Shown here: in pieces, positions 1-64,000 of the stretch
Layout of the letters: every line of letters starts with the position of its first letter
How positions within the stretch are numbered: position 1 is the stretch's first letter
Assembly (NCBI RefSeq): GCF_014489635.1
Contig: NZ_CP060828.1
Span: forward strand, 8,916,001 to 8,980,000
DNA length: 64,000 nucleotides
Direction of reading: 5' to 3'
From: Streptomyces roseirectus
GTDB lineage: Bacteria > Actinomycetota > Actinomycetes > Streptomycetales > Streptomycetaceae
Program-made: the position numbers and the translations under genes
Notes under the pieces: generated by a model
Seen by the model: only the letters and a program-made list of their open reading frames with translations
What the model was told of the DNA's origin: nothing
The model's database searches: none

Positions 1-2
1 AC

Positions 3-1271
3 TGGCTGGAGGCGGACAGTGGGATGGGGGAGGACTGCCTCAACCTGAATGTGTGGGCTCCCGAGGAGCCGGCCGGGGAAGCTCTGCCGGTGGCCGTCTA
101 CATCCATGGCGGCGGTTTCGAGTACGGCGCCAACACGCAGATCACGTCGAACGCCTCCGGCCTCGCCGCGACGGGGCGTGTGGTGGGTGTGTCGATCAAC
201 TACCGGCTCGGCGCCTTGGGCGCGGTGTCGCTGTCGCAGTACGGCGGCGCGCTCGCCGAGGCCAGCAACCTGTGCCTGCAGGACGTCATCGCCGCGCTGG
301 CCTGGATCAAGCGGAACATCGCCCACTTCGGCGGCGACCCCGACGACGTCACCGTCTACGGCCACAGCGCCGGCGCCTTCTCCACCTTCGGGCTGCTCGG
401 CGCACCGGCGGCCAACGGCCTGTACCGGCGCCTGGCCGGATTCTCCGGAGGACCTTCGCGCATCCAGCCCGCCTGGTGGGCGGAGGAGCACGCGCACCGG
501 TTCGTCACCGAACTCGGCGTCGCGGACACCCCCGAGAAGCTCCTCGGTCTCGACACGGCCGCGCTGGTGGCAGCCCTGCACAAGGTCACCCCGACCGACA
601 TCGGCGTCCGCGGCGGCATGCTGGGCACGAGCATCGGCGTCGTCCTGGACGCCGGACAGCCCGGCGCGGTGCTGCGCGCCCACCCCATGGACGTCCTGGC
701 CTCCGGCACGCACCGGGACGTCGACATCCTGCTCAGCGCGGGCAGCGACGAGATGGGCTGGTGGGTGGCCAACGACCTCGACCGCTTCGACCCGCACACC
801 GTCGAGGCCGTCACCGACGAGATCGCCGGCTGGCGCATCCCCCGCACCCGCGCCCGGAAGATCGTCGACGCCTACGACCGGGACGGCCGCACCCCGGCCG
901 AGGTCCGCGCCGCGTACCTGACGGACTACGCCTTCGCCGTGCCCGCCGCCCGGAGCGCTTTGGCCCACGCCGCCGCGGGCGGCAACGCCCACCTCCTCCT
1001 GATCGGCCCGGCGCAGGGCGCGCCCGCCGTGCACGGCACCGAGATGTACGCCCTCGTCGGCCAGGAGCGGCCCGGCCGCAGCGCCGAACAGGCCGAGCGC
1101 GACACCCGGATCCGCGACATCGTGCTCGACTTCGCCACCGGCGCACGGACCCGGCTGTGGCCCGCCGTCATCGACCGCCCCGACGCGGAAGGCGTCGGCG
1201 ACCTCCCCCTCGACGCCGGCGCGCACTACCGGGCCGTCCTCGACCGGTACGAGGGCATCGCCCGCCCCTGA
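3..1271 (+). CDS. Carboxylesterase type B (5' end cut by window edge)
   Basis: Alpha/beta-hydrolase of the carboxylesterase/para-nitrobenzyl esterase family, expected to hydrolyse ester bonds of small substrates. The reading frame is open to the window edge, and the first visible motif (EDCLNLNVW) normally lies about 80 residues into this family, so the N-terminus is missing. Visible landmarks are the oxyanion-hole motif YIHGGGF, the NYRLGALG segment, and the nucleophile elbow GHSAGA containing the catalytic Ser. A late HGTE segment is a reasonable place for the catalytic His region. The stop is 26 nt before the next gene on the same strand, so the two may be co-transcribed. The family is clear; the substrate is unknown. 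Confidence 0.88.
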   Translation, partial: WLEADSGMGEDCLNLNVWAPEEPAGEALPVAVYIHGGGFEYGANTQITSNASGLAATGRVVGVSINYRLGALGAVSLSQYGGALAEASNLCLQDVIAALAWIKRNIAHFGGDPDDVTVYGHSAGAFSTFGLLGAPAANGLYRRLAGFSGGPSRIQPAWWAEEHAHRFVTELGVADTPEKLLGLDTAALVAALHKVTPTDIGVRGGMLGTSIGVVLDAGQPGAVLRAHPMDVLASGTHRDVDILLSAGSDEMGWWVANDLDRFDPHTVEAVTDEIAGWRIPRTRARKIVDAYDRDGRTPAEVRAAYLTDYAFAVPAARSALAHAAAGGNAHLLLIGPAQGAPAVHGTEMYALVGQERPGRSAEQAERDTRIRDIVLDFATGARTRLWPAVIDRPDAEGVGDLPLDAGAHYRAVLDRYEGIARP

Positions 1272-1297
1272 CCGCCGACGAAGACAAGGAGCTGGAC

Positions 1298-2305
1298 ATG
1301 AGCCACCCCACAGCAGCGACGACCATGCGGGCCGTCGTCATCACCCGCCCCGGCGGCCTCGACGCCCTGGAGATCAAGGACGTGCCGGTACCGGCACGCA
1401 AACCCGGCTGGGTGCGGATTCGGGTGAAGGCGTTCGGCGTCAACGAATCCGAAGTCACCACCCGCAAGGGCGAGTCGGACGCCGAGGTCACCTACCCGCG
1501 CGTGCCCGGCATCGAGGGCGTCGGCGTGGTCGACGAGGCCGACGAGGACAGCGGGCTGCGGCCGGGCCGGCAGGTGGCGACCATGATGGGCGGCATGGGC
1601 CGCTCCTTCGACGGCGCCTACGCCCAGTACGTCACCGTCCCGGCCGGGCAGGTCATCCCGTTCGACACCGGCCTGCCCTGGGATGTGGTCGGCGCCCTGC
1701 CGGAGATGTTCCAGACCGCGTACGGGTCCCTCGTCACCGGTCTCGACCTGCGGGCGGGGCAGACGCTGCTGATCCGTGGCGGCACCTCCACGGTCGGCCT
1801 GACCGCGGCCACCGTCGCGAAGGACCTCGGTGTCACCGTGCTGTCCACCACCCGGCGCCCGGACCGGGCCGGGGACCTGCGGGCCGTGGGCGTCGACCAC
1901 CCCCTCGTCGACGACGGCGCCCTCGCCGACCAGGTGCGCGAACTGGTGCCCGGCGGTGTCGACGCCGCGCTGGAGCTGGTGGGCTGCTCGGTCCTCGCCG
2001 ACACCCTGCGCAGCGTCCGCCGGCACGGCACCGTCTGCTTCACCGGAGCCCTGGCCGACCAGTGGACGATCCCCGACTTCTCCCCGTTCATGATCCCCGG
2101 CGGGGTGCGGCTGACCAGTTACGCGGGCGAGGCCGCCGACCTGCCGGCCGACGTCTTCGCACGTCAGCTCCAGGCCATCGCGGACGGGCGCCTCAAGGTG
2201 CCGGTCGCCAAGGTTTACCGGGGTCTGGAGCAGGTCGGGGACGCCCATGCCGGCGTCGAGTCCGGTGCCACTCCGGGCAAGCACGTCGTCGTGCTGGAGG
2301 AGTGA
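1298..2305 (+). CDS. Zinc-type alcohol dehydrogenase / quinone oxidoreductase
   Basis: 335-aa medium-chain reductase of the quinone oxidoreductase (NADPH:quinone reductase/enoyl reductase) type. It has an N-terminal GroES-like part (residues ~10-130) and a nucleotide-binding core with RGGTSTVGLTAATVAK, the usual dinucleotide-binding loop. The cysteine ligands of structural zinc are not evident, so it is probably zinc-independent. The ATG is chosen because a good Shine-Dalgarno (AAGGAG, 1286-1291) sits 6 nt upstream; an in-frame extension upstream lies inside the esterase gene and is not credible. It probably shares a transcript with the esterase and runs toward the convergent AraC regulator. 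The substrate cannot be inferred. Confidence 0.88.
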   Translation: MSHPTAATTMRAVVITRPGGLDALEIKDVPVPARKPGWVRIRVKAFGVNESEVTTRKGESDAEVTYPRVPGIEGVGVVDEADEDSGLRPGRQVATMMGGMGRSFDGAYAQYVTVPAGQVIPFDTGLPWDVVGALPEMFQTAYGSLVTGLDLRAGQTLLIRGGTSTVGLTAATVAKDLGVTVLSTTRRPDRAGDLRAVGVDHPLVDDGALADQVRELVPGGVDAALELVGCSVLADTLRSVRRHGTVCFTGALADQWTIPDFSPFMIPGGVRLTSYAGEAADLPADVFARQLQAIADGRLKVPVAKVYRGLEQVGDAHAGVESGATPGKHVVVLEE

Positions 2306-2316
2306 GGAGCGGGCCC

Positions 2317-3249
2317 TTACGGCGTCGGCGTGCGCTCACGGGCCGCGAACGCGGTCGGCGTGAGACCCGTGCGGTCACGGAAGAAGCGGCCGAAGTTCGC
2401 CGGGTCGGTGAAGCCGAGGTGAGCGGCCACGGCTCGCGCCTCCCACCGCGCGGTCCCCAGCAGACGCCGGGCTTCGAGCAGCCGCCGCTCGTCGATGAGT
2501 TCCCGCACCCCTTTGCCGGTGGCGTCCCGGGTGGCGCGGCTGAGGGTGCGGACCGAGCGGCCGAGCAGTTCGGCGTAGTCCGCGGCCTGGTGCAGCTCGC
2601 GGAAGTGCAGCTCCAGGGCGTCCGTGAACCTCCTGTACGTGTCGCCGCGGCCCGTGCCGGCCGTCGCCGCGTCGACGGGGGTGATGCCGGGGGCGTCGGC
2701 GAGGCGCAGCAGGAGCGATTCGAGGAGGCTGCGGCGCAGGGCGTGGTGGATGTCGAGGGGGCGGCGTCCGAGGGCGCGGTGTTCGTCGAGGAGCTGGAGG
2801 GCCGTCTGCTGGAGCCAGACGCTGTCCTCGGGGTGCGGGCTGAGCACGGCGGGGGCGTCGTGGGCGGTGAGCGGTGCGAGGAGGCGGGCGGTGTCGGGTC
2901 GCAGCACGTCCGGCTCGAACAGGATGAACGGGCCGCGCGCGGCGCCCGGCGGATGCCAGCACTGGGCGTGCCCGGGGCGCACCCACAGCCACTGGCCGGG
3001 GGTAATGGTCCGCGTGACGTGGTCGACGTCGTGCCGCAGTTCGCCCTCGGTGACCGCGATGAGGTAGTGGAAGGTGGCGCGGCCCGGCCGGGGAGGGTTC
3101 CACGGCCAGTCGTCGTGCTGGACGAAGAAGTCCTCGACGGTGCTCACCTCAAGGCCGTACGGGGTGCCGACCGGGGGCTGGAAACCGTACAGCGGGACCG
3201 CGTCCGGTCCGGTCTTGCCGCGTGGGCTCGGGTGTCGCTTGTCGACCAT
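2317..3249 (-). CDS. AraC family transcriptional regulator
   Basis: 310-aa regulator with an N-terminal cupin-like sensor (residues ~25-150, including a proline-rich GxxxxVRPGHAQCWHPPG region) and a C-terminal double helix-turn-helix AraC domain. The DNA-binding part is recognisable by VRTLSRATRDATGKGVREL followed by the hallmark AHLGFTDPANFGRFFRDRTGLTP. The frame stays open far upstream, but the ATG at MVDKRH is preferred because residues before it overlap the divergent MmcQ-type gene. The gene is convergent with the esterase/reductase pair, which it may control; this is inference from position only. Confidence 0.88.
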   Translation of the reverse strand: MVDKRHPSPRGKTGPDAVPLYGFQPPVGTPYGLEVSTVEDFFVQHDDWPWNPPRPGRATFHYLIAVTEGELRHDVDHVTRTITPGQWLWVRPGHAQCWHPPGAARGPFILFEPDVLRPDTARLLAPLTAHDAPAVLSPHPEDSVWLQQTALQLLDEHRALGRRPLDIHHALRRSLLESLLLRLADAPGITPVDAATAGTGRGDTYRRFTDALELHFRELHQAADYAELLGRSVRTLSRATRDATGKGVRELIDERRLLEARRLLGTARWEARAVAAHLGFTDPANFGRFFRDRTGLTPTAFAARERTPTP

Positions 3250-3387
3250 CACGTGTCCGCAGCCTACCGGGCTTGCCGCCGGCTTCGGAGGAAGGATGGG
3301 ACGTGCCCCCGAGCCCCCCGAGCCCCCCGAGCTCCCGAGCTCTTCGAGCCTTTTGACGCCGCAGCCCCTCACGGAAGACGCCCCCCG

Positions 3388-3780
3388 ATGAACGGACCGA
3401 CCGAGGCACCCGGCCGCCCCGCCGGAGACCAACTCCAGGACACCGCCCGCCGAACGGCCCTCGCCCTGCCCGGAACGGACCACGGCCACCCGTTCACGGA
3501 ACACCTGGACGTCTACAAGGTCGCCGGCAAGGTGTTCCTGATCGTCACCGACGACCCGGACGAGCAGATCATCACCGTCAAGTGCACCCCCGAACACGCC
3601 CGTGTCCTCGTGCACGGCCACCCCTCGATCACCCCGGGCCGCTACCTCGACAAACGCCACTGGATCTCCCTCGGACCAGGCCCCGGCATCACCGAGCGCC
3701 TGATCACCGACGCCGTCGAGGACTCCTACGACCTGGTCGTAGAGCGGCTGCCGAAGCACGACCGCCCCGGCACTCGGTGA
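3388..3780 (+). CDS. MmcQ/YjbR family DNA-binding-like protein
   Basis: 130-aa protein of the MmcQ/YjbR (DUF419) family, a small single-domain fold resembling a DNA-binding protein whose physiological role is not established. Diagnostic stretches are ALALPGTDHGHPF, VAGKVFLIV, ITVKCTPEHA and the C-terminal KRHWISLGPG followed by a DSYDLVVERLPK helix, all in the order usual for the family. The ATG is the first in-frame start after the AraC gene, which reads away from it. The 138-nt divergent spacer contains a short GAGCCCCCC-type tandem run at about 3310-3345. The next gene, rarA, starts 41 nt downstream on the same strand. Confidence 0.82.
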   Translation: MNGPTEAPGRPAGDQLQDTARRTALALPGTDHGHPFTEHLDVYKVAGKVFLIVTDDPDEQIITVKCTPEHARVLVHGHPSITPGRYLDKRHWISLGPGPGITERLITDAVEDSYDLVVERLPKHDRPGTR

Positions 3781-3821
3781 ACGTCACGCCCCCTGACCCC
3801 GCACCCTGAGAAGACAGACCG

Positions 3822-5129
3822 ATGGAACCGACCCTCCCCCTCTTCGACGAGGAGCCCGCCCGCCCCCTGGCCGACCGCCTCCGCCCGACCCGGCTGGAAG
3901 ACGTCGTCGGCCAGGACCACCTCCTCGCCCCGGACGCCCCACTGGGCCGCATGGCCGCCCAGCGCCGCCTCAGCTCCGCCATCCTGTGGGGCCCACCCGG
4001 CGTCGGAAAGACCACCATCGCCCGCCTCCTCGCGGACAGCGGCGACCTGGCCTTCGAACCGGTGTCGGCCACCTTCTCCGGCGTCGCCGAACTACGGAAG
4101 ATCTTCACGGCCGCACAAAGCCGACGCGGCATCGGCCGAGGCACCCTCCTGTTCGTCGACGAGATCCACCGCTTCAACCGCGCCCAGCAGGACAGCTTCC
4201 TGCCCTACGTCGAGGACGGCACGATCACCCTGGTCGGCGCCACCACCGAGAACCCGAGCTTCGAACTCAACGGCGCCCTCCTCTCCCGCACCCAGGTCCT
4301 CGTCCTCAAACGCCTCGACGAAGCCGCCCTGACCACCCTCCTCGACCGCGCCGAACACCTCACCGGCCACCGCCTGCCCCTGGACGACGACGCCCGCCGC
4401 GCCCTCATCGCCATGGCCGACGGCGACGGCCGCTACCTCCTCAACACGGCCGAACAACTCCAGACCCTCCCGGACACCGGCACCCCCCTCGACACCACCG
4501 CGCTCGCCCACCACATCCAGCAGCGCGCCCCGCTGTACGACAAGACGCAGGAGGGCCACTACAACCTGATCTCCGCCCTCCACAAGTCGATGCGCGGCTC
4601 CGACCCGGACGCGGCCCTGTACTGGCTGGCCCGCATGCTCGACGGCGGCGAGGACCCCCTGTTCATCGCCCGCCGCCTGGTCCGCTTCGCGAACGAGGAC
4701 GTCGGCATGGCCGACCCGCACGCCGTCCAACAGGCCCTCGCCGCCTGGGACGTCTACGAGCGACTGGGCTCCCCCGAGGGCGAGTTGGCGATCGCCCAAG
4801 CCGTCGTCCACCTCGCCACCGCCCCCAAGTCCATCGCCGTCTACCGCGGCTTCAACGCCGCCCACCGCGCCGCCCGCCGCACCGGCTCCCTCATGCCACC
4901 CGCCCACATCCTCAACGCCCCGACCCGGCTGATGAAGAACCTCGGCTACGGCAAGGACTACCAGTACGACCCCGACACCCCCGACGGCTTCTCCGGCGCC
5001 GACTACTTCCCCGACACCATGGACCGCGAGACCTACTACCAGCCCACCCGCAACGGCTACGAAGCCCAGATCACCGAACGGCTGCGGCAGTGGGGTGCTC
5101 TACGGGCGCGCAGACAGAACAACACCTGA
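3822..5129 (+). CDS. rarA: Replication-associated recombination protein A (RarA/MgsA)
   Basis: 435-aa AAA+ ATPase related to clamp-loader subunits that acts at stalled replication forks. Walker A is GPPGVGKTT, Walker B is LLFVDEIHRFNRAQQD, and the sensor-1 block VGATTENPSFELNGALLSR is characteristic of RarA/MgsA. The C-terminal tetramerisation half is complete, including HKSMRGSDPDAALYWLARML and the YGKDYQYDPDTPDG motif near the end. Length and motif order match bacterial RarA. In many actinomycetes this gene sits with aspS/alaS-region housekeeping genes; that context is not visible here. Only a 114-nt gap follows before the next operon. Confidence 0.95.
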   Translation: MEPTLPLFDEEPARPLADRLRPTRLEDVVGQDHLLAPDAPLGRMAAQRRLSSAILWGPPGVGKTTIARLLADSGDLAFEPVSATFSGVAELRKIFTAAQSRRGIGRGTLLFVDEIHRFNRAQQDSFLPYVEDGTITLVGATTENPSFELNGALLSRTQVLVLKRLDEAALTTLLDRAEHLTGHRLPLDDDARRALIAMADGDGRYLLNTAEQLQTLPDTGTPLDTTALAHHIQQRAPLYDKTQEGHYNLISALHKSMRGSDPDAALYWLARMLDGGEDPLFIARRLVRFANEDVGMADPHAVQQALAAWDVYERLGSPEGELAIAQAVVHLATAPKSIAVYRGFNAAHRAARRTGSLMPPAHILNAPTRLMKNLGYGKDYQYDPDTPDGFSGADYFPDTMDRETYYQPTRNGYEAQITERLRQWGALRARRQNNT

Positions 5130-5243
5130 TGGCCGAGCTTTGATGAGGAGCCGGTCCTGCTGGCCGAGATCCCCGTCGACCACGTCACTCGCCGCGAACA
5201 GGGCCGCACCGGTGTGCGAAGCTGATGATCACATGGGAGGGGT

Positions 5244-6218
5244 GTGGCAGTGGGGCGGGAAGGTACGGAGGGCGGGCGACGGCGGACGATCGGCGCCGTG
5301 CAGGCCGCGTCAGCGGTGTTCGTGGTGGGTGGAGTGGCCCTGGGCGCACTGCTGTTGCGCCCCGGCACGGGACTGTGGTCCGAGGGACGGGGCCCGCTCG
5401 GCGGCAACCCCGTCGTCGTGATCGGCCTCGCCCTGCTGTCGCTCCTCGGCGGATTGGCGCTGCGCGAGAAGTACCGGGGACAGATCGCCGCCGCCGGGGA
5501 ACTCACCCCGGTGGAACAGCGGATGGTCGACGGCGTGAGCCGGATCCTGCCGGCCGCGACGGTGGCCGTCCCCCTGCTCGTCCTGGTCCTGCACCGGTTC
5601 TCGTCCGGCAGCGACCGCAAACGCGGTCACGCGCCATTGCCGCTTCCCAGCCCGCGGCAGGACCCGGTCATCACCCCGCCACCCGCACAGCGCGCCGGGG
5701 ACGCCGACCACGGCATGGACCTCGGGCTGACGCGCATCCTGCTCGTTCTCGGCATCGCCCTGCTCGTCGTGGCCGTCGTGATCGCGGGCTTGCGTCTGTG
5801 GCGGCACCTGACCCGCCCGCCGGAGCCCGAGACCACGGCGACGTACGCGACGCTCGACGACGGACAGGAACGCCTGGCCCAGGCCGTGGACTCGGGGCGC
5901 CGCGCCCTCCTGGACGGCACCGACGCCCGTGCGGCCGTCATCGCCTGCTACGCCGCCATGGAACAGTCGCTCGCCGGCTCCGGCGTCACCCGGCGTGCCT
6001 CGGACAGCCCGCAGGACCTGCTGGAGCGGGCCGTCGCCGACGGCCTGCCCACGGGGGAGGCCGCCGCCGCGCTCACCGCGCTGTTCCGCGAGGCCCGCTA
6101 CTCCACGCACCCGATGGACGGCGGCCACCGCGACCGGGCCGCGTCCGCGCTCGCCGAGATCGCCGACGGCCTGCGCGCGCGAACGCCGGGACCCGAAGCC
6201 GTGACGGGCACCTCGTGA
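5244..6218 (+). CDS. DUF4129 domain membrane protein
   Basis: 324-aa membrane protein starting at GTG, with a purine-rich Shine-Dalgarno (GGGAGGGG) just upstream. Hydrophobic segments occur near residues 18-42, 55-75, 100-118 and 163-185. The C-terminal soluble part (about 205-310) carries the DUF4129 signature: DARAAVIACYAAMEQSLA, a PQDLLERAV segment and ALTALFREARYSTHPM. Proteins like this accompany MoxR and DUF58 proteins in actinobacterial operons, and are thought to be membrane partners in a cell-envelope or chaperone-like process whose details are unknown. It is the first gene of a five-gene operon whose members overlap by about 4 nt or lie within about 55 nt of each other. Confidence 0.83.
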   Translation: MAVGREGTEGGRRRTIGAVQAASAVFVVGGVALGALLLRPGTGLWSEGRGPLGGNPVVVIGLALLSLLGGLALREKYRGQIAAAGELTPVEQRMVDGVSRILPAATVAVPLLVLVLHRFSSGSDRKRGHAPLPLPSPRQDPVITPPPAQRAGDADHGMDLGLTRILLVLGIALLVVAVVIAGLRLWRHLTRPPEPETTATYATLDDGQERLAQAVDSGRRALLDGTDARAAVIACYAAMEQSLAGSGVTRRASDSPQDLLERAVADGLPTGEAAAALTALFREARYSTHPMDGGHRDRAASALAEIADGLRARTPGPEAVTGTS

Positions 6219-6751
6219 AGGCGCCCGCCCGGATCCGGGCCCTCGTCGACTCCGCGTCGGGCAGGCCCGGTTCGGTCCGCCACTCGCTGGCCGTCCTGGG
6301 CGTCGTCGCGGTCGCGAGCACCGTGCTGCTCGCCCTGGCCGACGGCGTCGCCGCTGCCGCCACCGGACTCGCCCTCTGCACCGCCGTCGCGCTGGTCCTG
6401 GGCCGGTATGCGGCGGGCGGCGCCGCCCAGGACAGCGGCTACCGCAAGCCGGTGCGCCTGCTGGACAGCCGGCCGCCGGCCCTCGGCGGGTGGCAGCGCA
6501 TCGTGGCCGACAGCTTCGCGGACGACGGCGAGGCGCACTTCGCCACCGTCATGCGGCCGCAGTTGCAGCGGCTGTTCGCCGCCCGGCTGGCCCAGCGGCA
6601 CGGCGTGGCGATGTACCGGAACCCGGGCCGGGCCCGGTCACTGGTCGGTGCCGAGCTGTGGCCGTGGATCGACCCCGGGGCGACCGCTCCGCGGTCCACG
6701 CTCCCCGAGCCCGTCCTGCGTTCCCTGCTCGACCGTCTCGAAACCCTGTGA
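6215..6751 (+). CDS. Small membrane protein of the MoxR/DUF58 operon
   Basis: 178-aa protein starting at a GTG that overlaps the upstream stop by 4 nt (GTGA). Two adjacent hydrophobic stretches (about residues 22-62) are followed by a soluble C-terminal region with WQRIVADSFADDGEAHF and RLAQRHGV, a pattern I associate with conserved actinobacterial hypothetical proteins in this operon type. No catalytic motif is visible. Translational coupling to the DUF4129 gene and its position immediately before moxR suggest a structural partner; the function is unknown. Confidence 0.72.
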   Translation: MKAPARIRALVDSASGRPGSVRHSLAVLGVVAVASTVLLALADGVAAAATGLALCTAVALVLGRYAAGGAAQDSGYRKPVRLLDSRPPALGGWQRIVADSFADDGEAHFATVMRPQLQRLFAARLAQRHGVAMYRNPGRARSLVGAELWPWIDPGATAPRSTLPEPVLRSLLDRLETL

Positions 6752-6804
6752 CCAGCGGCGTCGCAGCCCGCGCGTCCCGACCCCTGCCCCGTGAGGAACC
6801 GACC

Positions 6805-7808
<1,004 letters not shown>

Positions 7809-7812
<4 letters not shown>

Positions 7813-9170
7813 CAGAGCCTGTGCCGGCCCGCAGAGCGGCCGCCGCCGTTCGACGGGCTCTGGACGGCCGCAACGGCGTGACCGGCCATGAGGTGGCTGC
7901 CCAACCTCCTCCGCCGCCTCCGCCCGGCCGGCGCGCCGGTGAACGCGCCCTGCGGTGGGGCACGCTGGCCGTCGTCGCGCTGGTCGCCGCCCTGGTCACC
8001 GGGCGCCCCTGGGTGCTCGCTCTCGCCGTCACGCCCCTGGTGCTGCTCGCCCTCGCCCTGCCGAGCGGGCCGCGCCCGACGGAGGTGACGGCCGAGACCG
8101 AGGTGGAGCCGCGACGGTGCTTCGAGGGCGAACAGGTGACGGTGCGGATCACGCTGGCCTACGACGGCGCACCCGCCCGCCTGGACCCCGGCATCACCCT
8201 CGGCCACGGGATCCGCCTCGACCACCTCGCGGCCGGCCCGCACCGCGTCGACCTCGTCCTGACCGCGCGGCGCTGGGGCCGCTGGACGCTCGGCACGGTC
8301 GACGTCGACGTCTACGACGCCGGCGGGCTGACCCGGCGCACCGTGCGCGCCGACCTCGGTGAGATCGCCGTCTTCCCGCTGCCCGAACACGCCGCCCTGA
8401 CGCCCATTCCGGTCCGGCTGCCGCAACGGCTCGGCGAGCACACCGCCGCGCAGCGCGGCGAGGGCGTCGAGGTCACCGGCGTGCACCCGTACGCGCGCGG
8501 CGAACGGCAGCGGCGGATCCACTGGCCGGCCACCACCCGCCGCGGCACCTTGCAGGTCCACCAGTTCGCGGCGGAGCGCACCGCCGACACCGTGGTGCTG
8601 CTGGACGTGCTCACCGACCTGGTCGACCCGGCCGGCGGCACGTCCTCGCTCGACGAGACCTTCCGGGCCGCCGCCGGACTGGTCCGCGCCTACCTGCGCA
8701 CCCACGACCGGGTCGGCGTCGTGTCGATCGGCGGCGCGACCCGCTGGCTGCGACCCGGCAGCGGCCACGGGTACTTCTACCGCCTCGTCGAGAGCGTGCT
8801 GGAGGTCCGCAAGGACCGCGCCTACCGCACGGAAGGACTCGGCCCGCTCCCACCGCCCGCACTGCCCGCGGGGGCGCTGGTGTACGTCATCACGCCGCTG
8901 ACCGACCAGCGGATCTTCGACGTCCTGCACCAGGTGCGCTCACGGGCCAACCCGATGGTCGTGGTCGAGATCCCCGCCGGCGAACCGGTCCTGGAACCCG
9001 GCGACACCGCAGGCGAACTCGCGCTGCGGCTGTGGCGGGCCGACCGCGAGGCCATGCGCTTCGCCCTGACGGAACGTGGCATCGCCGTCGTCGCCCACCG
9101 CCCCGGCGACACCCTCGACCTCACCCTCGCGCCGCTGCTGCGCACCCGCGTCCACGGGGGAACCCGATGA
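7809..9170 (+). CDS. DUF58 domain protein
   Basis: 453-aa protein with a proline-rich N-terminus (a run of eight prolines near residue 35), two adjacent transmembrane segments (about 50-90), a beta-rich middle, and the DUF58 core around residues 225-270. The core signature GVEVTGVHPYARGERQRRIHWPATTRRGTLQVHQF is intact; it is the typical G-D/E-x-R-x-I-x-W arrangement of the family. DUF58 proteins pair with MoxR ATPases in nearly all actinobacteria. The ATG overlaps the moxR stop (ATGA). Likely membrane-anchored partner of the ATPase. Confidence 0.9.
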
Positions 9171-9724
9171 CCTCCACCCCCGCCCTGATCGTCGGACGTC
9201 TCACCTCCCGCCTCACCGACCGCCTGCTCGGCACGGCCCTCGCCGTCGCCGCCTGCGACCCGCCGACCGCCCTGCACGCACCCCTGCTGACCAAGCTGTT
9301 CGTCGTGGGCGCGGCGGCGGCCGCGTGGTGGGCCGCCCCGATGGTCGACGCCCGCCCCGCCTCGACGTCCATGCGCTGGTGGACCGTCGCGGCCCGCCGC
9401 AGGACGACCGTGCTCCCGGCCGCGGCGATCGCGGTCGCCGCGGTCACCGACCCCGCGCCCTGGCTGACCGTCTGCATCGCCGCCCTGCTGCCCGCCTACC
9501 TGCTCGTCACCGACCCGTGGACCGCCGGCGCCACCGCCCCACCCGGCCGCCCGCGGGCGACCCCCGCCCTGGCGGCCACCGCCGCGACCGCGGTGGTCCT
9601 GCTCGCCGCCGGGGCGCCGCTCGCGGACACCTCCTGGTCCCGGCTACCCGCCTCCCTCGCCGTCACCGCGACCGTGCTCTGCCTGACACTGGCACTCCGC
9701 ACCCGCCGCACCCCGCCCGGCTGA
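9167..9724 (+). CDS. Membrane protein closing the MoxR/DUF58 operon
   Basis: 185-aa Ala/Thr-rich hydrophobic protein with about five predicted membrane segments and no recognisable catalytic motif. The ATG overlaps the DUF58 stop by 4 nt, so it is translationally coupled. The stop codon lies in the loop of a strong hairpin, consistent with being the last gene of the operon. The function is unknown. Confidence 0.7.
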   Translation: MTSTPALIVGRLTSRLTDRLLGTALAVAACDPPTALHAPLLTKLFVVGAAAAAWWAAPMVDARPASTSMRWWTVAARRRTTVLPAAAIAVAAVTDPAPWLTVCIAALLPAYLLVTDPWTAGATAPPGRPRATPALAATAATAVVLLAAGAPLADTSWSRLPASLAVTATVLCLTLALRTRRTPPG

Positions 9725-9733
9725 CCGGGCGGG
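9712..9733. terminator. GC-rich hairpin terminator
   Basis: Perfect 9-bp inverted repeat (CCCGCCCGG/CCGGGCGGG) with a 4-nt loop that contains the stop codon of the last MoxR-operon gene. There is no U-tract, as is usual in Streptomyces. It separates convergent units and could act in both directions. Confidence 0.65.
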
Positions 9734-9741
9734 TCCGCCGC

Positions 9742-10310
9742 TCACTTCTTGCGGGCGACGCCCACGCCGACGGTGGGCTCGTCCCGGATGCGCATCGTGT
9801 CGTCGGGGTGCCAGTGGATGGAGGTGCCGCCGGTGCGGTAGATGGCGTCGACGCGCTGGGCGATCTCGGGGTTTTCCATGATGACCTGGGAGAGCATCAG
9901 GTGGCTTCCCGGTGCGAGGGGTTCGAGGAGTTCGCGGATGATCTGGTGGGGGTGTTGTTCGTCGGGGACGAAGTGGAGGATCGCGACGAGGCAGAGCGCG
10001 ATGGGCTGGGTGAAGTCCAGGTGTTCGCGGGCGTGGGCGAGGATCCGGTCGGGGTCGCGGAAGCCGGCGTGCAGGTAGGCGAGATGGCCTTCGGGGGTGC
10101 CGTGCAGGAGGGCTTGGGCGTGGCGCAGGACGATGGCCCTCGCACTCAGGTAGCGGGTCGCCCGGTGCATGAACTCGCAGTTGGTCCGCGTGATCTTCTT
10201 GGCGCGGGGGAGGAGTCGCATGACTTTCTCGGCGGCGGCGTAGTGGCCTTCCCGTCGAGGCACGAGTCCTGGATGCGGGCCGAGTGCGGGACGCTGGTGT
10301 CGATTTCGGG
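9742..10310 (-). pseudogene. Decayed DUF574 SAM-dependent methyltransferase
   Basis: Remnant of the DUF574 (SAM methyltransferase-like) family common in Streptomyces. Reading the reverse strand, one frame begins just after a stop (10311-10313) and gives TSVPHSARIQDSCLDGK, matching the family's N-terminal region but with no start codon. A one-base loss near 10246-10249 shifts to the frame HYAAAEKVMRLLP. Further on, RYLSAR joins directly to AIVLRHAQALL; intact relatives have about 35-40 residues here, including the glycine-rich SAM-binding segment and the acidic end of strand 2. The C-terminal half (FTQPIALCLVAILHFV onward) is well preserved. With no start, a frameshift and no SAM site, it cannot encode an active enzyme. 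Confidence 0.8.
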
Positions 10311-10733
10311 TCAGCTCACGGCGGGCTGGCACCCGGTGCAGACGCCGGTGAGTTCCACGGTGTGCTCGACCGCCGCGAACCCGGAGTCGGCGGCGATCCG
10401 TCCGGCCCATTCCTCGACGACGTCGGAGTCGACGGCGCGGCTGAGGCCGCAGGTGCGGCAGATGAGGTAGTGGCGGTGGGTGCTGTCGGGCCGCCATCGG
10501 TAGAGCCGTTCACCGGCGCCGGGTTGGGCGACGTCGACCGCGTCCGCGGCCTCCAGGTCGCGCAGCCCCCGGTAGACGGTGGTCAGCCCGATGCGGATGC
10601 CGTCGGCGGTCATGCGGGCGTGGAGGTCCTGCGCGGAGACGAAGTCGCGGCAGTTCGCCAGGGCTTCGAGGAGGGCCAACCGCTGCCGGGTGGGCCGTTG
10701 TTGGGTGGTTGGGACGCTCACAACCGGGTTCAC
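10311..10733 (-). CDS. zur: Fur-family metalloregulator, Zur-like
   Basis: 140-aa Fur-superfamily repressor. An N-terminal winged helix (about residues 14-80, RQRLALLEALAN through LTTVYRGLRDLE) is followed by a metal-binding dimerisation domain. Two CxxC pairs (C92/C95 and C132/C135) match the structural zinc site; H86, H88 and H124 are available for the sensing sites. The WAGRIAADSGF and ELTGVCTGC segments resemble actinobacterial Zur more than iron-sensing Fur. The listed start is GTG; an in-frame GTG at 10721 is also possible. It flanks a metallophore cluster, and a Zur-box-like motif lies 47 nt upstream of its start, so autoregulation is likely. Zur versus another Fur subtype is inferred, not proven. 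Confidence 0.8.
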   Translation of the reverse strand: MNPVVSVPTTQQRPTRQRLALLEALANCRDFVSAQDLHARMTADGIRIGLTTVYRGLRDLEAADAVDVAQPGAGERLYRWRPDSTHRHYLICRTCGLSRAVDSDVVEEWAGRIAADSGFAAVEHTVELTGVCTGCQPAVS

Positions 10734-10779
10734 CCCCAGCGCTGTGCCGGATCGCGGACCCCCTCACCGTAGATGAAAG

Positions 10780-10794
10780 TGAAAACCATGTCCA
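10780..10794 (-). promoter_or_regulatory. Putative Zur box upstream of zur
   Basis: Read on the reverse strand, TGGACATGGTTTTCA fits the 7-1-7 pattern TGnAnATGnTnnTCr shared with the boxes at 10847-10861 and 42694-42708. It matches the latter at 12 of 15 positions. It lies 47 nt upstream of the zur start, a suitable place for autoregulation. Zur binding is inferred from similarity to published Streptomyces Zur operators. Confidence 0.55.
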
Positions 10795-10845
10795 TGATGA
10801 CGGTGTGTCACGCGCCTGGCGCGCGAGGGTGACGCGGAACCGCTA

Positions 10846-10874
10846 TTGAAAATGATTGTCGATATGGCTAGGGT
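10846..10874 (+). promoter_or_regulatory. Promoter of the metal/metallophore uptake operon with Zur-box-like element
   Basis: TTGAAA (10846-10851) and TAGGGT (10869-10874) are separated by exactly 17 nt, a good sigma-70-type (HrdB) promoter. The 15-bp element TGAAAATGATTGTCG (10847-10861) overlaps the -35 box and resembles an actinobacterial Zur box. A repressor bound there would block polymerase. The start codon of the lipoprotein gene is 73 nt downstream of the -10 box. Confidence 0.65.
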
Positions 10875-10875
10875 C

Positions 10876-10893
10876 ATATACGTCGTATACCCG
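10876..10893. promoter_or_regulatory. Candidate TetR operator, copy 1
   Basis: ATATAC-GTC-GTATAC followed by CCG, immediately downstream of the -10 box. Sixteen of 17 bases (10877-10893) are identical to the motif in front of the MFS gene (16708-16724), and the half-sites form an imperfect palindrome. The likely binder is the TetR protein encoded between the two sites. A bound repressor here would act as a roadblock at the transcription start. Confidence 0.55.
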
Positions 10894-10946
10894 CGGACGT
10901 CGTTCCGTCTGGGTCTGGAACGTGATCAGGGGAAGAGAGCGACGCA

Positions 10947-12512
10947 GTGATAACTCGGCGTGGCGTACTGCGCGGTGTCACGGGGGCGGCGATGGGGATC
11001 GCCGCGGGTGGGGCGTTGGCCGCCTGCGGAGGCGGGGACGAGGCACCCGCCGCCGCGGGGGCGTCGGCCACCCCACGCAAGGGCGGAAGACTGAAGGCCG
11101 CGTTCATCGGGGGGAGCGCGGAGTCCACGGACCCCACGCTCGCCGCGAACGTCGGCATCGACTACGTGCGGGCCCGCCTCGTGTGGGACACGCTCGGCGA
11201 ACTGGACGGCGGCAAGGCGGTGTGGCGGCTCGCGGAGTCCGTCGAGCCCAACGCCGACGCGACCAGGTGGACCGTCCGCGTCAGGAAGGGCGTGACCTTC
11301 AGCGACGGCCGCCGACTCACCGCGAAGGACGTGCTGTTCAGCCTCCGCACCCTGGTGGAGAAGCGCAGTCCGCAGGGCGGGTTCATGACCCACCTCGACC
11401 TGAAGAACGCCCGGGTGAAGGACGAGCGGACCGTCGAACTGCCCCTCACCATGCCCGACGGCTTCTTCGACCTCGCCCTCGCGCACTCGATGTTCGTCTT
11501 CCCCGACGGCACCAAGGACCTGGCCAAGGCCGTGGGCAGCGGCCCGTACACGCTGAAGAAGTGGCAGGCGGGCCGCAGCGGCGTCCTCGTCCCGCGCGCG
11601 GACTACTGGGACGGCGACCAGGGCGGCCCGTACCTGGACGAGCTGGAGCTGGTGTCCGTCACGGACGCCGCCGCCCGCCTCAGCGGCCTCAAGTCCGGCC
11701 AGTTCGGCTACGCGGGCGGCCTCGGCCTCACCGCCGTCCGCACCGAGCGCGACAACGGCGCGCTGCGCATCGAACTGCCGCCGAAGGACCTCTGGGTCGA
11801 CCTCACCCTCACCATGAACCGCGCCCTGAAGCCGTTCACCGACGAACGCGTCGTACGGGCCGTGAAGCTGGCGCTCGACCGCGAGTCGCTGGTGCGGACG
11901 GTGACCCTCGGTCAGGGCGAGGTCGGCAACGACCTGGTGGGCGCGCACCAGCCGTACTTCGACACCGGCATCGCGCAGACCCCGCACGACCCCGAGCAGG
12001 CCAAGAGGCTGCTCGCCGAGGCCGGGGCGGACGGGCTGGCGGTCACCATCCGCACCAGCGACTACGACTACGGCACCGAGGAGAGCGCCGCCGCCGTCGT
12101 GCCGATGCTCGCCAAGGCCGGCATCAAGGCCGGCCTCGACAAGGTGCCCGCCGCCGACTACTACAGCGACTTCAGGACCATCCTCGCCACCCCGCTCCAG
12201 ACCGCCGCCTACCACCCCAACCCGCTGCCCCTGATGATCCGCACGTACTACGGATCCACGGCACCCTTCCCGCTCACCGGGACCAAGGACGCGGCACAGG
12301 CGGACCCGCTCATCGCGGCCATGAACCGCGCGACGGACGAGAAGGAACGCGCGGCACGGGTGGCGGACGTCCAGGAGTACCTGCACGAGCACGGCGGCGA
12401 CGCCCTGTTCGCACGGGTGCCGACGGTGTCCGGGGCGGCCAAGGCCACGCACGGCGTCAAGCCGCGCGGATACGCCGACTACCCCAGCCTGCGGGACGCG
12501 TTCGTCGAATGA
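10947..12512 (+). CDS. ABC transporter substrate-binding lipoprotein (SBP_bac_5)
   Basis: 521-aa family-5 extracellular solute-binding protein (peptide/nickel/opine-metallophore type, relatives of NikA, DppA and CntA). A GTG start gives a twin-arginine-like N-terminus (TRRG at residues 3-6) and a lipobox ending at Cys27 (LAAC), so it is probably a Tat-exported lipoprotein. The family signature appears as WTVRVRKGVTFSDGRRLTAKDV (about residues 110-130) and the C-terminal lobe is complete. It heads a translationally coupled operon with permease and ATPase genes. The Zur-box-like promoter and neighbouring metallophore biosynthesis suggest uptake of zinc or of the zinc-loaded metallophore; substrate identity is inference. 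Confidence 0.9.
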   Translation: MITRRGVLRGVTGAAMGIAAGGALAACGGGDEAPAAAGASATPRKGGRLKAAFIGGSAESTDPTLAANVGIDYVRARLVWDTLGELDGGKAVWRLAESVEPNADATRWTVRVRKGVTFSDGRRLTAKDVLFSLRTLVEKRSPQGGFMTHLDLKNARVKDERTVELPLTMPDGFFDLALAHSMFVFPDGTKDLAKAVGSGPYTLKKWQAGRSGVLVPRADYWDGDQGGPYLDELELVSVTDAAARLSGLKSGQFGYAGGLGLTAVRTERDNGALRIELPPKDLWVDLTLTMNRALKPFTDERVVRAVKLALDRESLVRTVTLGQGEVGNDLVGAHQPYFDTGIAQTPHDPEQAKRLLAEAGADGLAVTIRTSDYDYGTEESAAAVVPMLAKAGIKAGLDKVPAADYYSDFRTILATPLQTAAYHPNPLPLMIRTYYGSTAPFPLTGTKDAAQADPLIAAMNRATDEKERAARVADVQEYLHEHGGDALFARVPTVSGAAKATHGVKPRGYADYPSLRDAFVE

Positions 12513-12544
12513 GCCGGATGAGCCGCATGAGCCGGATGAGCCGC
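12509..12544 (+). repeat. 9-bp tandem repeat at the permease start
   Basis: Four copies of the unit ATGAGCCGG/C encode MSR repeated four times. Each copy offers an in-frame ATG, so translation could begin at any of four starts. The first ATG overlaps the upstream stop (ATGA). Confidence 0.9.
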
Positions 12545-13510
12545 GTGAAGAGCGTGCGGCGGATGCTGCCGAGGCCCGTACGCAGGATCGCCGGAGCCCT
12601 GCTGGTGCTGGCGGCGGTCTCGGTGCTGGTGTTCGCCGCCACCGAGGCCGCACCCGGCGACGCCGCCACCGCCCGGCTCGGCCCCGGCGCGGACGCCGCC
12701 CAGGTCGCGGGGCTACGGGCCGAACTCGGCCTGGACCGCCCCGCGCCCGTCCGGTACCTCGACTGGCTCGGGCACGCGGTGCGCGGCGACTTCGGCGTCA
12801 GCTACGCCAGCGGACGGCCGGTGGCCGACGTGGTGGCCGACCGGCTCGGCAACTCGCTCGTCCTGGGGGTGGCGGCACTGGCCGTGCTGGTGCCGCTCGC
12901 CGTCGGACTCGGCCTGTGGACCGGCCTGCGGGCCGGGCGGCGCGGTGACCGGCTGGTCTCCGGGACGGCACTGGGGCTGGCCGCCGTCCCGGAGTTCGTC
13001 ACCGGGGCCGTGCTGATGCTGGTGTTCGCGGCCGGGCTGGGATGGCTGCCCGCCGTCTCACTGCTCGGCGCGGGGCAAGGGCCGCTGGACCAGCCGGCCG
13101 TGCTGGTGCTGCCCGTCCTCACCCTGGTGTCCGTGTGCCTCGCGCAGAACCTCCGGCTCGTCCGGGCCGGCGTCGCGGAGGCGGCCCGGTCCGAGGCGGT
13201 GGAGGCGGCGCGGCTCAACGGGGTGCCCGAGCGGAGGGTCGCCCTGCGGCTCGTGCTGCCCGCCGGACTCGGGCCCGCCGTGCCGATGCTGGCCCGCTCG
13301 GCGACCTACCTTCTGGGCGGAGCCCTCGTCGCCGAGTCCCTGTTCGGCTATCCGGGCCTCGCCGCGCTCCTGGTCGACGCCACCGCCTCCCGGGACGTCC
13401 CCGTCGTCCAGGCCGTCGCCCTGCTCGGCGCCGCGCTCGCCGTGACCGCCAACCTCGCCGCCGACCTCGCCGTCCCGCTCCTCGACCCTGTGCAGAGGCA
13501 CCCGCGATGA
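12509..13510 (+). CDS. ABC transporter permease (NikB/DppB-like)
   Basis: 333-aa inner-membrane permease of the peptide/nickel family with about six transmembrane segments. The N-terminal ELGLDRPAPVRYLDWLGHAVRGDFGVSY region is the classic DppB/NikB signature. The cytoplasmic EAA loop (EAARLNGVPERRVALRLVLPAG) that contacts the ATPase is intact. The start overlaps the lipoprotein gene stop by 4 nt and lies in a four-fold MSR repeat. It should pair with the permease domain of the fusion protein encoded next. Confidence 0.92.
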   Translation: MSRMSRMSRMSRVKSVRRMLPRPVRRIAGALLVLAAVSVLVFAATEAAPGDAATARLGPGADAAQVAGLRAELGLDRPAPVRYLDWLGHAVRGDFGVSYASGRPVADVVADRLGNSLVLGVAALAVLVPLAVGLGLWTGLRAGRRGDRLVSGTALGLAAVPEFVTGAVLMLVFAAGLGWLPAVSLLGAGQGPLDQPAVLVLPVLTLVSVCLAQNLRLVRAGVAEAARSEAVEAARLNGVPERRVALRLVLPAGLGPAVPMLARSATYLLGGALVAESLFGYPGLAALLVDATASRDVPVVQAVALLGAALAVTANLAADLAVPLLDPVQRHPR

Positions 13511-15957
13511 CCCTCACGTCCGTACACGTACCCACGGACACCGGCCCTTTGACGGCCGGAGGCCGGGGCGGCGAGCGGCGGTGGCGTGGCCGGGCCGCAC
13601 TGGCCGTCCTGCTGCTGGTGTGCGCCGTGGCGCTGCTCGGGCCGCTGTTCGCGCCGCACGCCGTCACCGAACCGGTGGACATCCCGTACGCGCCCACGAG
13701 CGGCCGAGCACCGCTGGGCACCGACAAGCTCGGGTCCGACGTCCTCAGCCGCCTGCTGTCCGGCGGAGGCTCCCTGGTGCTGACCGGGCTCGCGGTGACC
13801 GCCGCGGTGTGCGCCCTCGGGGCGGCGGCGGGCATGACGGCCGCGTACCTCCGGGGGTGGACGGACACCCTCGTCCTCAGGACCGCCGACGTCCTGCTCG
13901 GGCTGCCCGCGTTCCTGCTGCTGAGCGTCGTGGTCGTGGCGACCGGGCGCGGCACGGCCGGTGTCGCGGTCGCGGCGGGGCTGATCCTGCTGCCCGAGAC
14001 GGTCCGGGTGGTGCGGGCGGCGACCCTGCGGATCCTCGGCCAGGACTACGTGGAGGTCGCCGTCGCACGCGGCGAGCGCCCGGCGTCCGTACTGGGGCGG
14101 GAGGTCCTGCCCAACCTCGCCCCCGTGCTGGCCGCCGACGCCGGGATCCGCTTCCTGGGCGCGGTGACCGTCGTCGCCACCGCCTCCTTCCTCGGCTACG
14201 GGCCCCAACCCCCGGCCGCCGACTGGGGGTTGATGGTCATGGAGAACCGCGACGGCCTGACCCTGCAACCCCTCGCCGTCCTCACGCCCGTCCTGCTCCT
14301 CCTGCTCCTGCTGCTGTCCACGAACCTCCTGCTGGACGCCGTCTTCTCGGGGCCGCGGGTGAAGGCGGCCGGACGCCGTGCGCCGGCCCCGGAAGCGCCG
14401 GGCCCGGCGGGCGCGCTGCTCGCCGTGCGGGCGCTGCGCGTCGAGACCGAGGACGGACATGCCGTGCTGGACGCGGTGGACCTGGACCTCGGGCCCGGCG
14501 AACTCCTCGCCGTGGTGGGCGAGTCGGGCAGCGGCAAGTCCACGCTGGCCCGTGCCGTCCTGGGGCAGGTGGCGGCCGGGCTACGGCACGCGGGCGGCGA
14601 GGTGTGGCTCGACGGGCGGGGCGTGCTGCGGCTGGACGAGAGGGAGGTGCGCAAGCTGCGGGCGTCCGTGTGCGGATACGTGGCCCAGGACCCGCGCACC
14701 GCGCTCTCGCCGCACCTGCGGGTGGACGCCCAGATCACCGAGGTGCTGCGGGCCCGCCAGGTGCCGAAGGCTCAGTGGCCCGAGGAGGTCGAGCGGTCGC
14801 TGCGGCTCGCGGGCCTCGGGCCCGGGTTCGTACGGCGCCGGCCGCACCGGCTGTCCGGCGGCCAGCGGCAGCGGGTGGCACTGGCGGTCGCGCTCGCCGG
14901 ACGGCCGCGCCTGCTGGTCCTGGACGAACCGACCAGCGCCCTCGACACCGTCACGGCGGCGGCCTTCCTCACCGACCTGACCCGCCTGCGCCGCGAGACC
15001 GGCACGGCGGTCCTGCTCGTGTCGCACGACCTCGGCGCCGTCGCCACGGTGGCGGACCGGGTGGTGGTCGTGGAGCGCGGGAGGATCGCCGCACATGCAC
15101 TGAGCGCTCCGGAGCCGGCGCCGACGCCGGTCGAGGACGGCCCGCCGCCCGCGTCCGAGCCGCTGCTCACCGCGAACGGCGTCCGGCTGCTCCGGCCCGC
15201 CCCGGTCCTGGACGGTGTGTCACTGACCCTGGGACCGGGCGACTGCCTGACCGTCGTCGGCCCCTCCGGCAGCGGAAAGTCCACGCTGCTCCGCTGCCTG
15301 GCGGGGCTGGAACGGCCGACGGGCGGGGACGTCCACCTCGACGGCCGGCCGCTGGCCCCGGACGTGCGCGACCGGAGCCGGCGCCAGCGGCTGCGGGTGC
15401 AACTCGTGCCCCAGGACCCGTACGGGTCACTCAACCCCCGCCACACCGTGGCCACGATCGTCGGCCGGCCGTTGCGGCTGCGCGGCGGAATACCGACGGA
15501 GGCTCAACCGCGCGAGGTGGAACGGCTGCTGGGCCTCGTCGGTCTTGACCCGGAACTCGCCGGACGGCAGCCCCAAGCCCTGTCGGGCGGCCAGCGGCAG
15601 CGGGTCGCGCTGGCGCGGGCCCTCGCGGCGGGCCCCGACGTGCTGCTGTGCGACGAGGTGACCAGCGCCCTCGACCCGTCCGTGGCGGCCGGCATCACCG
15701 CCCTGATCGCCCGGCTGCGCCGCGAACTCGGCCTCGCCGTCGTCATGGTGACCCACGACCTGTCGGTCGCCGCCCGACTCGGCGGACACGTCGCCGTCCT
15801 CGACGGCGGACTGATCCGCGAGACCGGCCCGGCGGGCCAGGTGCTGCGCCACCCGGAACACGCGGTGACACGCGCCCTGATCGCGGCCGTGCCACGACAG
15901 ACCGCCGAGCCGAGACCCGCCGACGCGGCGAAGGGGACCGGGGGAGAGGACCGATGA
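13507..15957 (+). CDS. Fused ABC transporter: permease plus two ATPase domains
   Basis: 816-aa polypeptide combining three proteins that are normally separate (NikC/DppC, NikD/DppD, NikE/DppF). Residues ~1-285 form a second permease (GTDKLGSDVLSRLL motif; EAA-like loop EVAVARGERPASVLGREVLPN). Residues ~300-540 form ATPase 1 (Walker A GESGSGKST at ~339, signature LSGGQRQRVALAVAL, Walker B LLVLDEPTSALD). Residues ~555-800 form ATPase 2 (Walker A GPSGSGKST at ~586, LSGGQRQRVALARAL, Walker B VLLCDEVTSALD). No internal stop or frameshift is present. The start overlaps the upstream permease by 4 nt. Both ATP sites look functional, so one copy plus NikB-like permease and lipoprotein could make a complete importer. 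Confidence 0.92.
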   Translation: MTLTSVHVPTDTGPLTAGGRGGERRWRGRAALAVLLLVCAVALLGPLFAPHAVTEPVDIPYAPTSGRAPLGTDKLGSDVLSRLLSGGGSLVLTGLAVTAAVCALGAAAGMTAAYLRGWTDTLVLRTADVLLGLPAFLLLSVVVVATGRGTAGVAVAAGLILLPETVRVVRAATLRILGQDYVEVAVARGERPASVLGREVLPNLAPVLAADAGIRFLGAVTVVATASFLGYGPQPPAADWGLMVMENRDGLTLQPLAVLTPVLLLLLLLLSTNLLLDAVFSGPRVKAAGRRAPAPEAPGPAGALLAVRALRVETEDGHAVLDAVDLDLGPGELLAVVGESGSGKSTLARAVLGQVAAGLRHAGGEVWLDGRGVLRLDEREVRKLRASVCGYVAQDPRTALSPHLRVDAQITEVLRARQVPKAQWPEEVERSLRLAGLGPGFVRRRPHRLSGGQRQRVALAVALAGRPRLLVLDEPTSALDTVTAAAFLTDLTRLRRETGTAVLLVSHDLGAVATVADRVVVVERGRIAAHALSAPEPAPTPVEDGPPPASEPLLTANGVRLLRPAPVLDGVSLTLGPGDCLTVVGPSGSGKSTLLRCLAGLERPTGGDVHLDGRPLAPDVRDRSRRQRLRVQLVPQDPYGSLNPRHTVATIVGRPLRLRGGIPTEAQPREVERLLGLVGLDPELAGRQPQALSGGQRQRVALARALAAGPDVLLCDEVTSALDPSVAAGITALIARLRRELGLAVVMVTHDLSVAARLGGHVAVLDGGLIRETGPAGQVLRHPEHAVTRALIAAVPRQTAEPRPADAAKGTGGEDR

Positions 15958-15978
15958 CGGCGAAACTAGGGTGGCCGC

Positions 15979-16623
15979 ATGCCGAGCACGACGACCGACA
16001 ACAGCGGACAGCGGCCCCGCACCGGGCTGAACCGGGCGGTCGTCGTCACGACCGGACGCCGGGTGGCACAGGCGGAGGGCCTGTCCGCGGTCACCCTGCG
16101 CCGGGTGGCGGCCGAACTCGGCGTGACCGCCATGGCCCTGTACCGGCACGTCGGCGACAAGCGCGAACTGCTCGTCGCGATGCTCGACGACGTGGCCGAG
16201 CAACTGGTCCTGCCGGACAGTACGGGACCGGCGCGGGAGCGGCTGGTCCTGGCGTTCCGCGCCCTGCACGACCATCTGACGGCCGAGCCGTGGGTGGTGG
16301 AAGTGCTGCGGGGCGGCGAGCTGTTCGGGCCGCGCGCGGCACGGTTCGTCGAACACGTACTGGCGCTCCTGGCGGAGGCCGGACTCGGGGACGAGCAGGC
16401 GGCGGACGCCTACTGGGCGCTGTGGTGGTACACCTACGGCCACCTGTCGTACCTGCCCGCCCTGCGGCCCGAGGGCCTGCCCGCCCGGCAGGAACTCATG
16501 GCCAGGGTCCGCATGGCCGAGCACCCCCGGCTGGGAGCACTGCTGTCCCGGCCGCCGCGCGAGGGCGCGGAGACCGAGGCGTTCGTACGGGGCCTGCGGG
16601 CCCTGCTGCGGGGCCTGCTGTGA
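15979..16623 (+). CDS. TetR family transcriptional regulator
   Basis: 214-aa repressor with an N-terminal helix-turn-helix (GLSAVTLRRVAAELGVTAMALYRHVGDKRELL) and a TetR_C-type ligand domain. It lies between two operons, both preceded by near-identical palindromic sites, which makes it their likely regulator. TAGGGT (15967-15972) lies only 6 nt before the ATG and there is no Shine-Dalgarno, which suggests a leaderless mRNA from its own promoter. The ligand is unknown; the apo- or metal-bound metallophore is one possibility. Confidence 0.88.
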   Translation: MPSTTTDNSGQRPRTGLNRAVVVTTGRRVAQAEGLSAVTLRRVAAELGVTAMALYRHVGDKRELLVAMLDDVAEQLVLPDSTGPARERLVLAFRALHDHLTAEPWVVEVLRGGELFGPRAARFVEHVLALLAEAGLGDEQAADAYWALWWYTYGHLSYLPALRPEGLPARQELMARVRMAEHPRLGALLSRPPREGAETEAFVRGLRALLRGLL

Positions 16624-16638
16624 CCACCGAACCTGTGT

Positions 16639-16665
16639 GATCCGCCCGCGCGCGTGCGGCGGATC
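16639..16665. terminator. Hairpin after the TetR gene
   Basis: Inverted repeat GATCCGCC/GGCGGATC (8-bp stem, 11-nt loop) 15 nt after the TetR stop and before the MFS promoter. Plausible terminator; no U-tract. Confidence 0.5.
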
Positions 16666-16706
16666 CCCCGGACCGCACGCCTGAACGGGCTGTGGTCCGA
16701 CCCTTT

Positions 16707-16724
16707 GTATACCTCGTATACCCG
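16707..16724. promoter_or_regulatory. Candidate TetR operator, copy 2
   Basis: GTATAC-CTC-GTATAC (16707-16721) followed by CCG, 27 nt before the MFS start codon. Each half-site is itself palindromic. The 17 bases 16708-16724 differ from copy 1 (10877-10893) at one position. Position between the TetR gene and the MFS gene strongly suggests repressor control of export. Confidence 0.6.
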
Positions 16725-16750
16725 TGTCCTGAGCAGGGAGTTTGCTGACC

Positions 16751-18337
16751 ATGACCGAGGACATACCCGGCGGGCGGGGAGGCGAGCGCGGCAACGGCTG
16801 GCTGCTCGCCGTGACCTCGCTCGCCGCGGTCCTGATGACGCTCGACATCACCGTCGTCAACGTCGCCCTACCCCAGATCGCCACCGACCTCGACGCCGGA
16901 CTGACCGGCCTGCAATGGGTGGTGAACGCCTACACCCTCGTCTTCGCCGCGCTCCTGCTGCCCGCCGGCGCGCTCTCCGACCGGACGGGCCGGCGCCGGA
17001 TGTTCGCCGCCGGGGTCGCCGTGTTCACCGCCGCGTCGGCCGGCTGCGGCGCCGCGCCCGGCGTCGGGACGCTGATCGCCTGCCGGGCGCTCCAGGGCCT
17101 GGGCGGGGCGCTGGTGATGTCCACCGCGCTCGCCCTCATCGCCGGCGCCTACGAAGGGCGCCGCCGGCAGTCGGCGATCGGCATGTTCTCGGCGGCGGGC
17201 GGCGCCGCGGCCGCCCTCGGCCCGCTGGTGGGCGGAGTGGTCGTCGAGGGAATGGACTGGCGCTGGATCTTCTACATCAACCTTCCCGTCGGCCTGTTGA
17301 TCCTGGCCGCGACCGCGCTGAAGGTGACCGAGACCCAGGGGCAGGCCGGACCGCCGCCCGCCGGACGGTTCGACCTCGTCGGGCTGCTGCTCGCCGCCGG
17401 GGCGCTCCTCGGCGTCAACTACGGCTTGGTCACCGGCCCTTCGGAGGGCTGGACGGACGCTTCCGCGCTGGTGCCGCTCGTGGGCGGGGCGCTGCTGGTG
17501 CCCGCCTTCGTGGCGTGGGAGGCCCGGCGCGGTGACGCGGCCCTGTTCGACGTGCGGCTGCTGCGGGTGCCGTCCTTCACCGGCGCGATCGTGCTCAGCT
17601 TCGTGTGCCGGGTCGTCAGCTTCGGCGTCCTGCCGTTCCTGATCCTGTGGCTGTCGGGGATGCTCGGGCACAGCCCGCTGCAGACCGGTCTGAGGCTGCT
17701 CGCGATGACGGCGTTCATCATGCTGGTCGCCCCGTTCAGCGGGCTCTTCCTCAAGGCGCTGCCGATGCGGGCCGTGATGGCGCTCGGCACGGCGATCACG
17801 GCCGTCGGACTGCTGACCATGGCCCGGGTCGGCCCCGACGACTCCTGGCTGGTGATGCTGCCGGGGCTCGTCCTGCTCGGCATCGGCGGGGCGATCGCCT
17901 TCCCGCCGCTGATGGGGATCGCCGTCGGCGTCGTACCGCCGCAGCGGGCCGGGATGGCGTCCGGCATGACCAACACGTTCTTCCCGCTCGGCACCGCGAC
18001 CGGCGTCGCCGTGTTCGGCGTGGTGTTCAGCTCGCGGATCGGCGGCGACCTGGACGACGCGCGCCTCGCCGCGCTCCAGGTGCCCGCCGGGTCCCGGCAG
18101 GCGGTGCGGGACGCGGTGGAGGCCGGGCAGTTCGGGCAGGTGGAGCGGATGCTCCCGGCGGCGGCACGGGAACCGGTGCTGGACGCGGCCCGGACCGCCT
18201 TCACCGGCGGGCTCGCGCAGATCTGCGCGGTCGCCGCGGCGGTCAGCCTGTTCGCCGCCGTCGCCTCCTGGGTGCTGATCCGCGAGAAGGACCAGCTGAC
18301 GGCGGGCGCGAAGGAGCCGTCGGATGCCGCTGCCTGA
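16751..18337 (+). CDS. MFS transporter, DHA2 (EmrB/QacA) type
   Basis: 528-aa drug/metabolite exporter with 14 predicted membrane helices. Family motifs include LDITVVNVALPQI in helix 1, LSDRTGRRR in the first cytoplasmic loop, and GLGGALVMSTALALI followed by GPLVGGVVVEGMDWRWIFYINLPVG in helix 5-6. The ATG is preferred over an in-frame TTG at 16742 because AGGGAG lies about 10 nt before it. The gene follows a TetR regulator and its putative operator, and overlaps the downstream methyltransferase gene by 14 nt. A role in exporting the metallophore is plausible but not shown. Confidence 0.9.
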   Translation: MTEDIPGGRGGERGNGWLLAVTSLAAVLMTLDITVVNVALPQIATDLDAGLTGLQWVVNAYTLVFAALLLPAGALSDRTGRRRMFAAGVAVFTAASAGCGAAPGVGTLIACRALQGLGGALVMSTALALIAGAYEGRRRQSAIGMFSAAGGAAAALGPLVGGVVVEGMDWRWIFYINLPVGLLILAATALKVTETQGQAGPPPAGRFDLVGLLLAAGALLGVNYGLVTGPSEGWTDASALVPLVGGALLVPAFVAWEARRGDAALFDVRLLRVPSFTGAIVLSFVCRVVSFGVLPFLILWLSGMLGHSPLQTGLRLLAMTAFIMLVAPFSGLFLKALPMRAVMALGTAITAVGLLTMARVGPDDSWLVMLPGLVLLGIGGAIAFPPLMGIAVGVVPPQRAGMASGMTNTFFPLGTATGVAVFGVVFSSRIGGDLDDARLAALQVPAGSRQAVRDAVEAGQFGQVERMLPAAAREPVLDAARTAFTGGLAQICAVAAAVSLFAAVASWVLIREKDQLTAGAKEPSDAAA

Positions 18338-19100
18338 CACGAAGCCACAGATGGCGGGGCCTGACCCGGCGTACGACGTCTACGGCGGCGCCGCCGAGTT
18401 CTACGACCTGCTCGCCGCCCCCGCCTGGGCGCGCCTCGGACCGCTGCTGGACCGGGCGCTGGCCGGCGTGGACCCGGACGCAGGGCCGCTGCTCGACCTC
18501 GGCGCGGGCACCGGCCTGTCCGTCGCGGCCGCCGTGCGGGCCCTGCCCGACGTGCGGGTCATCGCCGTGGAGCCGTCCGCCGGGATGCGCGTCGCGCTCT
18601 CCACCCGGCTCGCCTGCACCCCCGGCCTCGCCGACCGGGTCACCGTGGTCGCGGGCACCCTGGACGACGCGGAGCTGCCGCCCCGCCTGTGCGCGAGCGT
18701 CGTGCTCGGCGTCGTCGGCCACCTCGACGCCGCCGGGCGCGCCGCGCTGTGGCGGTTGCTCGCCGAACGCCTCGCCCCCGGCGCCCCCGCCGTCGTCGAC
18801 GTCCTGGACCGCACCGCGCCCCCGACCCGGGCCCCGCTGCGGCTCGCGACCCGCCGCGTCGGGACGCTGACGTACGAGTCGTGGAGCGAGGGCGCCGACG
18901 ACGGCTGGACCCTCACCTACCGCGTCCGGCACGGCGACACCCTCCTGCGCGCACACACGGTGCCGCTGCCCTGGTCCGGCATCGGCGTCGACGCGCTCGC
19001 GCGCGAGGCGGCTACAGCCGGCCTCGACTGCACTCAACCGGCCCCCGACTTCGCGGTTCTGCGTTCCCGGGCCCCCCGACAACTTACGGAGTCACCATGA
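18324..19100 (+). CDS. Class I SAM-dependent methyltransferase
   Basis: 258-aa methyltransferase with SAM motif I LLDLGAGTGLS (about residues 55-65), the acidic end of strand 2 in VIAVEPS, and a post-motif CASVVLGVVGHLD. The start overlaps the MFS gene end by 14 nt, with a good AAGGAG upstream, and the stop overlaps the next ABC gene by 4 nt. Location inside the transporter operon of the metallophore island suggests a tailoring role, but the substrate is unknown; a second, unrelated methyltransferase and an in-line NRPS methyltransferase domain are also present. Confidence 0.82.
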   Translation: MPLPDTKPQMAGPDPAYDVYGGAAEFYDLLAAPAWARLGPLLDRALAGVDPDAGPLLDLGAGTGLSVAAAVRALPDVRVIAVEPSAGMRVALSTRLACTPGLADRVTVVAGTLDDAELPPRLCASVVLGVVGHLDAAGRAALWRLLAERLAPGAPAVVDVLDRTAPPTRAPLRLATRRVGTLTYESWSEGADDGWTLTYRVRHGDTLLRAHTVPLPWSGIGVDALAREAATAGLDCTQPAPDFAVLRSRAPRQLTESP

Positions 19101-20911
19101 CCGGCGCGGCTCTCGCGGACACGCGAGAGGACACCCCCGACCACCCCGGCAGCCCCACCCCGGCCGCCGGACCCGAGGCCGCCGGGAAGCCGCCCGGCCT
19201 CGGTGACCTGCTCGCTCCCGTGCGCGGACGGCTCCTCGGCGCGGTCGTCGCCCAGGCCGCCGCCGCGGTCTGCTCGATGGTCCCGTTCATCGCGGTCGCC
19301 GAACTGGCCCGTGCCCTCCTCGCCCCCGGCGGCCCGGACGAGGGCCGCGCCTGGGCGGCGGCCTGGACAGCCGTCGCCGCCCTGGTCGCGCGGCTGGTGC
19401 TCTACACCGTCGCCGGCACCCTCACCCACTACGCGGACGCCGACCTCCAGCTCGGCCTGCGCCGCCGCATCGCCCGCCACCTCGGGCGGCTGCCGCTCGG
19501 CTGGTTCACCGAGAACAGCTCCGGCGAGGTCAAGAAGGCCGCCGGGGACGACATCTCCACGCTGCACCACCTGGTGGCGCACACCGCGCTGGAGGTCACC
19601 GCCGCCGTCGTGGCCCCGCTGACCGCCCTCGGCTACCTCCTCACCGTCGACTGGCGCCTCGCCCTGGTCGCCCTGCTGCCGCTGCTGCTCGGCTTCTGGT
19701 TCTTCAAGCAGGCCATGTCCGGCGGAGAGGAGGTCACGGGCCGGTTCTTCGCCTCGATGGGACGCGTCGACGCGGCCGTCGTCGAGTTCGTGCACGGCAT
19801 CACCGTCGTCAAGGCGTACGGCCGCACCGCCCGCGCCCACCGCGCCTACGACGACGCGGCCGACGACTTCGCCGTCTTCTTCCGCGACTGGATCATGAGC
19901 ACGACGCGGGCGAGCAGCGCCGCCGGTTTCGCCCTGTCGGGCCCGGCCGCGCTGCTCGTCGCGACCGCGGCGGGCACCCTCTTCGTCACCCAGGGCTGGG
20001 CCGACGCCGTCGACATCGTGCCGTTCGTGCTGCTCGGCCCGGCCCTCACCGGCTCGGTGATGGGGCTCGCCCAGTCCGGGCACGCCGTCCAGGGCGGCAT
20101 GGAGAGCGCCCGCCGCCTCCACGCCCTGCTGGCCACCCCGCCCCTGCCCGAGGCACCCGCGCCCCGGCCCCTCGGACAGGCCGGCCTGGTCGAGCTGTCC
20201 GGCGTCCGCTTCGGCTACGACGACACGACCGAGGTCCTGGCCGGCATCGACCTGACCCTGCGGCCCGGCACCGTCACGGCGCTGGTGGGCGCGTCCGGCT
20301 CCGGGAAGTCCACCCTGGCCCGGCTCGTGCCCCGCTTCTGGGACGTCACGGACGGCTCGGTGCGGATCGGCGGCACCGACGTGCGCGAACTCGACCCGGC
20401 CGAGCTGTACCGGCAGGTGTCCTTCGTCTTCCAGGACCCCCACCTGCTGCGCACCACCGTCCGCGACAACATCCGGCTCGCCAGGCCCGACGCCGACGAC
20501 ACGGCGGTCGAGGCCGCCGCGCGCTCCGCGCAGATCCACGAGCGGATCCTGCGGCTGCCGCGCGGCTACGACTCCGTGATCGGCGACGACGCCGTCCTCT
20601 CCGGCGGCGAGTCCCAACGCCTCGCCGTGGCACGGGCGTTGCTCGCCGACGCGCCCGTCCTCGTCCTCGACGAGGCGACGTCCTTCGCCGACCCGGAGTC
20701 CGAGGCGGCCGTCCAGCAGGCGCTGTCGGCCCTGACGGCCGGCCGCACGCTGCTGGTGATCGCCCACCGGCTCGCGACCGTGCAGGGCGCCGACCACATC
20801 GTCGTCCTGGACGAGGGCCGCGCGGCCGAACAGGGCACTCATGACGAGCTGTTGAGGCTCGGTGGCCGCTACGCCCGGATGTGGGCGTTGCAGAAGGGAG
20901 AGGCGCGATGA
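19097..20911 (+). CDS. ABC transporter, fused permease/ATPase (YbtP/YbtQ-like), subunit 1
   Basis: 604-aa half-transporter of the type IV (exporter) fold: about six membrane helices (residues ~45-330) and a C-terminal ATPase with Walker A GASGSGKST, signature LSGGESQRLAVARAL and Walker B VLVLDEATS. Such paired half-transporters next to salicyl-azoline siderophore genes (YbtP/YbtQ in Yersinia) import the metal-loaded siderophore despite an exporter-like fold. It overlaps its partner by 4 nt, implying equimolar synthesis of a heterodimer. Direction of transport here is inferred from that precedent. Confidence 0.9.
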   Translation: MTGAALADTREDTPDHPGSPTPAAGPEAAGKPPGLGDLLAPVRGRLLGAVVAQAAAAVCSMVPFIAVAELARALLAPGGPDEGRAWAAAWTAVAALVARLVLYTVAGTLTHYADADLQLGLRRRIARHLGRLPLGWFTENSSGEVKKAAGDDISTLHHLVAHTALEVTAAVVAPLTALGYLLTVDWRLALVALLPLLLGFWFFKQAMSGGEEVTGRFFASMGRVDAAVVEFVHGITVVKAYGRTARAHRAYDDAADDFAVFFRDWIMSTTRASSAAGFALSGPAALLVATAAGTLFVTQGWADAVDIVPFVLLGPALTGSVMGLAQSGHAVQGGMESARRLHALLATPPLPEAPAPRPLGQAGLVELSGVRFGYDDTTEVLAGIDLTLRPGTVTALVGASGSGKSTLARLVPRFWDVTDGSVRIGGTDVRELDPAELYRQVSFVFQDPHLLRTTVRDNIRLARPDADDTAVEAAARSAQIHERILRLPRGYDSVIGDDAVLSGGESQRLAVARALLADAPVLVLDEATSFADPESEAAVQQALSALTAGRTLLVIAHRLATVQGADHIVVLDEGRAAEQGTHDELLRLGGRYARMWALQKGEAR

Positions 20912-22665
20912 CCGCGCTGCTGATCCGCGTACTGGGCCGGGAGCAGGCGGAGGGGCTGCGCCGCGTCGCCGCCTGGGCGGTGCTCGCCGCCGTCCTCCAG
21001 GGCGTGGCCTACGCCCTGCTCGTCCCGCTCCTCACCCGCCTCCTCGGCGACACCCCGGCCGACGCCTGGCCCTGGGTCGCCGCCCTCGTCGTGGCCACCG
21101 CCGGCTACGGGGCCACCGCGTTCACCGCGACCGTGCGCGGCAACCGCTTCAGCGCCGACCTCGGACGCACCCTCCACCACCGCGTCGGCGACCAGGTCGC
21201 CGGGCTGCCGCTCGGCTGGTTCCACGGCGAACGCACCGGTGAGCTGGGCCAGTTGGCGAGCCAGGGTGTGGTGCAGGTGATGAACGCGGCGGCGAACCTG
21301 CTGCGTCCGCTGTGCAACGCCTTCGTCACCCCGGCCGTCGTCGTCCTCGCCACCTTCGCCTTCGACTGGCGGCTCGCGCTGGTCATGCTCGTGGCCGCGC
21401 CGGTCGTCGCCCTCGCGTATCGCTGGTCGGGGCGGCTGATGGGGCAGGTGGACCGGCAGGCGCACGCCGCGTCCGCCGAGACCGCCGGCCGGCTCGTGGA
21501 GTTCGCCCGCCACCAGCCCGCCCTGCGCGCCTTCGGCCGCACCGCCGAGGACCACGAACTCCTCGACGCCGCCCTGCGCGAGCAGCGCGCGCAGGCCCGC
21601 GCCGCCGTCCGGATCGGGGTCCCCGGCATCGCGGGGTTCGCGCTCGCCGTCCAGCTCTGTTTCACCGCCGTGCTGCTGCTCGGTACGGTCCTCGCGGTCG
21701 ACGGGTCGGTGCCGGCGGGCGAGCTGATCGCCGTGCTCGTTCTCGCCGTGCGCTTCGTCGAACCCCTGGGTGCGGCGGCCGAGTTGGGGGGCTCGCTGCG
21801 GATGGCGCGCGGCACGCTGGAGCGGCTGGAGCAGGTCTTCGCCGCGGAGGCGCTGCCGCAGCCGGCCACGCCGGCGCCGCTCCCTCCGGGGGGCGACGGG
21901 CACGGCATCGAACTCGACGCGGTCCGCTTCGGATACGGCGAGGGCGACGGCGAGGGGGCCCTCGTCCTCGACGGGCTCGACCTGCGGGTCCCCGCCGGGC
22001 GGACCGTCGCGCTGGTCGGCCCCTCCGGCTCCGGCAAGACCACGGTGACGCGGCTGATCGCCCGCTTCTGGGACGTCACCGGGGGAGCGGTGCGGGTCGG
22101 CGGCACCGACGTGCGCGACCTGACCACCGACCAGCTGATGTCCAAGCTCGCCGTCGTCTTCCAGGACGTGTACCTCTTCGCGGGCTCCATCGACGACAAC
22201 ATCCGCGCCGGCCGCGAGGACGCCACCGACGACGAGGTACGGGCCGCAGGCCGGCTCGCCCGCGTCGACGAGATCGCCGAACGCCTGCCCGACGGCTGGG
22301 CCTCCCCCGTCGGCGAGGGCGGCGCCGCCCTGTCCGGCGGCGAACGCCAACGCATCTCCCTCGCCCGCGCCCTCCTCAAGCAGGCCCCCATCGTCCTGCT
22401 CGACGAGGCGACCTCGGCACTGGACGCCGAGAACGATGCAGCCGTCCAACAGGCCCTGTCCGCCCTCACCGCCGACCGCACGGTCCTGGTCGTCGCCCAC
22501 CGCCTCGACACCATCCGCGACGCCGACCTCATCGCCTTCCTGGAGGCCGGCCGGATCGTCGAACAGGGCACCCACGAGGAACTGCTCGAACTCGACGGAC
22601 GGTACGCACGGTTCTGGGCGGAGCGGGAGCGGGCTCGGGGGTGGAGGCTGGCGGCGAGTTCCTGA
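20908..22665 (+). CDS. ABC transporter, fused permease/ATPase (YbtP/YbtQ-like), subunit 2
   Basis: 585-aa half-transporter, partner of the preceding gene. Membrane domain about residues 15-300; ATPase with Walker A GPSGSGKTT, signature LSGGERQRISLARAL and Walker B IVLLDEATSALD followed by the AHRLDTI switch His. Both ATP sites of the heterodimer therefore look catalytically competent. It is the last gene of the forward operon and ends 10 nt before a perfect 20-bp hairpin. Confidence 0.9.
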   Translation: MTALLIRVLGREQAEGLRRVAAWAVLAAVLQGVAYALLVPLLTRLLGDTPADAWPWVAALVVATAGYGATAFTATVRGNRFSADLGRTLHHRVGDQVAGLPLGWFHGERTGELGQLASQGVVQVMNAAANLLRPLCNAFVTPAVVVLATFAFDWRLALVMLVAAPVVALAYRWSGRLMGQVDRQAHAASAETAGRLVEFARHQPALRAFGRTAEDHELLDAALREQRAQARAAVRIGVPGIAGFALAVQLCFTAVLLLGTVLAVDGSVPAGELIAVLVLAVRFVEPLGAAAELGGSLRMARGTLERLEQVFAAEALPQPATPAPLPPGGDGHGIELDAVRFGYGEGDGEGALVLDGLDLRVPAGRTVALVGPSGSGKTTVTRLIARFWDVTGGAVRVGGTDVRDLTTDQLMSKLAVVFQDVYLFAGSIDDNIRAGREDATDDEVRAAGRLARVDEIAERLPDGWASPVGEGGAALSGGERQRISLARALLKQAPIVLLDEATSALDAENDAAVQQALSALTADRTVLVVAHRLDTIRDADLIAFLEAGRIVEQGTHEELLELDGRYARFWAERERARGWRLAASS

Positions 22666-22675
22666 GACGGGAAGA

Positions 22676-22720
22676 CGGGAGAGGGGCGGCACGGTTCAGT
22701 ACCGTGCCGCCCCTCTCCCG
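22676..22720. terminator. Perfect 20-bp bidirectional terminator hairpin
   Basis: Two 20-nt arms (22676-22695 and 22701-22720) are exactly complementary around a 5-nt loop. It sits between the converging ends of the transporter operon (stop 22665) and the biosynthetic operon (stop 22729) and should terminate both. Confidence 0.85.
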
Positions 22721-22728
22721 CAGGCGTT

Positions 22729-23757
22729 TCACTCGGCCGGTGCGCAGCTCACCAGGTGGATGCCTGTCCCGGTGACCCGGCGGCCGGTCACGCGCAGGCC
22801 GGCCTGTGCGATGACCTCGTCCAGTTGCCCAGGCGTGCGTTCGCGGCCGCCGAACAGGACCAGGAGCCGCAGGTCCATCGCGGCGGCCACGTCGGCGCGG
22901 CGGCCCTCGGTGACGAGGTTCTCGACGATCAGGATCCGGCCGGCGCCCGCGCGGGCGGCTTCCGCGCAGCGGCTCAGGATGCGGACGGCCTCGTCGTCGC
23001 TCCAGTCGTGCAGGACCCAGGTGAGGAGGTACAGGTCGGCTCCGGCGGGCAGGGGGTCGAAGAAGCTGCCGGGGTGGACGGAGGCGCGGTCCGCGAGACC
23101 GGCGGAGGCCAGGGACCGGCGTCCCTGTTCGGCCGCCTCCGGCAGGTCGAGGAGCGTGCCGCGCAGTCCGGGGCGGGCGGTGAGCAGCCGGGCCAGCAGG
23201 GATGCCGAGCCGCCGCCGACGTCGATGACGTGGCCGGTCTCGGGCCACGGGTGGGCGGCGATCACCTCGGGTGCGGCGAACGTGGTGTGCGCGGCCATCA
23301 AGTCGGCGTAGGAACGGGCGAGCCCGGGGTCGTCCAGGGTGTCCTGCCACAGCGAGCGGCCGTGCATGACGGGGTAGGCGGGCTCGCCGGTGCGCACGGT
23401 GTGCAGGAGGCCGCCGAACGCCTGGTCCATGCGCCCGCCCATGCCGTCCAGGTCGAACCAGGCGCGCAGCCCGAACGGTCCGCTGTCCCTGAGGAGTTCG
23501 GCCGCCGGGGTCAGCGCGTACGTGTCCGGCGCCGGCTCGGCGAAGACGCCGCGGCCGGTCAGCACCCGCAGCAGGCGGCGCAGCGCGTCGGCGTCGGCGC
23601 CCGCGGCCCGCGCGAGGCCGGGCAGCCGGGTGTGACCGGCGGCGATGCGGTCGGCCAGGCGCAGGGTGGCCGCCACCCTGATCGCCCAGGGCGTGACGAG
23701 GTCGGCCAGGGCGGTCAGGTCGACGCGCGCCGGGGCGGCTTGCGGAAGGGTGGTCAT
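22729..23757 (-). CDS. O-methyltransferase (Methyltransf_2 / acetylserotonin type)
   Basis: 342-aa SAM-dependent methyltransferase with an N-terminal winged-helix dimerisation region and C-terminal catalytic domain. Motifs are HVIDVGGGSASLLARLL (SAM loop), TLLDLPEAAEQ, and the catalytic-region sequence LLTWVLHDWSDDEAVRIL, in which the His of LHDW is the usual general base. The family methylates phenolic or hydroxyl oxygens on small aromatics and polyketide/NRPS products. As the last gene of the NRPS operon it is a candidate for O-methylating the salicyl or another hydroxyl group, which would alter metal preference. It starts 44 nt after the thioesterase stop. Confidence 0.87.
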   Translation of the reverse strand: MTTLPQAAPARVDLTALADLVTPWAIRVAATLRLADRIAAGHTRLPGLARAAGADADALRRLLRVLTGRGVFAEPAPDTYALTPAAELLRDSGPFGLRAWFDLDGMGGRMDQAFGGLLHTVRTGEPAYPVMHGRSLWQDTLDDPGLARSYADLMAAHTTFAAPEVIAAHPWPETGHVIDVGGGSASLLARLLTARPGLRGTLLDLPEAAEQGRRSLASAGLADRASVHPGSFFDPLPAGADLYLLTWVLHDWSDDEAVRILSRCAEAARAGAGRILIVENLVTEGRRADVAAAMDLRLLVLFGGRERTPGQLDEVIAQAGLRVTGRRVTGTGIHLVSCAPAE

Positions 23758-23801
23758 GTCACTCCAGTTCCAGCTTCGACAGCGGATTCAGATCAGAGGG
23801 G

Positions 23802-24575
23802 TCAGGGGAGTACCGGGTGGGCCACGGGCGGCGCCACATCGCACGCCGCGAGGACGGCGGTGACGACCTGCCGGGCCTGCGGGACGAGGTAGAAGTGGCC
23901 GCCGGGCAGCACCCGGCCGGTGAACGCGCCCGACGTGGCGGTGCGCCAGGCGGCGAGGTCCGCCTCCGTGGCCTTGCCGTCGCGGTCGCCGGTGAAGGCG
24001 CCGAGCGGACAGCGCAGCCGGGCCCCGGTGTCCGGGCGGTAGGTCTCGATCAGGCGGTAGTCGGCCCGCACGGACGGCAGGAGGACGGCCCTGATCTCCG
24101 GCTCGTCGAGCAGGTCGGCGTGCGTGCCGCCGAGGTGGCGCAGTTCGGCGGCGAGGCCGTCGTCGTCGCGCAGGTGCACGTCCTCCGAGCGCTGCCGGCC
24201 CGGACCGGGCCGTCCGGAGACGAAGACGTGCCGGGGGCCGGGCCCGGACGCCTCAAGGCGCAGCGCGGTCTCCCACGCGACGGCGGCGCCCATGCTGTGC
24301 CCGAACAGGACGAGGTCCCGGTCCGGCCGGTCGGCCCGCAGCACGGCGGCGACGGCGCCCGCCAGTTCGTCCATGGTCTCGGCCGGGGGCTCCCCGAGCC
24401 GGTCCTGACGGCCGGGGTACTGCACGGCGACGAGTTCCACGCCGGGCGGCAGCAGCCGGGCCCACGGGGTGTAGAACGCGGCGGCGCCGCCCGCGTGCGG
24501 GAAGCACACGAGGGAGACGCGGGCCGCCGGGCGGGGCAGCGGGCGGCGCAGCCAGCGGGCGGTGGTGACGGTCAC
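23802..24575 (-). CDS. Type II (editing) thioesterase
   Basis: 257-aa alpha/beta-hydrolase of the free-standing thioesterase family that clears misprimed carrier proteins in NRPS systems. The signature CFPHAGGAAAFY, the nucleophile elbow GHSMGA (Ser94), the Asp region TGDRDGKA and the His region LPGGHFYL are all present in family order. The ATG overlaps the P450 stop by 4 nt. It is typical of yersiniabactin/coelibactin-type clusters. Confidence 0.93.
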   Translation of the reverse strand: MTVTTARWLRRPLPRPAARVSLVCFPHAGGAAAFYTPWARLLPPGVELVAVQYPGRQDRLGEPPAETMDELAGAVAAVLRADRPDRDLVLFGHSMGAAVAWETALRLEASGPGPRHVFVSGRPGPGRQRSEDVHLRDDDGLAAELRHLGGTHADLLDEPEIRAVLLPSVRADYRLIETYRPDTGARLRCPLGAFTGDRDGKATEADLAAWRTATSGAFTGRVLPGGHFYLVPQARQVVTAVLAACDVAPPVAHPVLP

Positions 24576-25672
24576 GGAAGCTCCACGTGGACGGGAAGTG
24601 CGGCGGGCCCGCGGCTCATGAAGTCGCCGGCGCGGCGGAAACGGAAGCCCGGGGCGAGCCGCAGCCCCGGCTGACGCTCGATCAACACCTCGGCGGCGAC
24701 CCGGAGTTGGAGCCGGGTGAGGGCGGCGCCGAGGCAGGCGTGCGGGCCCTTGCCGAAGGCGAGATGGGCGCGCGGCCCGGGACGGCCGGGCCGGAACGCG
24801 TCGGCGTCCTCACCCCACCGCTCCGGGTCGCGGTTGGCGGAGGCGACGACGGCGATCAACCGCTGCCCGGCCCGCACCGGCGTGCCCGCGAGGACGCCGT
24901 CGCGGGTCGCGGTGCGCATCTGCCACAGCGCGGGCGGGTCGAGGCGCAGCGACTCCTCGACCGCGTCCGGCAGCCCTTCGGCCCGCCAGTGGTCCTCGCC
25001 CAGGAGCCGCAGCACCAGATTGCCCAGCGCCAGACGGAGGTTGGGCACCCCGGCGACGATCAGGAAGTGCAGGAAGGTGACGGCCTCCTCCCGGTCCACC
25101 TGCCCCAGCACGCCCGCCAGGGCGGGCCCGTCGACGGCCCGGCGCGCCCACCGCTCGAACGCCGGCCACTCGGGGTGCGCCCGCTGCCCCAGCAGATCGG
25201 TGAAGGCGCCTGCCCAGCGGTCGTAGTCCGCCGCGTCCGCGTCCCGAACCCCGCAGAAGGCGGCCAGCACGGCACGGGGGAGTGGCGCGGTGAACGCGGT
25301 GACGAGGTCCGCGCCCGGCTCCAACCGGTCGGCCAGCACAGCGGCTTGCTCCCGGACCACGGGCTCCAGCGCCTCCACCACCCGGCGCCCGAAGGCGGGG
25401 GAGAGGAGGCGCCGCAGGCGGGTGTGGTCGGGCGGATCGAGCTGGGACAGCGCCAGGTGCCGCTCCTCGGCGACGGAGGTGTTGTTGCGCCGGCTCGACC
25501 ACATCTCGGGGTCGGCCAGCACCGCCCGGACGTCCGCGTCCCGGACGACCACGTGCCAGCCGGGCAGCGGAGTCGACACCGGCAGCTCACGGCGCAGCGC
25601 GGCCAGGCGCGGATACGGGTCGTCGGTGTGGCTCAGGTCGAGGGGGTTGAAGAGGGGAACGGTACTGGTCAC
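24572..25672 (-). CDS. Cytochrome P450 lacking the acid-alcohol pair
   Basis: 366-aa cytosolic P450, shorter than the usual ~400 residues. The haem loop FGKGPHACLG (Cys313) and the ExxR pair (E240/R243) are intact. The I-helix reads IVAGVPNLR (A207-G208-V209-P210-N211), where most P450s have AG-x-(D/E)-(S/T); the residues that normally deliver protons to oxygen are replaced by Pro-Asn. The GTG start overlaps the reductase stop by 4 nt; the long in-frame upstream extension is a shadow of the reductase gene. It may carry out a non-standard oxidation of the assembled or carrier-bound chain. No dedicated ferredoxin gene is visible nearby. Confidence 0.92.
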   Translation of the reverse strand: MTSTVPLFNPLDLSHTDDPYPRLAALRRELPVSTPLPGWHVVVRDADVRAVLADPEMWSSRRNNTSVAEERHLALSQLDPPDHTRLRRLLSPAFGRRVVEALEPVVREQAAVLADRLEPGADLVTAFTAPLPRAVLAAFCGVRDADAADYDRWAGAFTDLLGQRAHPEWPAFERWARRAVDGPALAGVLGQVDREEAVTFLHFLIVAGVPNLRLALGNLVLRLLGEDHWRAEGLPDAVEESLRLDPPALWQMRTATRDGVLAGTPVRAGQRLIAVVASANRDPERWGEDADAFRPGRPGPRAHLAFGKGPHACLGAALTRLQLRVAAEVLIERQPGLRLAPGFRFRRAGDFMSRGPAALPVHVELP

Positions 25673-26757
25673 AGCCCCTCCCGGCGCACGGCCGCGACCA
25701 GGTCGGGCGCGGTGACGGGCTCGGGCGCGGGCCGCCGCACCAGCTCCGGGTAGCCGAGGCGCGCGGTGAGGTCCTGCCAGATCTGGCTGAGGGTGAGGTG
25801 GTACTGGCCCGCGCGCATCGGGTCCTCGCCCGACGCGGCGGCGTCCACCATGGCCCGCAGGGCGCGCCGTACGCCGTCCGGCCACACCTCGGCGTACACC
25901 TCGCGGTGCGTGGGCGCCTCGGCGGGGCCGACGGGCTGCACGCTGGGCAGGTGCACCAGGCGGTGGGCCTCGGTGTCGAAGTCCAGCTCGCCGTCGTCCC
26001 CGCGCGGGGCGGGCAGTGCCGGGCTCCACAGGACCGGGCCGTGCGTACTGGCCAGGGACAGCGTGCCGCCGGTGAAGCCGAGGGTGGCGCGGTGCAGGAG
26101 GTGGGTGTGGTTGTCGGGGTCCTCCGGGTCGAGCTGGTTGAGCACGCGCAGCGTGACGGGGACACCGGCGAGGCTGCCCTCCAGGGTGCGGAAGGGGCCG
26201 CCGCCGGAGGGGGTGGGGTCGGTCAGCCGCCAGGGGCGCAGTCCGCCGAGCGCCTGGCCGAGGATGTCGATCAGGTCGTAGGAGACGTGGATGGCGCAGG
26301 ACGCCTCCGCGTACAACAGCTCCTGCCGCTCGGCGAGATGGCGGGCGGCGGCGAGGAAACGGCGTACGGGGGCGAGGTGCGGATAGAAGGTGTTGAGCCG
26401 GTACTGGACGCCGTGCCGGCGGGCGGTGCGCAGGCACGCGGCCAGCTCCACCTGGTGGATCGGGTGCTCGTGCAGCACGTGCACACCCCGCTCCATGAGG
26501 TGCCGGGCCAGGGCGGAGCCCTCACCGCCGCCGACCCCGTTGGGCACCACCACGCAGGCCAGGTCGGCGAGTTCGGGCACCTGGTCGGGGTCGGTGAGCA
26601 GGGGGACGCCGTAGCGCTCGGCGCACGCCTTGGAGCGGGCGCTGCCACGGCCCAGGACGCCGGTGAGGCGGAGCGGGAAGTCCGACTCCCCGGGATTCTG
26701 GAAGGCGCTGAGGTAGACGCGGCCGAAACCGGTGCCGCAGACGACGACTCGGGTCAC
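25669..26757 (-). CDS. Thiazolinyl imide reductase (Irp3/PchG-like)
   Basis: 362-aa NADPH-dependent reductase of the Gfo/Idh/MocA-like siderophore reductase family, which reduces one carrier-bound thiazoline to a thiazolidine in yersiniabactin and pyochelin biosynthesis. The N-terminal VVVCGTGFGRVYLSAF is the dinucleotide-binding loop, and HEHPIH (residues 96-101) is the conserved active-site segment of the family. The C-terminal half is full length. It overlaps both neighbours by 4 nt, implying coordinated synthesis with the NRPSs. It predicts one reduced ring in the product. Confidence 0.92.
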   Translation of the reverse strand: MTRVVVCGTGFGRVYLSAFQNPGESDFPLRLTGVLGRGSARSKACAERYGVPLLTDPDQVPELADLACVVVPNGVGGGEGSALARHLMERGVHVLHEHPIHQVELAACLRTARRHGVQYRLNTFYPHLAPVRRFLAAARHLAERQELLYAEASCAIHVSYDLIDILGQALGGLRPWRLTDPTPSGGGPFRTLEGSLAGVPVTLRVLNQLDPEDPDNHTHLLHRATLGFTGGTLSLASTHGPVLWSPALPAPRGDDGELDFDTEAHRLVHLPSVQPVGPAEAPTHREVYAEVWPDGVRRALRAMVDAAASGEDPMRAGQYHLTLSQIWQDLTARLGYPELVRRPAPEPVTAPDLVAAVRREGL

Positions 26758-28097
26758 AGGATTCCTTCTTCGACGGGGAGTTCGGCGGGCGGCGCGTCCA
26801 GCAGCCGCAGCCCGGTCACGGCGGGTGCGCCGGCGATCCGACGCAGGACCCGGCCGGGATCGGGGAGCTGCGCGAAGTGCAGCCGGCCGGGCGGGAGTTC
26901 ACCACGCAGGACGGCGAAGGCCGCGTGCGCTGCGGCCGTTCCGGTGAGCGCGGAGGAGTCGGTGCCGGTGAGCACGAGACTCCGCCCGTCCAGCTCGCAG
27001 GTCACCGCCTGGTACGGCGTGCGTCCCGCGAGGTCGGTGAGGGAGGCGCGGGACAGCTCGGCCGCCGCGTCGTCGACGCTCAGCCCCGGCGGCAGCCCCG
27101 CGCGGTACCGGTCCAGTACCGCGCGGGTGTGCTCGCCGCCGAACACCGTGTACCAGCGCACCTCACCGAACCCGTACCGCCCGGCGACCGCCACGGCCTC
27201 CTCCGTCAGATACGGGATCGCCGTCACGGCGCCCGGGAAGTACGGCAGCCGGACGTCACGCTCGACCGCCAGCGCCCCCGCCACCCGGCGCCCGCCCCGC
27301 CAGACGGCGGTGACCTCACCACCGGGCCGGGCGAGCCGGTCCATGAAGTCCCGGGCGGCGGCGGGCGGGAAGTGGGGGAACCCACCGACACGCACGGTGA
27401 GCGTCGAGCCGGCCGCGCGGTCGGGACGGGGCCCGGACTGCCCTGGGCGGGGGCGGCCCCCGGACCCGGCCGACGCCCCCCGCACGCCATCGAGCCGACC
27501 CTCCGAAGCGACCGCCTCCACCACGCCGCCGAGACCACCGGCACGGACGCCTGCACCGGCACTGCCACCGACGCCTGCACCGCTCCCGGCACCGACGCCG
27601 CCGACACCGCTCCCGGCACCGGCACTGCCGTCGACACCGCTCCCGGCGTCGGCGGCCTCAGCCACCAGCACCCCCGGCGCCAACCCCGCCAGCCCCGGCA
27701 TGAGCCCCGCCCCGATCACCGCCGTCCGCCACCGCAACAACCGCTCGTACGGCGCCGGTTCGGCCAGCTCGTCCGTGTCGTTGACGTCGACCACGTCCGC
27801 GCCCGCCGCGAGGGCGGCCGACGCCACCAGGTGACCGGTCGCCCGGACCGGCCCGGTGGCGTTGACGACGACCCGGCACTCGGCGCAGAAGGCGCCCAGG
27901 GCGCGAGCGTCGCCCACCTCCACCGGGTCCGGCCACAGCTCCACTCCCGCAGGCAACGCCCGCTGCGGCGGGCGCCGTACGCCGGCCCGGACCGGCCCGA
28001 CGCCGAGCCGCAGCAGCTCGTCCAGCACCGCCCGGCCCACCGCCCCGGCCGCGCCGACGACGCCGACGGCGACCGGGGCGGTGCGGCCGCGGTTCAC
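26754..28097 (-). CDS. Saccharopine dehydrogenase-like protein of the metallophore operon
   Basis: 447-aa NAD(P)-binding protein. The N-terminal VGVVGAAGAVGRAVLDELL is a Rossmann loop and residues 76-115 (VVVNATGPV, DVVDVNDTDE) match the saccharopine dehydrogenase/trans-acting reductase fold. A low-complexity block rich in Gly, Ala, Ser and Val (about residues 150-230) interrupts the domain and is probably a surface loop. The coelibactin locus carries a conserved hypothetical gene at the same place. A role in redox tailoring of an azoline intermediate is possible, but no experimental precedent is known to me. Confidence 0.72.
   Translation of the reverse strand: MNRGRTAPVAVGVVGAAGAVGRAVLDELLRLGVGPVRAGVRRPPQRALPAGVELWPDPVEVGDARALGAFCAECRVVVNATGPVRATGHLVASAALAAGADVVDVNDTDELAEPAPYERLLRWRTAVIGAGLMPGLAGLAPGVLVAEAADAGSGVDGSAGAGSGVGGVGAGSGAGVGGSAGAGVRAGGLGGVVEAVASEGRLDGVRGASAGSGGRPRPGQSGPRPDRAAGSTLTVRVGGFPHFPPAAARDFMDRLARPGGEVTAVWRGGRRVAGALAVERDVRLPYFPGAVTAIPYLTEEAVAVAGRYGFGEVRWYTVFGGEHTRAVLDRYRAGLPPGLSVDDAAAELSRASLTDLAGRTPYQAVTCELDGRSLVLTGTDSSALTGTAAAHAAFAVLRGELPPGRLHFAQLPDPGRVLRRIAGAPAVTGLRLLDAPPAELPVEEGIL
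27408..27650. repeat. Imperfect short tandem repeats encoding a Gly/Ala/Ser/Val-rich loop
   Basis: The coding strand holds many near-repeats of GGC/GCC-type triplets with the recurring peptide unit GSGVGG/GSAGAG. The frame stays open. Typical of replication-slippage tracts; length probably differs between strains. Confidence 0.7.
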
Positions 28098-31000
28098 GGG
28101 GTGTCCCCGGCCGCCGCGGCGGCGACCTGGCCGACGTGCGGGGCGCGCAGGCAGCTGAAGTGGTCGCCGTCGACGTCGACCACCGTCAGATCACCGAGGC
28201 ACACCTCGCGCCACAGCTCGTCCGCCTCCTGCCCGAACCCGGCGAGGAACCGCAGCCGCCCGCGCGGCTGGACGAGGGTGATGTCGCCCGCGTAGGGCTC
28301 GACGGTGTGCAGCGAGGCGGCGGCGAAGGCGTGCCGGAACACCCGGTACAGGCCCGGGACCTGGCCCGCGTCGCCCTCCCCGCCCGCGCCCAGCGTGCGG
28401 CCGATCGCCGCGAGCCGGTCCGCCTGCGGTACCTCGGCCAGGGCCCGCATCCGGCGGGCCACGGCCTCCAGCCGGGGTTCACCGCGCAGCGCGGCGAAGG
28501 CACCGGCCGGCACCCGGCCCGGCGTGGCGTCGAGGACCGCGCGCAGCGCCGCGCCCAGCTCCTGTTCGTCGTCGGGGTATCCGGCGGCCACCGGGTCCGC
28601 GCCGAGCACCCGCGCGAAGGCGTGCTCGATCAGCAGCTCGTCCTCGCAGACGAACGCGGGCGGGCTGCTGCTGACCACCGTCAACCGCTCGACGTACGCG
28701 CCGTTCTCGGTGAGCTGGCGGGCGATCTCGGTGGCGAGCTGGCCGCCGAGGCAGTAGCCGGTGAGCCGGAACCGGCCGGCCCCGGTCGCCGTCAGCCGCC
28801 GCACGTGCTCGGCCGCCAGCCGCTCCACGAACCCGTCCTCCGGGATGCCGGCGCAGGCGTCCGCGTCCCCCACGGCGAGCCCGACGAGCGGCCCGTGCGC
28901 GGTGAGTCCGGCGGCCAGTTCCCGGTAGGGGGCCATGGTGCCGATGCCCTCGTGCACCAGCACCTGGAGCACTCCGGCGTCGGGGGCGTCGCCGAGCGGG
29001 ACCAGCGCGCTGACCGAGCCGCCGGCGCCGGTGTCGTCGGAGGCGTCCGCGCCGCGCAGGAGGCGGGCCAGGTCGGCGATCGTCGGACGGTTCAGCAACT
29101 CCCGCAGCAGCGTGTCGAACTGCTGGTCCGCCGCCTGGGGAACCTCCTCGATCAGCCGCGCCGACAACTGGGCGAGGATCAGCGAGTCGGCGCCGAGGTC
29201 GAAGAGGCTGGTCGTGCCCGGCACGGCGGCCACGCCGAGCGCCCGCGCCGCGACGTCGGCCAGCCGCTGCTCCAACTCGTCGCCGGGCCGGTCCGATTCG
29301 GCTCCGGCGCTGCTCGTCCGCGTCCGCTGGTCGGCGAGCCGGGCCGCCCAGGACGTGAGCGACTTGCGGTCCACCTTCCCGTTCGGGGTGAGCGGCAGCT
29401 CGTCGACGACGTGCAGGGCGGCGGGCAGCATGTAGACCGGCAGGCGCGACCCGAGATGGTCGTCGACGCCGTCCGGGTCGAGGGGCGCGCGGTCCGTCTT
29501 GAAGCGGACGGCGAAGGCGTGCTGGCCCAGCGGTTCGAGCGCGTGTCCCGGCTGCGGCAGGCACAGCTCGGCCTGTCCGCCCGCCTCCGTGAAGAGCCGC
29601 GCCCACTGCTCGCGCGTGACGAAGGTCTGGTCGGTGGCGTCCGTGTGCCGCAGGTCCTCCGCGCCGGTCATCATGAACGCCTGCGAGATCAGGATCTCGT
29701 AGTGCTCCCGGGTCGGCTCGGTGACCAGCAGCAGCCCGCCGGGGGTGAGCAGGGAACGCAGCGCGGCCAGGGCGTCCGCCGTGTCACGGGCGTTGTTCAG
29801 GACGCCCGCGCACACCACCACGTCGAAGGAGTTCGGGGCCAGACCCTGGTCGAACGGGTCGCCGTCCACGTCGTACAGCCCGTACCGCAGCCGGGGATCG
29901 GCGCCGAACCGCTCGCGCGCCTTGTCCAGGAAGAACGGGCTCAGGTCGGTGAACAGCCACTCCACCGGCAGCCCCTCCAGCGCGGCCAGCGCGCCGGCCG
30001 TGCTCGCGCCGGTCCCCGCGCCCACTTCGAGCACCCGCAGCGGACGTCCGGCCGGGCGGGCCTCGGCCTCGGCGCGCAGGGCCTCGGCGAGGACGCGGTT
30101 GAGGTAGGCGGACATCACGTTCTCGCGGTAGGCCGCGTCGGCGGTCTCCAGCCGGGCGCCGGGGAAGAGCAGGTCGACGGCGGCGATCTCGTCGTCCATC
30201 AGGGCGCCCAGCCGGTCGGCGTGGGAGCGGAGGTAGTCCAGCAGCTCCCGGGGCCCCAGGTCGTCGCTCCACAGGGCGGCGATCCGGTCCCAGGCGGCGC
30301 CGGGCGACGGGGGCTCGGCGCCGGCGAGGCGGTAGCGCCCGCTGTCCGGCTCCCGCTCCAGCAGGCCCTCCGCATGGAGCACGCGCAGCCAGCGCCGCAT
30401 CAGACGCCGGTGGCGCGGCGCGGCGGCAGCAGCCGCCACCTCCTTTGCCGTGTGGGCGGTGTCCGGCCCCGTGAACAGGCCGCGCTCCCGCAGCGCGCCC
30501 AGCATCGACGCCAGCGACGCCGCGTCGAGGAGCCGGGCGAACTCGGCGATCCGCTCGGGATCGGCCACGGTGTCCTCCACCGCCTGGGCCCGCTGCGCCA
30601 GGGCATCCGCCGGCGCGCCGGCCCGGCCGGGCGTGGTGCGGGCGGGCTCCGCGAAGGCGACCAGCCTGCGGTCGAGCGGATCGTCTCCGACGGCCAGCAC
30701 GGCAGCCGCGCCGACCGCCTCGTGGTCGGTCAACGCCGCCTCGATCTCGGCGAGTTCGATGCGATGCCCGCGGATCTTGACCTGTCCGTCCTCACGGCCG
30801 AGGAATTCGAGGTCGCCACTGGGCAGGTACCGCCCCAGGTCACCCGTGCGGTACAGCCGCTCCCCGGTGACAGGGTGGGTGACGAAACGGCGCTCCGTGG
30901 TCTCCGCGTCCCCGTGGTAGCCGAGCGCGAGACCGGCACCGCCGATGCACAGCTCGCCCGGCACCCAGTCCGGCCGGGGCCTGAACGTCTCGTCCAGGAC

Positions 31001-33508
31001 GTGGAAGGTCTGGTTGGCGAGCGGCCGCCCGTACAGGATGCTCGGACGGTCCGGGTCGACGGGCTCCTCGATGGGGTGGTGGACGGACCAGATCGCCGCC
31101 TCGGTGGCCCCGCCCAGGCTGATCAGCCGCAGCCCCGGCAGCAGCGCCCGCACCCGGTCCGGCAGCCGCACGGGGATCCAGTCGCCGGACAGCAGGCCGA
31201 GCCGCAGCGCGCCGAGCCCGGCGACGTCGTCCGCGCCCGCCGTCGACGCCAGGTAGTCGTGGAGCATCTGCAACTGCGCGGGCACCGAGTTCCACAGGGT
31301 CACCCGGTGGCGGGCCGCCAACTCGGCCCAGTGCGAGGGGTCGCCGCGGCGCTCCGGGTCCGGCAGTACCAGGGCGCCGCCGTGGGCGAGCGGGCCGAAC
31401 ACGTCGTACACGGACAGGTCGAAGCCGAGCTGCGCGAGCCCGAGCACCCGGTCGTCCGGGCCGACGCCGAAGCGGTCGTCGATGTCGGCGACGGTGTTCA
31501 GCGCGGCCCGGTGGGAGACCACGACGCCCTTGGGCTCGCCCGTCGAACCGGAGGTGTAGATGATGTACGCCGGGTCGTCCGGGTCCACCGGCCGGGGCTC
31601 GACGGCGTCCGAGGGTTCCAGCGCGTCCACGTCGATCGACGGCAGCCCGTACGCGTCACCGAGCCGGCCTTGCGTGAGGACGGCCACCGCCCCGCTGGAC
31701 GCGAGCACCCGCGCCCGCCGGGCCGGCGGATGGACGGTGTCGACCGGCACGTACACACAGCCCGCGTGCAGCGCGCCGAGCACGGCCGGAATCTGCTCCC
31801 AGCCCTTGTCCATCACGACGGCCACCCGGTCGCCCGGCGCGACCCCGGCCTCCCGCAGCCGGCCGGCCACCGCGTGGGCGTACCCGGCGAGTTCGGCGCA
31901 GGTGAGGGTGCGGTCCGGCGCGATGAGCGCCGTCCGGCCGGCGTGCGCGTCCAGGGCGGCGAACACCCGCTCGTGCAGCAGCCCTTGGGGCAGCGGGCGC
32001 GCGGTCGCGTTCACCTCGGCGCGCCGGGCCGCCTGCGCGGCGGGCAGCGCCACCGGGTCGGCGGCGGTCCACGGGGCGTCGGAGCCGGCCAGCTCCCGGA
32101 CGAGGGCGGCGAACGCGGCGAAGGCGTCGTCGGCCAGCCCGTCCGGCAGGACGCCCTCACGGACGTCCCAGCCGAGGAGCACCTCGCCGCCGGACTCCAT
32201 GACCTGGCAGTCGATCCACACCTGCGGGGTCTGCGTGACGCCGTACACGACCCGCCCCGGGCCGCTTTCCGGCGCCTGCGTCCCCTGGAGGGTGCTGGTG
32301 AACACGACCGGCATCAGCGCGGGCGCCGAGCGGCGGCCCGCCTCGCGCAGCACGTCGACGCCGGAGAACAGGCCGTGGTCGAGGTCGTCGAAGAGCCGGG
32401 CGCCCAGAGCGCGCGCCCGCTCGGTGAAGGGGGCCGCGGGGTCCGGTTCGACGGCCAGCAGGGTGACGGAGGTGAAGTCGCCGACGACCCGGTCGATGTC
32501 GGGGTGCACGGGCCGCTTGGCGAACACCGGCAGGTTGAGCGTGAAGCGCGGCTTGGCGCTCCACCGGCCGATGACCTCGGCGTAGGCGGCCAGGAGCACG
32601 GTCGACACGGTCAGGTCGTGGGTGGCGGCCCGGCGCCGCAGTGCCGCCGCCTCGTCGGAGGCCAGCCGGTCCGCCAGCCGGCGGAACCGCACCGCGCCGC
32701 CCGGCTCCTCGGCCAGGACCGGGAGTTCGGGCGCGGGCGGCAGCGTGTCGAGCCGGTCCAGCCAGTACGCCCGGTCCCGGGCCCAGCGGGCGCTGTCGCG
32801 CAGCCGCCGCTCCGCGAGCACGTGGTCGCGGAAGGAGACGGGCACGGGCACCAGCGGCCGGTCCGGGTCCGTGCACAACTGCTCCAGCTCGCCCAGCAGT
32901 CGCTGCACCCCGGAGAAGTCGGTGACGAGCAGGTCGACGGACAGGTGCACCAGCAGCCGCTCGGGGGAGTGGGTGATCCGCACGTCGAACAGCGGCCAGA
33001 CCGCCGGGTCGTAGGTGCGCTGCGCCAGCTCCCCGCGTATGCGCTCGGCCTCGTCCGCCCGCGCCACGGGCACCGCGTACGGCGGCAGGTCCTTGAGCAC
33101 CTGCTGCCCCTCGGGGTGGTACACGGTGCGCAGCGCGTCGTGCCGCTCGACCAGCACCCGCCAGGCGTCCGCCGCCCGCTCGGGCGCGACGGTCCCCGGC
33201 AGCTCGTACTCCAGGTAGGCGTGGCAGCCGATCCCGCCGTACGCGAACGCGTCCGTGCGGCCCAGCAGGTACGACGACTGCACCTCGGTCAGCGGGAACG
33301 GCAGGTGCCGTCCGTCGGGATCGGGGACGACGGGCTCGGCGAACGGGTCGCGCAGATGGGCGAGGACCGCGTCCCGGCCGTCGCGCAGGCGCTCGCGCAG
33401 GGCGTCGGTGAGGGCGCCCTGCGGTGCCCGGAAGCGGAGCCTGCCGTCCTCCTCCCACAACTCGACTCCGGCGGCGGTCAGTTCCGACACCAGCTCGGCG
33501 GCGCTCAC
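28094..33508 (-). CDS. NRPS B: docking-Cy-A(MT)-PCP-TE
   Basis: 1804-aa terminal nonribosomal peptide synthetase. From the GTG (overlapping the upstream NRPS stop by 4 nt, AAGGAG before it) the order is: TubC-like docking domain (~1-55), heterocyclisation domain (~70-485; DLLVTDFSG at 192-200), adenylation domain (~510-960; specificity residues D-L-Y-N-L-S-L-I-W, a cysteine code), methyltransferase inserted in the A domain (~1070-1335; LEVGAGTGAS), A10 lysine near 1378, carrier domain (pantetheine Ser1442 in LGADSL) and thioesterase (~1500-1804). The thioesterase elbow is GYCLGG, with Cys1586 as presumptive nucleophile, and the closing His is about 1783. It adds, cyclises and methylates the last cysteine and releases the product. 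Confidence 0.93.
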   Translation of the reverse strand: MSAAELVSELTAAGVELWEEDGRLRFRAPQGALTDALRERLRDGRDAVLAHLRDPFAEPVVPDPDGRHLPFPLTEVQSSYLLGRTDAFAYGGIGCHAYLEYELPGTVAPERAADAWRVLVERHDALRTVYHPEGQQVLKDLPPYAVPVARADEAERIRGELAQRTYDPAVWPLFDVRITHSPERLLVHLSVDLLVTDFSGVQRLLGELEQLCTDPDRPLVPVPVSFRDHVLAERRLRDSARWARDRAYWLDRLDTLPPAPELPVLAEEPGGAVRFRRLADRLASDEAAALRRRAATHDLTVSTVLLAAYAEVIGRWSAKPRFTLNLPVFAKRPVHPDIDRVVGDFTSVTLLAVEPDPAAPFTERARALGARLFDDLDHGLFSGVDVLREAGRRSAPALMPVVFTSTLQGTQAPESGPGRVVYGVTQTPQVWIDCQVMESGGEVLLGWDVREGVLPDGLADDAFAAFAALVRELAGSDAPWTAADPVALPAAQAARRAEVNATARPLPQGLLHERVFAALDAHAGRTALIAPDRTLTCAELAGYAHAVAGRLREAGVAPGDRVAVVMDKGWEQIPAVLGALHAGCVYVPVDTVHPPARRARVLASSGAVAVLTQGRLGDAYGLPSIDVDALEPSDAVEPRPVDPDDPAYIIYTSGSTGEPKGVVVSHRAALNTVADIDDRFGVGPDDRVLGLAQLGFDLSVYDVFGPLAHGGALVLPDPERRGDPSHWAELAARHRVTLWNSVPAQLQMLHDYLASTAGADDVAGLGALRLGLLSGDWIPVRLPDRVRALLPGLRLISLGGATEAAIWSVHHPIEEPVDPDRPSILYGRPLANQTFHVLDETFRPRPDWVPGELCIGGAGLALGYHGDAETTERRFVTHPVTGERLYRTGDLGRYLPSGDLEFLGREDGQVKIRGHRIELAEIEAALTDHEAVGAAAVLAVGDDPLDRRLVAFAEPARTTPGRAGAPADALAQRAQAVEDTVADPERIAEFARLLDAASLASMLGALRERGLFTGPDTAHTAKEVAAAAAAPRHRRLMRRWLRVLHAEGLLEREPDSGRYRLAGAEPPSPGAAWDRIAALWSDDLGPRELLDYLRSHADRLGALMDDEIAAVDLLFPGARLETADAAYRENVMSAYLNRVLAEALRAEAEARPAGRPLRVLEVGAGTGASTAGALAALEGLPVEWLFTDLSPFFLDKARERFGADPRLRYGLYDVDGDPFDQGLAPNSFDVVVCAGVLNNARDTADALAALRSLLTPGGLLLVTEPTREHYEILISQAFMMTGAEDLRHTDATDQTFVTREQWARLFTEAGGQAELCLPQPGHALEPLGQHAFAVRFKTDRAPLDPDGVDDHLGSRLPVYMLPAALHVVDELPLTPNGKVDRKSLTSWAARLADQRTRTSSAGAESDRPGDELEQRLADVAARALGVAAVPGTTSLFDLGADSLILAQLSARLIEEVPQAADQQFDTLLRELLNRPTIADLARLLRGADASDDTGAGGSVSALVPLGDAPDAGVLQVLVHEGIGTMAPYRELAAGLTAHGPLVGLAVGDADACAGIPEDGFVERLAAEHVRRLTATGAGRFRLTGYCLGGQLATEIARQLTENGAYVERLTVVSSSPPAFVCEDELLIEHAFARVLGADPVAAGYPDDEQELGAALRAVLDATPGRVPAGAFAALRGEPRLEAVARRMRALAEVPQADRLAAIGRTLGAGGEGDAGQVPGLYRVFRHAFAAASLHTVEPYAGDITLVQPRGRLRFLAGFGQEADELWREVCLGDLTVVDVDGDHFSCLRAPHVGQVAAAAAGDTP

Positions 33509-36500
33509 AGTTCTCCTTCTTCCCACGTCCGGTGGGTGGTTTCGGTGGTCTTGCGGGTGTCGTCGACGGCGGCGGCGAGCGCGGCGACGGTCGGGGCGGT
33601 GAAGAACGCCCGCAGCGGTACCTCCACGCCGGTGCGCTCGCGCAGCCGGGCGATGAGGCGGGTGGCCAGCAGGCTGTCGCCGCCGGCCGCGAAGAAGCCC
33701 TCGTCACGTCCGGCGGGGGGCTGGAGCAGCCCGGTCCAGAGGGCGGCGACGAGTTCTTCGGTGGGGCCCTCGGGCGGGCCTCCGGGATCGGTGCCGGTCG
33801 CCTGGGTCGCGGGACGGTCGCCTTCGCGGGCCGAGGCTTCGAGCCCCGTGCCTTCGAGGCCCGTGTTGAGGATCAGCGCGTCCCAGTCGTCCGCCCCCGC
33901 CAGCTCCGCCAGCAGGCTCGACTGCCGGTCGGCGAGGGCCCCGGGCAACTCCTCGGGCAGCAGCCCGACGACCGCGTCCCAGGTGAGGCGCAGCCCCTCG
34001 GCGTCCTCCATCACCTGGTGGTCCAGCCACACCTGCGGGGTCTGGGACACCGCCCAGTGCGGCGGGGTCAGCAGCCGGGCCCGGTCGTCGTCGATGCCGA
34101 GGGCACTGGTGAACACCACGGGCATGGCCGCCGCCCGCGCACCTTGTTCCAGGGCGAGCCGGCGCATCACCCAGACGGCGGAGACCGACCGGTGGTCGAG
34201 GTCGTTCCACAGCCTGGCCTGGAGTCCGCGCAGCCGCGCGAGCCAGGACTCGCCGGTCCGTGGGTGGTGGGCGGCGAGCAGCAGCGAGGTGAAGTCGCCG
34301 GCGATGCGGTTGATGTGCGGGTGGATCTCCTGCCGGTCGAACAGGGTGAGGTTGACGGTGAGTTCGGGGCTCTCGGCGTGCTCGCCCAGGGCCTCGGCGT
34401 AGACGGCGAGCAGGAGCACGGAGGGCGTGACGCCGTAGGCGCGGGCCTGTTCCCGCAGCCGTTCCCACACGTCCTTCGGGAGGTGGGTGGCCCGGCGTTC
34501 GAACCGGGGACGGCCGACCTCCGACGGGTCGCGCACCAGCGGCAGCCGGGGCGCCGGCGGCAGCGACGGCAGCCGCTCACTCCAGTACGCCTGATCGGCC
34601 GCCAGCGTCTTGGGAGAGGGCCGGGCGGAGGCGAGGTAGTCGCGGAACGTCACGTCCAGCGGCGGGAGTTCGGCGTCCGGGTCCTCGCACAGCTGCCGCA
34701 GCTCGGTGAAGACGATCATCATGCTGAGGCCGTCCAGGATCAGGTTGTCGAGGCTGACCCCGATCCGGACCCTGCCCTCGCCGTACCGCACGGCCCGGAC
34801 GTCGAACAGGGGCCAGCGGGCGGGGTCGAGGGTCTGGTGGGACATCTCCTCCCGCATCACCGCGAGCTGGTCCTCGCCCTCGGCGACCGGGATCGTGAAC
34901 TCCGGCACCTCGGCGAGGACCTGCTGCCGCCCCTCCTCGTCGAAGACGGCCCGCAGCATCGGATGCCGCTCGATCAGCCGCCGCCAGGCCCGCTCGACGA
35001 CGGCGACGTCCGTGCCCTCCTCGTCGGTCTCGCTGTAGTAGTGCGAGCCGACCCCACCCAGGTCGAGGCGGTCGGTGCGCCCGATCCAGTACGCCTGCTG
35101 CACGTCCGTCGCGGGGAACGGGTCGTGCGCGTGCTCCGGATCGGGGACGAGCACGGGCGCCCGTTCCTCGACGCCGAGGGTGAGGGTGGCCGCGTAGTCC
35201 TTGAGCACGGGACGGGTGAACAGGGCGGCGATGCGCGCCCCTTCGACGCCGGCCTCGCGCAGCCGGGCCACGAGACGGGTCGCGAGCAGGCTGTCGCCGC
35301 CGAGGGCGAAGAAGTCGTCCTCCCGGCCGACCTGTCCGGCGCCGAGGAGGTCGCTCCAGGCGGCGGCGAGGAGCTGTTCCGCCGCGCCGGCGGGCCGCTC
35401 GCCGCGTTCGGGCGCGGTGTCGAGTCCGGCCGCCCGGTCGGCGAGCGCGGTGCGGTCCACCTTGCCGTTGGCCGTCAGCGGCAGGCCCTCGGGCAGCGGC
35501 ACGAGCGCGGAGGGCACGGCGTGCGCGGGCAGGTGGTCCGCGAGCCGCCGCTCCACCTCGACGATGTCCAGTTCGCCGTCGGGCACGAGGAACGCGGTCA
35601 GCCGCTGCTGTCCGCGCGGACCCGTCGCGACGGTGACGGCGCGGGCCACGCCCGGCTGGGCGAGCAGCGCCGCGTCGACCTCGCCGAGTTCGGTGCGGTG
35701 ACCGCGGATCTTGAGCTGGTGGTCGCGCCGGCCCAGGAACTCCAGGAGCCCGCCGGGACGGTAGCGGCCCAGGTCGCCGGTGCGGTACCAGCGTCCCCCG
35801 TCGTGCGTGACGAACCGGTCGGCCGTGCGCTCCGGGTCACCCCGGTAGCCGGTGGCCACGCCGGCGCCGCCGATCCACAGCTCGCCCGGCACCCAGTCGG
35901 GGCAGTCCTCGCCGTGCGGGCCCGCGACCCGGAACCGCTGGGCGCGCAGCGGGGTGCCGTACGGCACCGAGGGCCAGCCGCGCGGGGCGCCGGCCGTGGC
36001 GTCGAAGTGGTTGGACCAGATCGCCGCCTCGGTGGCGCCGCCCATGGCGATCAGCCGGCAGCCGTCCCCGGACGCCTCGGCGAGCCGGGCGGGCAGGTCG
36101 AGCGGCACCCAGTCCCCGGAGACCAGCGCGAGCCGCAGCCGGGGCGGGGCCTGCCCGGCGGAGGCGGTCAGGAGCATGTCGAGGAGCATCGGGACGGTGT
36201 TCCAGACGGTGACGTCGTGACGCGCGGTCAGATCGCGCCACCGCTGGGCGTCCCGGCGCTCGTCCTCGCCGACCAGCACCAGCGCGCCGCCCGCGCCGAG
36301 GAGCCCGAACACGTCGTAGACGGACAGGTCGAAGTCCAGCGCGGAGACCGCCAGCACCCGGTCGCCGGGTCCGACGCCGTGCCGTGCGGTGATGTCGTCG
36401 ACGGTGTTGGCCGCCGCCCGGTGGGTCACCTCGACGCCCTTGGGCTCACCGGTGGAGCCCGAGGTGAAGATGACGTACGCGCAGGAGTCCGGGTCGGCCG

Positions 36501-39500
36501 CGACGGGTGCCGCGAGCGGCGCCGGCAGCTCCCCGGCGAGGAGTTCGGCGTCGACCACGCAGCGGGCGCGCGACGCGTGCAGCACGCGGGCGCGGCGCAC
36601 CGGCGGCTGGTCGACACCGACCGGCACATAGGCGGCGCCCGCCGCCAGCACGCCCAGGACGGCGGCGATCTGGTCCGGCCCCTTGGGCAGCGACACGGCC
36701 ACCGTGTCGCCGGGCTCGATCCCGCGCTCGCGCAGCGCGGCGGCGATCCGCAGGGCGTGCGCGCTCAGCTCGCCGCGCGTCGCCGCGCCGTCCTCGCCCC
36801 ACAGCAGCGCGGGGGCGTCAGGCTCGGCGGCGGCCCGCTCGAAGAACGGCACGTGCAGGGCGTGTCCGTCGCCCGGGAGCCCCGTCGCGTTGGCCTCGTC
36901 GCGGACCGCCCGCTGCCCGGCGGGCAGCAGTTCGGGGCGCGGCGCCTGCCAGTCGCCGTCGGCGAGACGGTCGAGGAGCCGGCCGAACGCGTCGGCCATC
37001 GTCTCGACCAGCCCCTCGGGGAACAGGTCGCGCACCGCGTCCCACTGGTGGCGCAGCGATCCGCCCCGGCCCTCGTAGACCTGGAGGTCCAGCCACACCT
37101 GCGGGGTCTGGCTCACGCCCCACACCCGGGGCGGGAAGCCGTCGGGCGCGTCCATGGACACGCCGTCGTCGACGCCGAGGGCGCTGGTGAACACCACGGG
37201 GACGGTCGCGTCCCGCTCACCGCGCGTCCGGGCCAGCTCGCGCATCACCCACACCGCCGACACCGAGCGGTGGTCGAGGTCGCGCCACAGCCGCTCCTGC
37301 AGGCCGCGCACCCGGGTCAGCCAGCTCTCGCCGGGCTCCGGGTGGTGGGCGGCGAGCAGCAGGGACGTGAAGTCGCCGAGCACCCGGTTGATGTGCGGGT
37401 GCACCTCCTGCCGGTCGAACAGGGTGAGGTTGACGGTCAGTTCAGGGCCCTCGCTCCACGCGCCCAGCACCTCCGCGTACGCGGCGAGGAGCAGCGTGGA
37501 CGGGGTGATGCCGTGCTCGCGCGCCCGTTCCTTCAGCCGCGTCCAGCGCTCGGCCGTCAGCTCGCCGGGCGTGCGCGTGAACCGGGGCCGGTCGAGCAGG
37601 GCCGGATCCCGCGCGAGCGGCAGGCGGGGCGCCGGCGGCAGCGACGGCAGCCGTTCGAGCCAGTAGGCCCGGTCCGCCTCCAGCGCCTCGGGCGCCGGCC
37701 GCACCGAGGTGAGGTAGTCGCGGAACGTCAGCTCCACCGGCGGGAGTTCGGCGTCGGGGTCGGCGTACAGGGTGCCCAGTTCGGTGAAGACGGTCATCAT
37801 GCTGAGGCCGTCCAGGATCAGGTTGTCGAGGCTGACGCCGATCCGGGTGCGGTCGTCGCCGTGGCGTACGGCCCGGACGTCGAACAGGGGCCAGCGGGCG
37901 GGGTCGAGGACCTGGTGGGACATGTCCTCGCGCAGGGCGGCGAGCTGTTCCTCGCCTTCCGCCACGGGGATGGTGAACTCCGGTACCTCGGCGAGGACGT
38001 GCTGCCGGCCTTCCTCGTCGAAGACGGCCCGCAGCATCGGATGCCGGTCGATCAGCCGCCGCCAGGCCCGCTCCAGACGGGGGAGGTCGACCGCGACGCC
38101 GTCGAACTCCGAGTAGTAGTGGGAGCCGACCCCGCCGAGCCGCATCTCGCCGGCCCGGCCCAGCCAGTACGCCCGCTGCACGTCGGTGGCCGGGAACGGC
38201 TCGTGGGCGCGCTCCGGGTCGGCGGCGAGCCGGGTCTCCGGCCCGCTCTCGCCCAGGGTGAGCGTGCCGGCGTAGTCCTTGAGGACGGGACGGGTGAACA
38301 GGGCGGCGATCCTCGCGCCGCGCACCCCGCGCTCGCCGAGCCGGTGCAGCATGCGGGTGGCGAGCAGGCTGTCGCCGCCGAGGGCGAAGAAGTCGTCCTC
38401 CCGGTGCACGGCCTGGACGCCCAGCAGCTCCCGCCACACCTCGGCGACGCGTTCCTCGACCCCCGGCGCGGGCCGGGTCCCGGACGTCGGGGCCGCCTCG
38501 GCCCGGCCGGTGTGCCGGGCGAGCAGGTCGCGGACGGCACGCCGGTCCACCTTGCCGTTCGCGGTCAGCGGCATGAGCGGCAGGACGACCAGCCGGTCGG
38601 GAACCATGTACGAGGGGAGCAGCCCGGCGACCGCGTCCCGGACCGCGCCCGGCTCGCACGGCGCGGCCCGTGGGTCGCGCACCGCCCGGATGAGCAGCGC
38701 CGGTTCCTGGTCGCGTACGGCGGTGTCCGCGTCGGTGAACCCGTGGGCGCGCAGCAGTTGCTCCCACGCCGGGGCCGGCAGCAGGGGGCTGCCGGCGGCC
38801 CGCCGGGCGGGGTCGGCGTCCGCGAAGGCCCGGGTCGGCAGGGCGGCGCAGATCAGGCCGAGCGGCGGCAGGGCGCCCTGTTCGACGGCGAGCAGCAGCC
38901 CGCCGGGCGCCAGCAGGGCCGCCGCCTGGGCGACTCCGGCGGCCGGGTCGTCGAAGGCGTGCAGCGAGCCGAGGGCGAGGACGGCGTCGAACGCCCCGGG
39001 CAGGTGGTCGGGCAGCACGCCGTGCGGGAGGGCCTGGTAGCGGACCGGATGTCCGGCCAGCCGCTCGCGCGCCCGGTCGAGCAGGGTGGCGGACGTGTCG
39101 AGGAGGGTGAACTCGACGGCGTCGTCCGCGAGTTGGCGTATCACCCGCTGTGCGCCGAGGCCGCCGCGCGCTCCGACGACCGCGACCCGGGGCGCACGCC
39201 CCAGCTCCCGCGCGAGCCCTCGCAGGGCGTCGGCACAGTCCTCGGCGGCCGGCGCGCTCGCGGGCAGCGCGTCCAGGGCCGCTTCCGGGGCAAGGACGGG
39301 ATCGTCGAGGAGTTCGAGCGGGTCGCGTTCGCCGGTGAGCATGGCCCGCAGGTCGGGCAGGTGCAGCAGGAGACGGTCGAGGACGGGTTCGAGGCGGGTT
39401 CCGGCGACGCGCCGTGCCACGGCCTGCTCGTCGGCGTCGGCCGGCGCGGTGCGTCCGTGGCGGCCCAGCCAGTCCCGCCAGAGGTCCCTGACCCCGCGCA

Positions 39501-42500
39501 TCCGCGCGTCCGGTCGCAGGCCGGGGGTGAGGATCCGGCCGAGGACGTGGGCGACGACCTCCGTCTCCAGCGGATCCGGGCGCGCGGCCGACACCGAGGT
39601 CCGCACGCCCGCGTCGGCCGGCTCGGTCGCGCGCGTCGCGGGCGCGCAGGCGGCCACGAGCATGTGCCGCTCACCGCCGGTGACCGCCGCGACCGCCCGG
39701 CCCACTCCGGGCGCCCGCTCCAGCGCGGCCTCGACCTCGCCCAGCTCCACCCGGTGACCGCGCAGCTTGACCTGCGAGTCGGCGCGGCCCAGGAACTCGA
39801 CGACGGCACCCGGCCGGTAGCGCGCGAGGTCACCGGTGCGGTACCAGCGTCCGCCCTCGTGCGTCACGAACCGGTCGGCCGTGCGCTCCGGGTCGCCCAG
39901 ATAGCCGTCGGCCACCCCGGCGCCGCCGATCCACAGCTCGCCCGGCACCCAGTCGGGGCAGTCCCGGTCCCGGGCGTCGACGACGCGACAGCGCACGTTG
40001 CGCAGGGGAGTGCCGTACGGGATCGCGGCCCAGTCCTGCGGCACCGCCCCGCCGGTGATCTCGCACACCGTGGAGTGGATCGCCGTCTCCGTGGTGCCGC
40101 CGAGCGCGACGAACCGGCAGCCGGGCGCCCGTCCGGCGAGCCGGCCCGGCAGGTCGACGCCCACCCAGTCGCCGCCCAGCAGGACGACGCGCAGCCCGGC
40201 GAGCCCGTCCCCGCCGCTGCTCAGCAGCATGTCGAGGACGGAGGGCACGCAGTTGAGGACGGTGACGCGGTGCCGGGCCATCAGCGCGTGCCAGCGTGCC
40301 GCGTCCCGGCGCTCCTCCTCTCCGACGAGGACCACCGCGCCACCGGCGGAGAGCGGTCCGAAGAGGTCGTAGACGGACAGGTCGAAGTCGAGCGCGGACA
40401 GCGCGAACGTGCGGTCGCCCTCGCCGATGCCGAAGCGCTGGTCGAGGTCGTCGACCGTGTTGCGGGCGGCGCGGTGCGGGACGACGACGCCCTTGGGCTC
40501 GCCGGTCGACCCGGAGGTGAAGATGACGTACGCCGGATCGCCGTCCGCCACCGTCACCGCCTCCTTGACCGGCGCGTGCGCCGACGCGGCGGACACGGTC
40601 AGTGCCGCCACGCCGTCGGGCAGCGGCTCGGCGGCCTCGTGCACGAACGCGGCACGGACACCGGCCGTGCGCAGGACGCGGTCGCGGCGGGCCGGCGGAT
40701 GGGCGGACCCGACCGGCACATAGGCGGCGCCCGTGACCAGGCAGCCGAGGACGGCGGCGATCTGGTCGGGCCCCTTGGGCAGGCAGACCGCGACCCGGTC
40801 GCCCGGTCCGACGGCGTGCGCGGCGAGGGCGGCGGCGATCCGCCGGGCCCGGTCGGCGAGTTCGCCGTACGACAGAGAGTCGCCCTCGCCCCACAGCAGC
40901 GCGGGCCGATCGGGCTCGCGGTCGGCGCGGTGCAGGAAGTCCTCGTGGAGGAGCAGCCCGGTGCGCGGGCCGTCCGTGTCGTTGGCCCGCGCGCGGGCCG
41001 CCCGCTGGTCGTCCGGCAGCAGGTCCGGGACGGGCTCGCGCCACGGGGTGTCGGACGCCGCGAGCCGGTCGACGAGCGTGCGGTACGCGGCGAACATCGC
41101 GTCCAGCATCCCGTCGGGGAACGCCTGCTCCAGCGCGTCCCAGTTGACGAGGAGCCCGCCGTCCAGCTCGGTGACCTGGGCGTCGAGCCACACCTGGGGG
41201 CCCTGGGAGATGATCCACACGGGCCGTCCGAAGCAGGCGCGCACGTCCTCGGAGAACAGCTCGCCCAGGTTCAGGGCGCTGGTGAACACGACGGGTGCGA
41301 GGACCCGTCCGCCGTCGGGCTGGGCCCGGTTGAGGTCGCGCAGGACCTCGACGCCGGAGTAGGAGGCGTGGGCGGCGTCGTCGAGGAACCGTTCCTGCGT
41401 GGCGCGGGCCCGGTCCTGGAAGGAGGCGGTGCCGCAGACGTCGGCGGCGAGCAGGACGGATCCGGTGAAGTCGCCGACGAGCAGGGGCACGTCGGGGTGC
41501 AGCGGTTCGCGGTCGAACAGGGGCACGTTGAGGAGGAAGCGCTGCTCGGCGCTCCAGGCCGCGAGGACCTCGCAGTAGGCGGCGGCCAGCGCCATGGCCG
41601 GGGTGACGCCGTGCCGGTGGGCGCGGGCGAACAGGGCCTCGCGCTGCTCGGGCGGCAGCCAGTGGTGGCGCCGGGTGACGCGGGGGTGCTCCGCCGTCGA
41701 CGCGCCGGGCAGGACGGGCAGGGCGGGGGCGCCGGGCAGGTCCGGCAGGCGGGCGGCCCACCAGGCGGCGTCCCGCCTCAGGTCGCGCGCCCGGTCGGCG
41801 GAGGCGGCGCGGTCGGCGAGGTAGCGGCGGTAGCTGTAGCCGATGGGGGAGAGGGGGCCGGTGCCGCGGTAGAGCGTGGCCAGGTCGGCGAGCAGGACCC
41901 GCAGGCTGAGCGCGTCGGCGGCGAGCATGTCGAGGTTGAGGTGCGTACGGGTGCGGCCGTCCGGCAGCAGGGACAGCTGGACGTCGAAGACCTCGCCGTC
42001 GCCGACCCGCAGCATGCGGTGCGACAACTCGTCGCGCAGCCGCTCCAGCCGCCGGGCGGCCTCGTCCTCGGGCAGTGCGCGGAGGTCGTGCACGCGCAGT
42101 CCCGGCCACTCGGCGGCGGTGGGGGTGTGCTGGCGGCCGTCGTCGCCGAACACGGCACGCAGTTGCGCGTGCCGGGCGAGCAGGGCGCGTACGGCCTGCT
42201 CCAGGCGCCGCGGGTCGACGCCCTCGCCGTCGAACTCGTTGTAGAAGTGCGCGGCGACACCGCCGAGTTGGTGTTCCTTGCCGCGCCCGACCCAGTAGGC
42301 GTGCTGCATCAGCGCCAGGTCGAAGGGCGAGGTCTCGTCGGCGGATATCTCAGGGGCCGGGGCGGCGGCGGGGGTGACGTCGTCGGTACATCGCTCGGCG
42401 GCGAGCGCGCTCCAGGCGTGCAGGGTGGGTGTGCGGGCGAGTTCGGCGAACGTCAGGCGGATGCCGTCCCGGCGCAGGGCGCCGGCCACGGTCATCAGGC

Positions 42501-42618
42501 GGATGGAGTCGAGCCCCTGCTCGATGAGGTTGTCGCCCGCGTCGACGTGCTCGGCGTCGGGGCCGAGCCAGTCGGTGAGCAGCGGGCGGATCGATCGCAG
42601 CGGATCGCGTTGTGACAC
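33505..42618 (-). CDS. NRPS A: ArCP-Cy-A(E/MT-like)-PCP-Cy-A-PCP-Cy-PCP
   Basis: 3037-aa synthetase from a GTG start. Order: aryl carrier (Ser38 in EQGLDSIR), Cy1 (~98-525; DMLAADALS at 230-238), A1 (~555-985) with an inserted methyltransferase-like domain (~1015-1310) of the kind that acts as epimerase in PchE/Irp2, PCP1 (Ser1417), Cy2 (~1473-1895; DNLILDGLS 1598-1606), A2 (~1915-2395), PCP2 (Ser2443), Cy3 (~2500-2900; DNLILDGLS 2624-2632), PCP3 (Ser2982). The last module has no A domain, as in Irp2, so PCP3 must be loaded in trans. Specificity residues: A2 D-L-Y-N-L-S-M-I-W (Cys-like); A1 D-L-Y-N-L-G-L-I-H, which departs from Cys codes. It starts the chain on salicylate and builds up to three rings. 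Confidence 0.93.
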
Positions 42619-42692
42619 TTCGTTACCAGCCTTGCCTGTGGGGTGCCCGGGAGGCCGGGACGGCGCGGATACGGAGCGATGGCATCCAGTTA

Positions 42693-42722
42693 TTGAAAAT
42701 GGTATTCATTTCCTACAATACT
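42693..42722. promoter_or_regulatory. Divergent promoter with Zur-box-like element between NRPS and ligase operons
   Basis: The 15-bp element TGAAAATGGTATTCA (42694-42708) is an imperfect 7-1-7 palindrome sharing TGnAnATGnTnnTCr with two sites near zur. For the forward operon it overlaps a TTGAAA -35 (42693-42698); TACAAT (42714-42719) or AATACT (42717-42722) could be the -10. It lies 76 nt upstream of the NRPS A start and 69 nt upstream of the ligase start, so one bound repressor could silence both directions. Zur control of the homologous coelibactin promoter region has been reported in S. coelicolor. Confidence 0.7.
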
Positions 42723-42776
42723 TTCGGGGCCGGGAACAAGTCCCCGGCGAGAACGTCACAGAAGGGATGGATCCAC

Positions 42777-44420
42777 GTGCTCGACGGCTGTACGCCCTGG
42801 CCCGATGAACTCGCCGCCCGCTACCGGGCATCCGGCCACTGGCGAGGGGAAACGTTCGACCGGCTGCTGCGCGCCTGGGCCCGCGCCCACCCGCACCGCA
42901 CCGCCCTCGTCCACCGCGAACGGCGGCTGAGCTACGCCGGTCTTGAGGCCGCCGCCGACCGTGTCGCGCGCAGGCTCGCCGGGCTCGGGATCGCGGCCGG
43001 GGACCGGGTGGTCCTCCAACTGCCCAACATCCCCGAGTTCTTCGCCGTGTTCTTCGCCCTCCAGCGGCTCGGCGCCGTGCCCGTCCTGGCGCTCCCGCTG
43101 CACCGGCGCAGCGAGATCGTCCACCTGTGCCGGCTGTCCGAGGCCGTGGCGTACGTCGTCCCGGACGTCCACCAGGGCTTCGACCACCGGGAGTTGGCCG
43201 CCGAGGCGCTGAAGGAGGCCCCCGGCCTGCGGCACGTCCTGGTCGTGGGCGACCCGGGCCCCCACACCCCGCTCGACGGGCCCGGCACCGACGTGCCCGC
43301 CGGCCCCGACGACCCCTCGGACGTGGCGCTGCTGCTCGTCTCCGGCGGCACCACCGGCCTGCCCAAGCTGATCCCGCGCACCCACGACGACTACGCGTAC
43401 AACGTCCGCGCGAGCGCCGAGACGTGCCGCTTCGGACCGGACACCGTCTACCTCGCCGCGCTGCCCGTCGCCCACAACTTCGCGCTCGGCTGCCCCGGCG
43501 TCCTCGGCGCCCTGCACGCGGGCGGCACGGCGGTCCTCACCGACGAACCCGACCCCGACGCCGCCTTCGCCCTCATGGAACGCGAACGCGTGACCGCGAC
43601 CGCCCTGGTGCCCCCGACCGCCCGCATCTGGGCGGCGGCGACCGAATGGGCCGAGGCGGACCTCACCGCGCTGCGGCTCCTCCAGGTCGGCGGCGCCCGC
43701 CTGCTGCCCGAGCACGCCCAGCAGGTGCGCGACGCCTTCGGCCCCGTCCTCCAGCAGGTGTTCGGCATGGCCGAGGGCCTGCTCAACTACACCGAACCCG
43801 ACGCCCCGCAGGACGTCGTCCTGCACACACAGGGCCGCCCGCTGTCCCTGGACGACGAGATCCGCGTCGTCGACGAGCACGACCGCGACGTCCCGCCCGG
43901 CACGACCGGACGGCTCCTCACCCGCGGCCCCTACACCCTGCGCGGCTACTACCGCGCCGACGAGCACAACGCCACCGCCTTCACCGCCGACGGCTACTAC
44001 CGCACCGGCGACCTCGTACGGCGCACCCCCACCGGCCATCTGGTCGTGGAGGGCCGCGTGAAGGAGCAGATCAACCGCGGGGGCGACAAGGTGGCCGCCG
44101 CCGAGGTCGAGGAACAGCTCGCGCACCACCCGGCGGTCCTCGACACGGCCGTCGTGCCCGTCCCCGACGACCTGCTCGGCGAACGCACCTGCGCGTTCGT
44201 CGTCCCCAGGCCCGGCGCCACCGCGCCCGGCAGGAACGAGGCCGCCGCCTTCCTCCGCGAACGCGGCCTGGCCCCGTACAAGGTCCCCGACCGGATCGAG
44301 ACGCTCGACGCCCTCCCGGTGACGGCCGTCGGCAAGACCGACAAGAAGGCACTGACGGAACTCGCCCGCAAGCTCGCCGCCGGAGGTTCGGCGCGCAAGG
44401 AAGGGAACCCCCGCTCATGA
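42777..44420 (+). CDS. Salicylate-AMP ligase (YbtE/DhbE family)
   Basis: 547-aa free-standing aryl-acid adenylating enzyme that activates salicylate and loads it on the aryl carrier of NRPS A. The N-terminal [20 protein letters not shown] is diagnostic of DhbE/EntE/YbtE enzymes. Core motifs are [35 protein letters not shown] (aryl-pocket region with Asn), [21 protein letters not shown] and the C-terminal GKTDKKAL with the catalytic Lys. A GTG with a GAAGGG element ~10 nt upstream is preferred; the longer frame from 42612 would cover the promoter. Coupled by 4-nt overlap to the salicylate synthase. Confidence 0.94.
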
Positions 44421-45814
44421 CCAGCCCCACCACGATCGCCGGTACGTCCTGGGAGGGCTGGGCCGAAGCCCTGCCCCCGTCGTGTCCCGAGCACGTCGTC
44501 GAATCCCCCGCCGACCCGGCGGAGGCCGCCGTGCGCCTCGCCGGCTCCGGCCTCGGCGGCGAGTACGTCGTCTACGAACGGGCCGGGACCTGGACCTACG
44601 CCGCCGCTCCCGCCGCGACGCTCACCCTGGACGCCGAGTCGGTCGTCGCACGCTGCGGGAACCAGGCGGTGGTCCAGCCCCTCGGCGCGGCGCCGCTGGA
44701 GCAGGTCGCCGAGGCCCTGGCCCGGCTGCCGCACCAGGACTGGCGGGTGTACGGCTGGGCCGCCTTCGAACTCGCCCACCTCCTGCACGCCGACACCGGG
44801 AACCCCGGGGACGCCCCCCTGCTCCACCTCATGCTGCCGGCCATAGAGGTCACCCTCACCCCGGGCACGGCACGCATCCGGACGGCCGACCCGGAACACC
44901 TGCCGCTCCTCGCCAAAGCCCTGGCCGGTTCCACGAGTTCGGCCGGCACGGGGCTCACCGACGCGGAGAACCTGGTGCGGTCCGCGCCGGGCCCCTACCG
45001 GCACGCCGTCGCCCGCACCGTGGCCGACATCCAGGCCGGGCTCGTCCAGAAGACCGTGCTCTCCCGCCCCCTGCCCCTCCCCTCGGCCCCCGATCTGGGC
45101 GCCACCTACCTCACGGGCCGCCGCGCCAACACCCCCGCCCGGTCCTTCCTGCTCGACCTGGGCGGCTGGCGGGCGGCGGGCTTCAGCCCCGAGACCGTCG
45201 TCGAGGTCGAGGCGGCCGGCCGCCGCGTCTCCACCCAGCCGCTCGCCGGCACCAGAGCCCTCGGCACGAACGCCGAGGACACCGCGCGGCTGCGCGCCGA
45301 ACTCCTCGGCGACCCCAAGGAGATCCACGAACACGCGCTCTCCGTGCGCCTCGCCGTCGACGAACTCACCGCGATCTGCCGCCCGGGCACGGTCGTCGTC
45401 GAGGACTTCATGACGGTCCTGGAACGCGGATCGGTCCAGCACCTCGCGTCCCGCGCCGCCGGACAGCTCGCCGAGGACCGCAGCCCGTGGGACGCGTTCG
45501 CCGCGCTGTTCCCCGCCATCACCGCCACCGGCTGCCCGAAACCCGAGGCCCTGCGCACCATCAGCCGCCACGAGAGCGAACCGCGCGGGCTGTACGCCGG
45601 AGCCGTGTTCACCGCCGACGCCGCCGGCTCCCTCGACGCGGCACTCGTCCTGCGCACGGTCTTCGAACGCGACGGCCGCGGCTGGCTGCGCGCGGGCGCC
45701 GGGATCATGGGCCAGTCGACCCCCGAGCGCGAATGGGAGGAGACCTGCGAAAAACTCCGCAGCGTCGCCCCGCACCTGCACCTGCGCCCGGAGACACCGC
45801 CCGCGCAACCATGA
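44417..45814 (+). CDS. Salicylate synthase (Irp9/MbtI/YbtS family)
   Basis: 465-aa chorismate-utilising enzyme that converts chorismate through isochorismate to salicylate and pyruvate. Family blocks: [88 protein letters not shown] and [27 protein letters not shown]. The EIHEH and C-terminal acidic residues are the Mg ligands of this family. The ATG overlaps the ligase stop by 4 nt. It supplies the NRPS starter, so the island needs only chorismate and amino acids. Confidence 0.94.
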
Positions 45815-46041
45815 CGAACGCCGGGCCGGTCCGGTGTCTACGGGGACGAGGCTGATCGTCACGACGGTCGGCAGGAAGCCGGAGGCGGTCCGCGCGGTGA
45901 GGGCGGCCGGCAGCACGATCAGCACCGGCCAGGCCGCGCCGTTCTCCCGCCTCCTCGCTCCCGGCCGCCGCGCTCCTCCTGCCCCCCCGGACGCCGGCCC
46001 CCGCCGCACCCACCTTCCGAACAGTGACCCTCGGTGGACGT
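45815..46041. other. Non-coding stretch with a possible membrane-protein fragment
   Basis: No complete gene. On the reverse strand about 45835-45945 reads as a hydrophobic piece (AAWPVLIVLPAALTA and GFLPTVVTISLV) with no start or stop context. It could be the relic of a transporter or sensor gene; weak evidence. Confidence 0.3.
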
Positions 46042-46083
46042 GCGCCCGCCCGGCCCCCCGCTGAGGGAGGACCGGGCGGGCGC
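46042..46083. terminator. 12-bp GC hairpin
   Basis: Perfect inverted repeat (46042-46053 with 46072-46083) that can extend into the loop. It lies 18 nt beyond the end of the decayed reverse-strand gene (TAA at 46102-46104) and would also stop forward transcripts from the salicylate operon. Confidence 0.7.
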
Positions 46084-46101
46084 TTCGGTCACGTCGGGCG
46101 G

Positions 46102-46384
46102 TTACCCGGCGACGACCGTCCCCGTCAGCGGTGCGTACCACGTCGATCTTGAGCTTGGTGCCGTCACCGCCGTTCCAGCAGCGGGCGTTGACGCCGAGTG
46201 TGCTGCTGCGCGGGACGAAGTCCTGCGTGGCACTTGGTGGGCTTGTGGCTCTTCGGGCCCCAGACCAGGTGCCAGCTCGCCTTCGCGGCGGAAGCCTCGG
46301 TCTGCGAGGTGGCGCCGCTACCGCGAGCCCGGTGCCCAGCGCCACGGTGGCCGTCGCCAGGGCGAGGCTCTTTCGTGCCGTCAT
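46102..46384 (-). pseudogene. Decayed small secreted protein
   Basis: A signal peptide (MTARKSLALATATVALGTGLA) begins at an ATG, but the continuation is scattered over three frames. TSQTEASAAKASWHLVWGPK is in the second frame, STLGVNARCWNGGDGTKLKI back in the first, and LTGTVVAG followed by TAA in the third. Joined, these pieces would make a secreted protein of roughly 90-95 residues with a Trp-containing repeat-like core. At least three frameshifts are needed, so the gene is broken or the sequence has errors. Function of the ancestor is unknown. Confidence 0.7.
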
Positions 46385-46587
46385 CGTGTCGAATCCTTTC
46401 CCGGACCACGGCCGGGTTCCCCCGTCGGGCCCCCGTGTCGACCGTGTCCGCGCGGCGCCCCGGGCCGCGTCCGGCAGCGGGTTGAACTCCCCGCAGGCCC
46501 GCGGCGGTAGGCGCCTGGTTCCTGCGTCTTTCGCGGTACCGCGGGAGTTTGACGTCCCGCCACCCGCCCCGCGGTTACGCTGCGGCA

Positions 46588-46737
46588 ATGCGGATCCGTC
46601 CCCCGGTCCGGGCCGGCCCGGCAGCCGACGCGCTGATCGCCGCGGCGCTCGCCGGCGTGGCCGTGCTCCTCGGGCAGGAAGCGGCTGACTCTGCCCACCT
46701 CCGCGCAGGCCGCGGGCGAAGGGGGAGACGCATCGGG
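46588..46737 (+). pseudogene. Remnant of a histidine kinase N-terminus
   Basis: An ATG opens MRIRPPVRAGPAADALIAAALAGVAVLLGQEAA, a short basic stretch and a single hydrophobic helix as at the start of NarL-partner sensor kinases. It then passes within about 15 codons into the response regulator frame. The whole kinase core is absent, consistent with a deletion that joined the first and last few codons. The family call rests mainly on the adjacent response regulator. Confidence 0.45.
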
Positions 46738-47345
46738 ATGACCAGGGTGCTCGTCGTCGACGACCAGTTCCTGATCCGCGCCGGACTGGTGGGGCTGCTG
46801 CGCGCGGCACCCGGCATCGAGGTGGTCGGCGAGGCGGGCGACGGCGAGGAGGCCATCGCCCTGGCCGCACGGACCCGTCCCGACGTGATCCTCATGGACA
46901 TCCGGATGCCCGGCATGAGCGGCGTCGCGGCCACCGAGAGGATCCTCGCCGACGCGCCGGACCCGCCGCCCCGCGTCCTCGTCCTGACCACCTTCGACCT
47001 GGACGAGTACGTCTACGGCGCCCTGCGCGCCGGCGGGGGAGACGCGCTCTTCGCGCCCAGCGTCACGCGCCGCCTGGTCGAGGCGTTCGCCCAACGGGCC
47101 GCGCACACCGGACGGACGAACCCCCGCCCGATCTGGGCGCGTTGACCGCGCGCGAGGTGGAGGTGCTGCGGCTGACCGCCAGAGGGCTGTCCAACCTGGA
47201 GATCGCCGGTGAACTGTTCATCAGCGAGGCGACCGTCAAGACGCACCTCAACCGCACGATGACCAAACTGGACCTGGGGAGCAGGGCGCAGGCCGTGGTG
47301 GTGGCGTACGAGACGGGGTTGGTGACTCCACGGGGCGCGCGCTGA
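46738..47345 (+). pseudogene. Broken NarL/LuxR-type response regulator
   Basis: The receiver starts normally (MTRVLVVDDQFLIRAGLVGLL; phospho-Asp in VILMDIRMPG; LVLTTFDLDEYVYGALRAG). It then jumps to GDALFAPSVTRRL, losing about 20-25 residues that in intact relatives hold the conserved Lys (LLKD). Near 47123-47130 the frame shifts: the first frame ends at 47145, while the LuxR helix-turn-helix (LTAREVEVLRLTARGLSNLEI through EATVKTHLNR) continues in another frame to 47345. A 67-aa DNA-binding piece could still be made from 47142, but a regulated protein cannot. Confidence 0.82.
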
Positions 47346-47705
47346 CGGGGGCACTGCTGCGTACGCGGGGTTCCGGCACCGCCCACCGCGTCGGGGGCGA
47401 CCGCGCTGACCGCCGTCCCGGCGACGGCCGCGCCCACGGCGACCCAGGCCGACCAGGGGAACCAGGCGTGGTACTGCGGGTACGACAACCGGGTGACGCC
47501 GCCCACCATCCGGCAGGGGAACAGCGGCAACACCGTCCGTGAGGCCCAGTGCCTGCTGGTGTTCCGGGGCTACAGCGTGGGTCCGTCCGGCATCGACGGG
47601 ATCATCGGCCCCATCACCTGGAACCGGCTGCGCAACGGCTGCCGACGACCACGAGGACCGCCGACCTCCTTCCGCGAGGGGGGTCGGTTTCGCAGAGGAA
47701 GGTGA
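47346..47705 (+). pseudogene. Truncated secreted peptidoglycan-binding-domain protein
   Basis: Open frame without an ATG or credible start. It shows the end of a signal peptide (ALTAVPATAAP), WYCGYDNRVTPPTIRQGNSG and AQCLLVFRGYSVGPSGIDG followed directly by IIGPITWNRLRNG. In PG_binding_1 domains about 20-25 residues (the FGxxTxxAVxxFQxxxGLxVDG part) separate these two pieces, so an internal block has been lost, probably between the two DG-encoding repeats. The frame then runs into unrelated sequence. Confidence 0.7.
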
Positions 47706-47708
47706 GCC

Positions 47709-48227
47709 ATGACCGCATCGGCCCGCCGCAAGAACGTGTACGCGATGGCGGCCCTGCTGGCCGTGACGACGACGGCCGGCCTGACCGGGGCGGATCCGGC
47801 CGGGGCGGCCCCTCCTACGGCGGCGAACGTCACGCACGCCGAACCCGCCCAGTGCCCGTACACCGGGAACCATCCCGTCCTCGGACCGGGGACGAGCGTC
47901 AGCCCTCCGGCGCTGCGGCACCTGTACTGCCTGCTGGGGGCGTGGGGGTACGAACTCCCGCCGTTGGACGGGATCTACGGCCCGCGCCTGGCCGCCATCG
48001 TCAGGTCGGAGACATGGGACGCGCTGCACGCGGTGCCCGAGAACTCATGCGTGATACCTCGTCGTCACGGTGCGAGGTCGGACAGAAGGGCGTCCAGGAC
48101 GGTCTCCTCCTCGATGCGCAGGCCGAGTTCGCGGAGGGCCGGTGCGAGGGCCGGGTCCCACGGGGCGTCGGTGGGGGTGCCGGTCAGGGGTGGGGCCAGT
48201 GGGACGGCGGCGGCCGCGGCGCGGTAG
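47709..48227 (+). pseudogene. Secreted peptidoglycan-binding-like protein, C-terminus lost
   Basis: The start is good (ATG with AGGAAGG upstream) and the signal peptide is clear (cleavage near AGAA-PPT, about residue 35). The mature part has QCPYTGNHPVLGPG, LRHLYCLLGAWGYELPPLDGIYGPRLAAIVR and then SETWDALHAVPE. A short version of a PG-binding domain is seen, with the usual FQ-containing middle missing. Beyond about 48050 the frame runs antisense through jetD to a stop at 48227, which is not credible coding. It may still yield a small secreted protein, but I treat it as damaged. Confidence 0.55.
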
Positions 48228-49294
48228 TCGGCGGTGGTGTAGCGCCAGGGGCTCCAGGGGACGTGGCGCAGCAGGGTGCCGGCGATGCGCAGGCCGCCCC
48301 AGTCGAAATCGCCGTGGTAGCGGAGCCGGGATCCCCGGGCGTGGAGGTGGCGCAGCAGGGTGAGGGCGGCGGCTGAGGGCTGGCCCTGGAGGCAGACGAG
48401 GGGTGGGCAGAGGGGGCCGTGGAGGTCGGCGGCGGTCGCGAGGACGGCGGGGTTCTCGCAGACGTGGACGACCGCCGGTGCCGTGCTCGGCGGGGTGCGG
48501 GTGAGCTGGCGCAGGGTCAGGACGGCCGGCTCGCCCGCGTCGGTCGTCCAGTCGAGCGCGGGCGTGCCGCGCAGGCCGAGGGTGAGGACGGTCGAGGAGA
48601 GCGCGTCCCGCAGCAGACCGGCCGACGCCCACGCCTCACGGCGCCACTCGGCACCGGACCCGTCCGGGAAACCGGTGAGGGCACGGACGCCGGAGTGGAC
48701 GAGTGTGGCGAGCGGGGTCCCGTCGTCGAGGGCGTGGGCGTCGCCGAGGAGGTCGGCGGCGAAGGCGGACAGGGACACGGCCGGGACGGCGGGCAGGGCC
48801 CGCAGGACGGTCACGGCGTCGGCGAGGAGGGCCCGCGCCGCCGGCGGGGTGCGCGCGAGGCGGCGGACGAGGCCGTCCCCGCGCAACCGGCCGGCCCAGT
48901 CCGCGAGTTCGGGCGGGAGCGCGGCGAGCGGCGCGTACGCGTCCTGCCAGGCGCTCGCCTCCCGGGCGCGGACGTCGGCGAGGCGGGGGACGGGGCCGGT
49001 GAGGGCGGTCACGGCCGGGGCGAGCCCGCCGGGGCTGATGCCGGAGCGGCGCAGGACGGCGTCCACCGCGTCCAGACGCACGGTCAGCGACCGTCCGGCG
49101 CCCGGGGCCCGGCCCAACAGGCGCTCGGCGGCGGCCCGTTCGGCGGCGGAGGGCGCGGCCAGGGTGACCGGCCCGGTGAGGGGTTCGTCCCGCTCCATGC
49201 GACGGCGTACGCGCTCGACGAGCCAGCCGAGCCCGGGGTCGCCCAGCAGGCGGCCGAGCCGGACGCGGTCGACACCCGGGCCGGGCGCGCTCAC
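48065..49294 (-). CDS. jetD: Wadjet JetD-like nuclease subunit (DUF2399, TIGR02679 type)
   Basis: 409-aa protein with an N-terminal DUF3323-like region and a C-terminal TOPRIM-like domain. The catalytic pattern is Glu280 in VVHVCENPAVL, then an LVCLQGQPSAAA strand-turn, then D329-x-D331 in YHGDFDWGGLRIA. JetD is the Wadjet subunit that cleaves extruded circular DNA. The GTG start overlaps the jetC stop by 4 nt; the longer in-frame extension lies within jetC. It is the last gene of the operon and nearly abuts the convergent damaged gene upstream of 48060. Confidence 0.88.
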   Translation of the reverse strand: MSAPGPGVDRVRLGRLLGDPGLGWLVERVRRRMERDEPLTGPVTLAAPSAAERAAAERLLGRAPGAGRSLTVRLDAVDAVLRRSGISPGGLAPAVTALTGPVPRLADVRAREASAWQDAYAPLAALPPELADWAGRLRGDGLVRRLARTPPAARALLADAVTVLRALPAVPAVSLSAFAADLLGDAHALDDGTPLATLVHSGVRALTGFPDGSGAEWRREAWASAGLLRDALSSTVLTLGLRGTPALDWTTDAGEPAVLTLRQLTRTPPSTAPAVVHVCENPAVLATAADLHGPLCPPLVCLQGQPSAAALTLLRHLHARGSRLRYHGDFDWGGLRIAGTLLRHVPWSPWRYTTADYRAAAAAVPLAPPLTGTPTDAPWDPALAPALRELGLRIEEETVLDALLSDLAP

Positions 49295-52200
49295 GCCCAC
49301 AACCGGTCCTGGCCGGGACCGGCGTCCTCGAAGACCGCCGGCCGGTGCTCCGGTTCGGTGCCGCGCAGGCGCTCGGTCCCGTCCCACTCCCAGCGGGTCA
49401 CCAGGACCGCCGCGATCTCGTCGACGCGGGAGAGCTGGGCGATGGCGATCCCGGGGACCTGCGGATAGCAGGCCCACTCGCGCTCGGACGTCATCACCAC
49501 GTCCAGGTCGAAGGCGTGCAGCAGGCCCAGGCACTTGGCGCGCGAGTCGTCGTCCACGCCCGCGAACGCCTCGTCGAGGGTGACCAGGCGCGGGGCGTCG
49601 GGGGCGGCGGTGGCGTAGTGGGAGGAGGCGGCGGCGAACAGCGGGACGGACATGGCGAGGACGCGTTCCCCGCCGGAGGCCGGTCCGGTGGCCGGGACCC
49701 AGGTGCCGTGCTGGTCGCGCTCGACGCCGAACTCGTGCCAGGCGCGGTAGTCGAGCGCCGCGGTGAGGACGTCCAGCCAGCCGCCCGCCGCGTCGTCGCT
49801 CTGCCGGCGGGCGATCTCGGCCTGAAGGAACTCCCCGACCTCCGCCCGCTCCTCGGGCGCCCACGCGTCCGCCGACTGCCGCAGCCGCTTGCGCGCCTGG
49901 GCAAGACCCGCCGGCGCCTTGCGCGAAGGACGCCACACCAGCCGCAGCCGCATCCCGGTGGACGTGGGCCGCTCCTCCAGCTCGGCGTTCATCGCCGCCA
50001 CCTGCCGCTCGGCCGCCTGGATCAGCTCCTGCAAGGTCCCCGCGACCTCCGTCAGCAGGTGGGTCTCCAGGATCTCGCGTTCGTGCGCGGACAGGATGCG
50101 CGCCAGCTCCGACACCTCCGTGGCGAGCGCCCCGGCCAGTTCGGGAACCGTCCGCCGGCGGCCCTGGTAGACGATGTCGACGACCATGCCGTCCTCCACC
50201 ATGGTCGCGGCGGCGGTGTGGCCGCCGCGCGAGAGGGCGTCCTGGAGCTTCTTGTACTCCTCGCTGAGCCGTTTCTGCACCCGCTCCCAGGCGCCGTCGG
50301 AGTCGTCGGTGGCCGAGAGCCGCGCCTCGACGCTCCGGGCGAGCGCGATCGCCGGGGTCGCCGCCCACGGGCCGCCGTCCAGCGCGGGTACGGCCGTCTC
50401 GGGCAGGGCGACGGCCAGCAGACCGGTGCCCGCGAACCGCTGGAGCGCGGCGACGGCCTCCGCGCGGGAGGCCGCGGCCTCGCGCACGCTGTGCTCCAAC
50501 TGCTCGATACGGCCCTCGGCATGGCCGACACGGCGGCCGGCGGCGGTGTGCTCCTCGCGCGCGCGGCGCTGCTCGCGCTCGCACGTGACCAGCGCCTCGG
50601 CGGTGGCGGCCAGCAGCCGCTCCAGTTCGGCGACGGCGGTGCCGACCGTGGCCCGCAACGTGGTGTGCCGTTCGTCGGCGGCGGTCGCGAGCCGGGCCGA
50701 CTCCTCGGCCCGCAGGGCGAGTTCGGCCACCCGCGCGCCCGCGCGCTCAGCCTCCGCGCGCTCGTCGGCCACGGCCCGCCCGGCGTCGGCGCGCTCACGC
50801 AGCGCGGGCCACAGGGCGGCGAGGACGGCGGTGTAGTCGCCCAACGCCCGGCGCACGGCCGCGAGTTCCGTCCGGTCGGCGGGCAGGTTCACGGCGGCGG
50901 CCGTGTCGGTGAGTTCGACGGCGGCCTCGGCATCGAGGCCGGTCGCCGCCGCGAGTTCCGCAGCGCGTTCGTCCTGGCGTGCGCGGGCCCGGTGAGCGGC
51001 CTCGGCGGCGGCCGACGCCAGCGCGTGCGCGTGCCGCAGGGCGGCGTCGTCGGGGACGGCGGCCAGCTCGGCGTCCAGGGTGCGCCGACGCCGGGCCACC
51101 TCGGCGCGCTCGGCCGCCACCGCGTCCAACTGGCCCGCCAGCGTGCCGAGTTCATCGCGCAGGACGGCGATCCGGGCCCGGCGCGCCTCCTCGCGGGCCC
51201 CCTCACCGACGTACGCGGCGGACGGCTTCGACCAGCTGCCGGTCAGCGCGCCGACACGGAAGCGGCCGTCCACCGCCACCCACGTGTCGCCGAAATCGCC
51301 GGAGCCGAGGCCGATGGCCGCCAGGAGACGGGCCACCGTCCGCTCGCCGACCGCCGCGGCCCGTGGATCACCGTGGTCCACGGCCGGACGCAGCACCTCG
51401 GCGAGGGTGATCCCGGGGAGCGGATCGCCCGGCGACAGCAGCACGTCGTGTCCCTGCGCGCGCAGCGCGGTGCCGTCCGGGCACACCCAGGCGTCCAGCA
51501 GCCCGGACGCCTCCAACGCCGCCTCCAGGCCCGCGCGTTCACCGGCGCCGACCTGGTCGCGGAAGTCGACCAGACGCCACAGCGGCGCCCCGGGAACACC
51601 GTCGCGGACACCGGGAGTACGCGTGCGGGGTGCCGTGGGACCGGGCTGGCCGCCCGCCTCCAGACCGGCCAGCTCGCGCGCGGCCTCGGCGCGCCGGGCG
51701 TCCAGGTCGGACAGCCGCCGGCCGAGGACGGCCGCCTCGTCGGCCAGGTGCGCGGCGCGGGAGCGATGGGCGTCGGCGGTGTGCACGTGCGCGGGGGAGG
51801 GGCCGCGCAGGTGCGTGACCCAGTCCTGGAGGTCGTCAAGGAGGCCCGCCGGGTCGGCGGGCGCCAACTCCGTGCAGACCGCGAGGTGTTCGCGTAGCGC
51901 GGTGAGGAGTTCCCGGCCCGCCTCGGCGGCGGCGGACTCCGCCTCGGCCTGCCGCGCGGCGGTGTGCCCGGCCTCCGTCTGCGCCTCGTCCAGCCGACGG
52001 GCGGCGGCGCGCCGTTCGGCGGCGGCCTCCTCGGCACGCGCCGTCAGCTCCTCGACGTGGTCGAGGGTGCGCTGCCTGCGCGCCACCGACTCCCCGGCCG
52101 CGCGCCGCAGTTCGGGCTCCGGCGCGCCCTCGGTGCGCAGGTCACCGTCGAGGCGGGCGGCCGAGGCCGCCTTCCGCGCCTGGCCGAGCGTGTCCGCGAC

Positions 52201-53379
52201 CTGCTCCTCGGCCGCCGTCAGCCGCCGTCCGGCCGTCCCGAAGCGGCCCAGGGCACGGGTGTGCGCCTGGGCGGCCTGCTCCCGGTCCCCCTCGGCGCGG
52301 CGCAGCTCACCGGCCGTACGGCGGGCCTCGGCCGCCGCCTGCTCCAGCTCCCGGGCACTGCGCATCTGCGGACCCTCACGCAGCGCGGCGTCCTGCGCCG
52401 TGAGGCGCGTGGCGCTCTCCTCCAACTCGGCGATCCGCCCGGCGATCAGCTCCCGCTCCTGCTCGGCCTGCGTGCGGTCGGCCTGGGCCTGGGTGAGGTC
52501 GCGGCCCAACTGCTCGTAGCGGGCGTGCTCGTGACGGGGCAGCCGGGCGCGGCGGCGGGCGGCGACCCGGGCGTAACGGCGGTAGTGGTCCAGGAACGCG
52601 GAGGCCGCCCGCTCGGCCTCGGTCGCCGCCCGCAGCTCCTCCTTCTCCTCGTCCAGGGACCGGAACGCCTCGGCCACGTCCGCGATCACCGCCTGGTCCA
52701 TCGGCGGCAGCGCCTCGGTCAGGGCACGCGACAGCGCCGCCTCGTTGGGCCGCTTCGACAACTGCGGCTGGCGCAGCTGCACGAGCAGGTCCACCAGGGC
52801 CGCGTACCGGCGCTCACCCAGCCCGAACAGGGCCTCGTCCACCGCCCGGCGGTACGCCGTGGCCGTGTCGTACACCATGCCGCGCCCGGCGACCGCCTCC
52901 GCGAGCCGGTCGCGCGAGAGCGCGGTGCCGGTGGCGTCGAGCAGGCTGAGGTCAGCGCCGATCCGCTGGTCGGTGACGGCGTACCAGTGGCGGGCGATAC
53001 CGCGCCCCTCCACCGCCTTCAGACCGCAGGCAAGCGTGAGGAAGTGGTCGCGTCCGTCGGCCTCGTCGCGGCGGCCGAACTCGATCCAGGTGTAGCCGAG
53101 CCGTTCGGAGTGCGGATGCTGCCCGCCCAGCAGCAGGTTCCACTCCATGCGCTTGCCCGGGTCCGCGTCCGGCTCCACCCGCCGCGCGGACAGGTCACCG
53201 TCCAGCAGGAACGGCAGGGTCAGCGCGAGGACCTTCGACTTGCCGGTGCCGTTGTTGCCCCGCAGCAGCAGCCTGCCGTCGCGGAACCAGAACTCCTCGG
53301 TGTCGTAGTAGAAGAGGTCGACCAGTCCGATGCGCAGCGGACGCCACCGGCCGGGCGCGGGAGGGGGCAGGACGGTCAC
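49291..53379 (-). CDS. jetC: Wadjet JetC-like SMC/MukB-type ATPase (TIGR02680 type)
   Basis: 1362-aa SMC-like motor. Walker A GNNGTGKS is at residues 41-48, near the N-terminus as in MukB/SbcC. A very long Ala/Glu/Arg-rich coiled coil (about 230-560 and 720-1120) flanks a hinge-like middle. The ABC signature SGGERVLAMS begins near 1235 and Walker B LVTLDEAF follows near 1265-1272. In Wadjet, JetC dimers extrude DNA loops to detect small circular DNA. GTG start, 4-nt overlaps with jetB and jetD. The coiled-coil arms are read from composition, not from a prediction program. Confidence 0.92.
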   Translation of the reverse strand: MTVLPPPAPGRWRPLRIGLVDLFYYDTEEFWFRDGRLLLRGNNGTGKSKVLALTLPFLLDGDLSARRVEPDADPGKRMEWNLLLGGQHPHSERLGYTWIEFGRRDEADGRDHFLTLACGLKAVEGRGIARHWYAVTDQRIGADLSLLDATGTALSRDRLAEAVAGRGMVYDTATAYRRAVDEALFGLGERRYAALVDLLVQLRQPQLSKRPNEAALSRALTEALPPMDQAVIADVAEAFRSLDEEKEELRAATEAERAASAFLDHYRRYARVAARRRARLPRHEHARYEQLGRDLTQAQADRTQAEQERELIAGRIAELEESATRLTAQDAALREGPQMRSARELEQAAAEARRTAGELRRAEGDREQAAQAHTRALGRFGTAGRRLTAAEEQVADTLGQARKAASAARLDGDLRTEGAPEPELRRAAGESVARRQRTLDHVEELTARAEEAAAERRAAARRLDEAQTEAGHTAARQAEAESAAAEAGRELLTALREHLAVCTELAPADPAGLLDDLQDWVTHLRGPSPAHVHTADAHRSRAAHLADEAAVLGRRLSDLDARRAEAARELAGLEAGGQPGPTAPRTRTPGVRDGVPGAPLWRLVDFRDQVGAGERAGLEAALEASGLLDAWVCPDGTALRAQGHDVLLSPGDPLPGITLAEVLRPAVDHGDPRAAAVGERTVARLLAAIGLGSGDFGDTWVAVDGRFRVGALTGSWSKPSAAYVGEGAREEARRARIAVLRDELGTLAGQLDAVAAERAEVARRRRTLDAELAAVPDDAALRHAHALASAAAEAAHRARARQDERAAELAAATGLDAEAAVELTDTAAAVNLPADRTELAAVRRALGDYTAVLAALWPALRERADAGRAVADERAEAERAGARVAELALRAEESARLATAADERHTTLRATVGTAVAELERLLAATAEALVTCEREQRRAREEHTAAGRRVGHAEGRIEQLEHSVREAAASRAEAVAALQRFAGTGLLAVALPETAVPALDGGPWAATPAIALARSVEARLSATDDSDGAWERVQKRLSEEYKKLQDALSRGGHTAAATMVEDGMVVDIVYQGRRRTVPELAGALATEVSELARILSAHEREILETHLLTEVAGTLQELIQAAERQVAAMNAELEERPTSTGMRLRLVWRPSRKAPAGLAQARKRLRQSADAWAPEERAEVGEFLQAEIARRQSDDAAGGWLDVLTAALDYRAWHEFGVERDQHGTWVPATGPASGGERVLAMSVPLFAAASSHYATAAPDAPRLVTLDEAFAGVDDDSRAKCLGLLHAFDLDVVMTSEREWACYPQVPGIAIAQLSRVDEIAAVLVTRWEWDGTERLRGTEPEHRPAVFEDAGPGQDRLWA

Positions 53380-54590
53380 TGCTGCTGCGCCTTTCGCGGA
53401 GATTCCTTGACGACGGTCTCGCCGACCGCGTACCGGGCCAGCGCCGGCAGCGGGGCGACGCCCCCGGGGACGACGGCGACCAGACCGAGCGCGGTCAGCT
53501 TGGCCAGCGCCAGCTCGACCAACTCGCCCTCGGCTCCCGGCTGCCGGGCGTTCTTGGACCAGAACCCGCCGTGCTCCACGGCCAGTTCCCGCACCCGGGA
53601 CTCCAACTCCTCGCGGCTCACGGTGCTGTCGGAGGCGGCGAGGTGTTCGGCGAGCAGCAGCGTGACGTGACCGTGCGTGCCCTGCTCGGGCATCCGGACG
53701 TCGGTCAGGTCGTCCATCGGGTCGACCATGGCGATCCCCTCGGCCCGCACCTCCGCGACCAGCCCGGTCAGTTCGGTGATCCGGGCGGCGATGAAGGCCC
53801 GCTGCCGGGTCAGGTAGGCCAGCTCCTCGTCGGTGAGTTCGGCGTAGTACAGCACCGGATCGTCCAGCAGACGCCGGGTCAGCCGCTGGCGGATGGCGCG
53901 GAAGCGCAGTTCGTCGCTGTCCAGGGCGCTCTCGGCGGTCAGTTCGGCCAGCCGCTCCTCGAAACCCTCGGCGGTGATCAGGGACGGGCCGCGACGGGCG
54001 GCCAGCAGACCGGCCAGGACGCGGCGCCGCACGTCGTAGAGGACGTCGCCGGCCCCGCTGACGTAGGCGTCCTCGTCGCCGGCCACCCGCCGCAGCACCC
54101 CGTGGCGCAGGAGGAGGCGGACCACCGCCGCCAGATCGAGGCGTTCGTCGCGCCGCTCCAGCGTGAACGCGATACCGGCGGCGGCGAGATGGGGATCGGC
54201 GGCGTCCAGGACCACCTGCTCGGCGAGCCGGCCGAGCGCGATCTGCGCCTCACCCCGCTCCAGCGCGGCCAGCGCCAGGCACAGCAGCACATAGCGGCGC
54301 CGGGTGAAGGGGACGCGGGCACGGGACGCCTCGCGCGCCGGATGCGTGGCGTCGGCCAGGGTGCCGGGCGTCCGGCCCAGCCGGGCCGCCTCCGCGTCCA
54401 CCCGCAGCGGCCAGCCGGTGTTGCGGTCGAACCAGTCGCGCAGGTCACCGGCGTGCCGGCGCACCAGCCGGAACTCGTCCGCCTGCGGACCGTCCGCGAG
54501 CAGCAGCGGCTCCTTCAGCAGGGCGCGGGCGGCCTTGTGGAACTCGGCGGTGCGCCGGCCCTCCAGCACCTCGCCCAGCGACGCGGTCAT
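53376..54590 (-). CDS. jetB: Wadjet JetB-like subunit (DUF2398, TIGR02678 type)
   Basis: 404-aa protein of the TIGR02678 family, the MukE-like subunit of this Wadjet type. Recognisable stretches are FRLVRRHAGDLRDWFDRNTGWPLRV, RRYVLLCLALAALERGEAQI, and LRHGVLRRVAGDEDAYV followed by DVLYDVRRRVLAGLL. Composition suggests winged-helix folds. The ATG overlaps the jetA stop by 4 nt and its stop overlaps jetC, so the four subunits are translationally coupled. Confidence 0.9.
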   Translation of the reverse strand: MTASLGEVLEGRRTAEFHKAARALLKEPLLLADGPQADEFRLVRRHAGDLRDWFDRNTGWPLRVDAEAARLGRTPGTLADATHPAREASRARVPFTRRRYVLLCLALAALERGEAQIALGRLAEQVVLDAADPHLAAAGIAFTLERRDERLDLAAVVRLLLRHGVLRRVAGDEDAYVSGAGDVLYDVRRRVLAGLLAARRGPSLITAEGFEERLAELTAESALDSDELRFRAIRQRLTRRLLDDPVLYYAELTDEELAYLTRQRAFIAARITELTGLVAEVRAEGIAMVDPMDDLTDVRMPEQGTHGHVTLLLAEHLAASDSTVSREELESRVRELAVEHGGFWSKNARQPGAEGELVELALAKLTALGLVAVVPGGVAPLPALARYAVGETVVKESPRKAQQQ

Positions 54591-56134
54591 CGCCGGCCTT
54601 CCGCGGGGGTGATCTCGACGGTGTGGTCGGGGCCGCGGAAGACACCGCCGGGGGTGCGGATCTCGGCCGTCGTCCCGTCGGACAGGGCGGTGAGCCGGAT
54701 CTCCATCGTGCCGTCGTTGCTGGTCGCGGTGGTCGTCCTCGTGTCGGGCCGCCAGGTGGCGAGGGCGTCGCCGAGCAGTTGGAGGAAGAGGCGGAAGGCG
54801 AGCGGGTCCAGTTCGCCGAGCGCGGACAGCCGGGTCGTGCCGCCGGTCGCGAGGCGGGCTCGGGCCGCCGCTATCTCCTCCGTCTGGCGCGCGGCGATCT
54901 CGGCGAGGTGGCGCCGCTGCGCGGAACGGTCCTGCACCCGGCGGGCCTTGCCGCGCCGCTCGTAGCTGCCGGTGCGGCGCAACTGGGGGCTGATCCGCAG
55001 CGGTTCGGCGCCGGCCCAGGAGGTGGACGCGGGCACCGGGCGGGCCGTGCGCCCATCGAGGGTGGCGGCGTCGACGGTGAGGTGACGCGCCGGGTACAGC
55101 CCGAACGCCGCCCGCCACAGACGGTGGCGCGCCGCGTCGTCGGGGGCCTCGGCGAACCAGCGGGCCAGGGCGCGGAAGTCCGCCGAGCGGTCCGAACGTC
55201 CGGCCCGCCGCTCGTTCAACTGCCGGACCACCGCCAGGAGTTGCGGGATCGCCCCGAGGGCGCGGCCCCGCAGCAGCCTCGCCTGCGACTCGCGGCCGTC
55301 CGCCGACACGAACCAGGCGGCGAGCCCCGACCACTTCGCCGTCCACCGCTCGTACGCCCGCGCCTCGGCGCTGTCGGCCTCGTCCGGAGCGGCGTCGGCC
55401 GCCTCCCGGGCCGCCGCGAGACGCAGCAGCGCGCCGACCCGGTCGTCGTCCTCCAACTCGCCGATGAGCGCCGCGATCCGCCCGCCCAAGGTGATCAGGT
55501 CCTGGATGAACCGCTCCAGGTACTGGATCAGCCGGTCCTTGTAGGCGAGGAACACCTCGATGTCCACGTCGTGCAGGTCGATCGTGCGCTGGAGGGACCC
55601 CATGAACGCGCGCGCGTTCTCCGCCAGTGCCTCGAAGCGGGCGGTCAGCGTGGACAGCGCCAGGTGCGCCTTCGCCGCGTCCGGCTCCTCGGCGATCACC
55701 ACGAGGGTTTTGAGCTGCGTGACGATGTCGTGCAGGGCCACCGCCTGGAGCGCGCCGCGCCGCCCCAGCGCCTCGTCGTACACCGACAGCGCCTGCTCCG
55801 CCGCCTCCCCGGCCCGGGTGAGCTGGTAGATGAAACGCTTGCGGTAGAAGTCCTCCACCGCCGTGACCCGTGACGTGTCCGGATCCGCCCGCAGGTTCCC
55901 CCATCCGACCAGGCGGTCGAGGGCGGTGGCCACGGCGTCCGGGTCGGCCGGGCGGTGCTCCGGCGCCAGCGCCGCATACACGTCCTCCGGCCGCAGGTGC
56001 ACCGCGAAGCGCTCCTTGGCCACGAGGAACGCGCTCATCACCCGGCGGTAGAGGGGGGCGTTGGGCGCGGTGAGGTGGGCGAAAGGGGCGTATCCGGTTG
56101 CGGTGCGCGGGGGTTCGGGAGGCGTCGACGTCAT
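54587..56134 (-). CDS. jetA: Wadjet JetA-like subunit (DUF2397, TIGR02677 type)
   Basis: 515-aa protein of the TIGR02677 family, the MukF-like kleisin subunit. Family features are the N-terminal FAHLTAPNAPLYRRVMSAFLVAKERFAVHLRPEDVY, a helical middle with DIEVFLAYKDRLIQYLERFIQDLI, and a C-terminal Arg-rich helical region (RRVQDRSAQRRHLAEIAARQ). It is the first gene of the operon, with a GGGAG Shine-Dalgarno upstream. The 129-nt spacer before it carries an AT-richer ACAATATGACC stretch that could include the promoter. Confidence 0.9.
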   Translation of the reverse strand: MTSTPPEPPRTATGYAPFAHLTAPNAPLYRRVMSAFLVAKERFAVHLRPEDVYAALAPEHRPADPDAVATALDRLVGWGNLRADPDTSRVTAVEDFYRKRFIYQLTRAGEAAEQALSVYDEALGRRGALQAVALHDIVTQLKTLVVIAEEPDAAKAHLALSTLTARFEALAENARAFMGSLQRTIDLHDVDIEVFLAYKDRLIQYLERFIQDLITLGGRIAALIGELEDDDRVGALLRLAAAREAADAAPDEADSAEARAYERWTAKWSGLAAWFVSADGRESQARLLRGRALGAIPQLLAVVRQLNERRAGRSDRSADFRALARWFAEAPDDAARHRLWRAAFGLYPARHLTVDAATLDGRTARPVPASTSWAGAEPLRISPQLRRTGSYERRGKARRVQDRSAQRRHLAEIAARQTEEIAAARARLATGGTTRLSALGELDPLAFRLFLQLLGDALATWRPDTRTTTATSNDGTMEIRLTALSDGTTAEIRTPGGVFRGPDHTVEITPAEGRR

Positions 56135-56263
56135 CGTCCGTGCATTCTCCCTTACGCGTTCACCGGTCCCGTAGCTGTGGTCATATTGTCACTCACGGCG
56201 ATCTGGGGTCCGGCTCGTGCTGGGGGGAGTTGAGGCGGCCACCGCGCCGGTCCCCGTCCCCGC

Positions 56264-57238
56264 TCAGTACTGACGGTCGGCTGCTGACGTGGCCAGTTCG
56301 GCGAGCCGGGTGGAGCGGGGCAGGCCGGTGAGCTCGGCGCGTGCCTGTTCGGCGCAGGTGGATGCCATCCGGGCCGCCTTGGCGAGAGCGCCGGTCCGGG
56401 TCAGCACGGCGAGGATGTCCCGGTGCGCGGTGACGGGGTCGGTGCCGCCGTGGAACAGGGCGGTGAGGCGGTCGCGGTCGGTTTCGTCGGCGGCCTCGTA
56501 GGCGAGCAGGACGGGCAGGGTGGGCTGGAGGTTGGCGACGTCGCTGATGGCCGTCTTGCCGGTGATCCGGTCCTCGGCGGTGTAGGGGAGCAGGTCGTCA
56601 CGGATCTGGAAGGCCATGCCGAGCTGTTCTCCGTACCGGCGCAGGGCCTGGTGCTGCCGCGGGGGCGCTCCGGCGAGGATCGCCCCGGCCTGGCAGGCGG
56701 CGCCGGTCAGCGCGGCGGTCTTGGCCCGCATGACGTCCAGGACGGTCGGTACTCCGCAGGTCAGGTCGCCGCGGATCTCGGTCTCGCGCATGAGGCCCTG
56801 GCACATGTGCCGCAGGGCGTCGACGGTGACGCGCGCCGCGTGCAGTACGGGCTCGGCGGGTCCGCAGGAGAGGAGGGCCGCGAGTCCGGCCATCGACAGT
56901 CCGTCGCCCGCCACCAGGGCTTCGGCCAGGCCGTACTGTTCGATGGTGGAGGCGCGCCCGCGACGCACCGGGTCCTGGTCGATGATGTCGTCGTGGACGA
57001 GGCTGGCGACATGGAGGCATTCGATGCCGGCGGCGAAGGCCAGCACCTGGTCGGCGGTGCCGCCGACGGATTCGGCCGACTCCATGCACAGGACGGGGCG
57101 CAGGAGCTTGCCCGTCGGGAACAGCGCGTCCAGGCAGGCTAACTCCAGCAGGCTGTCCCCGCTGCCCACCCGGCGCAGCAACTCGGCTTCCAGGAGCGGG
57201 ATGTGTGTGCCGTCGGCTGAGGTCACGGCTACGGACAT
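56264..57238 (-). CDS. Polyprenyl diphosphate synthetase
   Basis: 324-aa trans-isoprenyl diphosphate synthase. The first aspartate-rich motif is intact (HDDIIDQDPVRRGRAS); the second reads FQIRDDLLPYT, where the family more often has DDxxD, so the third acidic residue is missing. GKLLRPVL near the N-terminus is the usual substrate-binding lysine/arginine region. Product chain length (FPP, GGPP or longer) cannot be told by eye. The start at MSVAV is supported by AAAGGA upstream; the longer frame overlaps the next gene upstream. It ends the terpenoid gene set and probably feeds the synthase encoded 20 nt before it. Confidence 0.9.
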   Translation of the reverse strand: MSVAVTSADGTHIPLLEAELLRRVGSGDSLLELACLDALFPTGKLLRPVLCMESAESVGGTADQVLAFAAGIECLHVASLVHDDIIDQDPVRRGRASTIEQYGLAEALVAGDGLSMAGLAALLSCGPAEPVLHAARVTVDALRHMCQGLMRETEIRGDLTCGVPTVLDVMRAKTAALTGAACQAGAILAGAPPRQHQALRRYGEQLGMAFQIRDDLLPYTAEDRITGKTAISDVANLQPTLPVLLAYEAADETDRDRLTALFHGGTDPVTAHRDILAVLTRTGALAKAARMASTCAEQARAELTGLPRSTRLAELATSAADRQY

Positions 57239-57257
57239 GACGGGTTCCTTTCGATGG

Positions 57258-58154
57258 TCAGCAGGGGATGACGGCGTGCATGACGGGGCGCCACACGTCG
57301 AGGAAGTGGCCCAGGGGCGGTTGGACCGGCCGGTGCAGCACGTCCTGTCCCGCGGCCGGGACACCGGCCGCGAGCAGCATGAAGTGCTTGCTCACCGCGC
57401 GGGTGAAGGGGCCGACGGGGGTGCGGTCCAGTTCAGCGGCCAGGGCGGGCAGCCGGTCGGTGACGCGCGCGGCCTCGAACGCGACGAGGTCGGCCATGGG
57501 CGGTGTCCACCGCTTCGCCTTGACGTCCTCGGGGCGCACCCCGAACCGGTCGAGATCCTCCAGCGGGAGGTACAGGCGGCCGTCGTCGAGGTCCTGCGAC
57601 AGGTCGCACAGTACGTCGGCCAGCTGGCACAGTTCGGTGAACTCGCGCACCAGCGGCCGCACTTCGGAGAGTTCGGTACCGGCCATGGCCCACATGACGC
57701 CGTAGAACGTGCCGGCGCCGACCTGCACGGACCACCGGCACAGTTCCGCGTACGTGGCGAAGTCACGGAAGTCGACGTCGCGCCGCATCCCGGTGAACAT
57801 GTCCTCGATCAGGGACAGCGGCATGCCCAAGGTCCGGTAGGTGTGCGCGGTCGCGTGCAGGACGGGATCGTGGGAGCCCTCGGCGCCGAATGCGGCCCAG
57901 GTGGCCTCCGTGAACTCGGCGAGCCGACGCCGGCGGTCCTCCGCCGGCCCGGTGTCCGCACAGGCGTCGGCACGGTACCCATGCGCCGTCAGCGCCGCCA
58001 CATGAGGCCGTGCCGCTGCGGGCGTGATGCGCAGCGCGGCCCAGCCGGCGCGCCCTCCGTCCAGACCGGATGCCTCTCGCGCGCACACCATGTAGCAGTG
58101 CCGAAGGACGGGATCGGTGATTCCCGCCGCGTCCAGCCATCGCCTCACCAGCAT
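57258..58154 (-). CDS. Squalene/phytoene synthase family protein
   Basis: 298-aa head-to-head prenyl transferase-like protein. The second aspartate-rich region is clear (QLADVLCDLSQDLDDGRLYLPLEDLDRFGV). The first is recognisable but unusual (SLIEDMFTGMRRDVDF, with acidic residues around a TGM segment). The VQVGAGTFYGVMWA helix follows in the family order. It should condense two prenyl diphosphates supplied by the adjacent polyprenyl synthetase. No desaturase, cyclase or hopanoid gene is nearby, so the end product (squalene-, phytoene- or other) is open. Confidence 0.85.
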   Translation of the reverse strand: MLVRRWLDAAGITDPVLRHCYMVCAREASGLDGGRAGWAALRITPAAARPHVAALTAHGYRADACADTGPAEDRRRRLAEFTEATWAAFGAEGSHDPVLHATAHTYRTLGMPLSLIEDMFTGMRRDVDFRDFATYAELCRWSVQVGAGTFYGVMWAMAGTELSEVRPLVREFTELCQLADVLCDLSQDLDDGRLYLPLEDLDRFGVRPEDVKAKRWTPPMADLVAFEAARVTDRLPALAAELDRTPVGPFTRAVSKHFMLLAAGVPAAGQDVLHRPVQPPLGHFLDVWRPVMHAVIPC

Positions 58155-58257
58155 CTGTGAACTCGTTTCCGCTCGACCGGCTCCCTTCCGGGGCCAGGGA
58201 TTTGCTGCGCGTGCGTTCCTGCCGGGGCTCTTGTGAGCCGTCGCGCCGGGGCGTCGC

Positions 58258-59103
58258 TCAGCGGGGTGTCGACATGGTCCGGGCCGCGGGGCGCGCGGTT
58301 CGTCGGTGCCTGGGCGGCCACGGCGGACGCCAGGGTCGCCGTGCGGTCAGGGCGTCTTTGGTGCGGCGGTGGAAGGCGAGCAGGCCCAGGAGCGCGGCGC
58401 CGGCGAACCACAGGATCTGGACGGCCAGATCGCCGGGCAGGGGCCGGTGGGTGAAGCCCGCGGCGGTGGCGGCCTGCATCGTGCCGTAGGTGGGCAGGAA
58501 CCGCACGGCCGCGCTCTTCGTGCCGCCGCCGGCCAGGGGACTTTGCAGGCCGACGTCGACGAGGCTGGTCATGACCAGGGCGAACATGCCCTCCACCTCC
58601 CGGCGCAGCAGGGAGCCGAAGACGACGCCGAGCGCGCCGTAGGTCATGGCTCCGCAGAACAGGGCCGCGGCGAGCTGCACAGGCTGGCGCGGGCTCCAGG
58701 CCGCGCAGATCACCGCGGTGGCGTAGACGGCGATGCTGCCGGAAGCCAGGGTCAACGACGTGGTCTTGGCCAGGACGAGATGGACGCGGGGGTAGCCGGC
58801 CATGGCCAGGCGGCGGTCGAAGCGTCCGCCGTTGAACGTGACGGCGAACATCATGAACCCGGTGATCAGGGTGACGGCGTTGAGGGCACCGGTGATCTGC
58901 GTGATCTGGTTGCCGGCCGGTGCCAGGAGCCGGCCGGTCGCGCGCAGCCTGAAGGTCACGTGCTGGCTGGGGATGACGGCGTGCGCCAGGCTGATCCAGG
59001 ACGGGATGAACAGGGCGACCAGGACCATCGCGAGCCTGTTGCGGGCGTGCTCGATCAGGTCGAAGCGGGCCGCTGTCACGTACAGACGCAGGTGCCGCTT
59101 CAC
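58258..59103 (-). CDS. ABC-2 type transporter permease
   Basis: 281-aa membrane protein with six predicted helices of the ABC-2 type (N-terminal RFDLIEHARNRLAMVLVALFIPSW, a central TLASGSIAVYATAVICAA helix, and GALGVVFGSLLRREVEGMFALVMTSLVDV). The C-terminal tail is Arg/Pro-rich. The GTG start overlaps the ATPase stop by 4 nt, so the two form one exporter. Its position directly upstream of two terpenoid genes suggests export of an isoprenoid or of something made with it; inference only. Confidence 0.85.
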   Translation of the reverse strand: MKRHLRLYVTAARFDLIEHARNRLAMVLVALFIPSWISLAHAVIPSQHVTFRLRATGRLLAPAGNQITQITGALNAVTLITGFMMFAVTFNGGRFDRRLAMAGYPRVHLVLAKTTSLTLASGSIAVYATAVICAAWSPRQPVQLAAALFCGAMTYGALGVVFGSLLRREVEGMFALVMTSLVDVGLQSPLAGGGTKSAAVRFLPTYGTMQAATAAGFTHRPLPGDLAVQILWFAGAALLGLLAFHRRTKDALTARRPWRPPWPPRHRRTARPAARTMSTPR

Positions 59104-59801
59104 GCCGGCACCCCCGTTACCGGGTGCAGAAGGCCGACCTCAAGTCGCCATAACTCGTCCAGGCGTTCGGCGTCGTAGGCCAGGTGCGAGACGACCAGCA
59201 CGGAGCGGCCCGCGTCCCGTAACCGTGCCGCCAAGTCCCAGAAACGCCGGTAGGTGTCCCAGTCGAAACCCTGGTAGGGCTCGTCCAGCAGCAGCACCTG
59301 AGGGTCATGCATCAACGCCAGCGTCAGGTTCAGTTTCTGACGGGTCCCTCCACTGAGCCGGCCGGCCCGCTCGTCGGCGTACTCCGTCAACCGCAGCACC
59401 TCCATGACCTCCTCCGCGTGCCGCAGATCCGACAGCCCCAGCGCCGCACGGAAGAACTGCAGGTGCTGCCGCACGGTCAGGGCGTCGTTGAGCACCACGT
59501 CCTGCGGGCAGTAGCCGAAACGGCCCTGATGACGGACCGTGCCCCCTAACGGGCGTAACTCACCGGACAGGATCTTCAACAGCGTCGACTTCCCCGCACC
59601 GTTCTCCCCGACGATCCCGGCCAGCACCCCGGGCCGCAGATCAAGGTCCAAGCCCCGCAGGACCTCCCGACGTCCGTACGCGTGACGCACATCCCGAACC
59701 TCCACTGCACCCCCAGGCCCGAAGACGGCGGCACGCTCCGACTGCTGACCACTCGCCTTCACCGCAAGGCTAGGCACCACGCACGCCCGAAGCCGGGGCA
59801 A
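59100..59801 (-). CDS. ABC transporter ATP-binding protein
   Basis: Up to 233-aa ATPase. Walker A GENGAGKST, Q-loop FGYCPQDVV, signature LSGGTRQKLNLTLAL and Walker B VLLLDEPYQGFD are complete, with switch His in VVSHLAYD. The listed start is TTG; a GTG at 59762 gives a shorter, equally plausible N-terminus, and neither has a strong Shine-Dalgarno. First gene of the four-gene terpenoid/transporter set, coupled by 4-nt overlap to the permease. Confidence 0.9.
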   Translation of the reverse strand: MPRLRACVVPSLAVKASGQQSERAAVFGPGGAVEVRDVRHAYGRREVLRGLDLDLRPGVLAGIVGENGAGKSTLLKILSGELRPLGGTVRHQGRFGYCPQDVVLNDALTVRQHLQFFRAALGLSDLRHAEEVMEVLRLTEYADERAGRLSGGTRQKLNLTLALMHDPQVLLLDEPYQGFDWDTYRRFWDLAARLRDAGRSVLVVSHLAYDAERLDELWRLEVGLLHPVTGVPA

Positions 59802-59852
59802 GATCGCCGATTAGCCCGTCCGAGTGAAGGCCGCGTCGTAAACCGCGCTCGG

Positions 59853-60383
59853 TCAGAACGGTCTCGTCTGGTTCGACATCACTCTTCTTGACAGCTCTTC
59901 GTTCAGAAGCAGTGACTCGACATTCCCCGGAATTTCCGTACCACCGTGCAGGGCGAGGGAATCCCAGTCGTCGGCGTCGGTGACTCCCCGGTAGTCGCAC
60001 ACGAGCGCGAGGGTGGGCGTCGACACCTCGGACACGGCCGCCACGACGGCGGATTCGAACGTCCGGGCCTCTTCGGCGGTCAAGCCGTCCAGCCAGAACG
60101 TCTGGACTTCGCAGCCGAACGGTTGGTACTCGTACGAGGCGACGACATTGGTGTCGGCCGAGAACCACCAATTGATGGTGACGGACGGAATCCTGAGTCT
60201 GATGACCAGATCAAGTACTTTGAAATCAAGGGGAACATCATCACCGTCGACGTTGATCACACTCATCGCCTTGGTGGTCGGGTGCGCCAGAGTGACGCCG
60301 TACCGACCGAAAACAGCCACCTGGTCGGAAAGCACCGACTCGGCGCCCCTCTCCCGGTACCAGCGAATGAATCCGTCTCCCAC
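59853..60383 (-). CDS. Conserved hypothetical protein
   Basis: 176-aa protein from a GTG preceded by GAGGT. It has no recognised motif; sequence features are an early FIRWYRERGAESVLSDQVAVFG helix, several beta-rich segments (SVTINWWFSADTNVVASYEY) and a late LTAEEARTFESAVVAAVSEV helix. No signal peptide or membrane segment is seen, so it is probably cytosolic. Base composition is slightly less GC-rich than its neighbours. Divergent from the protease gene with a 282-nt spacer that should hold both promoters. I do not recognise the family. Confidence 0.68.
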   Translation of the reverse strand: MGDGFIRWYRERGAESVLSDQVAVFGRYGVTLAHPTTKAMSVINVDGDDVPLDFKVLDLVIRLRIPSVTINWWFSADTNVVASYEYQPFGCEVQTFWLDGLTAEEARTFESAVVAAVSEVSTPTLALVCDYRGVTDADDWDSLALHGGTEIPGNVESLLLNEELSRRVMSNQTRPF

Positions 60384-60665
60384 GTTTACCTCTTCGGTAG
60401 ATTGCCGCCGTGGCGAAGCAGCCTCCGACCGTACCTCTTCGGCTGCGTCTTGTCCCAGGTGAAAGGGGCGAGCGTCCAGGGTCTCGGGGTACAGCTTTGG
60501 GGCATGGGTGACGGCACATCCACGGCCCCCCATACTGCTGACTGAATGTCAGCTCGCGACGATTTACCGCTTTCTTGGCGCGAGTTGACCGGAATCGAAG
60601 GTTGGGTGGATAGCGTCGCGGTGTTTGTCGTTCGGTGTGGTCCTTGAGATGAGAAGACGGTCCTC

Positions 60666-62465
60666 TTGCGTTTCAGACATGGATGGCTGTCGGTTGTGGT
60701 GCTCGGGCTGAGTGCGGGCACGCTGGGCGCCGGTCCGGCATCCGCCGCCTCAGGACCGAGCCTGCGTGAGGAGGAGCGGTACTGGACGGCGGACCGCATG
60801 GTTGACGCCGTTCCCGCGGAAGCCGCGCCGCATGCCGTTCCGTACACCCTCGACGGCAAGACCGCCGTCCGGACGCCCCCGGCCGGTACCCCCGACCCCG
60901 AGCACTTCGCGGGGCACCCGACGGTCGGGACGTTCTTCTTCGACAGCAGACCGCTGGGCGGCAGGAGCACGTTCTGCACGGGGGGCGTAGTCCACACGGC
61001 GGCCAAGGACATCGTCCTGACGGCCGGTCACTGTGCGCTCGGCATGGTGAAGGCCACGCACCGGATCTTCGTGCCGAAGTACGTCAGCGGTAAGCCGGCG
61101 ACCGCGCAGCCTTACGGGGTCTTCCCGGTGACGCGGCTGTACATCGACCCCCGGTACGAGGCGAACACCAAGAAGCCCGTCTCCGACCTCGATCTGGCGT
61201 TCGCGCAGGCGGGTCCCGACGGCCGGGGCAGGAAGATGGAGGACGTCACGGGGGCGCTGACGTTCACCCCGTCCACCGGATACACGCGCAAGGTCACCGT
61301 CCTCGGCTATCCCAGCGCCGACAGCGTCAACCCGCAGCACGCTCCCATCCGTTGCCCCGTCGTCACCACACGGCTCGCGGGGTTCGCCCAGCTGAGCATG
61401 GCCTGCACCGGCTTCTACGGCGGCGTTTCCGGCGGACCCTGGATCGAGAACTACGACCCCGCTCACGGAACCGGCAAGGTCATCGGCATCACCGGCGGCT
61501 ACAACGGCGGCGGCAACGACACCGACGACCACTGGGTGAGCTACGCCCCGCTCTTCGGCAAGGACGCCAAGGCCCTCTTCGACGACGCCGCCGCCCACCG
61601 TGCGGTGAGCCCGAGGCCGCCGTACCAGCCGCCGACGTCCACCCCGCAGCCGCTCGTCTTCACCCGCGCCACCTGGAAGCACGCGGTGGGGATGACGGCG
61701 GGCTACTACACGGGCGGCTCCCGCCACATGGACCTGATCGTGCGCTGGGACGACGGTGAGGTCACCCTCTACCAGGGCGGCAACGACCCCGCGCACCCCT
61801 TCGTCGCCGAGTCCCGGCTCGCGGCGAGCAAGAGCATCTGGACCAAGGCCGTCTCCATGACGACCGTCAACACCGGCGGGACGACGGACGGACTGGCCGT
61901 GCGCTGGACCGACGGCGAGATGACTCTCTACCCCGGCGTCGACACCAAGGGCTTCCACGACGAGCGCCAACTCGCCCCACCTGGCACCGCTTTGTGGCGT
62001 GACAACGCCCGCCTGATGACCGGCGGACGCTTCACACCCGACGGCAACCGCGACGACCTCCTCGTCACCTTCAAGGACGGCCACGTCTCCCTCTTCACCG
62101 CCCTCACCGCGAACGGCCTGCGCAAGCAGACACCGATCACCCCCACCAACACCGTCTGGCCCCACGCCGGCCAGCTGACCACCGGCTCCTTCACCGGCGG
62201 TCCCACGGATGACGTCCTCGTCCGCTGGAGCGACGGCGAAACCACCCTCTACCCCGCCCTCACCGCCGGCAGCCTGCCTCCCGAAACCCAGCTCCGCCCC
62301 GCCAACTCCCCCTGGAAGGACGCCGCTGTCGTCACGGCGGGCGCCTTCACCGCCGACACCAGCGCCGACGACGTCCTCGTCCGCTGGAGCGACGGCCGGC
62401 TCAGCCTGTTCACGGACGTCGACGGCAACGGCCTTCACACCGAGACACCCCTCACCGCGAAGTGA
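60666..62465 (+). CDS. Secreted trypsin-like serine protease with five C-terminal repeats
   Basis: 599-aa exported protein starting at TTG (no in-frame ATG fits). Signal peptide to about residue 27 (cleavage in PASA-ASG). The peptidase domain (~75-325) has the triad His122 (LTAGHC), Asp174 or Asp176 (SDLDLAFA) and Ser255 (GGVSGGPW), with Cys104/Cys123 placed for a disulfide. Residues ~333-599 contain five repeats of about 52 residues. Each starts near a Trp and includes a DDVLVRWSDGxxxLY-type strand motif, resembling propeller repeats of secreted Streptomyces proteins. The repeats may bind the substrate or the cell surface. The stop is in a terminator hairpin. Confidence 0.9.
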   Translation: MRFRHGWLSVVVLGLSAGTLGAGPASAASGPSLREEERYWTADRMVDAVPAEAAPHAVPYTLDGKTAVRTPPAGTPDPEHFAGHPTVGTFFFDSRPLGGRSTFCTGGVVHTAAKDIVLTAGHCALGMVKATHRIFVPKYVSGKPATAQPYGVFPVTRLYIDPRYEANTKKPVSDLDLAFAQAGPDGRGRKMEDVTGALTFTPSTGYTRKVTVLGYPSADSVNPQHAPIRCPVVTTRLAGFAQLSMACTGFYGGVSGGPWIENYDPAHGTGKVIGITGGYNGGGNDTDDHWVSYAPLFGKDAKALFDDAAAHRAVSPRPPYQPPTSTPQPLVFTRATWKHAVGMTAGYYTGGSRHMDLIVRWDDGEVTLYQGGNDPAHPFVAESRLAASKSIWTKAVSMTTVNTGGTTDGLAVRWTDGEMTLYPGVDTKGFHDERQLAPPGTALWRDNARLMTGGRFTPDGNRDDLLVTFKDGHVSLFTALTANGLRKQTPITPTNTVWPHAGQLTTGSFTGGPTDDVLVRWSDGETTLYPALTAGSLPPETQLRPANSPWKDAAVVTAGAFTADTSADDVLVRWSDGRLSLFTDVDGNGLHTETPLTAK

Positions 62466-62471
62466 GGGGTG
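62446..62471. terminator. Hairpin spanning the protease stop codon
   Basis: Perfect 10-bp inverted repeat (62446-62455 with 62462-62471) with a 6-nt loop. The TGA of the protease gene lies in the second arm. Likely bidirectional, since decayed genes converge from the other side. Confidence 0.65.
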
Positions 62472-62492
62472 AGCACGTTGGGTTGAAGCGCG

Positions 62493-62840
62493 TCACACGG
62501 GAGCGGGGACCCGGGGCAGGCGGAGTCGGAAGCAGGCGCCGAGGGTCTGGGGGTGAGGGTGAGGGTGCCCTGGTTGCGGTGGGCCAGGTCGCGGGCGATG
62601 GCGAGGCCGAGGCCGGTGCCGCCGTCTTCGCGGGAGCGGGCGTCGTCGAGGCGGACGGCGTTGTCGAGGAGGTTGCGCAGGAGGCGTTCGTGTTCGTCGG
62701 GCGCAGACCTTGTAGCCGTTGAGGCCGGGCAGCATCAGGTCCAGGACGACGAGGGAGTAATCGCCGGTCCGGGCCGTCCACAGATCCTGGCGTCCGTCAT
62801 GGGCGAGGTCCACCTCGTCTTCGACCACGAGAATGCGCAT
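62493..62840 (-). pseudogene. Chimeric two-component remnant: response regulator start joined to kinase end
   Basis: The reverse strand opens with MRILVVEDEVDLA, the start of an OmpR-type receiver, then DGRQDLWTARTGDYSLVVLDLMLPGLNGYKVC (about 15-20 residues missing after DLA). Near 62698-62705 it changes frame into kinase sequence: DEHERLLRNLLDNA (N box), directly VRLDDARSREDGGTGLGLAIARDLAHR (G2 box). The ATP-binding middle (~40 residues) is lost, and a further shift leads to GACFRLRLPRVPAPV and a stop. A deletion has therefore removed the regulator's C-terminus and most of the kinase, and other small losses followed. Confidence 0.8.
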
Positions 62841-62896
62841 GCGGTGCAGCCTCGCACAGCCCCGGACCGCCTCCCTGACCGTCCGGTCAGGTTGGA

Positions 62897-63660
62897 TCAG
62901 CGGCCGGTCAACGAGGTCCGGGCACGCCCGGGGGGTTCCGCCGCCGCGACCGGGGTGGTTTCCGCCGCCGTCCCCGCCCGCCGGCACGCGCCGGGCCCGG
63001 CGAAAGCCGTGGTCGTCGTCGCGCCCCTGGCGCTGACCGTCGCGGTGAGTTCCGGGGCCCAGCCGTCGAGCTCCCGCGCGATGCGCGCGGTCGCGGCGGA
63101 GGGGGCGGAGAAGTCGACGGTGGCGAACCAGTCCTCCGGTCTGGACAGTGCGACGTAGGCGTGCAGCGTGGCACCGTTCTCCCGGTGAGCGGAGATCTCC
63201 TTGCCCGGCGAGGGCGCGAGCATCGACCCGTCGCCGACCACGCGTGACGCGCCGGCGTGCCGGGTGTCGGCGTCGAACAGGTACGTCTCGACGAACGAGG
63301 TGCCGGTGTACTCGGGTGTGGCGTCGGAGAGCTGGGGACGCACCCGTGACCAGGAGCCGTCCGCGCCGACCAGCAGACTTGTCACGGCGGCGGTGCCGTC
63401 GGCGAACCGGACCTCATGCGGCCCTCGCCGAGGGCACGGGTGCCGATCACCTTGTGCCCCCATCGGAGGGTGCCGTCGTGTTCGACGAGCCGCATCGCCT
63501 GGCGGCCTTCGAGGACGATCGCGCGGAACTCGTCCATGAGACCGGCGGACTCGAGGGCGAGCTGCCCGTTGTGGTCGTGGATGTCGAGCATCCCGCCCTG
63601 CGCGGGTGCGGCCGGGGAGGAGCCGGCCTCGTAGACCGTGACCGGGATCAGGACCCCGAG
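62897..63660 (-). pseudogene. Decayed FAD-dependent (TetX-like) monooxygenase
   Basis: Pieces of an aromatic hydroxylase-type flavoprotein in two frames. VTVYEAGSSPAAPAQGG and MLDIHDHNGQLALESAGLMDEF, then WGHKVIGTRALGEG, occur in one frame to 63382. VRFADGTAAVTSLLVGADGSWSRVR (the GADG FAD motif) onward is in the other. The N-terminal GxGxxG FAD loop is absent, about 40 residues are missing between QAMRLV and DGTLRWGHKV, and the C-terminal third containing the second FAD motif (GDAAH) is not found. It cannot be active. Confidence 0.78.
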
Positions 63661-64000
63661 TGATCTCCGGCGGCCGTCGCCGAGACGGTGTCAGGACCCG
63701 CTTACAGACCGTCGACATCGGACCGACCCTCCCCGACGGACGACCGCCAGCCGGCCGACAGCGTGTCACGCCGCTTCTCCTCTTATCGCTCTCTCTGCCT
63801 ATTGCTCCTCCTCGGTGGGTCCGTCGCACGGGTCGCGTGTGCGCGCCGACCGTCATGAGGTCCCGGCCTAGGCTCCGCTCCGCGCTCGTCGTCTTCGCCT
63901 CGATGACACCCCCCGACAGCGCCGGAGCAGGCCAGGCAGCAGGGCCCGGCGGGCTTCGGACGAGCTGTCAGTACCGAGAATCCCCCCCCGTGACGGAGTT
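63661..64000. other. No recognisable gene
   Basis: Open frames here lack starts, family motifs or normal codon use. The stretch probably held the 5' end of the decayed monooxygenase and its promoter. I see nothing definite. Confidence 0.4.

Follow-up and report, generated by a model that had tools for sequence, protein, structure and literature searches.

The gene island at 10311..45814 of the window (the whole stretch of DNA that was analysed, 64,000 nucleotides) is, judging from its sequence, a coelibactin-family locus in which synthesis, export and uptake are found in one block. The reading that we prefer, to which we assign a probability of roughly 70%, is that the island serves the synthesis, the export and the re-import of a zinc metallophore of the coelibactin/sorangibactin family, a polyazoline with a salicyl cap, and that the linked Zur paralogue is a local zinc sensor operating with its D-site only. 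We infer the product class and the zinc regulation from homology and from the Zur boxes discussed below.

Gene content of the island

The island contains a salicylate synthase, an aryl-AMP ligase, two NRPSs, an imine reductase, an SrbE-like protein, a P450, a type II TE and an O-methyltransferase, together with an ABC exporter pair, an MFS exporter, a TetR regulator, an importer and a Fur-family gene, and all of these were found at the positions given in Table 1. A sequence-only reading had described a coelibactin-like island with uptake, export and synthesis joined, and this is borne out by the Pfam and NCBIfam assignments and by a gene-by-gene match to genome G246. The G246 cluster is a coelibactin cluster of the S. 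coelicolor type, its P450 being CYP105N1 at 357 of 358 residues. The same layout is seen in five other Streptomyces genomes.

Table 1. Features of the island, with positions in the window.
Feature	Position	Strand	Remarks
Fur-family gene, Zur paralogue of 'HRHY' type	10311..10733	-	Pfam FUR 77 bits; M-site lost, D-site and Cys4 kept
Zur-like box, 3 mismatches	10780..10794	-	47 nt before Fur-family gene
Putative Zur box, 2 mismatches	10847..10861	+	86 nt before importer SBP gene
Solute-binding lipoprotein SBP_bac_5 (nickel/peptide type)	10947..12512	+	Pfam 217 bits
Importer permease (BPD_transp_1)	12509..13510	+	Pfam
Fusion of importer permease and two ABC ATPase domains	13507..15957	+	PF00528 + 2x PF00005, one ORF
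TetR-family regulator	15979..16623	+	Pfam
DHA2-type MFS exporter	16742..18337	+	Pfam; TIGR00711 over cut-off
ABC exporter half (ABC_membrane + ABC_tran), YbtP/Q-like position	18689..20911, start uncertain	+	Pfam
Second ABC exporter half	20881..22665	+	Pfam
Stand-alone O-methyltransferase-family protein	22729..23757	-	PF00891
Type II thioesterase	23802..24575	-	Pfam PF00975, 182 bits
Cytochrome P450	24572..25672	-	Pfam; not close to CYP105N1
Thiazolinyl imine reductase (Irp3/SrbI-like)	25669..26757	-	Pfam Irp3-like_C; TIGR01761 352 bits vs cut-off 189
SrbE-like saccharopine-dehydrogenase-fold protein	26754..28097	-	Pfam, homologues, alignment; low-complexity insert
NRPS2	28094..33526	-	TubC_N-Cy-A(Cys code)-MT-PCP-TE
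TE active-site Cys codon	28751..28753	-	Motif GYCLGG
NRPS1	33505..42618	-	ArCP-Cy-A-(MT-like)-PCP-Cy-A-PCP-Cy-PCP
A-less cyclisation module (Cy3-PCP3) in NRPS1	33565..35181, approximate borders	-	Absent from G246 coelibactin cluster
MT-like insert in first A domain	38689..39591, approximate borders	-	Degenerate SAM motif; no match in G246
Putative Zur box, 2 mismatches	42694..42708	+	76 nt before NRPS1 and 69 nt before ligase, which diverge
Salicylate/2,3-DHB-AMP ligase	42777..44420	+	Pfam; TIGR02275 664 bits vs cut-off 724 (under)
Salicylate synthase	44417..45814	+	Pfam Chorismate_bind; TIGR03494 457 bits vs cut-off 325 (over)

The claim that a Zur-like gene, an SBP_bac_5 importer, a TetR regulator and an MFS exporter had been joined to the coelibactin set stands for three of the four. 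Compared to G246, the TetR, MFS and Zur-like genes are indeed additions, but the importer is not, as the known coelibactin locus includes one (SCO7677-80, PMC3430247) and homologues of the island importer are present in G246. In G246, separate permease and ATPase matches take the place of the fused reading frame of the island. The SBP matches the NikA-type and CntA families of NCBIfam, all below cut-off. The SBP/permease/ATPase system would return the metal complex to the cell, while export of the product would fall to the ABC pair together with the MFS exporter. For the ligase, the best NCBIfam matches are DHB-AMP ligase families, likewise below cut-off, and a start near 42777 is more likely than one at 42612. 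The O-methyltransferase gene occurs in all five close relatives and has no match in the G246 stretch that was searched.

The linked Zur paralogue

The best PDB match of the Fur-family gene is S. coelicolor Zur (3mwm, 1.8e-30), and the protein has the Fur fold, a Zur-type DNA-reading helix and the structural Cys4 site. It belongs to the actinobacterial Zur branch, the paralogue copies forming a separate branch with a support of 100/100, and the host genome also encodes a canonical Zur. In the 50 tabulated copies the ligands of the hinge M-site are all replaced (C79R and H87Y in 50/50, H85R in 47 and H85Q in 3), while the canonical Zurs keep C79, H85 and H87 in 9/9. The D-site residues His84, His86, Glu105 and His122, on the other hand, are kept in 50/50, as are D65 and Cys4. 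The label 'Zur-like' is appropriate in so far as S. coelicolor Zur is the best structural relative, but what it names is a paralogue that has lost the sensing site of the hinge, a loss overlooked in the sequence-only reading.

We propose on the basis of these residues that the paralogue is a local zinc sensor with the D-site only. Arginines would stand in place of the hinge zinc site, as in the Zur of Synechococcus, and the sensing would be done by the D-site alone; with the hinge site replaced in this way, the paralogue would answer to a different zinc range, or tune the repression of the island and of its own gene. This raises the mechanistic question of whether Fur-family proteins on the Zur branch of Streptomyces can sense zinc without the hinge site, which so far has been described for cyanobacteria.

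One has to consider also that the paralogue could be zinc-blind, setting a basal level either by constitutive binding to the Zur boxes or by pairing with the canonical Zur as an antagonist. The M-site ligands are gone in every tabulated copy, the dimerisation Cys4 site is retained, and the M-site mutation C79S in S. coelicolor Zur is reported to virtually abolish promoter binding (PMC6103462), which means that DNA binding may be absent altogether in the paralogue. A zinc-blind protein would, however, not need the D-site that all 50 copies keep, and Synechococcus Zur is described as sensing with a site at that position alone (PMC9337993). We therefore regard zinc-blindness as unlikely, although it has to be reckoned with.

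The paralogue occurs mostly in Streptomyces, often near NRPS loci bearing an SrbE-like gene or near znuABC/CobW genes. It is found together with the SrbE-like gene in 18 of 392 Streptomyces genomes, compared to 8.8 expected (p 6e-4), and in 11 of these 18 the two genes lie within 26 kb of each other. Imine reductase and TE matches are located beside the SrbE-like gene in 9 of the 11 linked genomes (all but G338 were checked); in G316 both matches are missing, and its locus seems to be of another NRPS type. Counted by hand from the other side, only 11 of the 48 genomes with an SrbE-like match above 150 bits have the paralogue within 26 kb. Other copies adjoin genes for CobW (15/20), ZnuA (11/20), L28 (5) and S18 (4). 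Among the five close relatives, the paralogue is missing from the fetched stretch in three: it is 366 kb from the island in G314, on another contig in G097, and in G007 it is not found genome-wide at the score used.

A wider proposal, which we put forward tentatively and at somewhat less than even odds, is that Streptomyces, separately from cyanobacteria, evolved a hinge-less second Zur that senses by the D-site and an arginine relay (H84-R85-H86), and that this was repeatedly placed beside zincophore islands and zinc-starvation operons, giving each island its own zinc threshold. The island product would then be a four-ring, homocysteine-released relative of coelibactin.

The assembly line and chain release

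We now turn to the NRPSs, which in total have four Cy and three A domains. This is consistent with the earlier prediction of a salicyl group plus up to four azolines. The ArCP of NRPS1 would take salicylate, made from chorismate and then activated, and the four Cy domains would condense and cyclise one Thr or Ser and three Cys; the A1 code (DLYNLGLIH) fits Thr or Ser without deciding between the two. Lacking an A domain of its own, the third Cy-PCP would have to be loaded in trans by another one, as is the case for the A-less Cy-PCP of HMWP2 in yersiniabactin synthesis. The imine reductase, whose gene adjoins that of the SrbE-like oxidoreductase, would reduce one ring, one or more nitrogens would be methylated, and the P450 may oxidise the oxazoline. 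Finally, the chain would be released by the Cys-type TE, perhaps onto homocysteine by analogy with sorangibactin. The Cys-type motif, present also in five close relatives and in G246, points to a labile thiolactone and thereby suggests a purification strategy. Neither the Cys type of this TE nor the A-less module had been noticed in the sequence-only reading.

The domain order is Y1 A1 M1 Y2 A2 Y2 Y4 A3 M2 TE in the island and Y1 A1 Y2 A2 Y4 A3 M2 TE in G246, that is, the island supplies a slightly longer line than coelibactin. The P450 is only 31% identical to the CYP105N1-type enzyme of G246, and CYP105N1 (3tyw/4fxb) is absent from the best 60 of its 546 PDB matches. In its domain order and in this P450, the island differs from coelibactin proper of the S. 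coelicolor type.

It could still be argued that the island is an ordinary coelibactin orthologue in which the extra Cy-PCP is idle and skipped, such that the product equals coelibactin apart from tailoring. The module does lack an A domain, and the remaining line is collinear with that of G246. However, Cy3 retains its DxxxxDxxS motif (DNLILDGLS) and PCP3 its GGDSL, and all five complete relatives, like 8/8 close named loci, have retained the module, which makes an idle module rather improbable. The statement that the product is not a standard known siderophore agrees with the island having no known product, and literature searches found no characterised cluster with identical domain order and a different product.

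Zur boxes and the choice of metal

Each of the two key promoters has a putative Zur box with at most two mismatches, while 0.02-0.03 matches are expected from the shuffled window. In the 9.95-Mb genome, such boxes occur in 7 places, compared to 2 for the control in which the pattern is read backwards. With up to three mismatches, Zur-like boxes are found at both promoters here and in 5/5 relatives; G246 has one at the ligase/NRPS promoter and none at this level on the SBP side. The Zur-like box of the Fur-family gene is present with identical sequence in G220. The canonical Zur, whose gene is located in another part of the genome, would in its zinc-bound form repress both operons at these putative boxes. 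The previously suggested zinc link is thus supported by the predicted boxes at the two promoters and by the closeness of the Fur-family gene to S. coelicolor Zur.

A quite different option is that the product mainly carries Fe(III), with a secondary link to zinc. The salicyl-azoline siderophores yersiniabactin and pyochelin bind iron. Sorangibactin, the closest of the characterised products, is an Fe(III) binder under iron repression, which means that the family is not zinc-only. Against this stand the Zur-like boxes at both promoters, the position of the linked regulator on the Zur branch, and the fact that no DtxR/IdeR-type iron box is found in the window at up to five mismatches (19-mer pattern). 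Four weak sites resembling an iron box (4-6 mismatches) are present in G220 at 39617-44339, all beyond its island. Moreover, S. coelicolor Zur is reported to bind the promoters of SCO7676 and SCO7681/7682, making the coelibactin genes Zur targets (PMC5472717). An iron siderophore is accordingly improbable.

Finally, a decayed or silent relic on the chromosome arm can practically be dismissed: the isolation of coelibactin itself is reported to have failed (PMC10127202; PMC3430247), but the listed reading frames are open, the catalytic motifs are kept, and relatives have the same gene set with protein identities of about 60-96%.

Comparison with known systems

Coelibactin is a long-standing orphan, described in PMC10127202 as Zur-regulated, called a zincophore, and never isolated. 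Its locus in S. coelicolor (SCO7676-7692) shares with the island the salicylate synthase, the ligase, two NRPSs, the SrbE-like protein, the imine reductase, the type II TE, the ABC exporter pair, the importer genes, the Cys-TE and Zur control, which for the island is predicted. The island differs by the extra A-less Cy-PCP, the MT-like insert in A1, the divergent P450 and the permease-ATPase fusion, and it adds the O-methyltransferase, TetR, MFS and linked Zur paralogue; in G246 there is a single Zur-like match, at the canonical level. The yersiniabactin and pyochelin lines have in common with the island the ArCP-Cy start, the MT-like insert in an A domain, the imine reductase and the HMWP2-type A-less Cy-PCP, while the island has four Cy domains, a Cys-TE and no PKS module.

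S. coelicolor Zur (SCO2508; 3mwm, 7vo0) and the paralogue have the fold, the helix-turn-helix core, Cys4, the D-site and mostly H36 in common, and differ at the M-site (R, R/Q and Y in the paralogue). In both the paralogue and the Zur of Synechococcus WH8102 (SynZur; 7ne9), hinge site 2 is absent, leaving site 3, with its ligands complete, as the sole candidate sensory site, and an arginine is found in the hinge between two of the site-3 ligands. For SynZur this is Arg78, between D77 and H79, which replaces site 2 (PMC9337993). The site-3 ligands are Asp-His2-Cys in SynZur and three His and one Glu in the paralogue, which, unlike SynZur, is accompanied in its genome by a canonical Zur and belongs to the actinobacterial branch.

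The nearest characterised cluster is that of sorangibactin (Srb) from Sorangiineae MSr11367. The island has counterparts of SrbB, K, C, D, E, H and I and of the Cys-TE, but the domain count differs, with seven in SrbC and five in SrbD (PMC10127202) compared to ten and six in the island, MT-like insert and TubC_N counted. The sorangibactin cluster is furthermore iron-repressed, with a LysR regulator and an essential VOC protein, SrbJ. For sorangibactin A, the Cys-TE and the imine reductase are each reported to be essential, as is SrbE within the SrbE/F/G deletion (PMC10127202). Sorangibactin, a phenol-oxazole-(N-Me-thiazolidine)2-homocysteine thiolactone, is the best chemical model for the island product.

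Linked Zur paralogue

It is important to point out that the Fur-family gene of the island is not the main zur gene of this genome (a single contig of 9.95 Mb with six FUR matches), since a canonical copy with C79, H85 and H87 lies elsewhere, with a Zur box about 2.7 kb off. The canonical protein (L009) has C79, H84-H87, C90, C93, E105, H122, C130 and C133 (S. coelicolor numbering), of which we take H85, H86 and H122 to be zinc ligands, whereas the island copy has R79, R85 and Y87 (HRHY type) and keeps the remaining residues. According to PMC11077047, C79 and H87 are M-site and H84 and E105 D-site residues, and H36 is named as well. None of the paralogue changes is present in nine canonical Zurs.

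A profile built from six HRHY-type proteins was searched in 392 Streptomyces genomes, giving 79 matches that score above the canonical level, spread over 72 of these genomes (hand count); the cut of 161 bits was placed by eye between 161.9 and 160.3, so that diverged copies under it would be missed. Fifty of these matches were tabulated as protein, namely the 30 best loci and 20 picked lower ones, the linked ones among them; the second copy of the present genome was tabulated too. All 50 have R79 and Y87, together with D65, H84, H86, E105, H122 and the four cysteines, while position 85 is Arg in 47 and Gln in three, and position 36 is His in 44 and Tyr in six.

The paralogues are separated from canonical Zur as a branch of their own (support 100/100), which has long branches inside and also takes in L095, a Saccharothrix protein on a long branch whose residues differ. 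The type is mostly found in Streptomyces, and outside the genus an Actinacidiphila protein (L069) belongs to it and an Actinomadura protein (69% identity) is also among the matches. Across 296 genomes sampled from the phylum, 29 loci were read (8 from the same genus, 21 from outside), and C79/H85/H87 are kept in 28, five of which differ at H36 or a Cys. The remaining locus, L249, comes from another family of the class, in a genome (G448) with three Zur-like matches; it combines R79 and R85 with H87 and may be a step on the way to the HRHY type.

Modelled with AlphaFold (mean pLDDT 80, pTM 0.55), the paralogue has 3mwm and 7vo0 as best PDB matches by E-value; the model does not discriminate between hinge geometries. 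A search of mostly open-access literature gave no account of a second Zur in Streptomyces, or of one lacking the M-site; the linked regulator belongs to a Zur subfamily that is apparently unremarked in the literature searched.

Coordinates of the features discussed (window numbering unless a contig is named)
Feature	Position	Strand	Remark
Window	C1:8916001-8980000
PF04672 SAM-dependent methyltransferase	9742-10497	-	adjoins the Fur-family gene
Coelibactin-type island	10311-45814
Fur-family gene (paralogue)	10311-10733	-
Zur-like box	10780-10794		pattern match, weaker
Zur-like box	10847-10861		pattern match
SrbE-like gene	26754-28097
Zur-like box	42694-42708		pattern match
Wadjet type II anti-plasmid system	48065-56134	-	immediately past the island; strong PADLOC matches to JetA2, JetB2, JetC2, JetD2
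Polyprenyl synthetase, squalene/phytoene synthase family and ABC transporter genes	56264-59801	-	run of genes
Canonical zur	C1:6457078-6457425
Second M-site-less paralogue	C1:8894264-8894665 (L171:10265-10669)		island copy about 32 kb away

Genomic linkage and Zur boxes

SrbE-like genes, named after the sorangibactin gene, gave 51 matches over 150 bits in 48 genomes (hand count). Paralogue and SrbE-like gene occur together in 18 genomes and lie within 26 kb of each other in 11 of these (G000, G220, G319, G316, G338, G223, G306, G334, G359, G271, G345), the other seven being G037, G297, G337, G314, G097, G215 and G152. Of ten of the 11 that were checked (all but G338), nine have imine reductase and TE matches beside the SrbE-like gene and G316 has none. 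Random placement would give about 0.1 linked genomes in 18, a figure weakened by shared ancestry and chromosome-arm clustering. Because the linked copies partly share ancestry, they do not represent 11 independent events; in the drawn tree, read by eye and with some weak forks, they are scattered over several places.

Around 20 other paralogue copies (19 genomes), with neighbour families assigned from one Pfam-scanned representative each, CobW/G3E proteins were found at 15, ZnuA at 11, an ABC ATPase family at 11 (some members being exporter-like), an ABC-3 permease at seven, L28 at five and S18 at four. Genes of such types make up the classic Zur regulon in a table of PMC6103462. The second paralogue of the present genome adjoins ZnuA/ABC/ABC-3 homologues. 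In another genome (G196), the paralogue at locus L209 adjoins ABC exporter-like genes and a salicylate synthase 65% identical to that of the island, which is possibly another linked metallophore cluster, outside the SrbE-like count.

For 30 paralogue copies, loci of 3.4 kb were scanned for Zur-like boxes (≤3 mismatches), and 15 contain them, some not adjoining the gene and one locus being the window's own, versus none of 15 control pieces of the window. At promoters of HRHY-type genes (e.g. L174, L176, L178, L183, L187) a TGGA/TCCA half-site (TGAAAATGAAATCCA-like) is frequent in the adjoining boxes and may mark a variant operator.

The two stronger boxes of the window are among seven places in the genome with ≤2 mismatches (control pattern: 2). 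Boxes with ≤3 mismatches stand at the importer and ligase/NRPS promoters in all five complete relatives of the island, and at the ligase/NRPS promoter in G246, the reference carrying the S. coelicolor-type cluster, where none was found on the SBP side. The window gave no match to the 19-mer iron-box pattern with ≤5 mismatches; in G220 there are four weak iron-box-like sites, outside its island. Since S. coelicolor Zur binds the promoters of SCO7676 and SCO7681/7682 (PMC5472717), Zur control of coelibactin-type loci looks conserved, as judged from these boxes, between S. coelicolor and the window.

Island genes and assembly line

ORFs were chosen via codon-position GC and scanned with Pfam, which bore out the coelibactin-like gene content proposed in the sequence-only reading. 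Besides Fur-family and TetR regulators, the island has genes for an SBP_bac_5 protein, a permease and a second permease that is fused with two ATPases, for an MFS protein and both halves of an ABC exporter, and for the salicylate synthase, aryl-AMP ligase, NRPS1 and NRPS2, together with a saccharopine-dehydrogenase-fold protein, an Irp3-like imine reductase, a P450, a type II TE and an O-methyltransferase. The imine reductase, salicylate synthase and DHA2 MFS exporter exceed NCBIfam cut-offs; the ligase scores 664 against the DHB-AMP ligase family (cut-off 724), and the SBP matches the nickel and staphylopine binding protein families far below theirs. The SrbE-like profile has only weak matches in the PDB; the protein contains a low-complexity insert rich in Gly, Ser and Arg, which varies in length and is missing in several relatives.

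The domain orders are ArCP-Cy-A-(MT-like)-PCP-Cy-A-PCP-Cy-PCP for NRPS1 and TubC_N-Cy-A-MT-PCP-TE for NRPS2. Alignment to PheA gives the specificity residues DLYNLGLIH (A1), DLYNLSMIW (A2) and DLYNLSLIW (A3); the last two are Cys-type, and A1 carries the G/H pair of Thr codes. The SAM motif is degenerate in the MT-like insert of A1 and intact in the NRPS2 MT; aberrant MT inserts are epimerases in PchE/HMWP2. The TE motif GYCLGG has a Cys nucleophile, shown to be essential for sorangibactin and remarked for coelibactin (PMC10127202).

A profile search of genome contigs with the SrbE-like alignment gave 110 relatives. Among the best 80, which range from Actinomycetota to Sporomusa, Paenibacillus, Azospirillum and Burkholderia, the NRPS1/NRPS2 junction is readable in 49, the other 31 being of different order or cut. 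The last NRPS1 module has an A domain in 36 and none in 13 (hand count): eight close Streptomyces plus L048, L060, L065 (possibly cut), L066 and L087. With 13 of the 49 readable loci showing it, the A-less module represents a minority subtype rather than a peculiarity of this island.

Comparison with known systems

The P450 of the G246 cluster (genome of 8.63 Mb) equals CYP105N1 (3tyw) at 357 of 358 residues, a match on which we treat this cluster as the S. coelicolor-group coelibactin locus. Cluster and island have in common the salicylate synthase and ligase, both NRPSs, the SrbE-like gene, the imine reductase and the type II TE, as well as the ABC pair and the importer, but the line of the cluster has neither the A-less module nor the MT insert, and the P450s are only 31% identical. 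The stretch compared has no match to the island O-MT, TetR or MFS genes. The importer next to the biosynthetic genes is no novelty, being present in SCO7677-80 and in G246. The layout of the window is repeated in the five complete relatives (G007, G314, G220, G319, G097); in the stretches compared, only G220 has the Fur gene nearby, and in G319 it lies at a distance of about 9 kb. Tetroazolemycins were rejected as product, since they are dimers in which each half carries a single oxazoline and a single N-methylthiazolidine (PMC3707159). The island is a variant of the coelibactin kind, and its product is likely a zinc metallophore. Calculated [M+H]+ values for candidate products are 590.1019 (Thr, 3 Cys, Hcy thiolactone, one reduction, one N-methyl, oxazole), 576.0862 for the corresponding Ser form and 491.0876 for a free acid lacking Hcy, besides Zn adducts of these; a product short of one ring would be lighter by about 85 Da.

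We now turn to how the paralogue might sense zinc. In S. coelicolor Zur, C79S virtually abolished promoter binding (PMC6103462). By analogy with SynZur, the Synechococcus Zur, we infer from the retained residues that the paralogue would sense zinc via the D-site only; a zinc-blind or antagonist protein is a possible alternative. According to PMC9337993, SynZur has no site 2 and senses via a site-3-like position, with salt bridges of Arg62 and Arg78 replacing site 2 and Arg78 lying between the ligands D77 and H79. The paralogue resembles this plan in its H84-R85-H86, R79 and retained D65.
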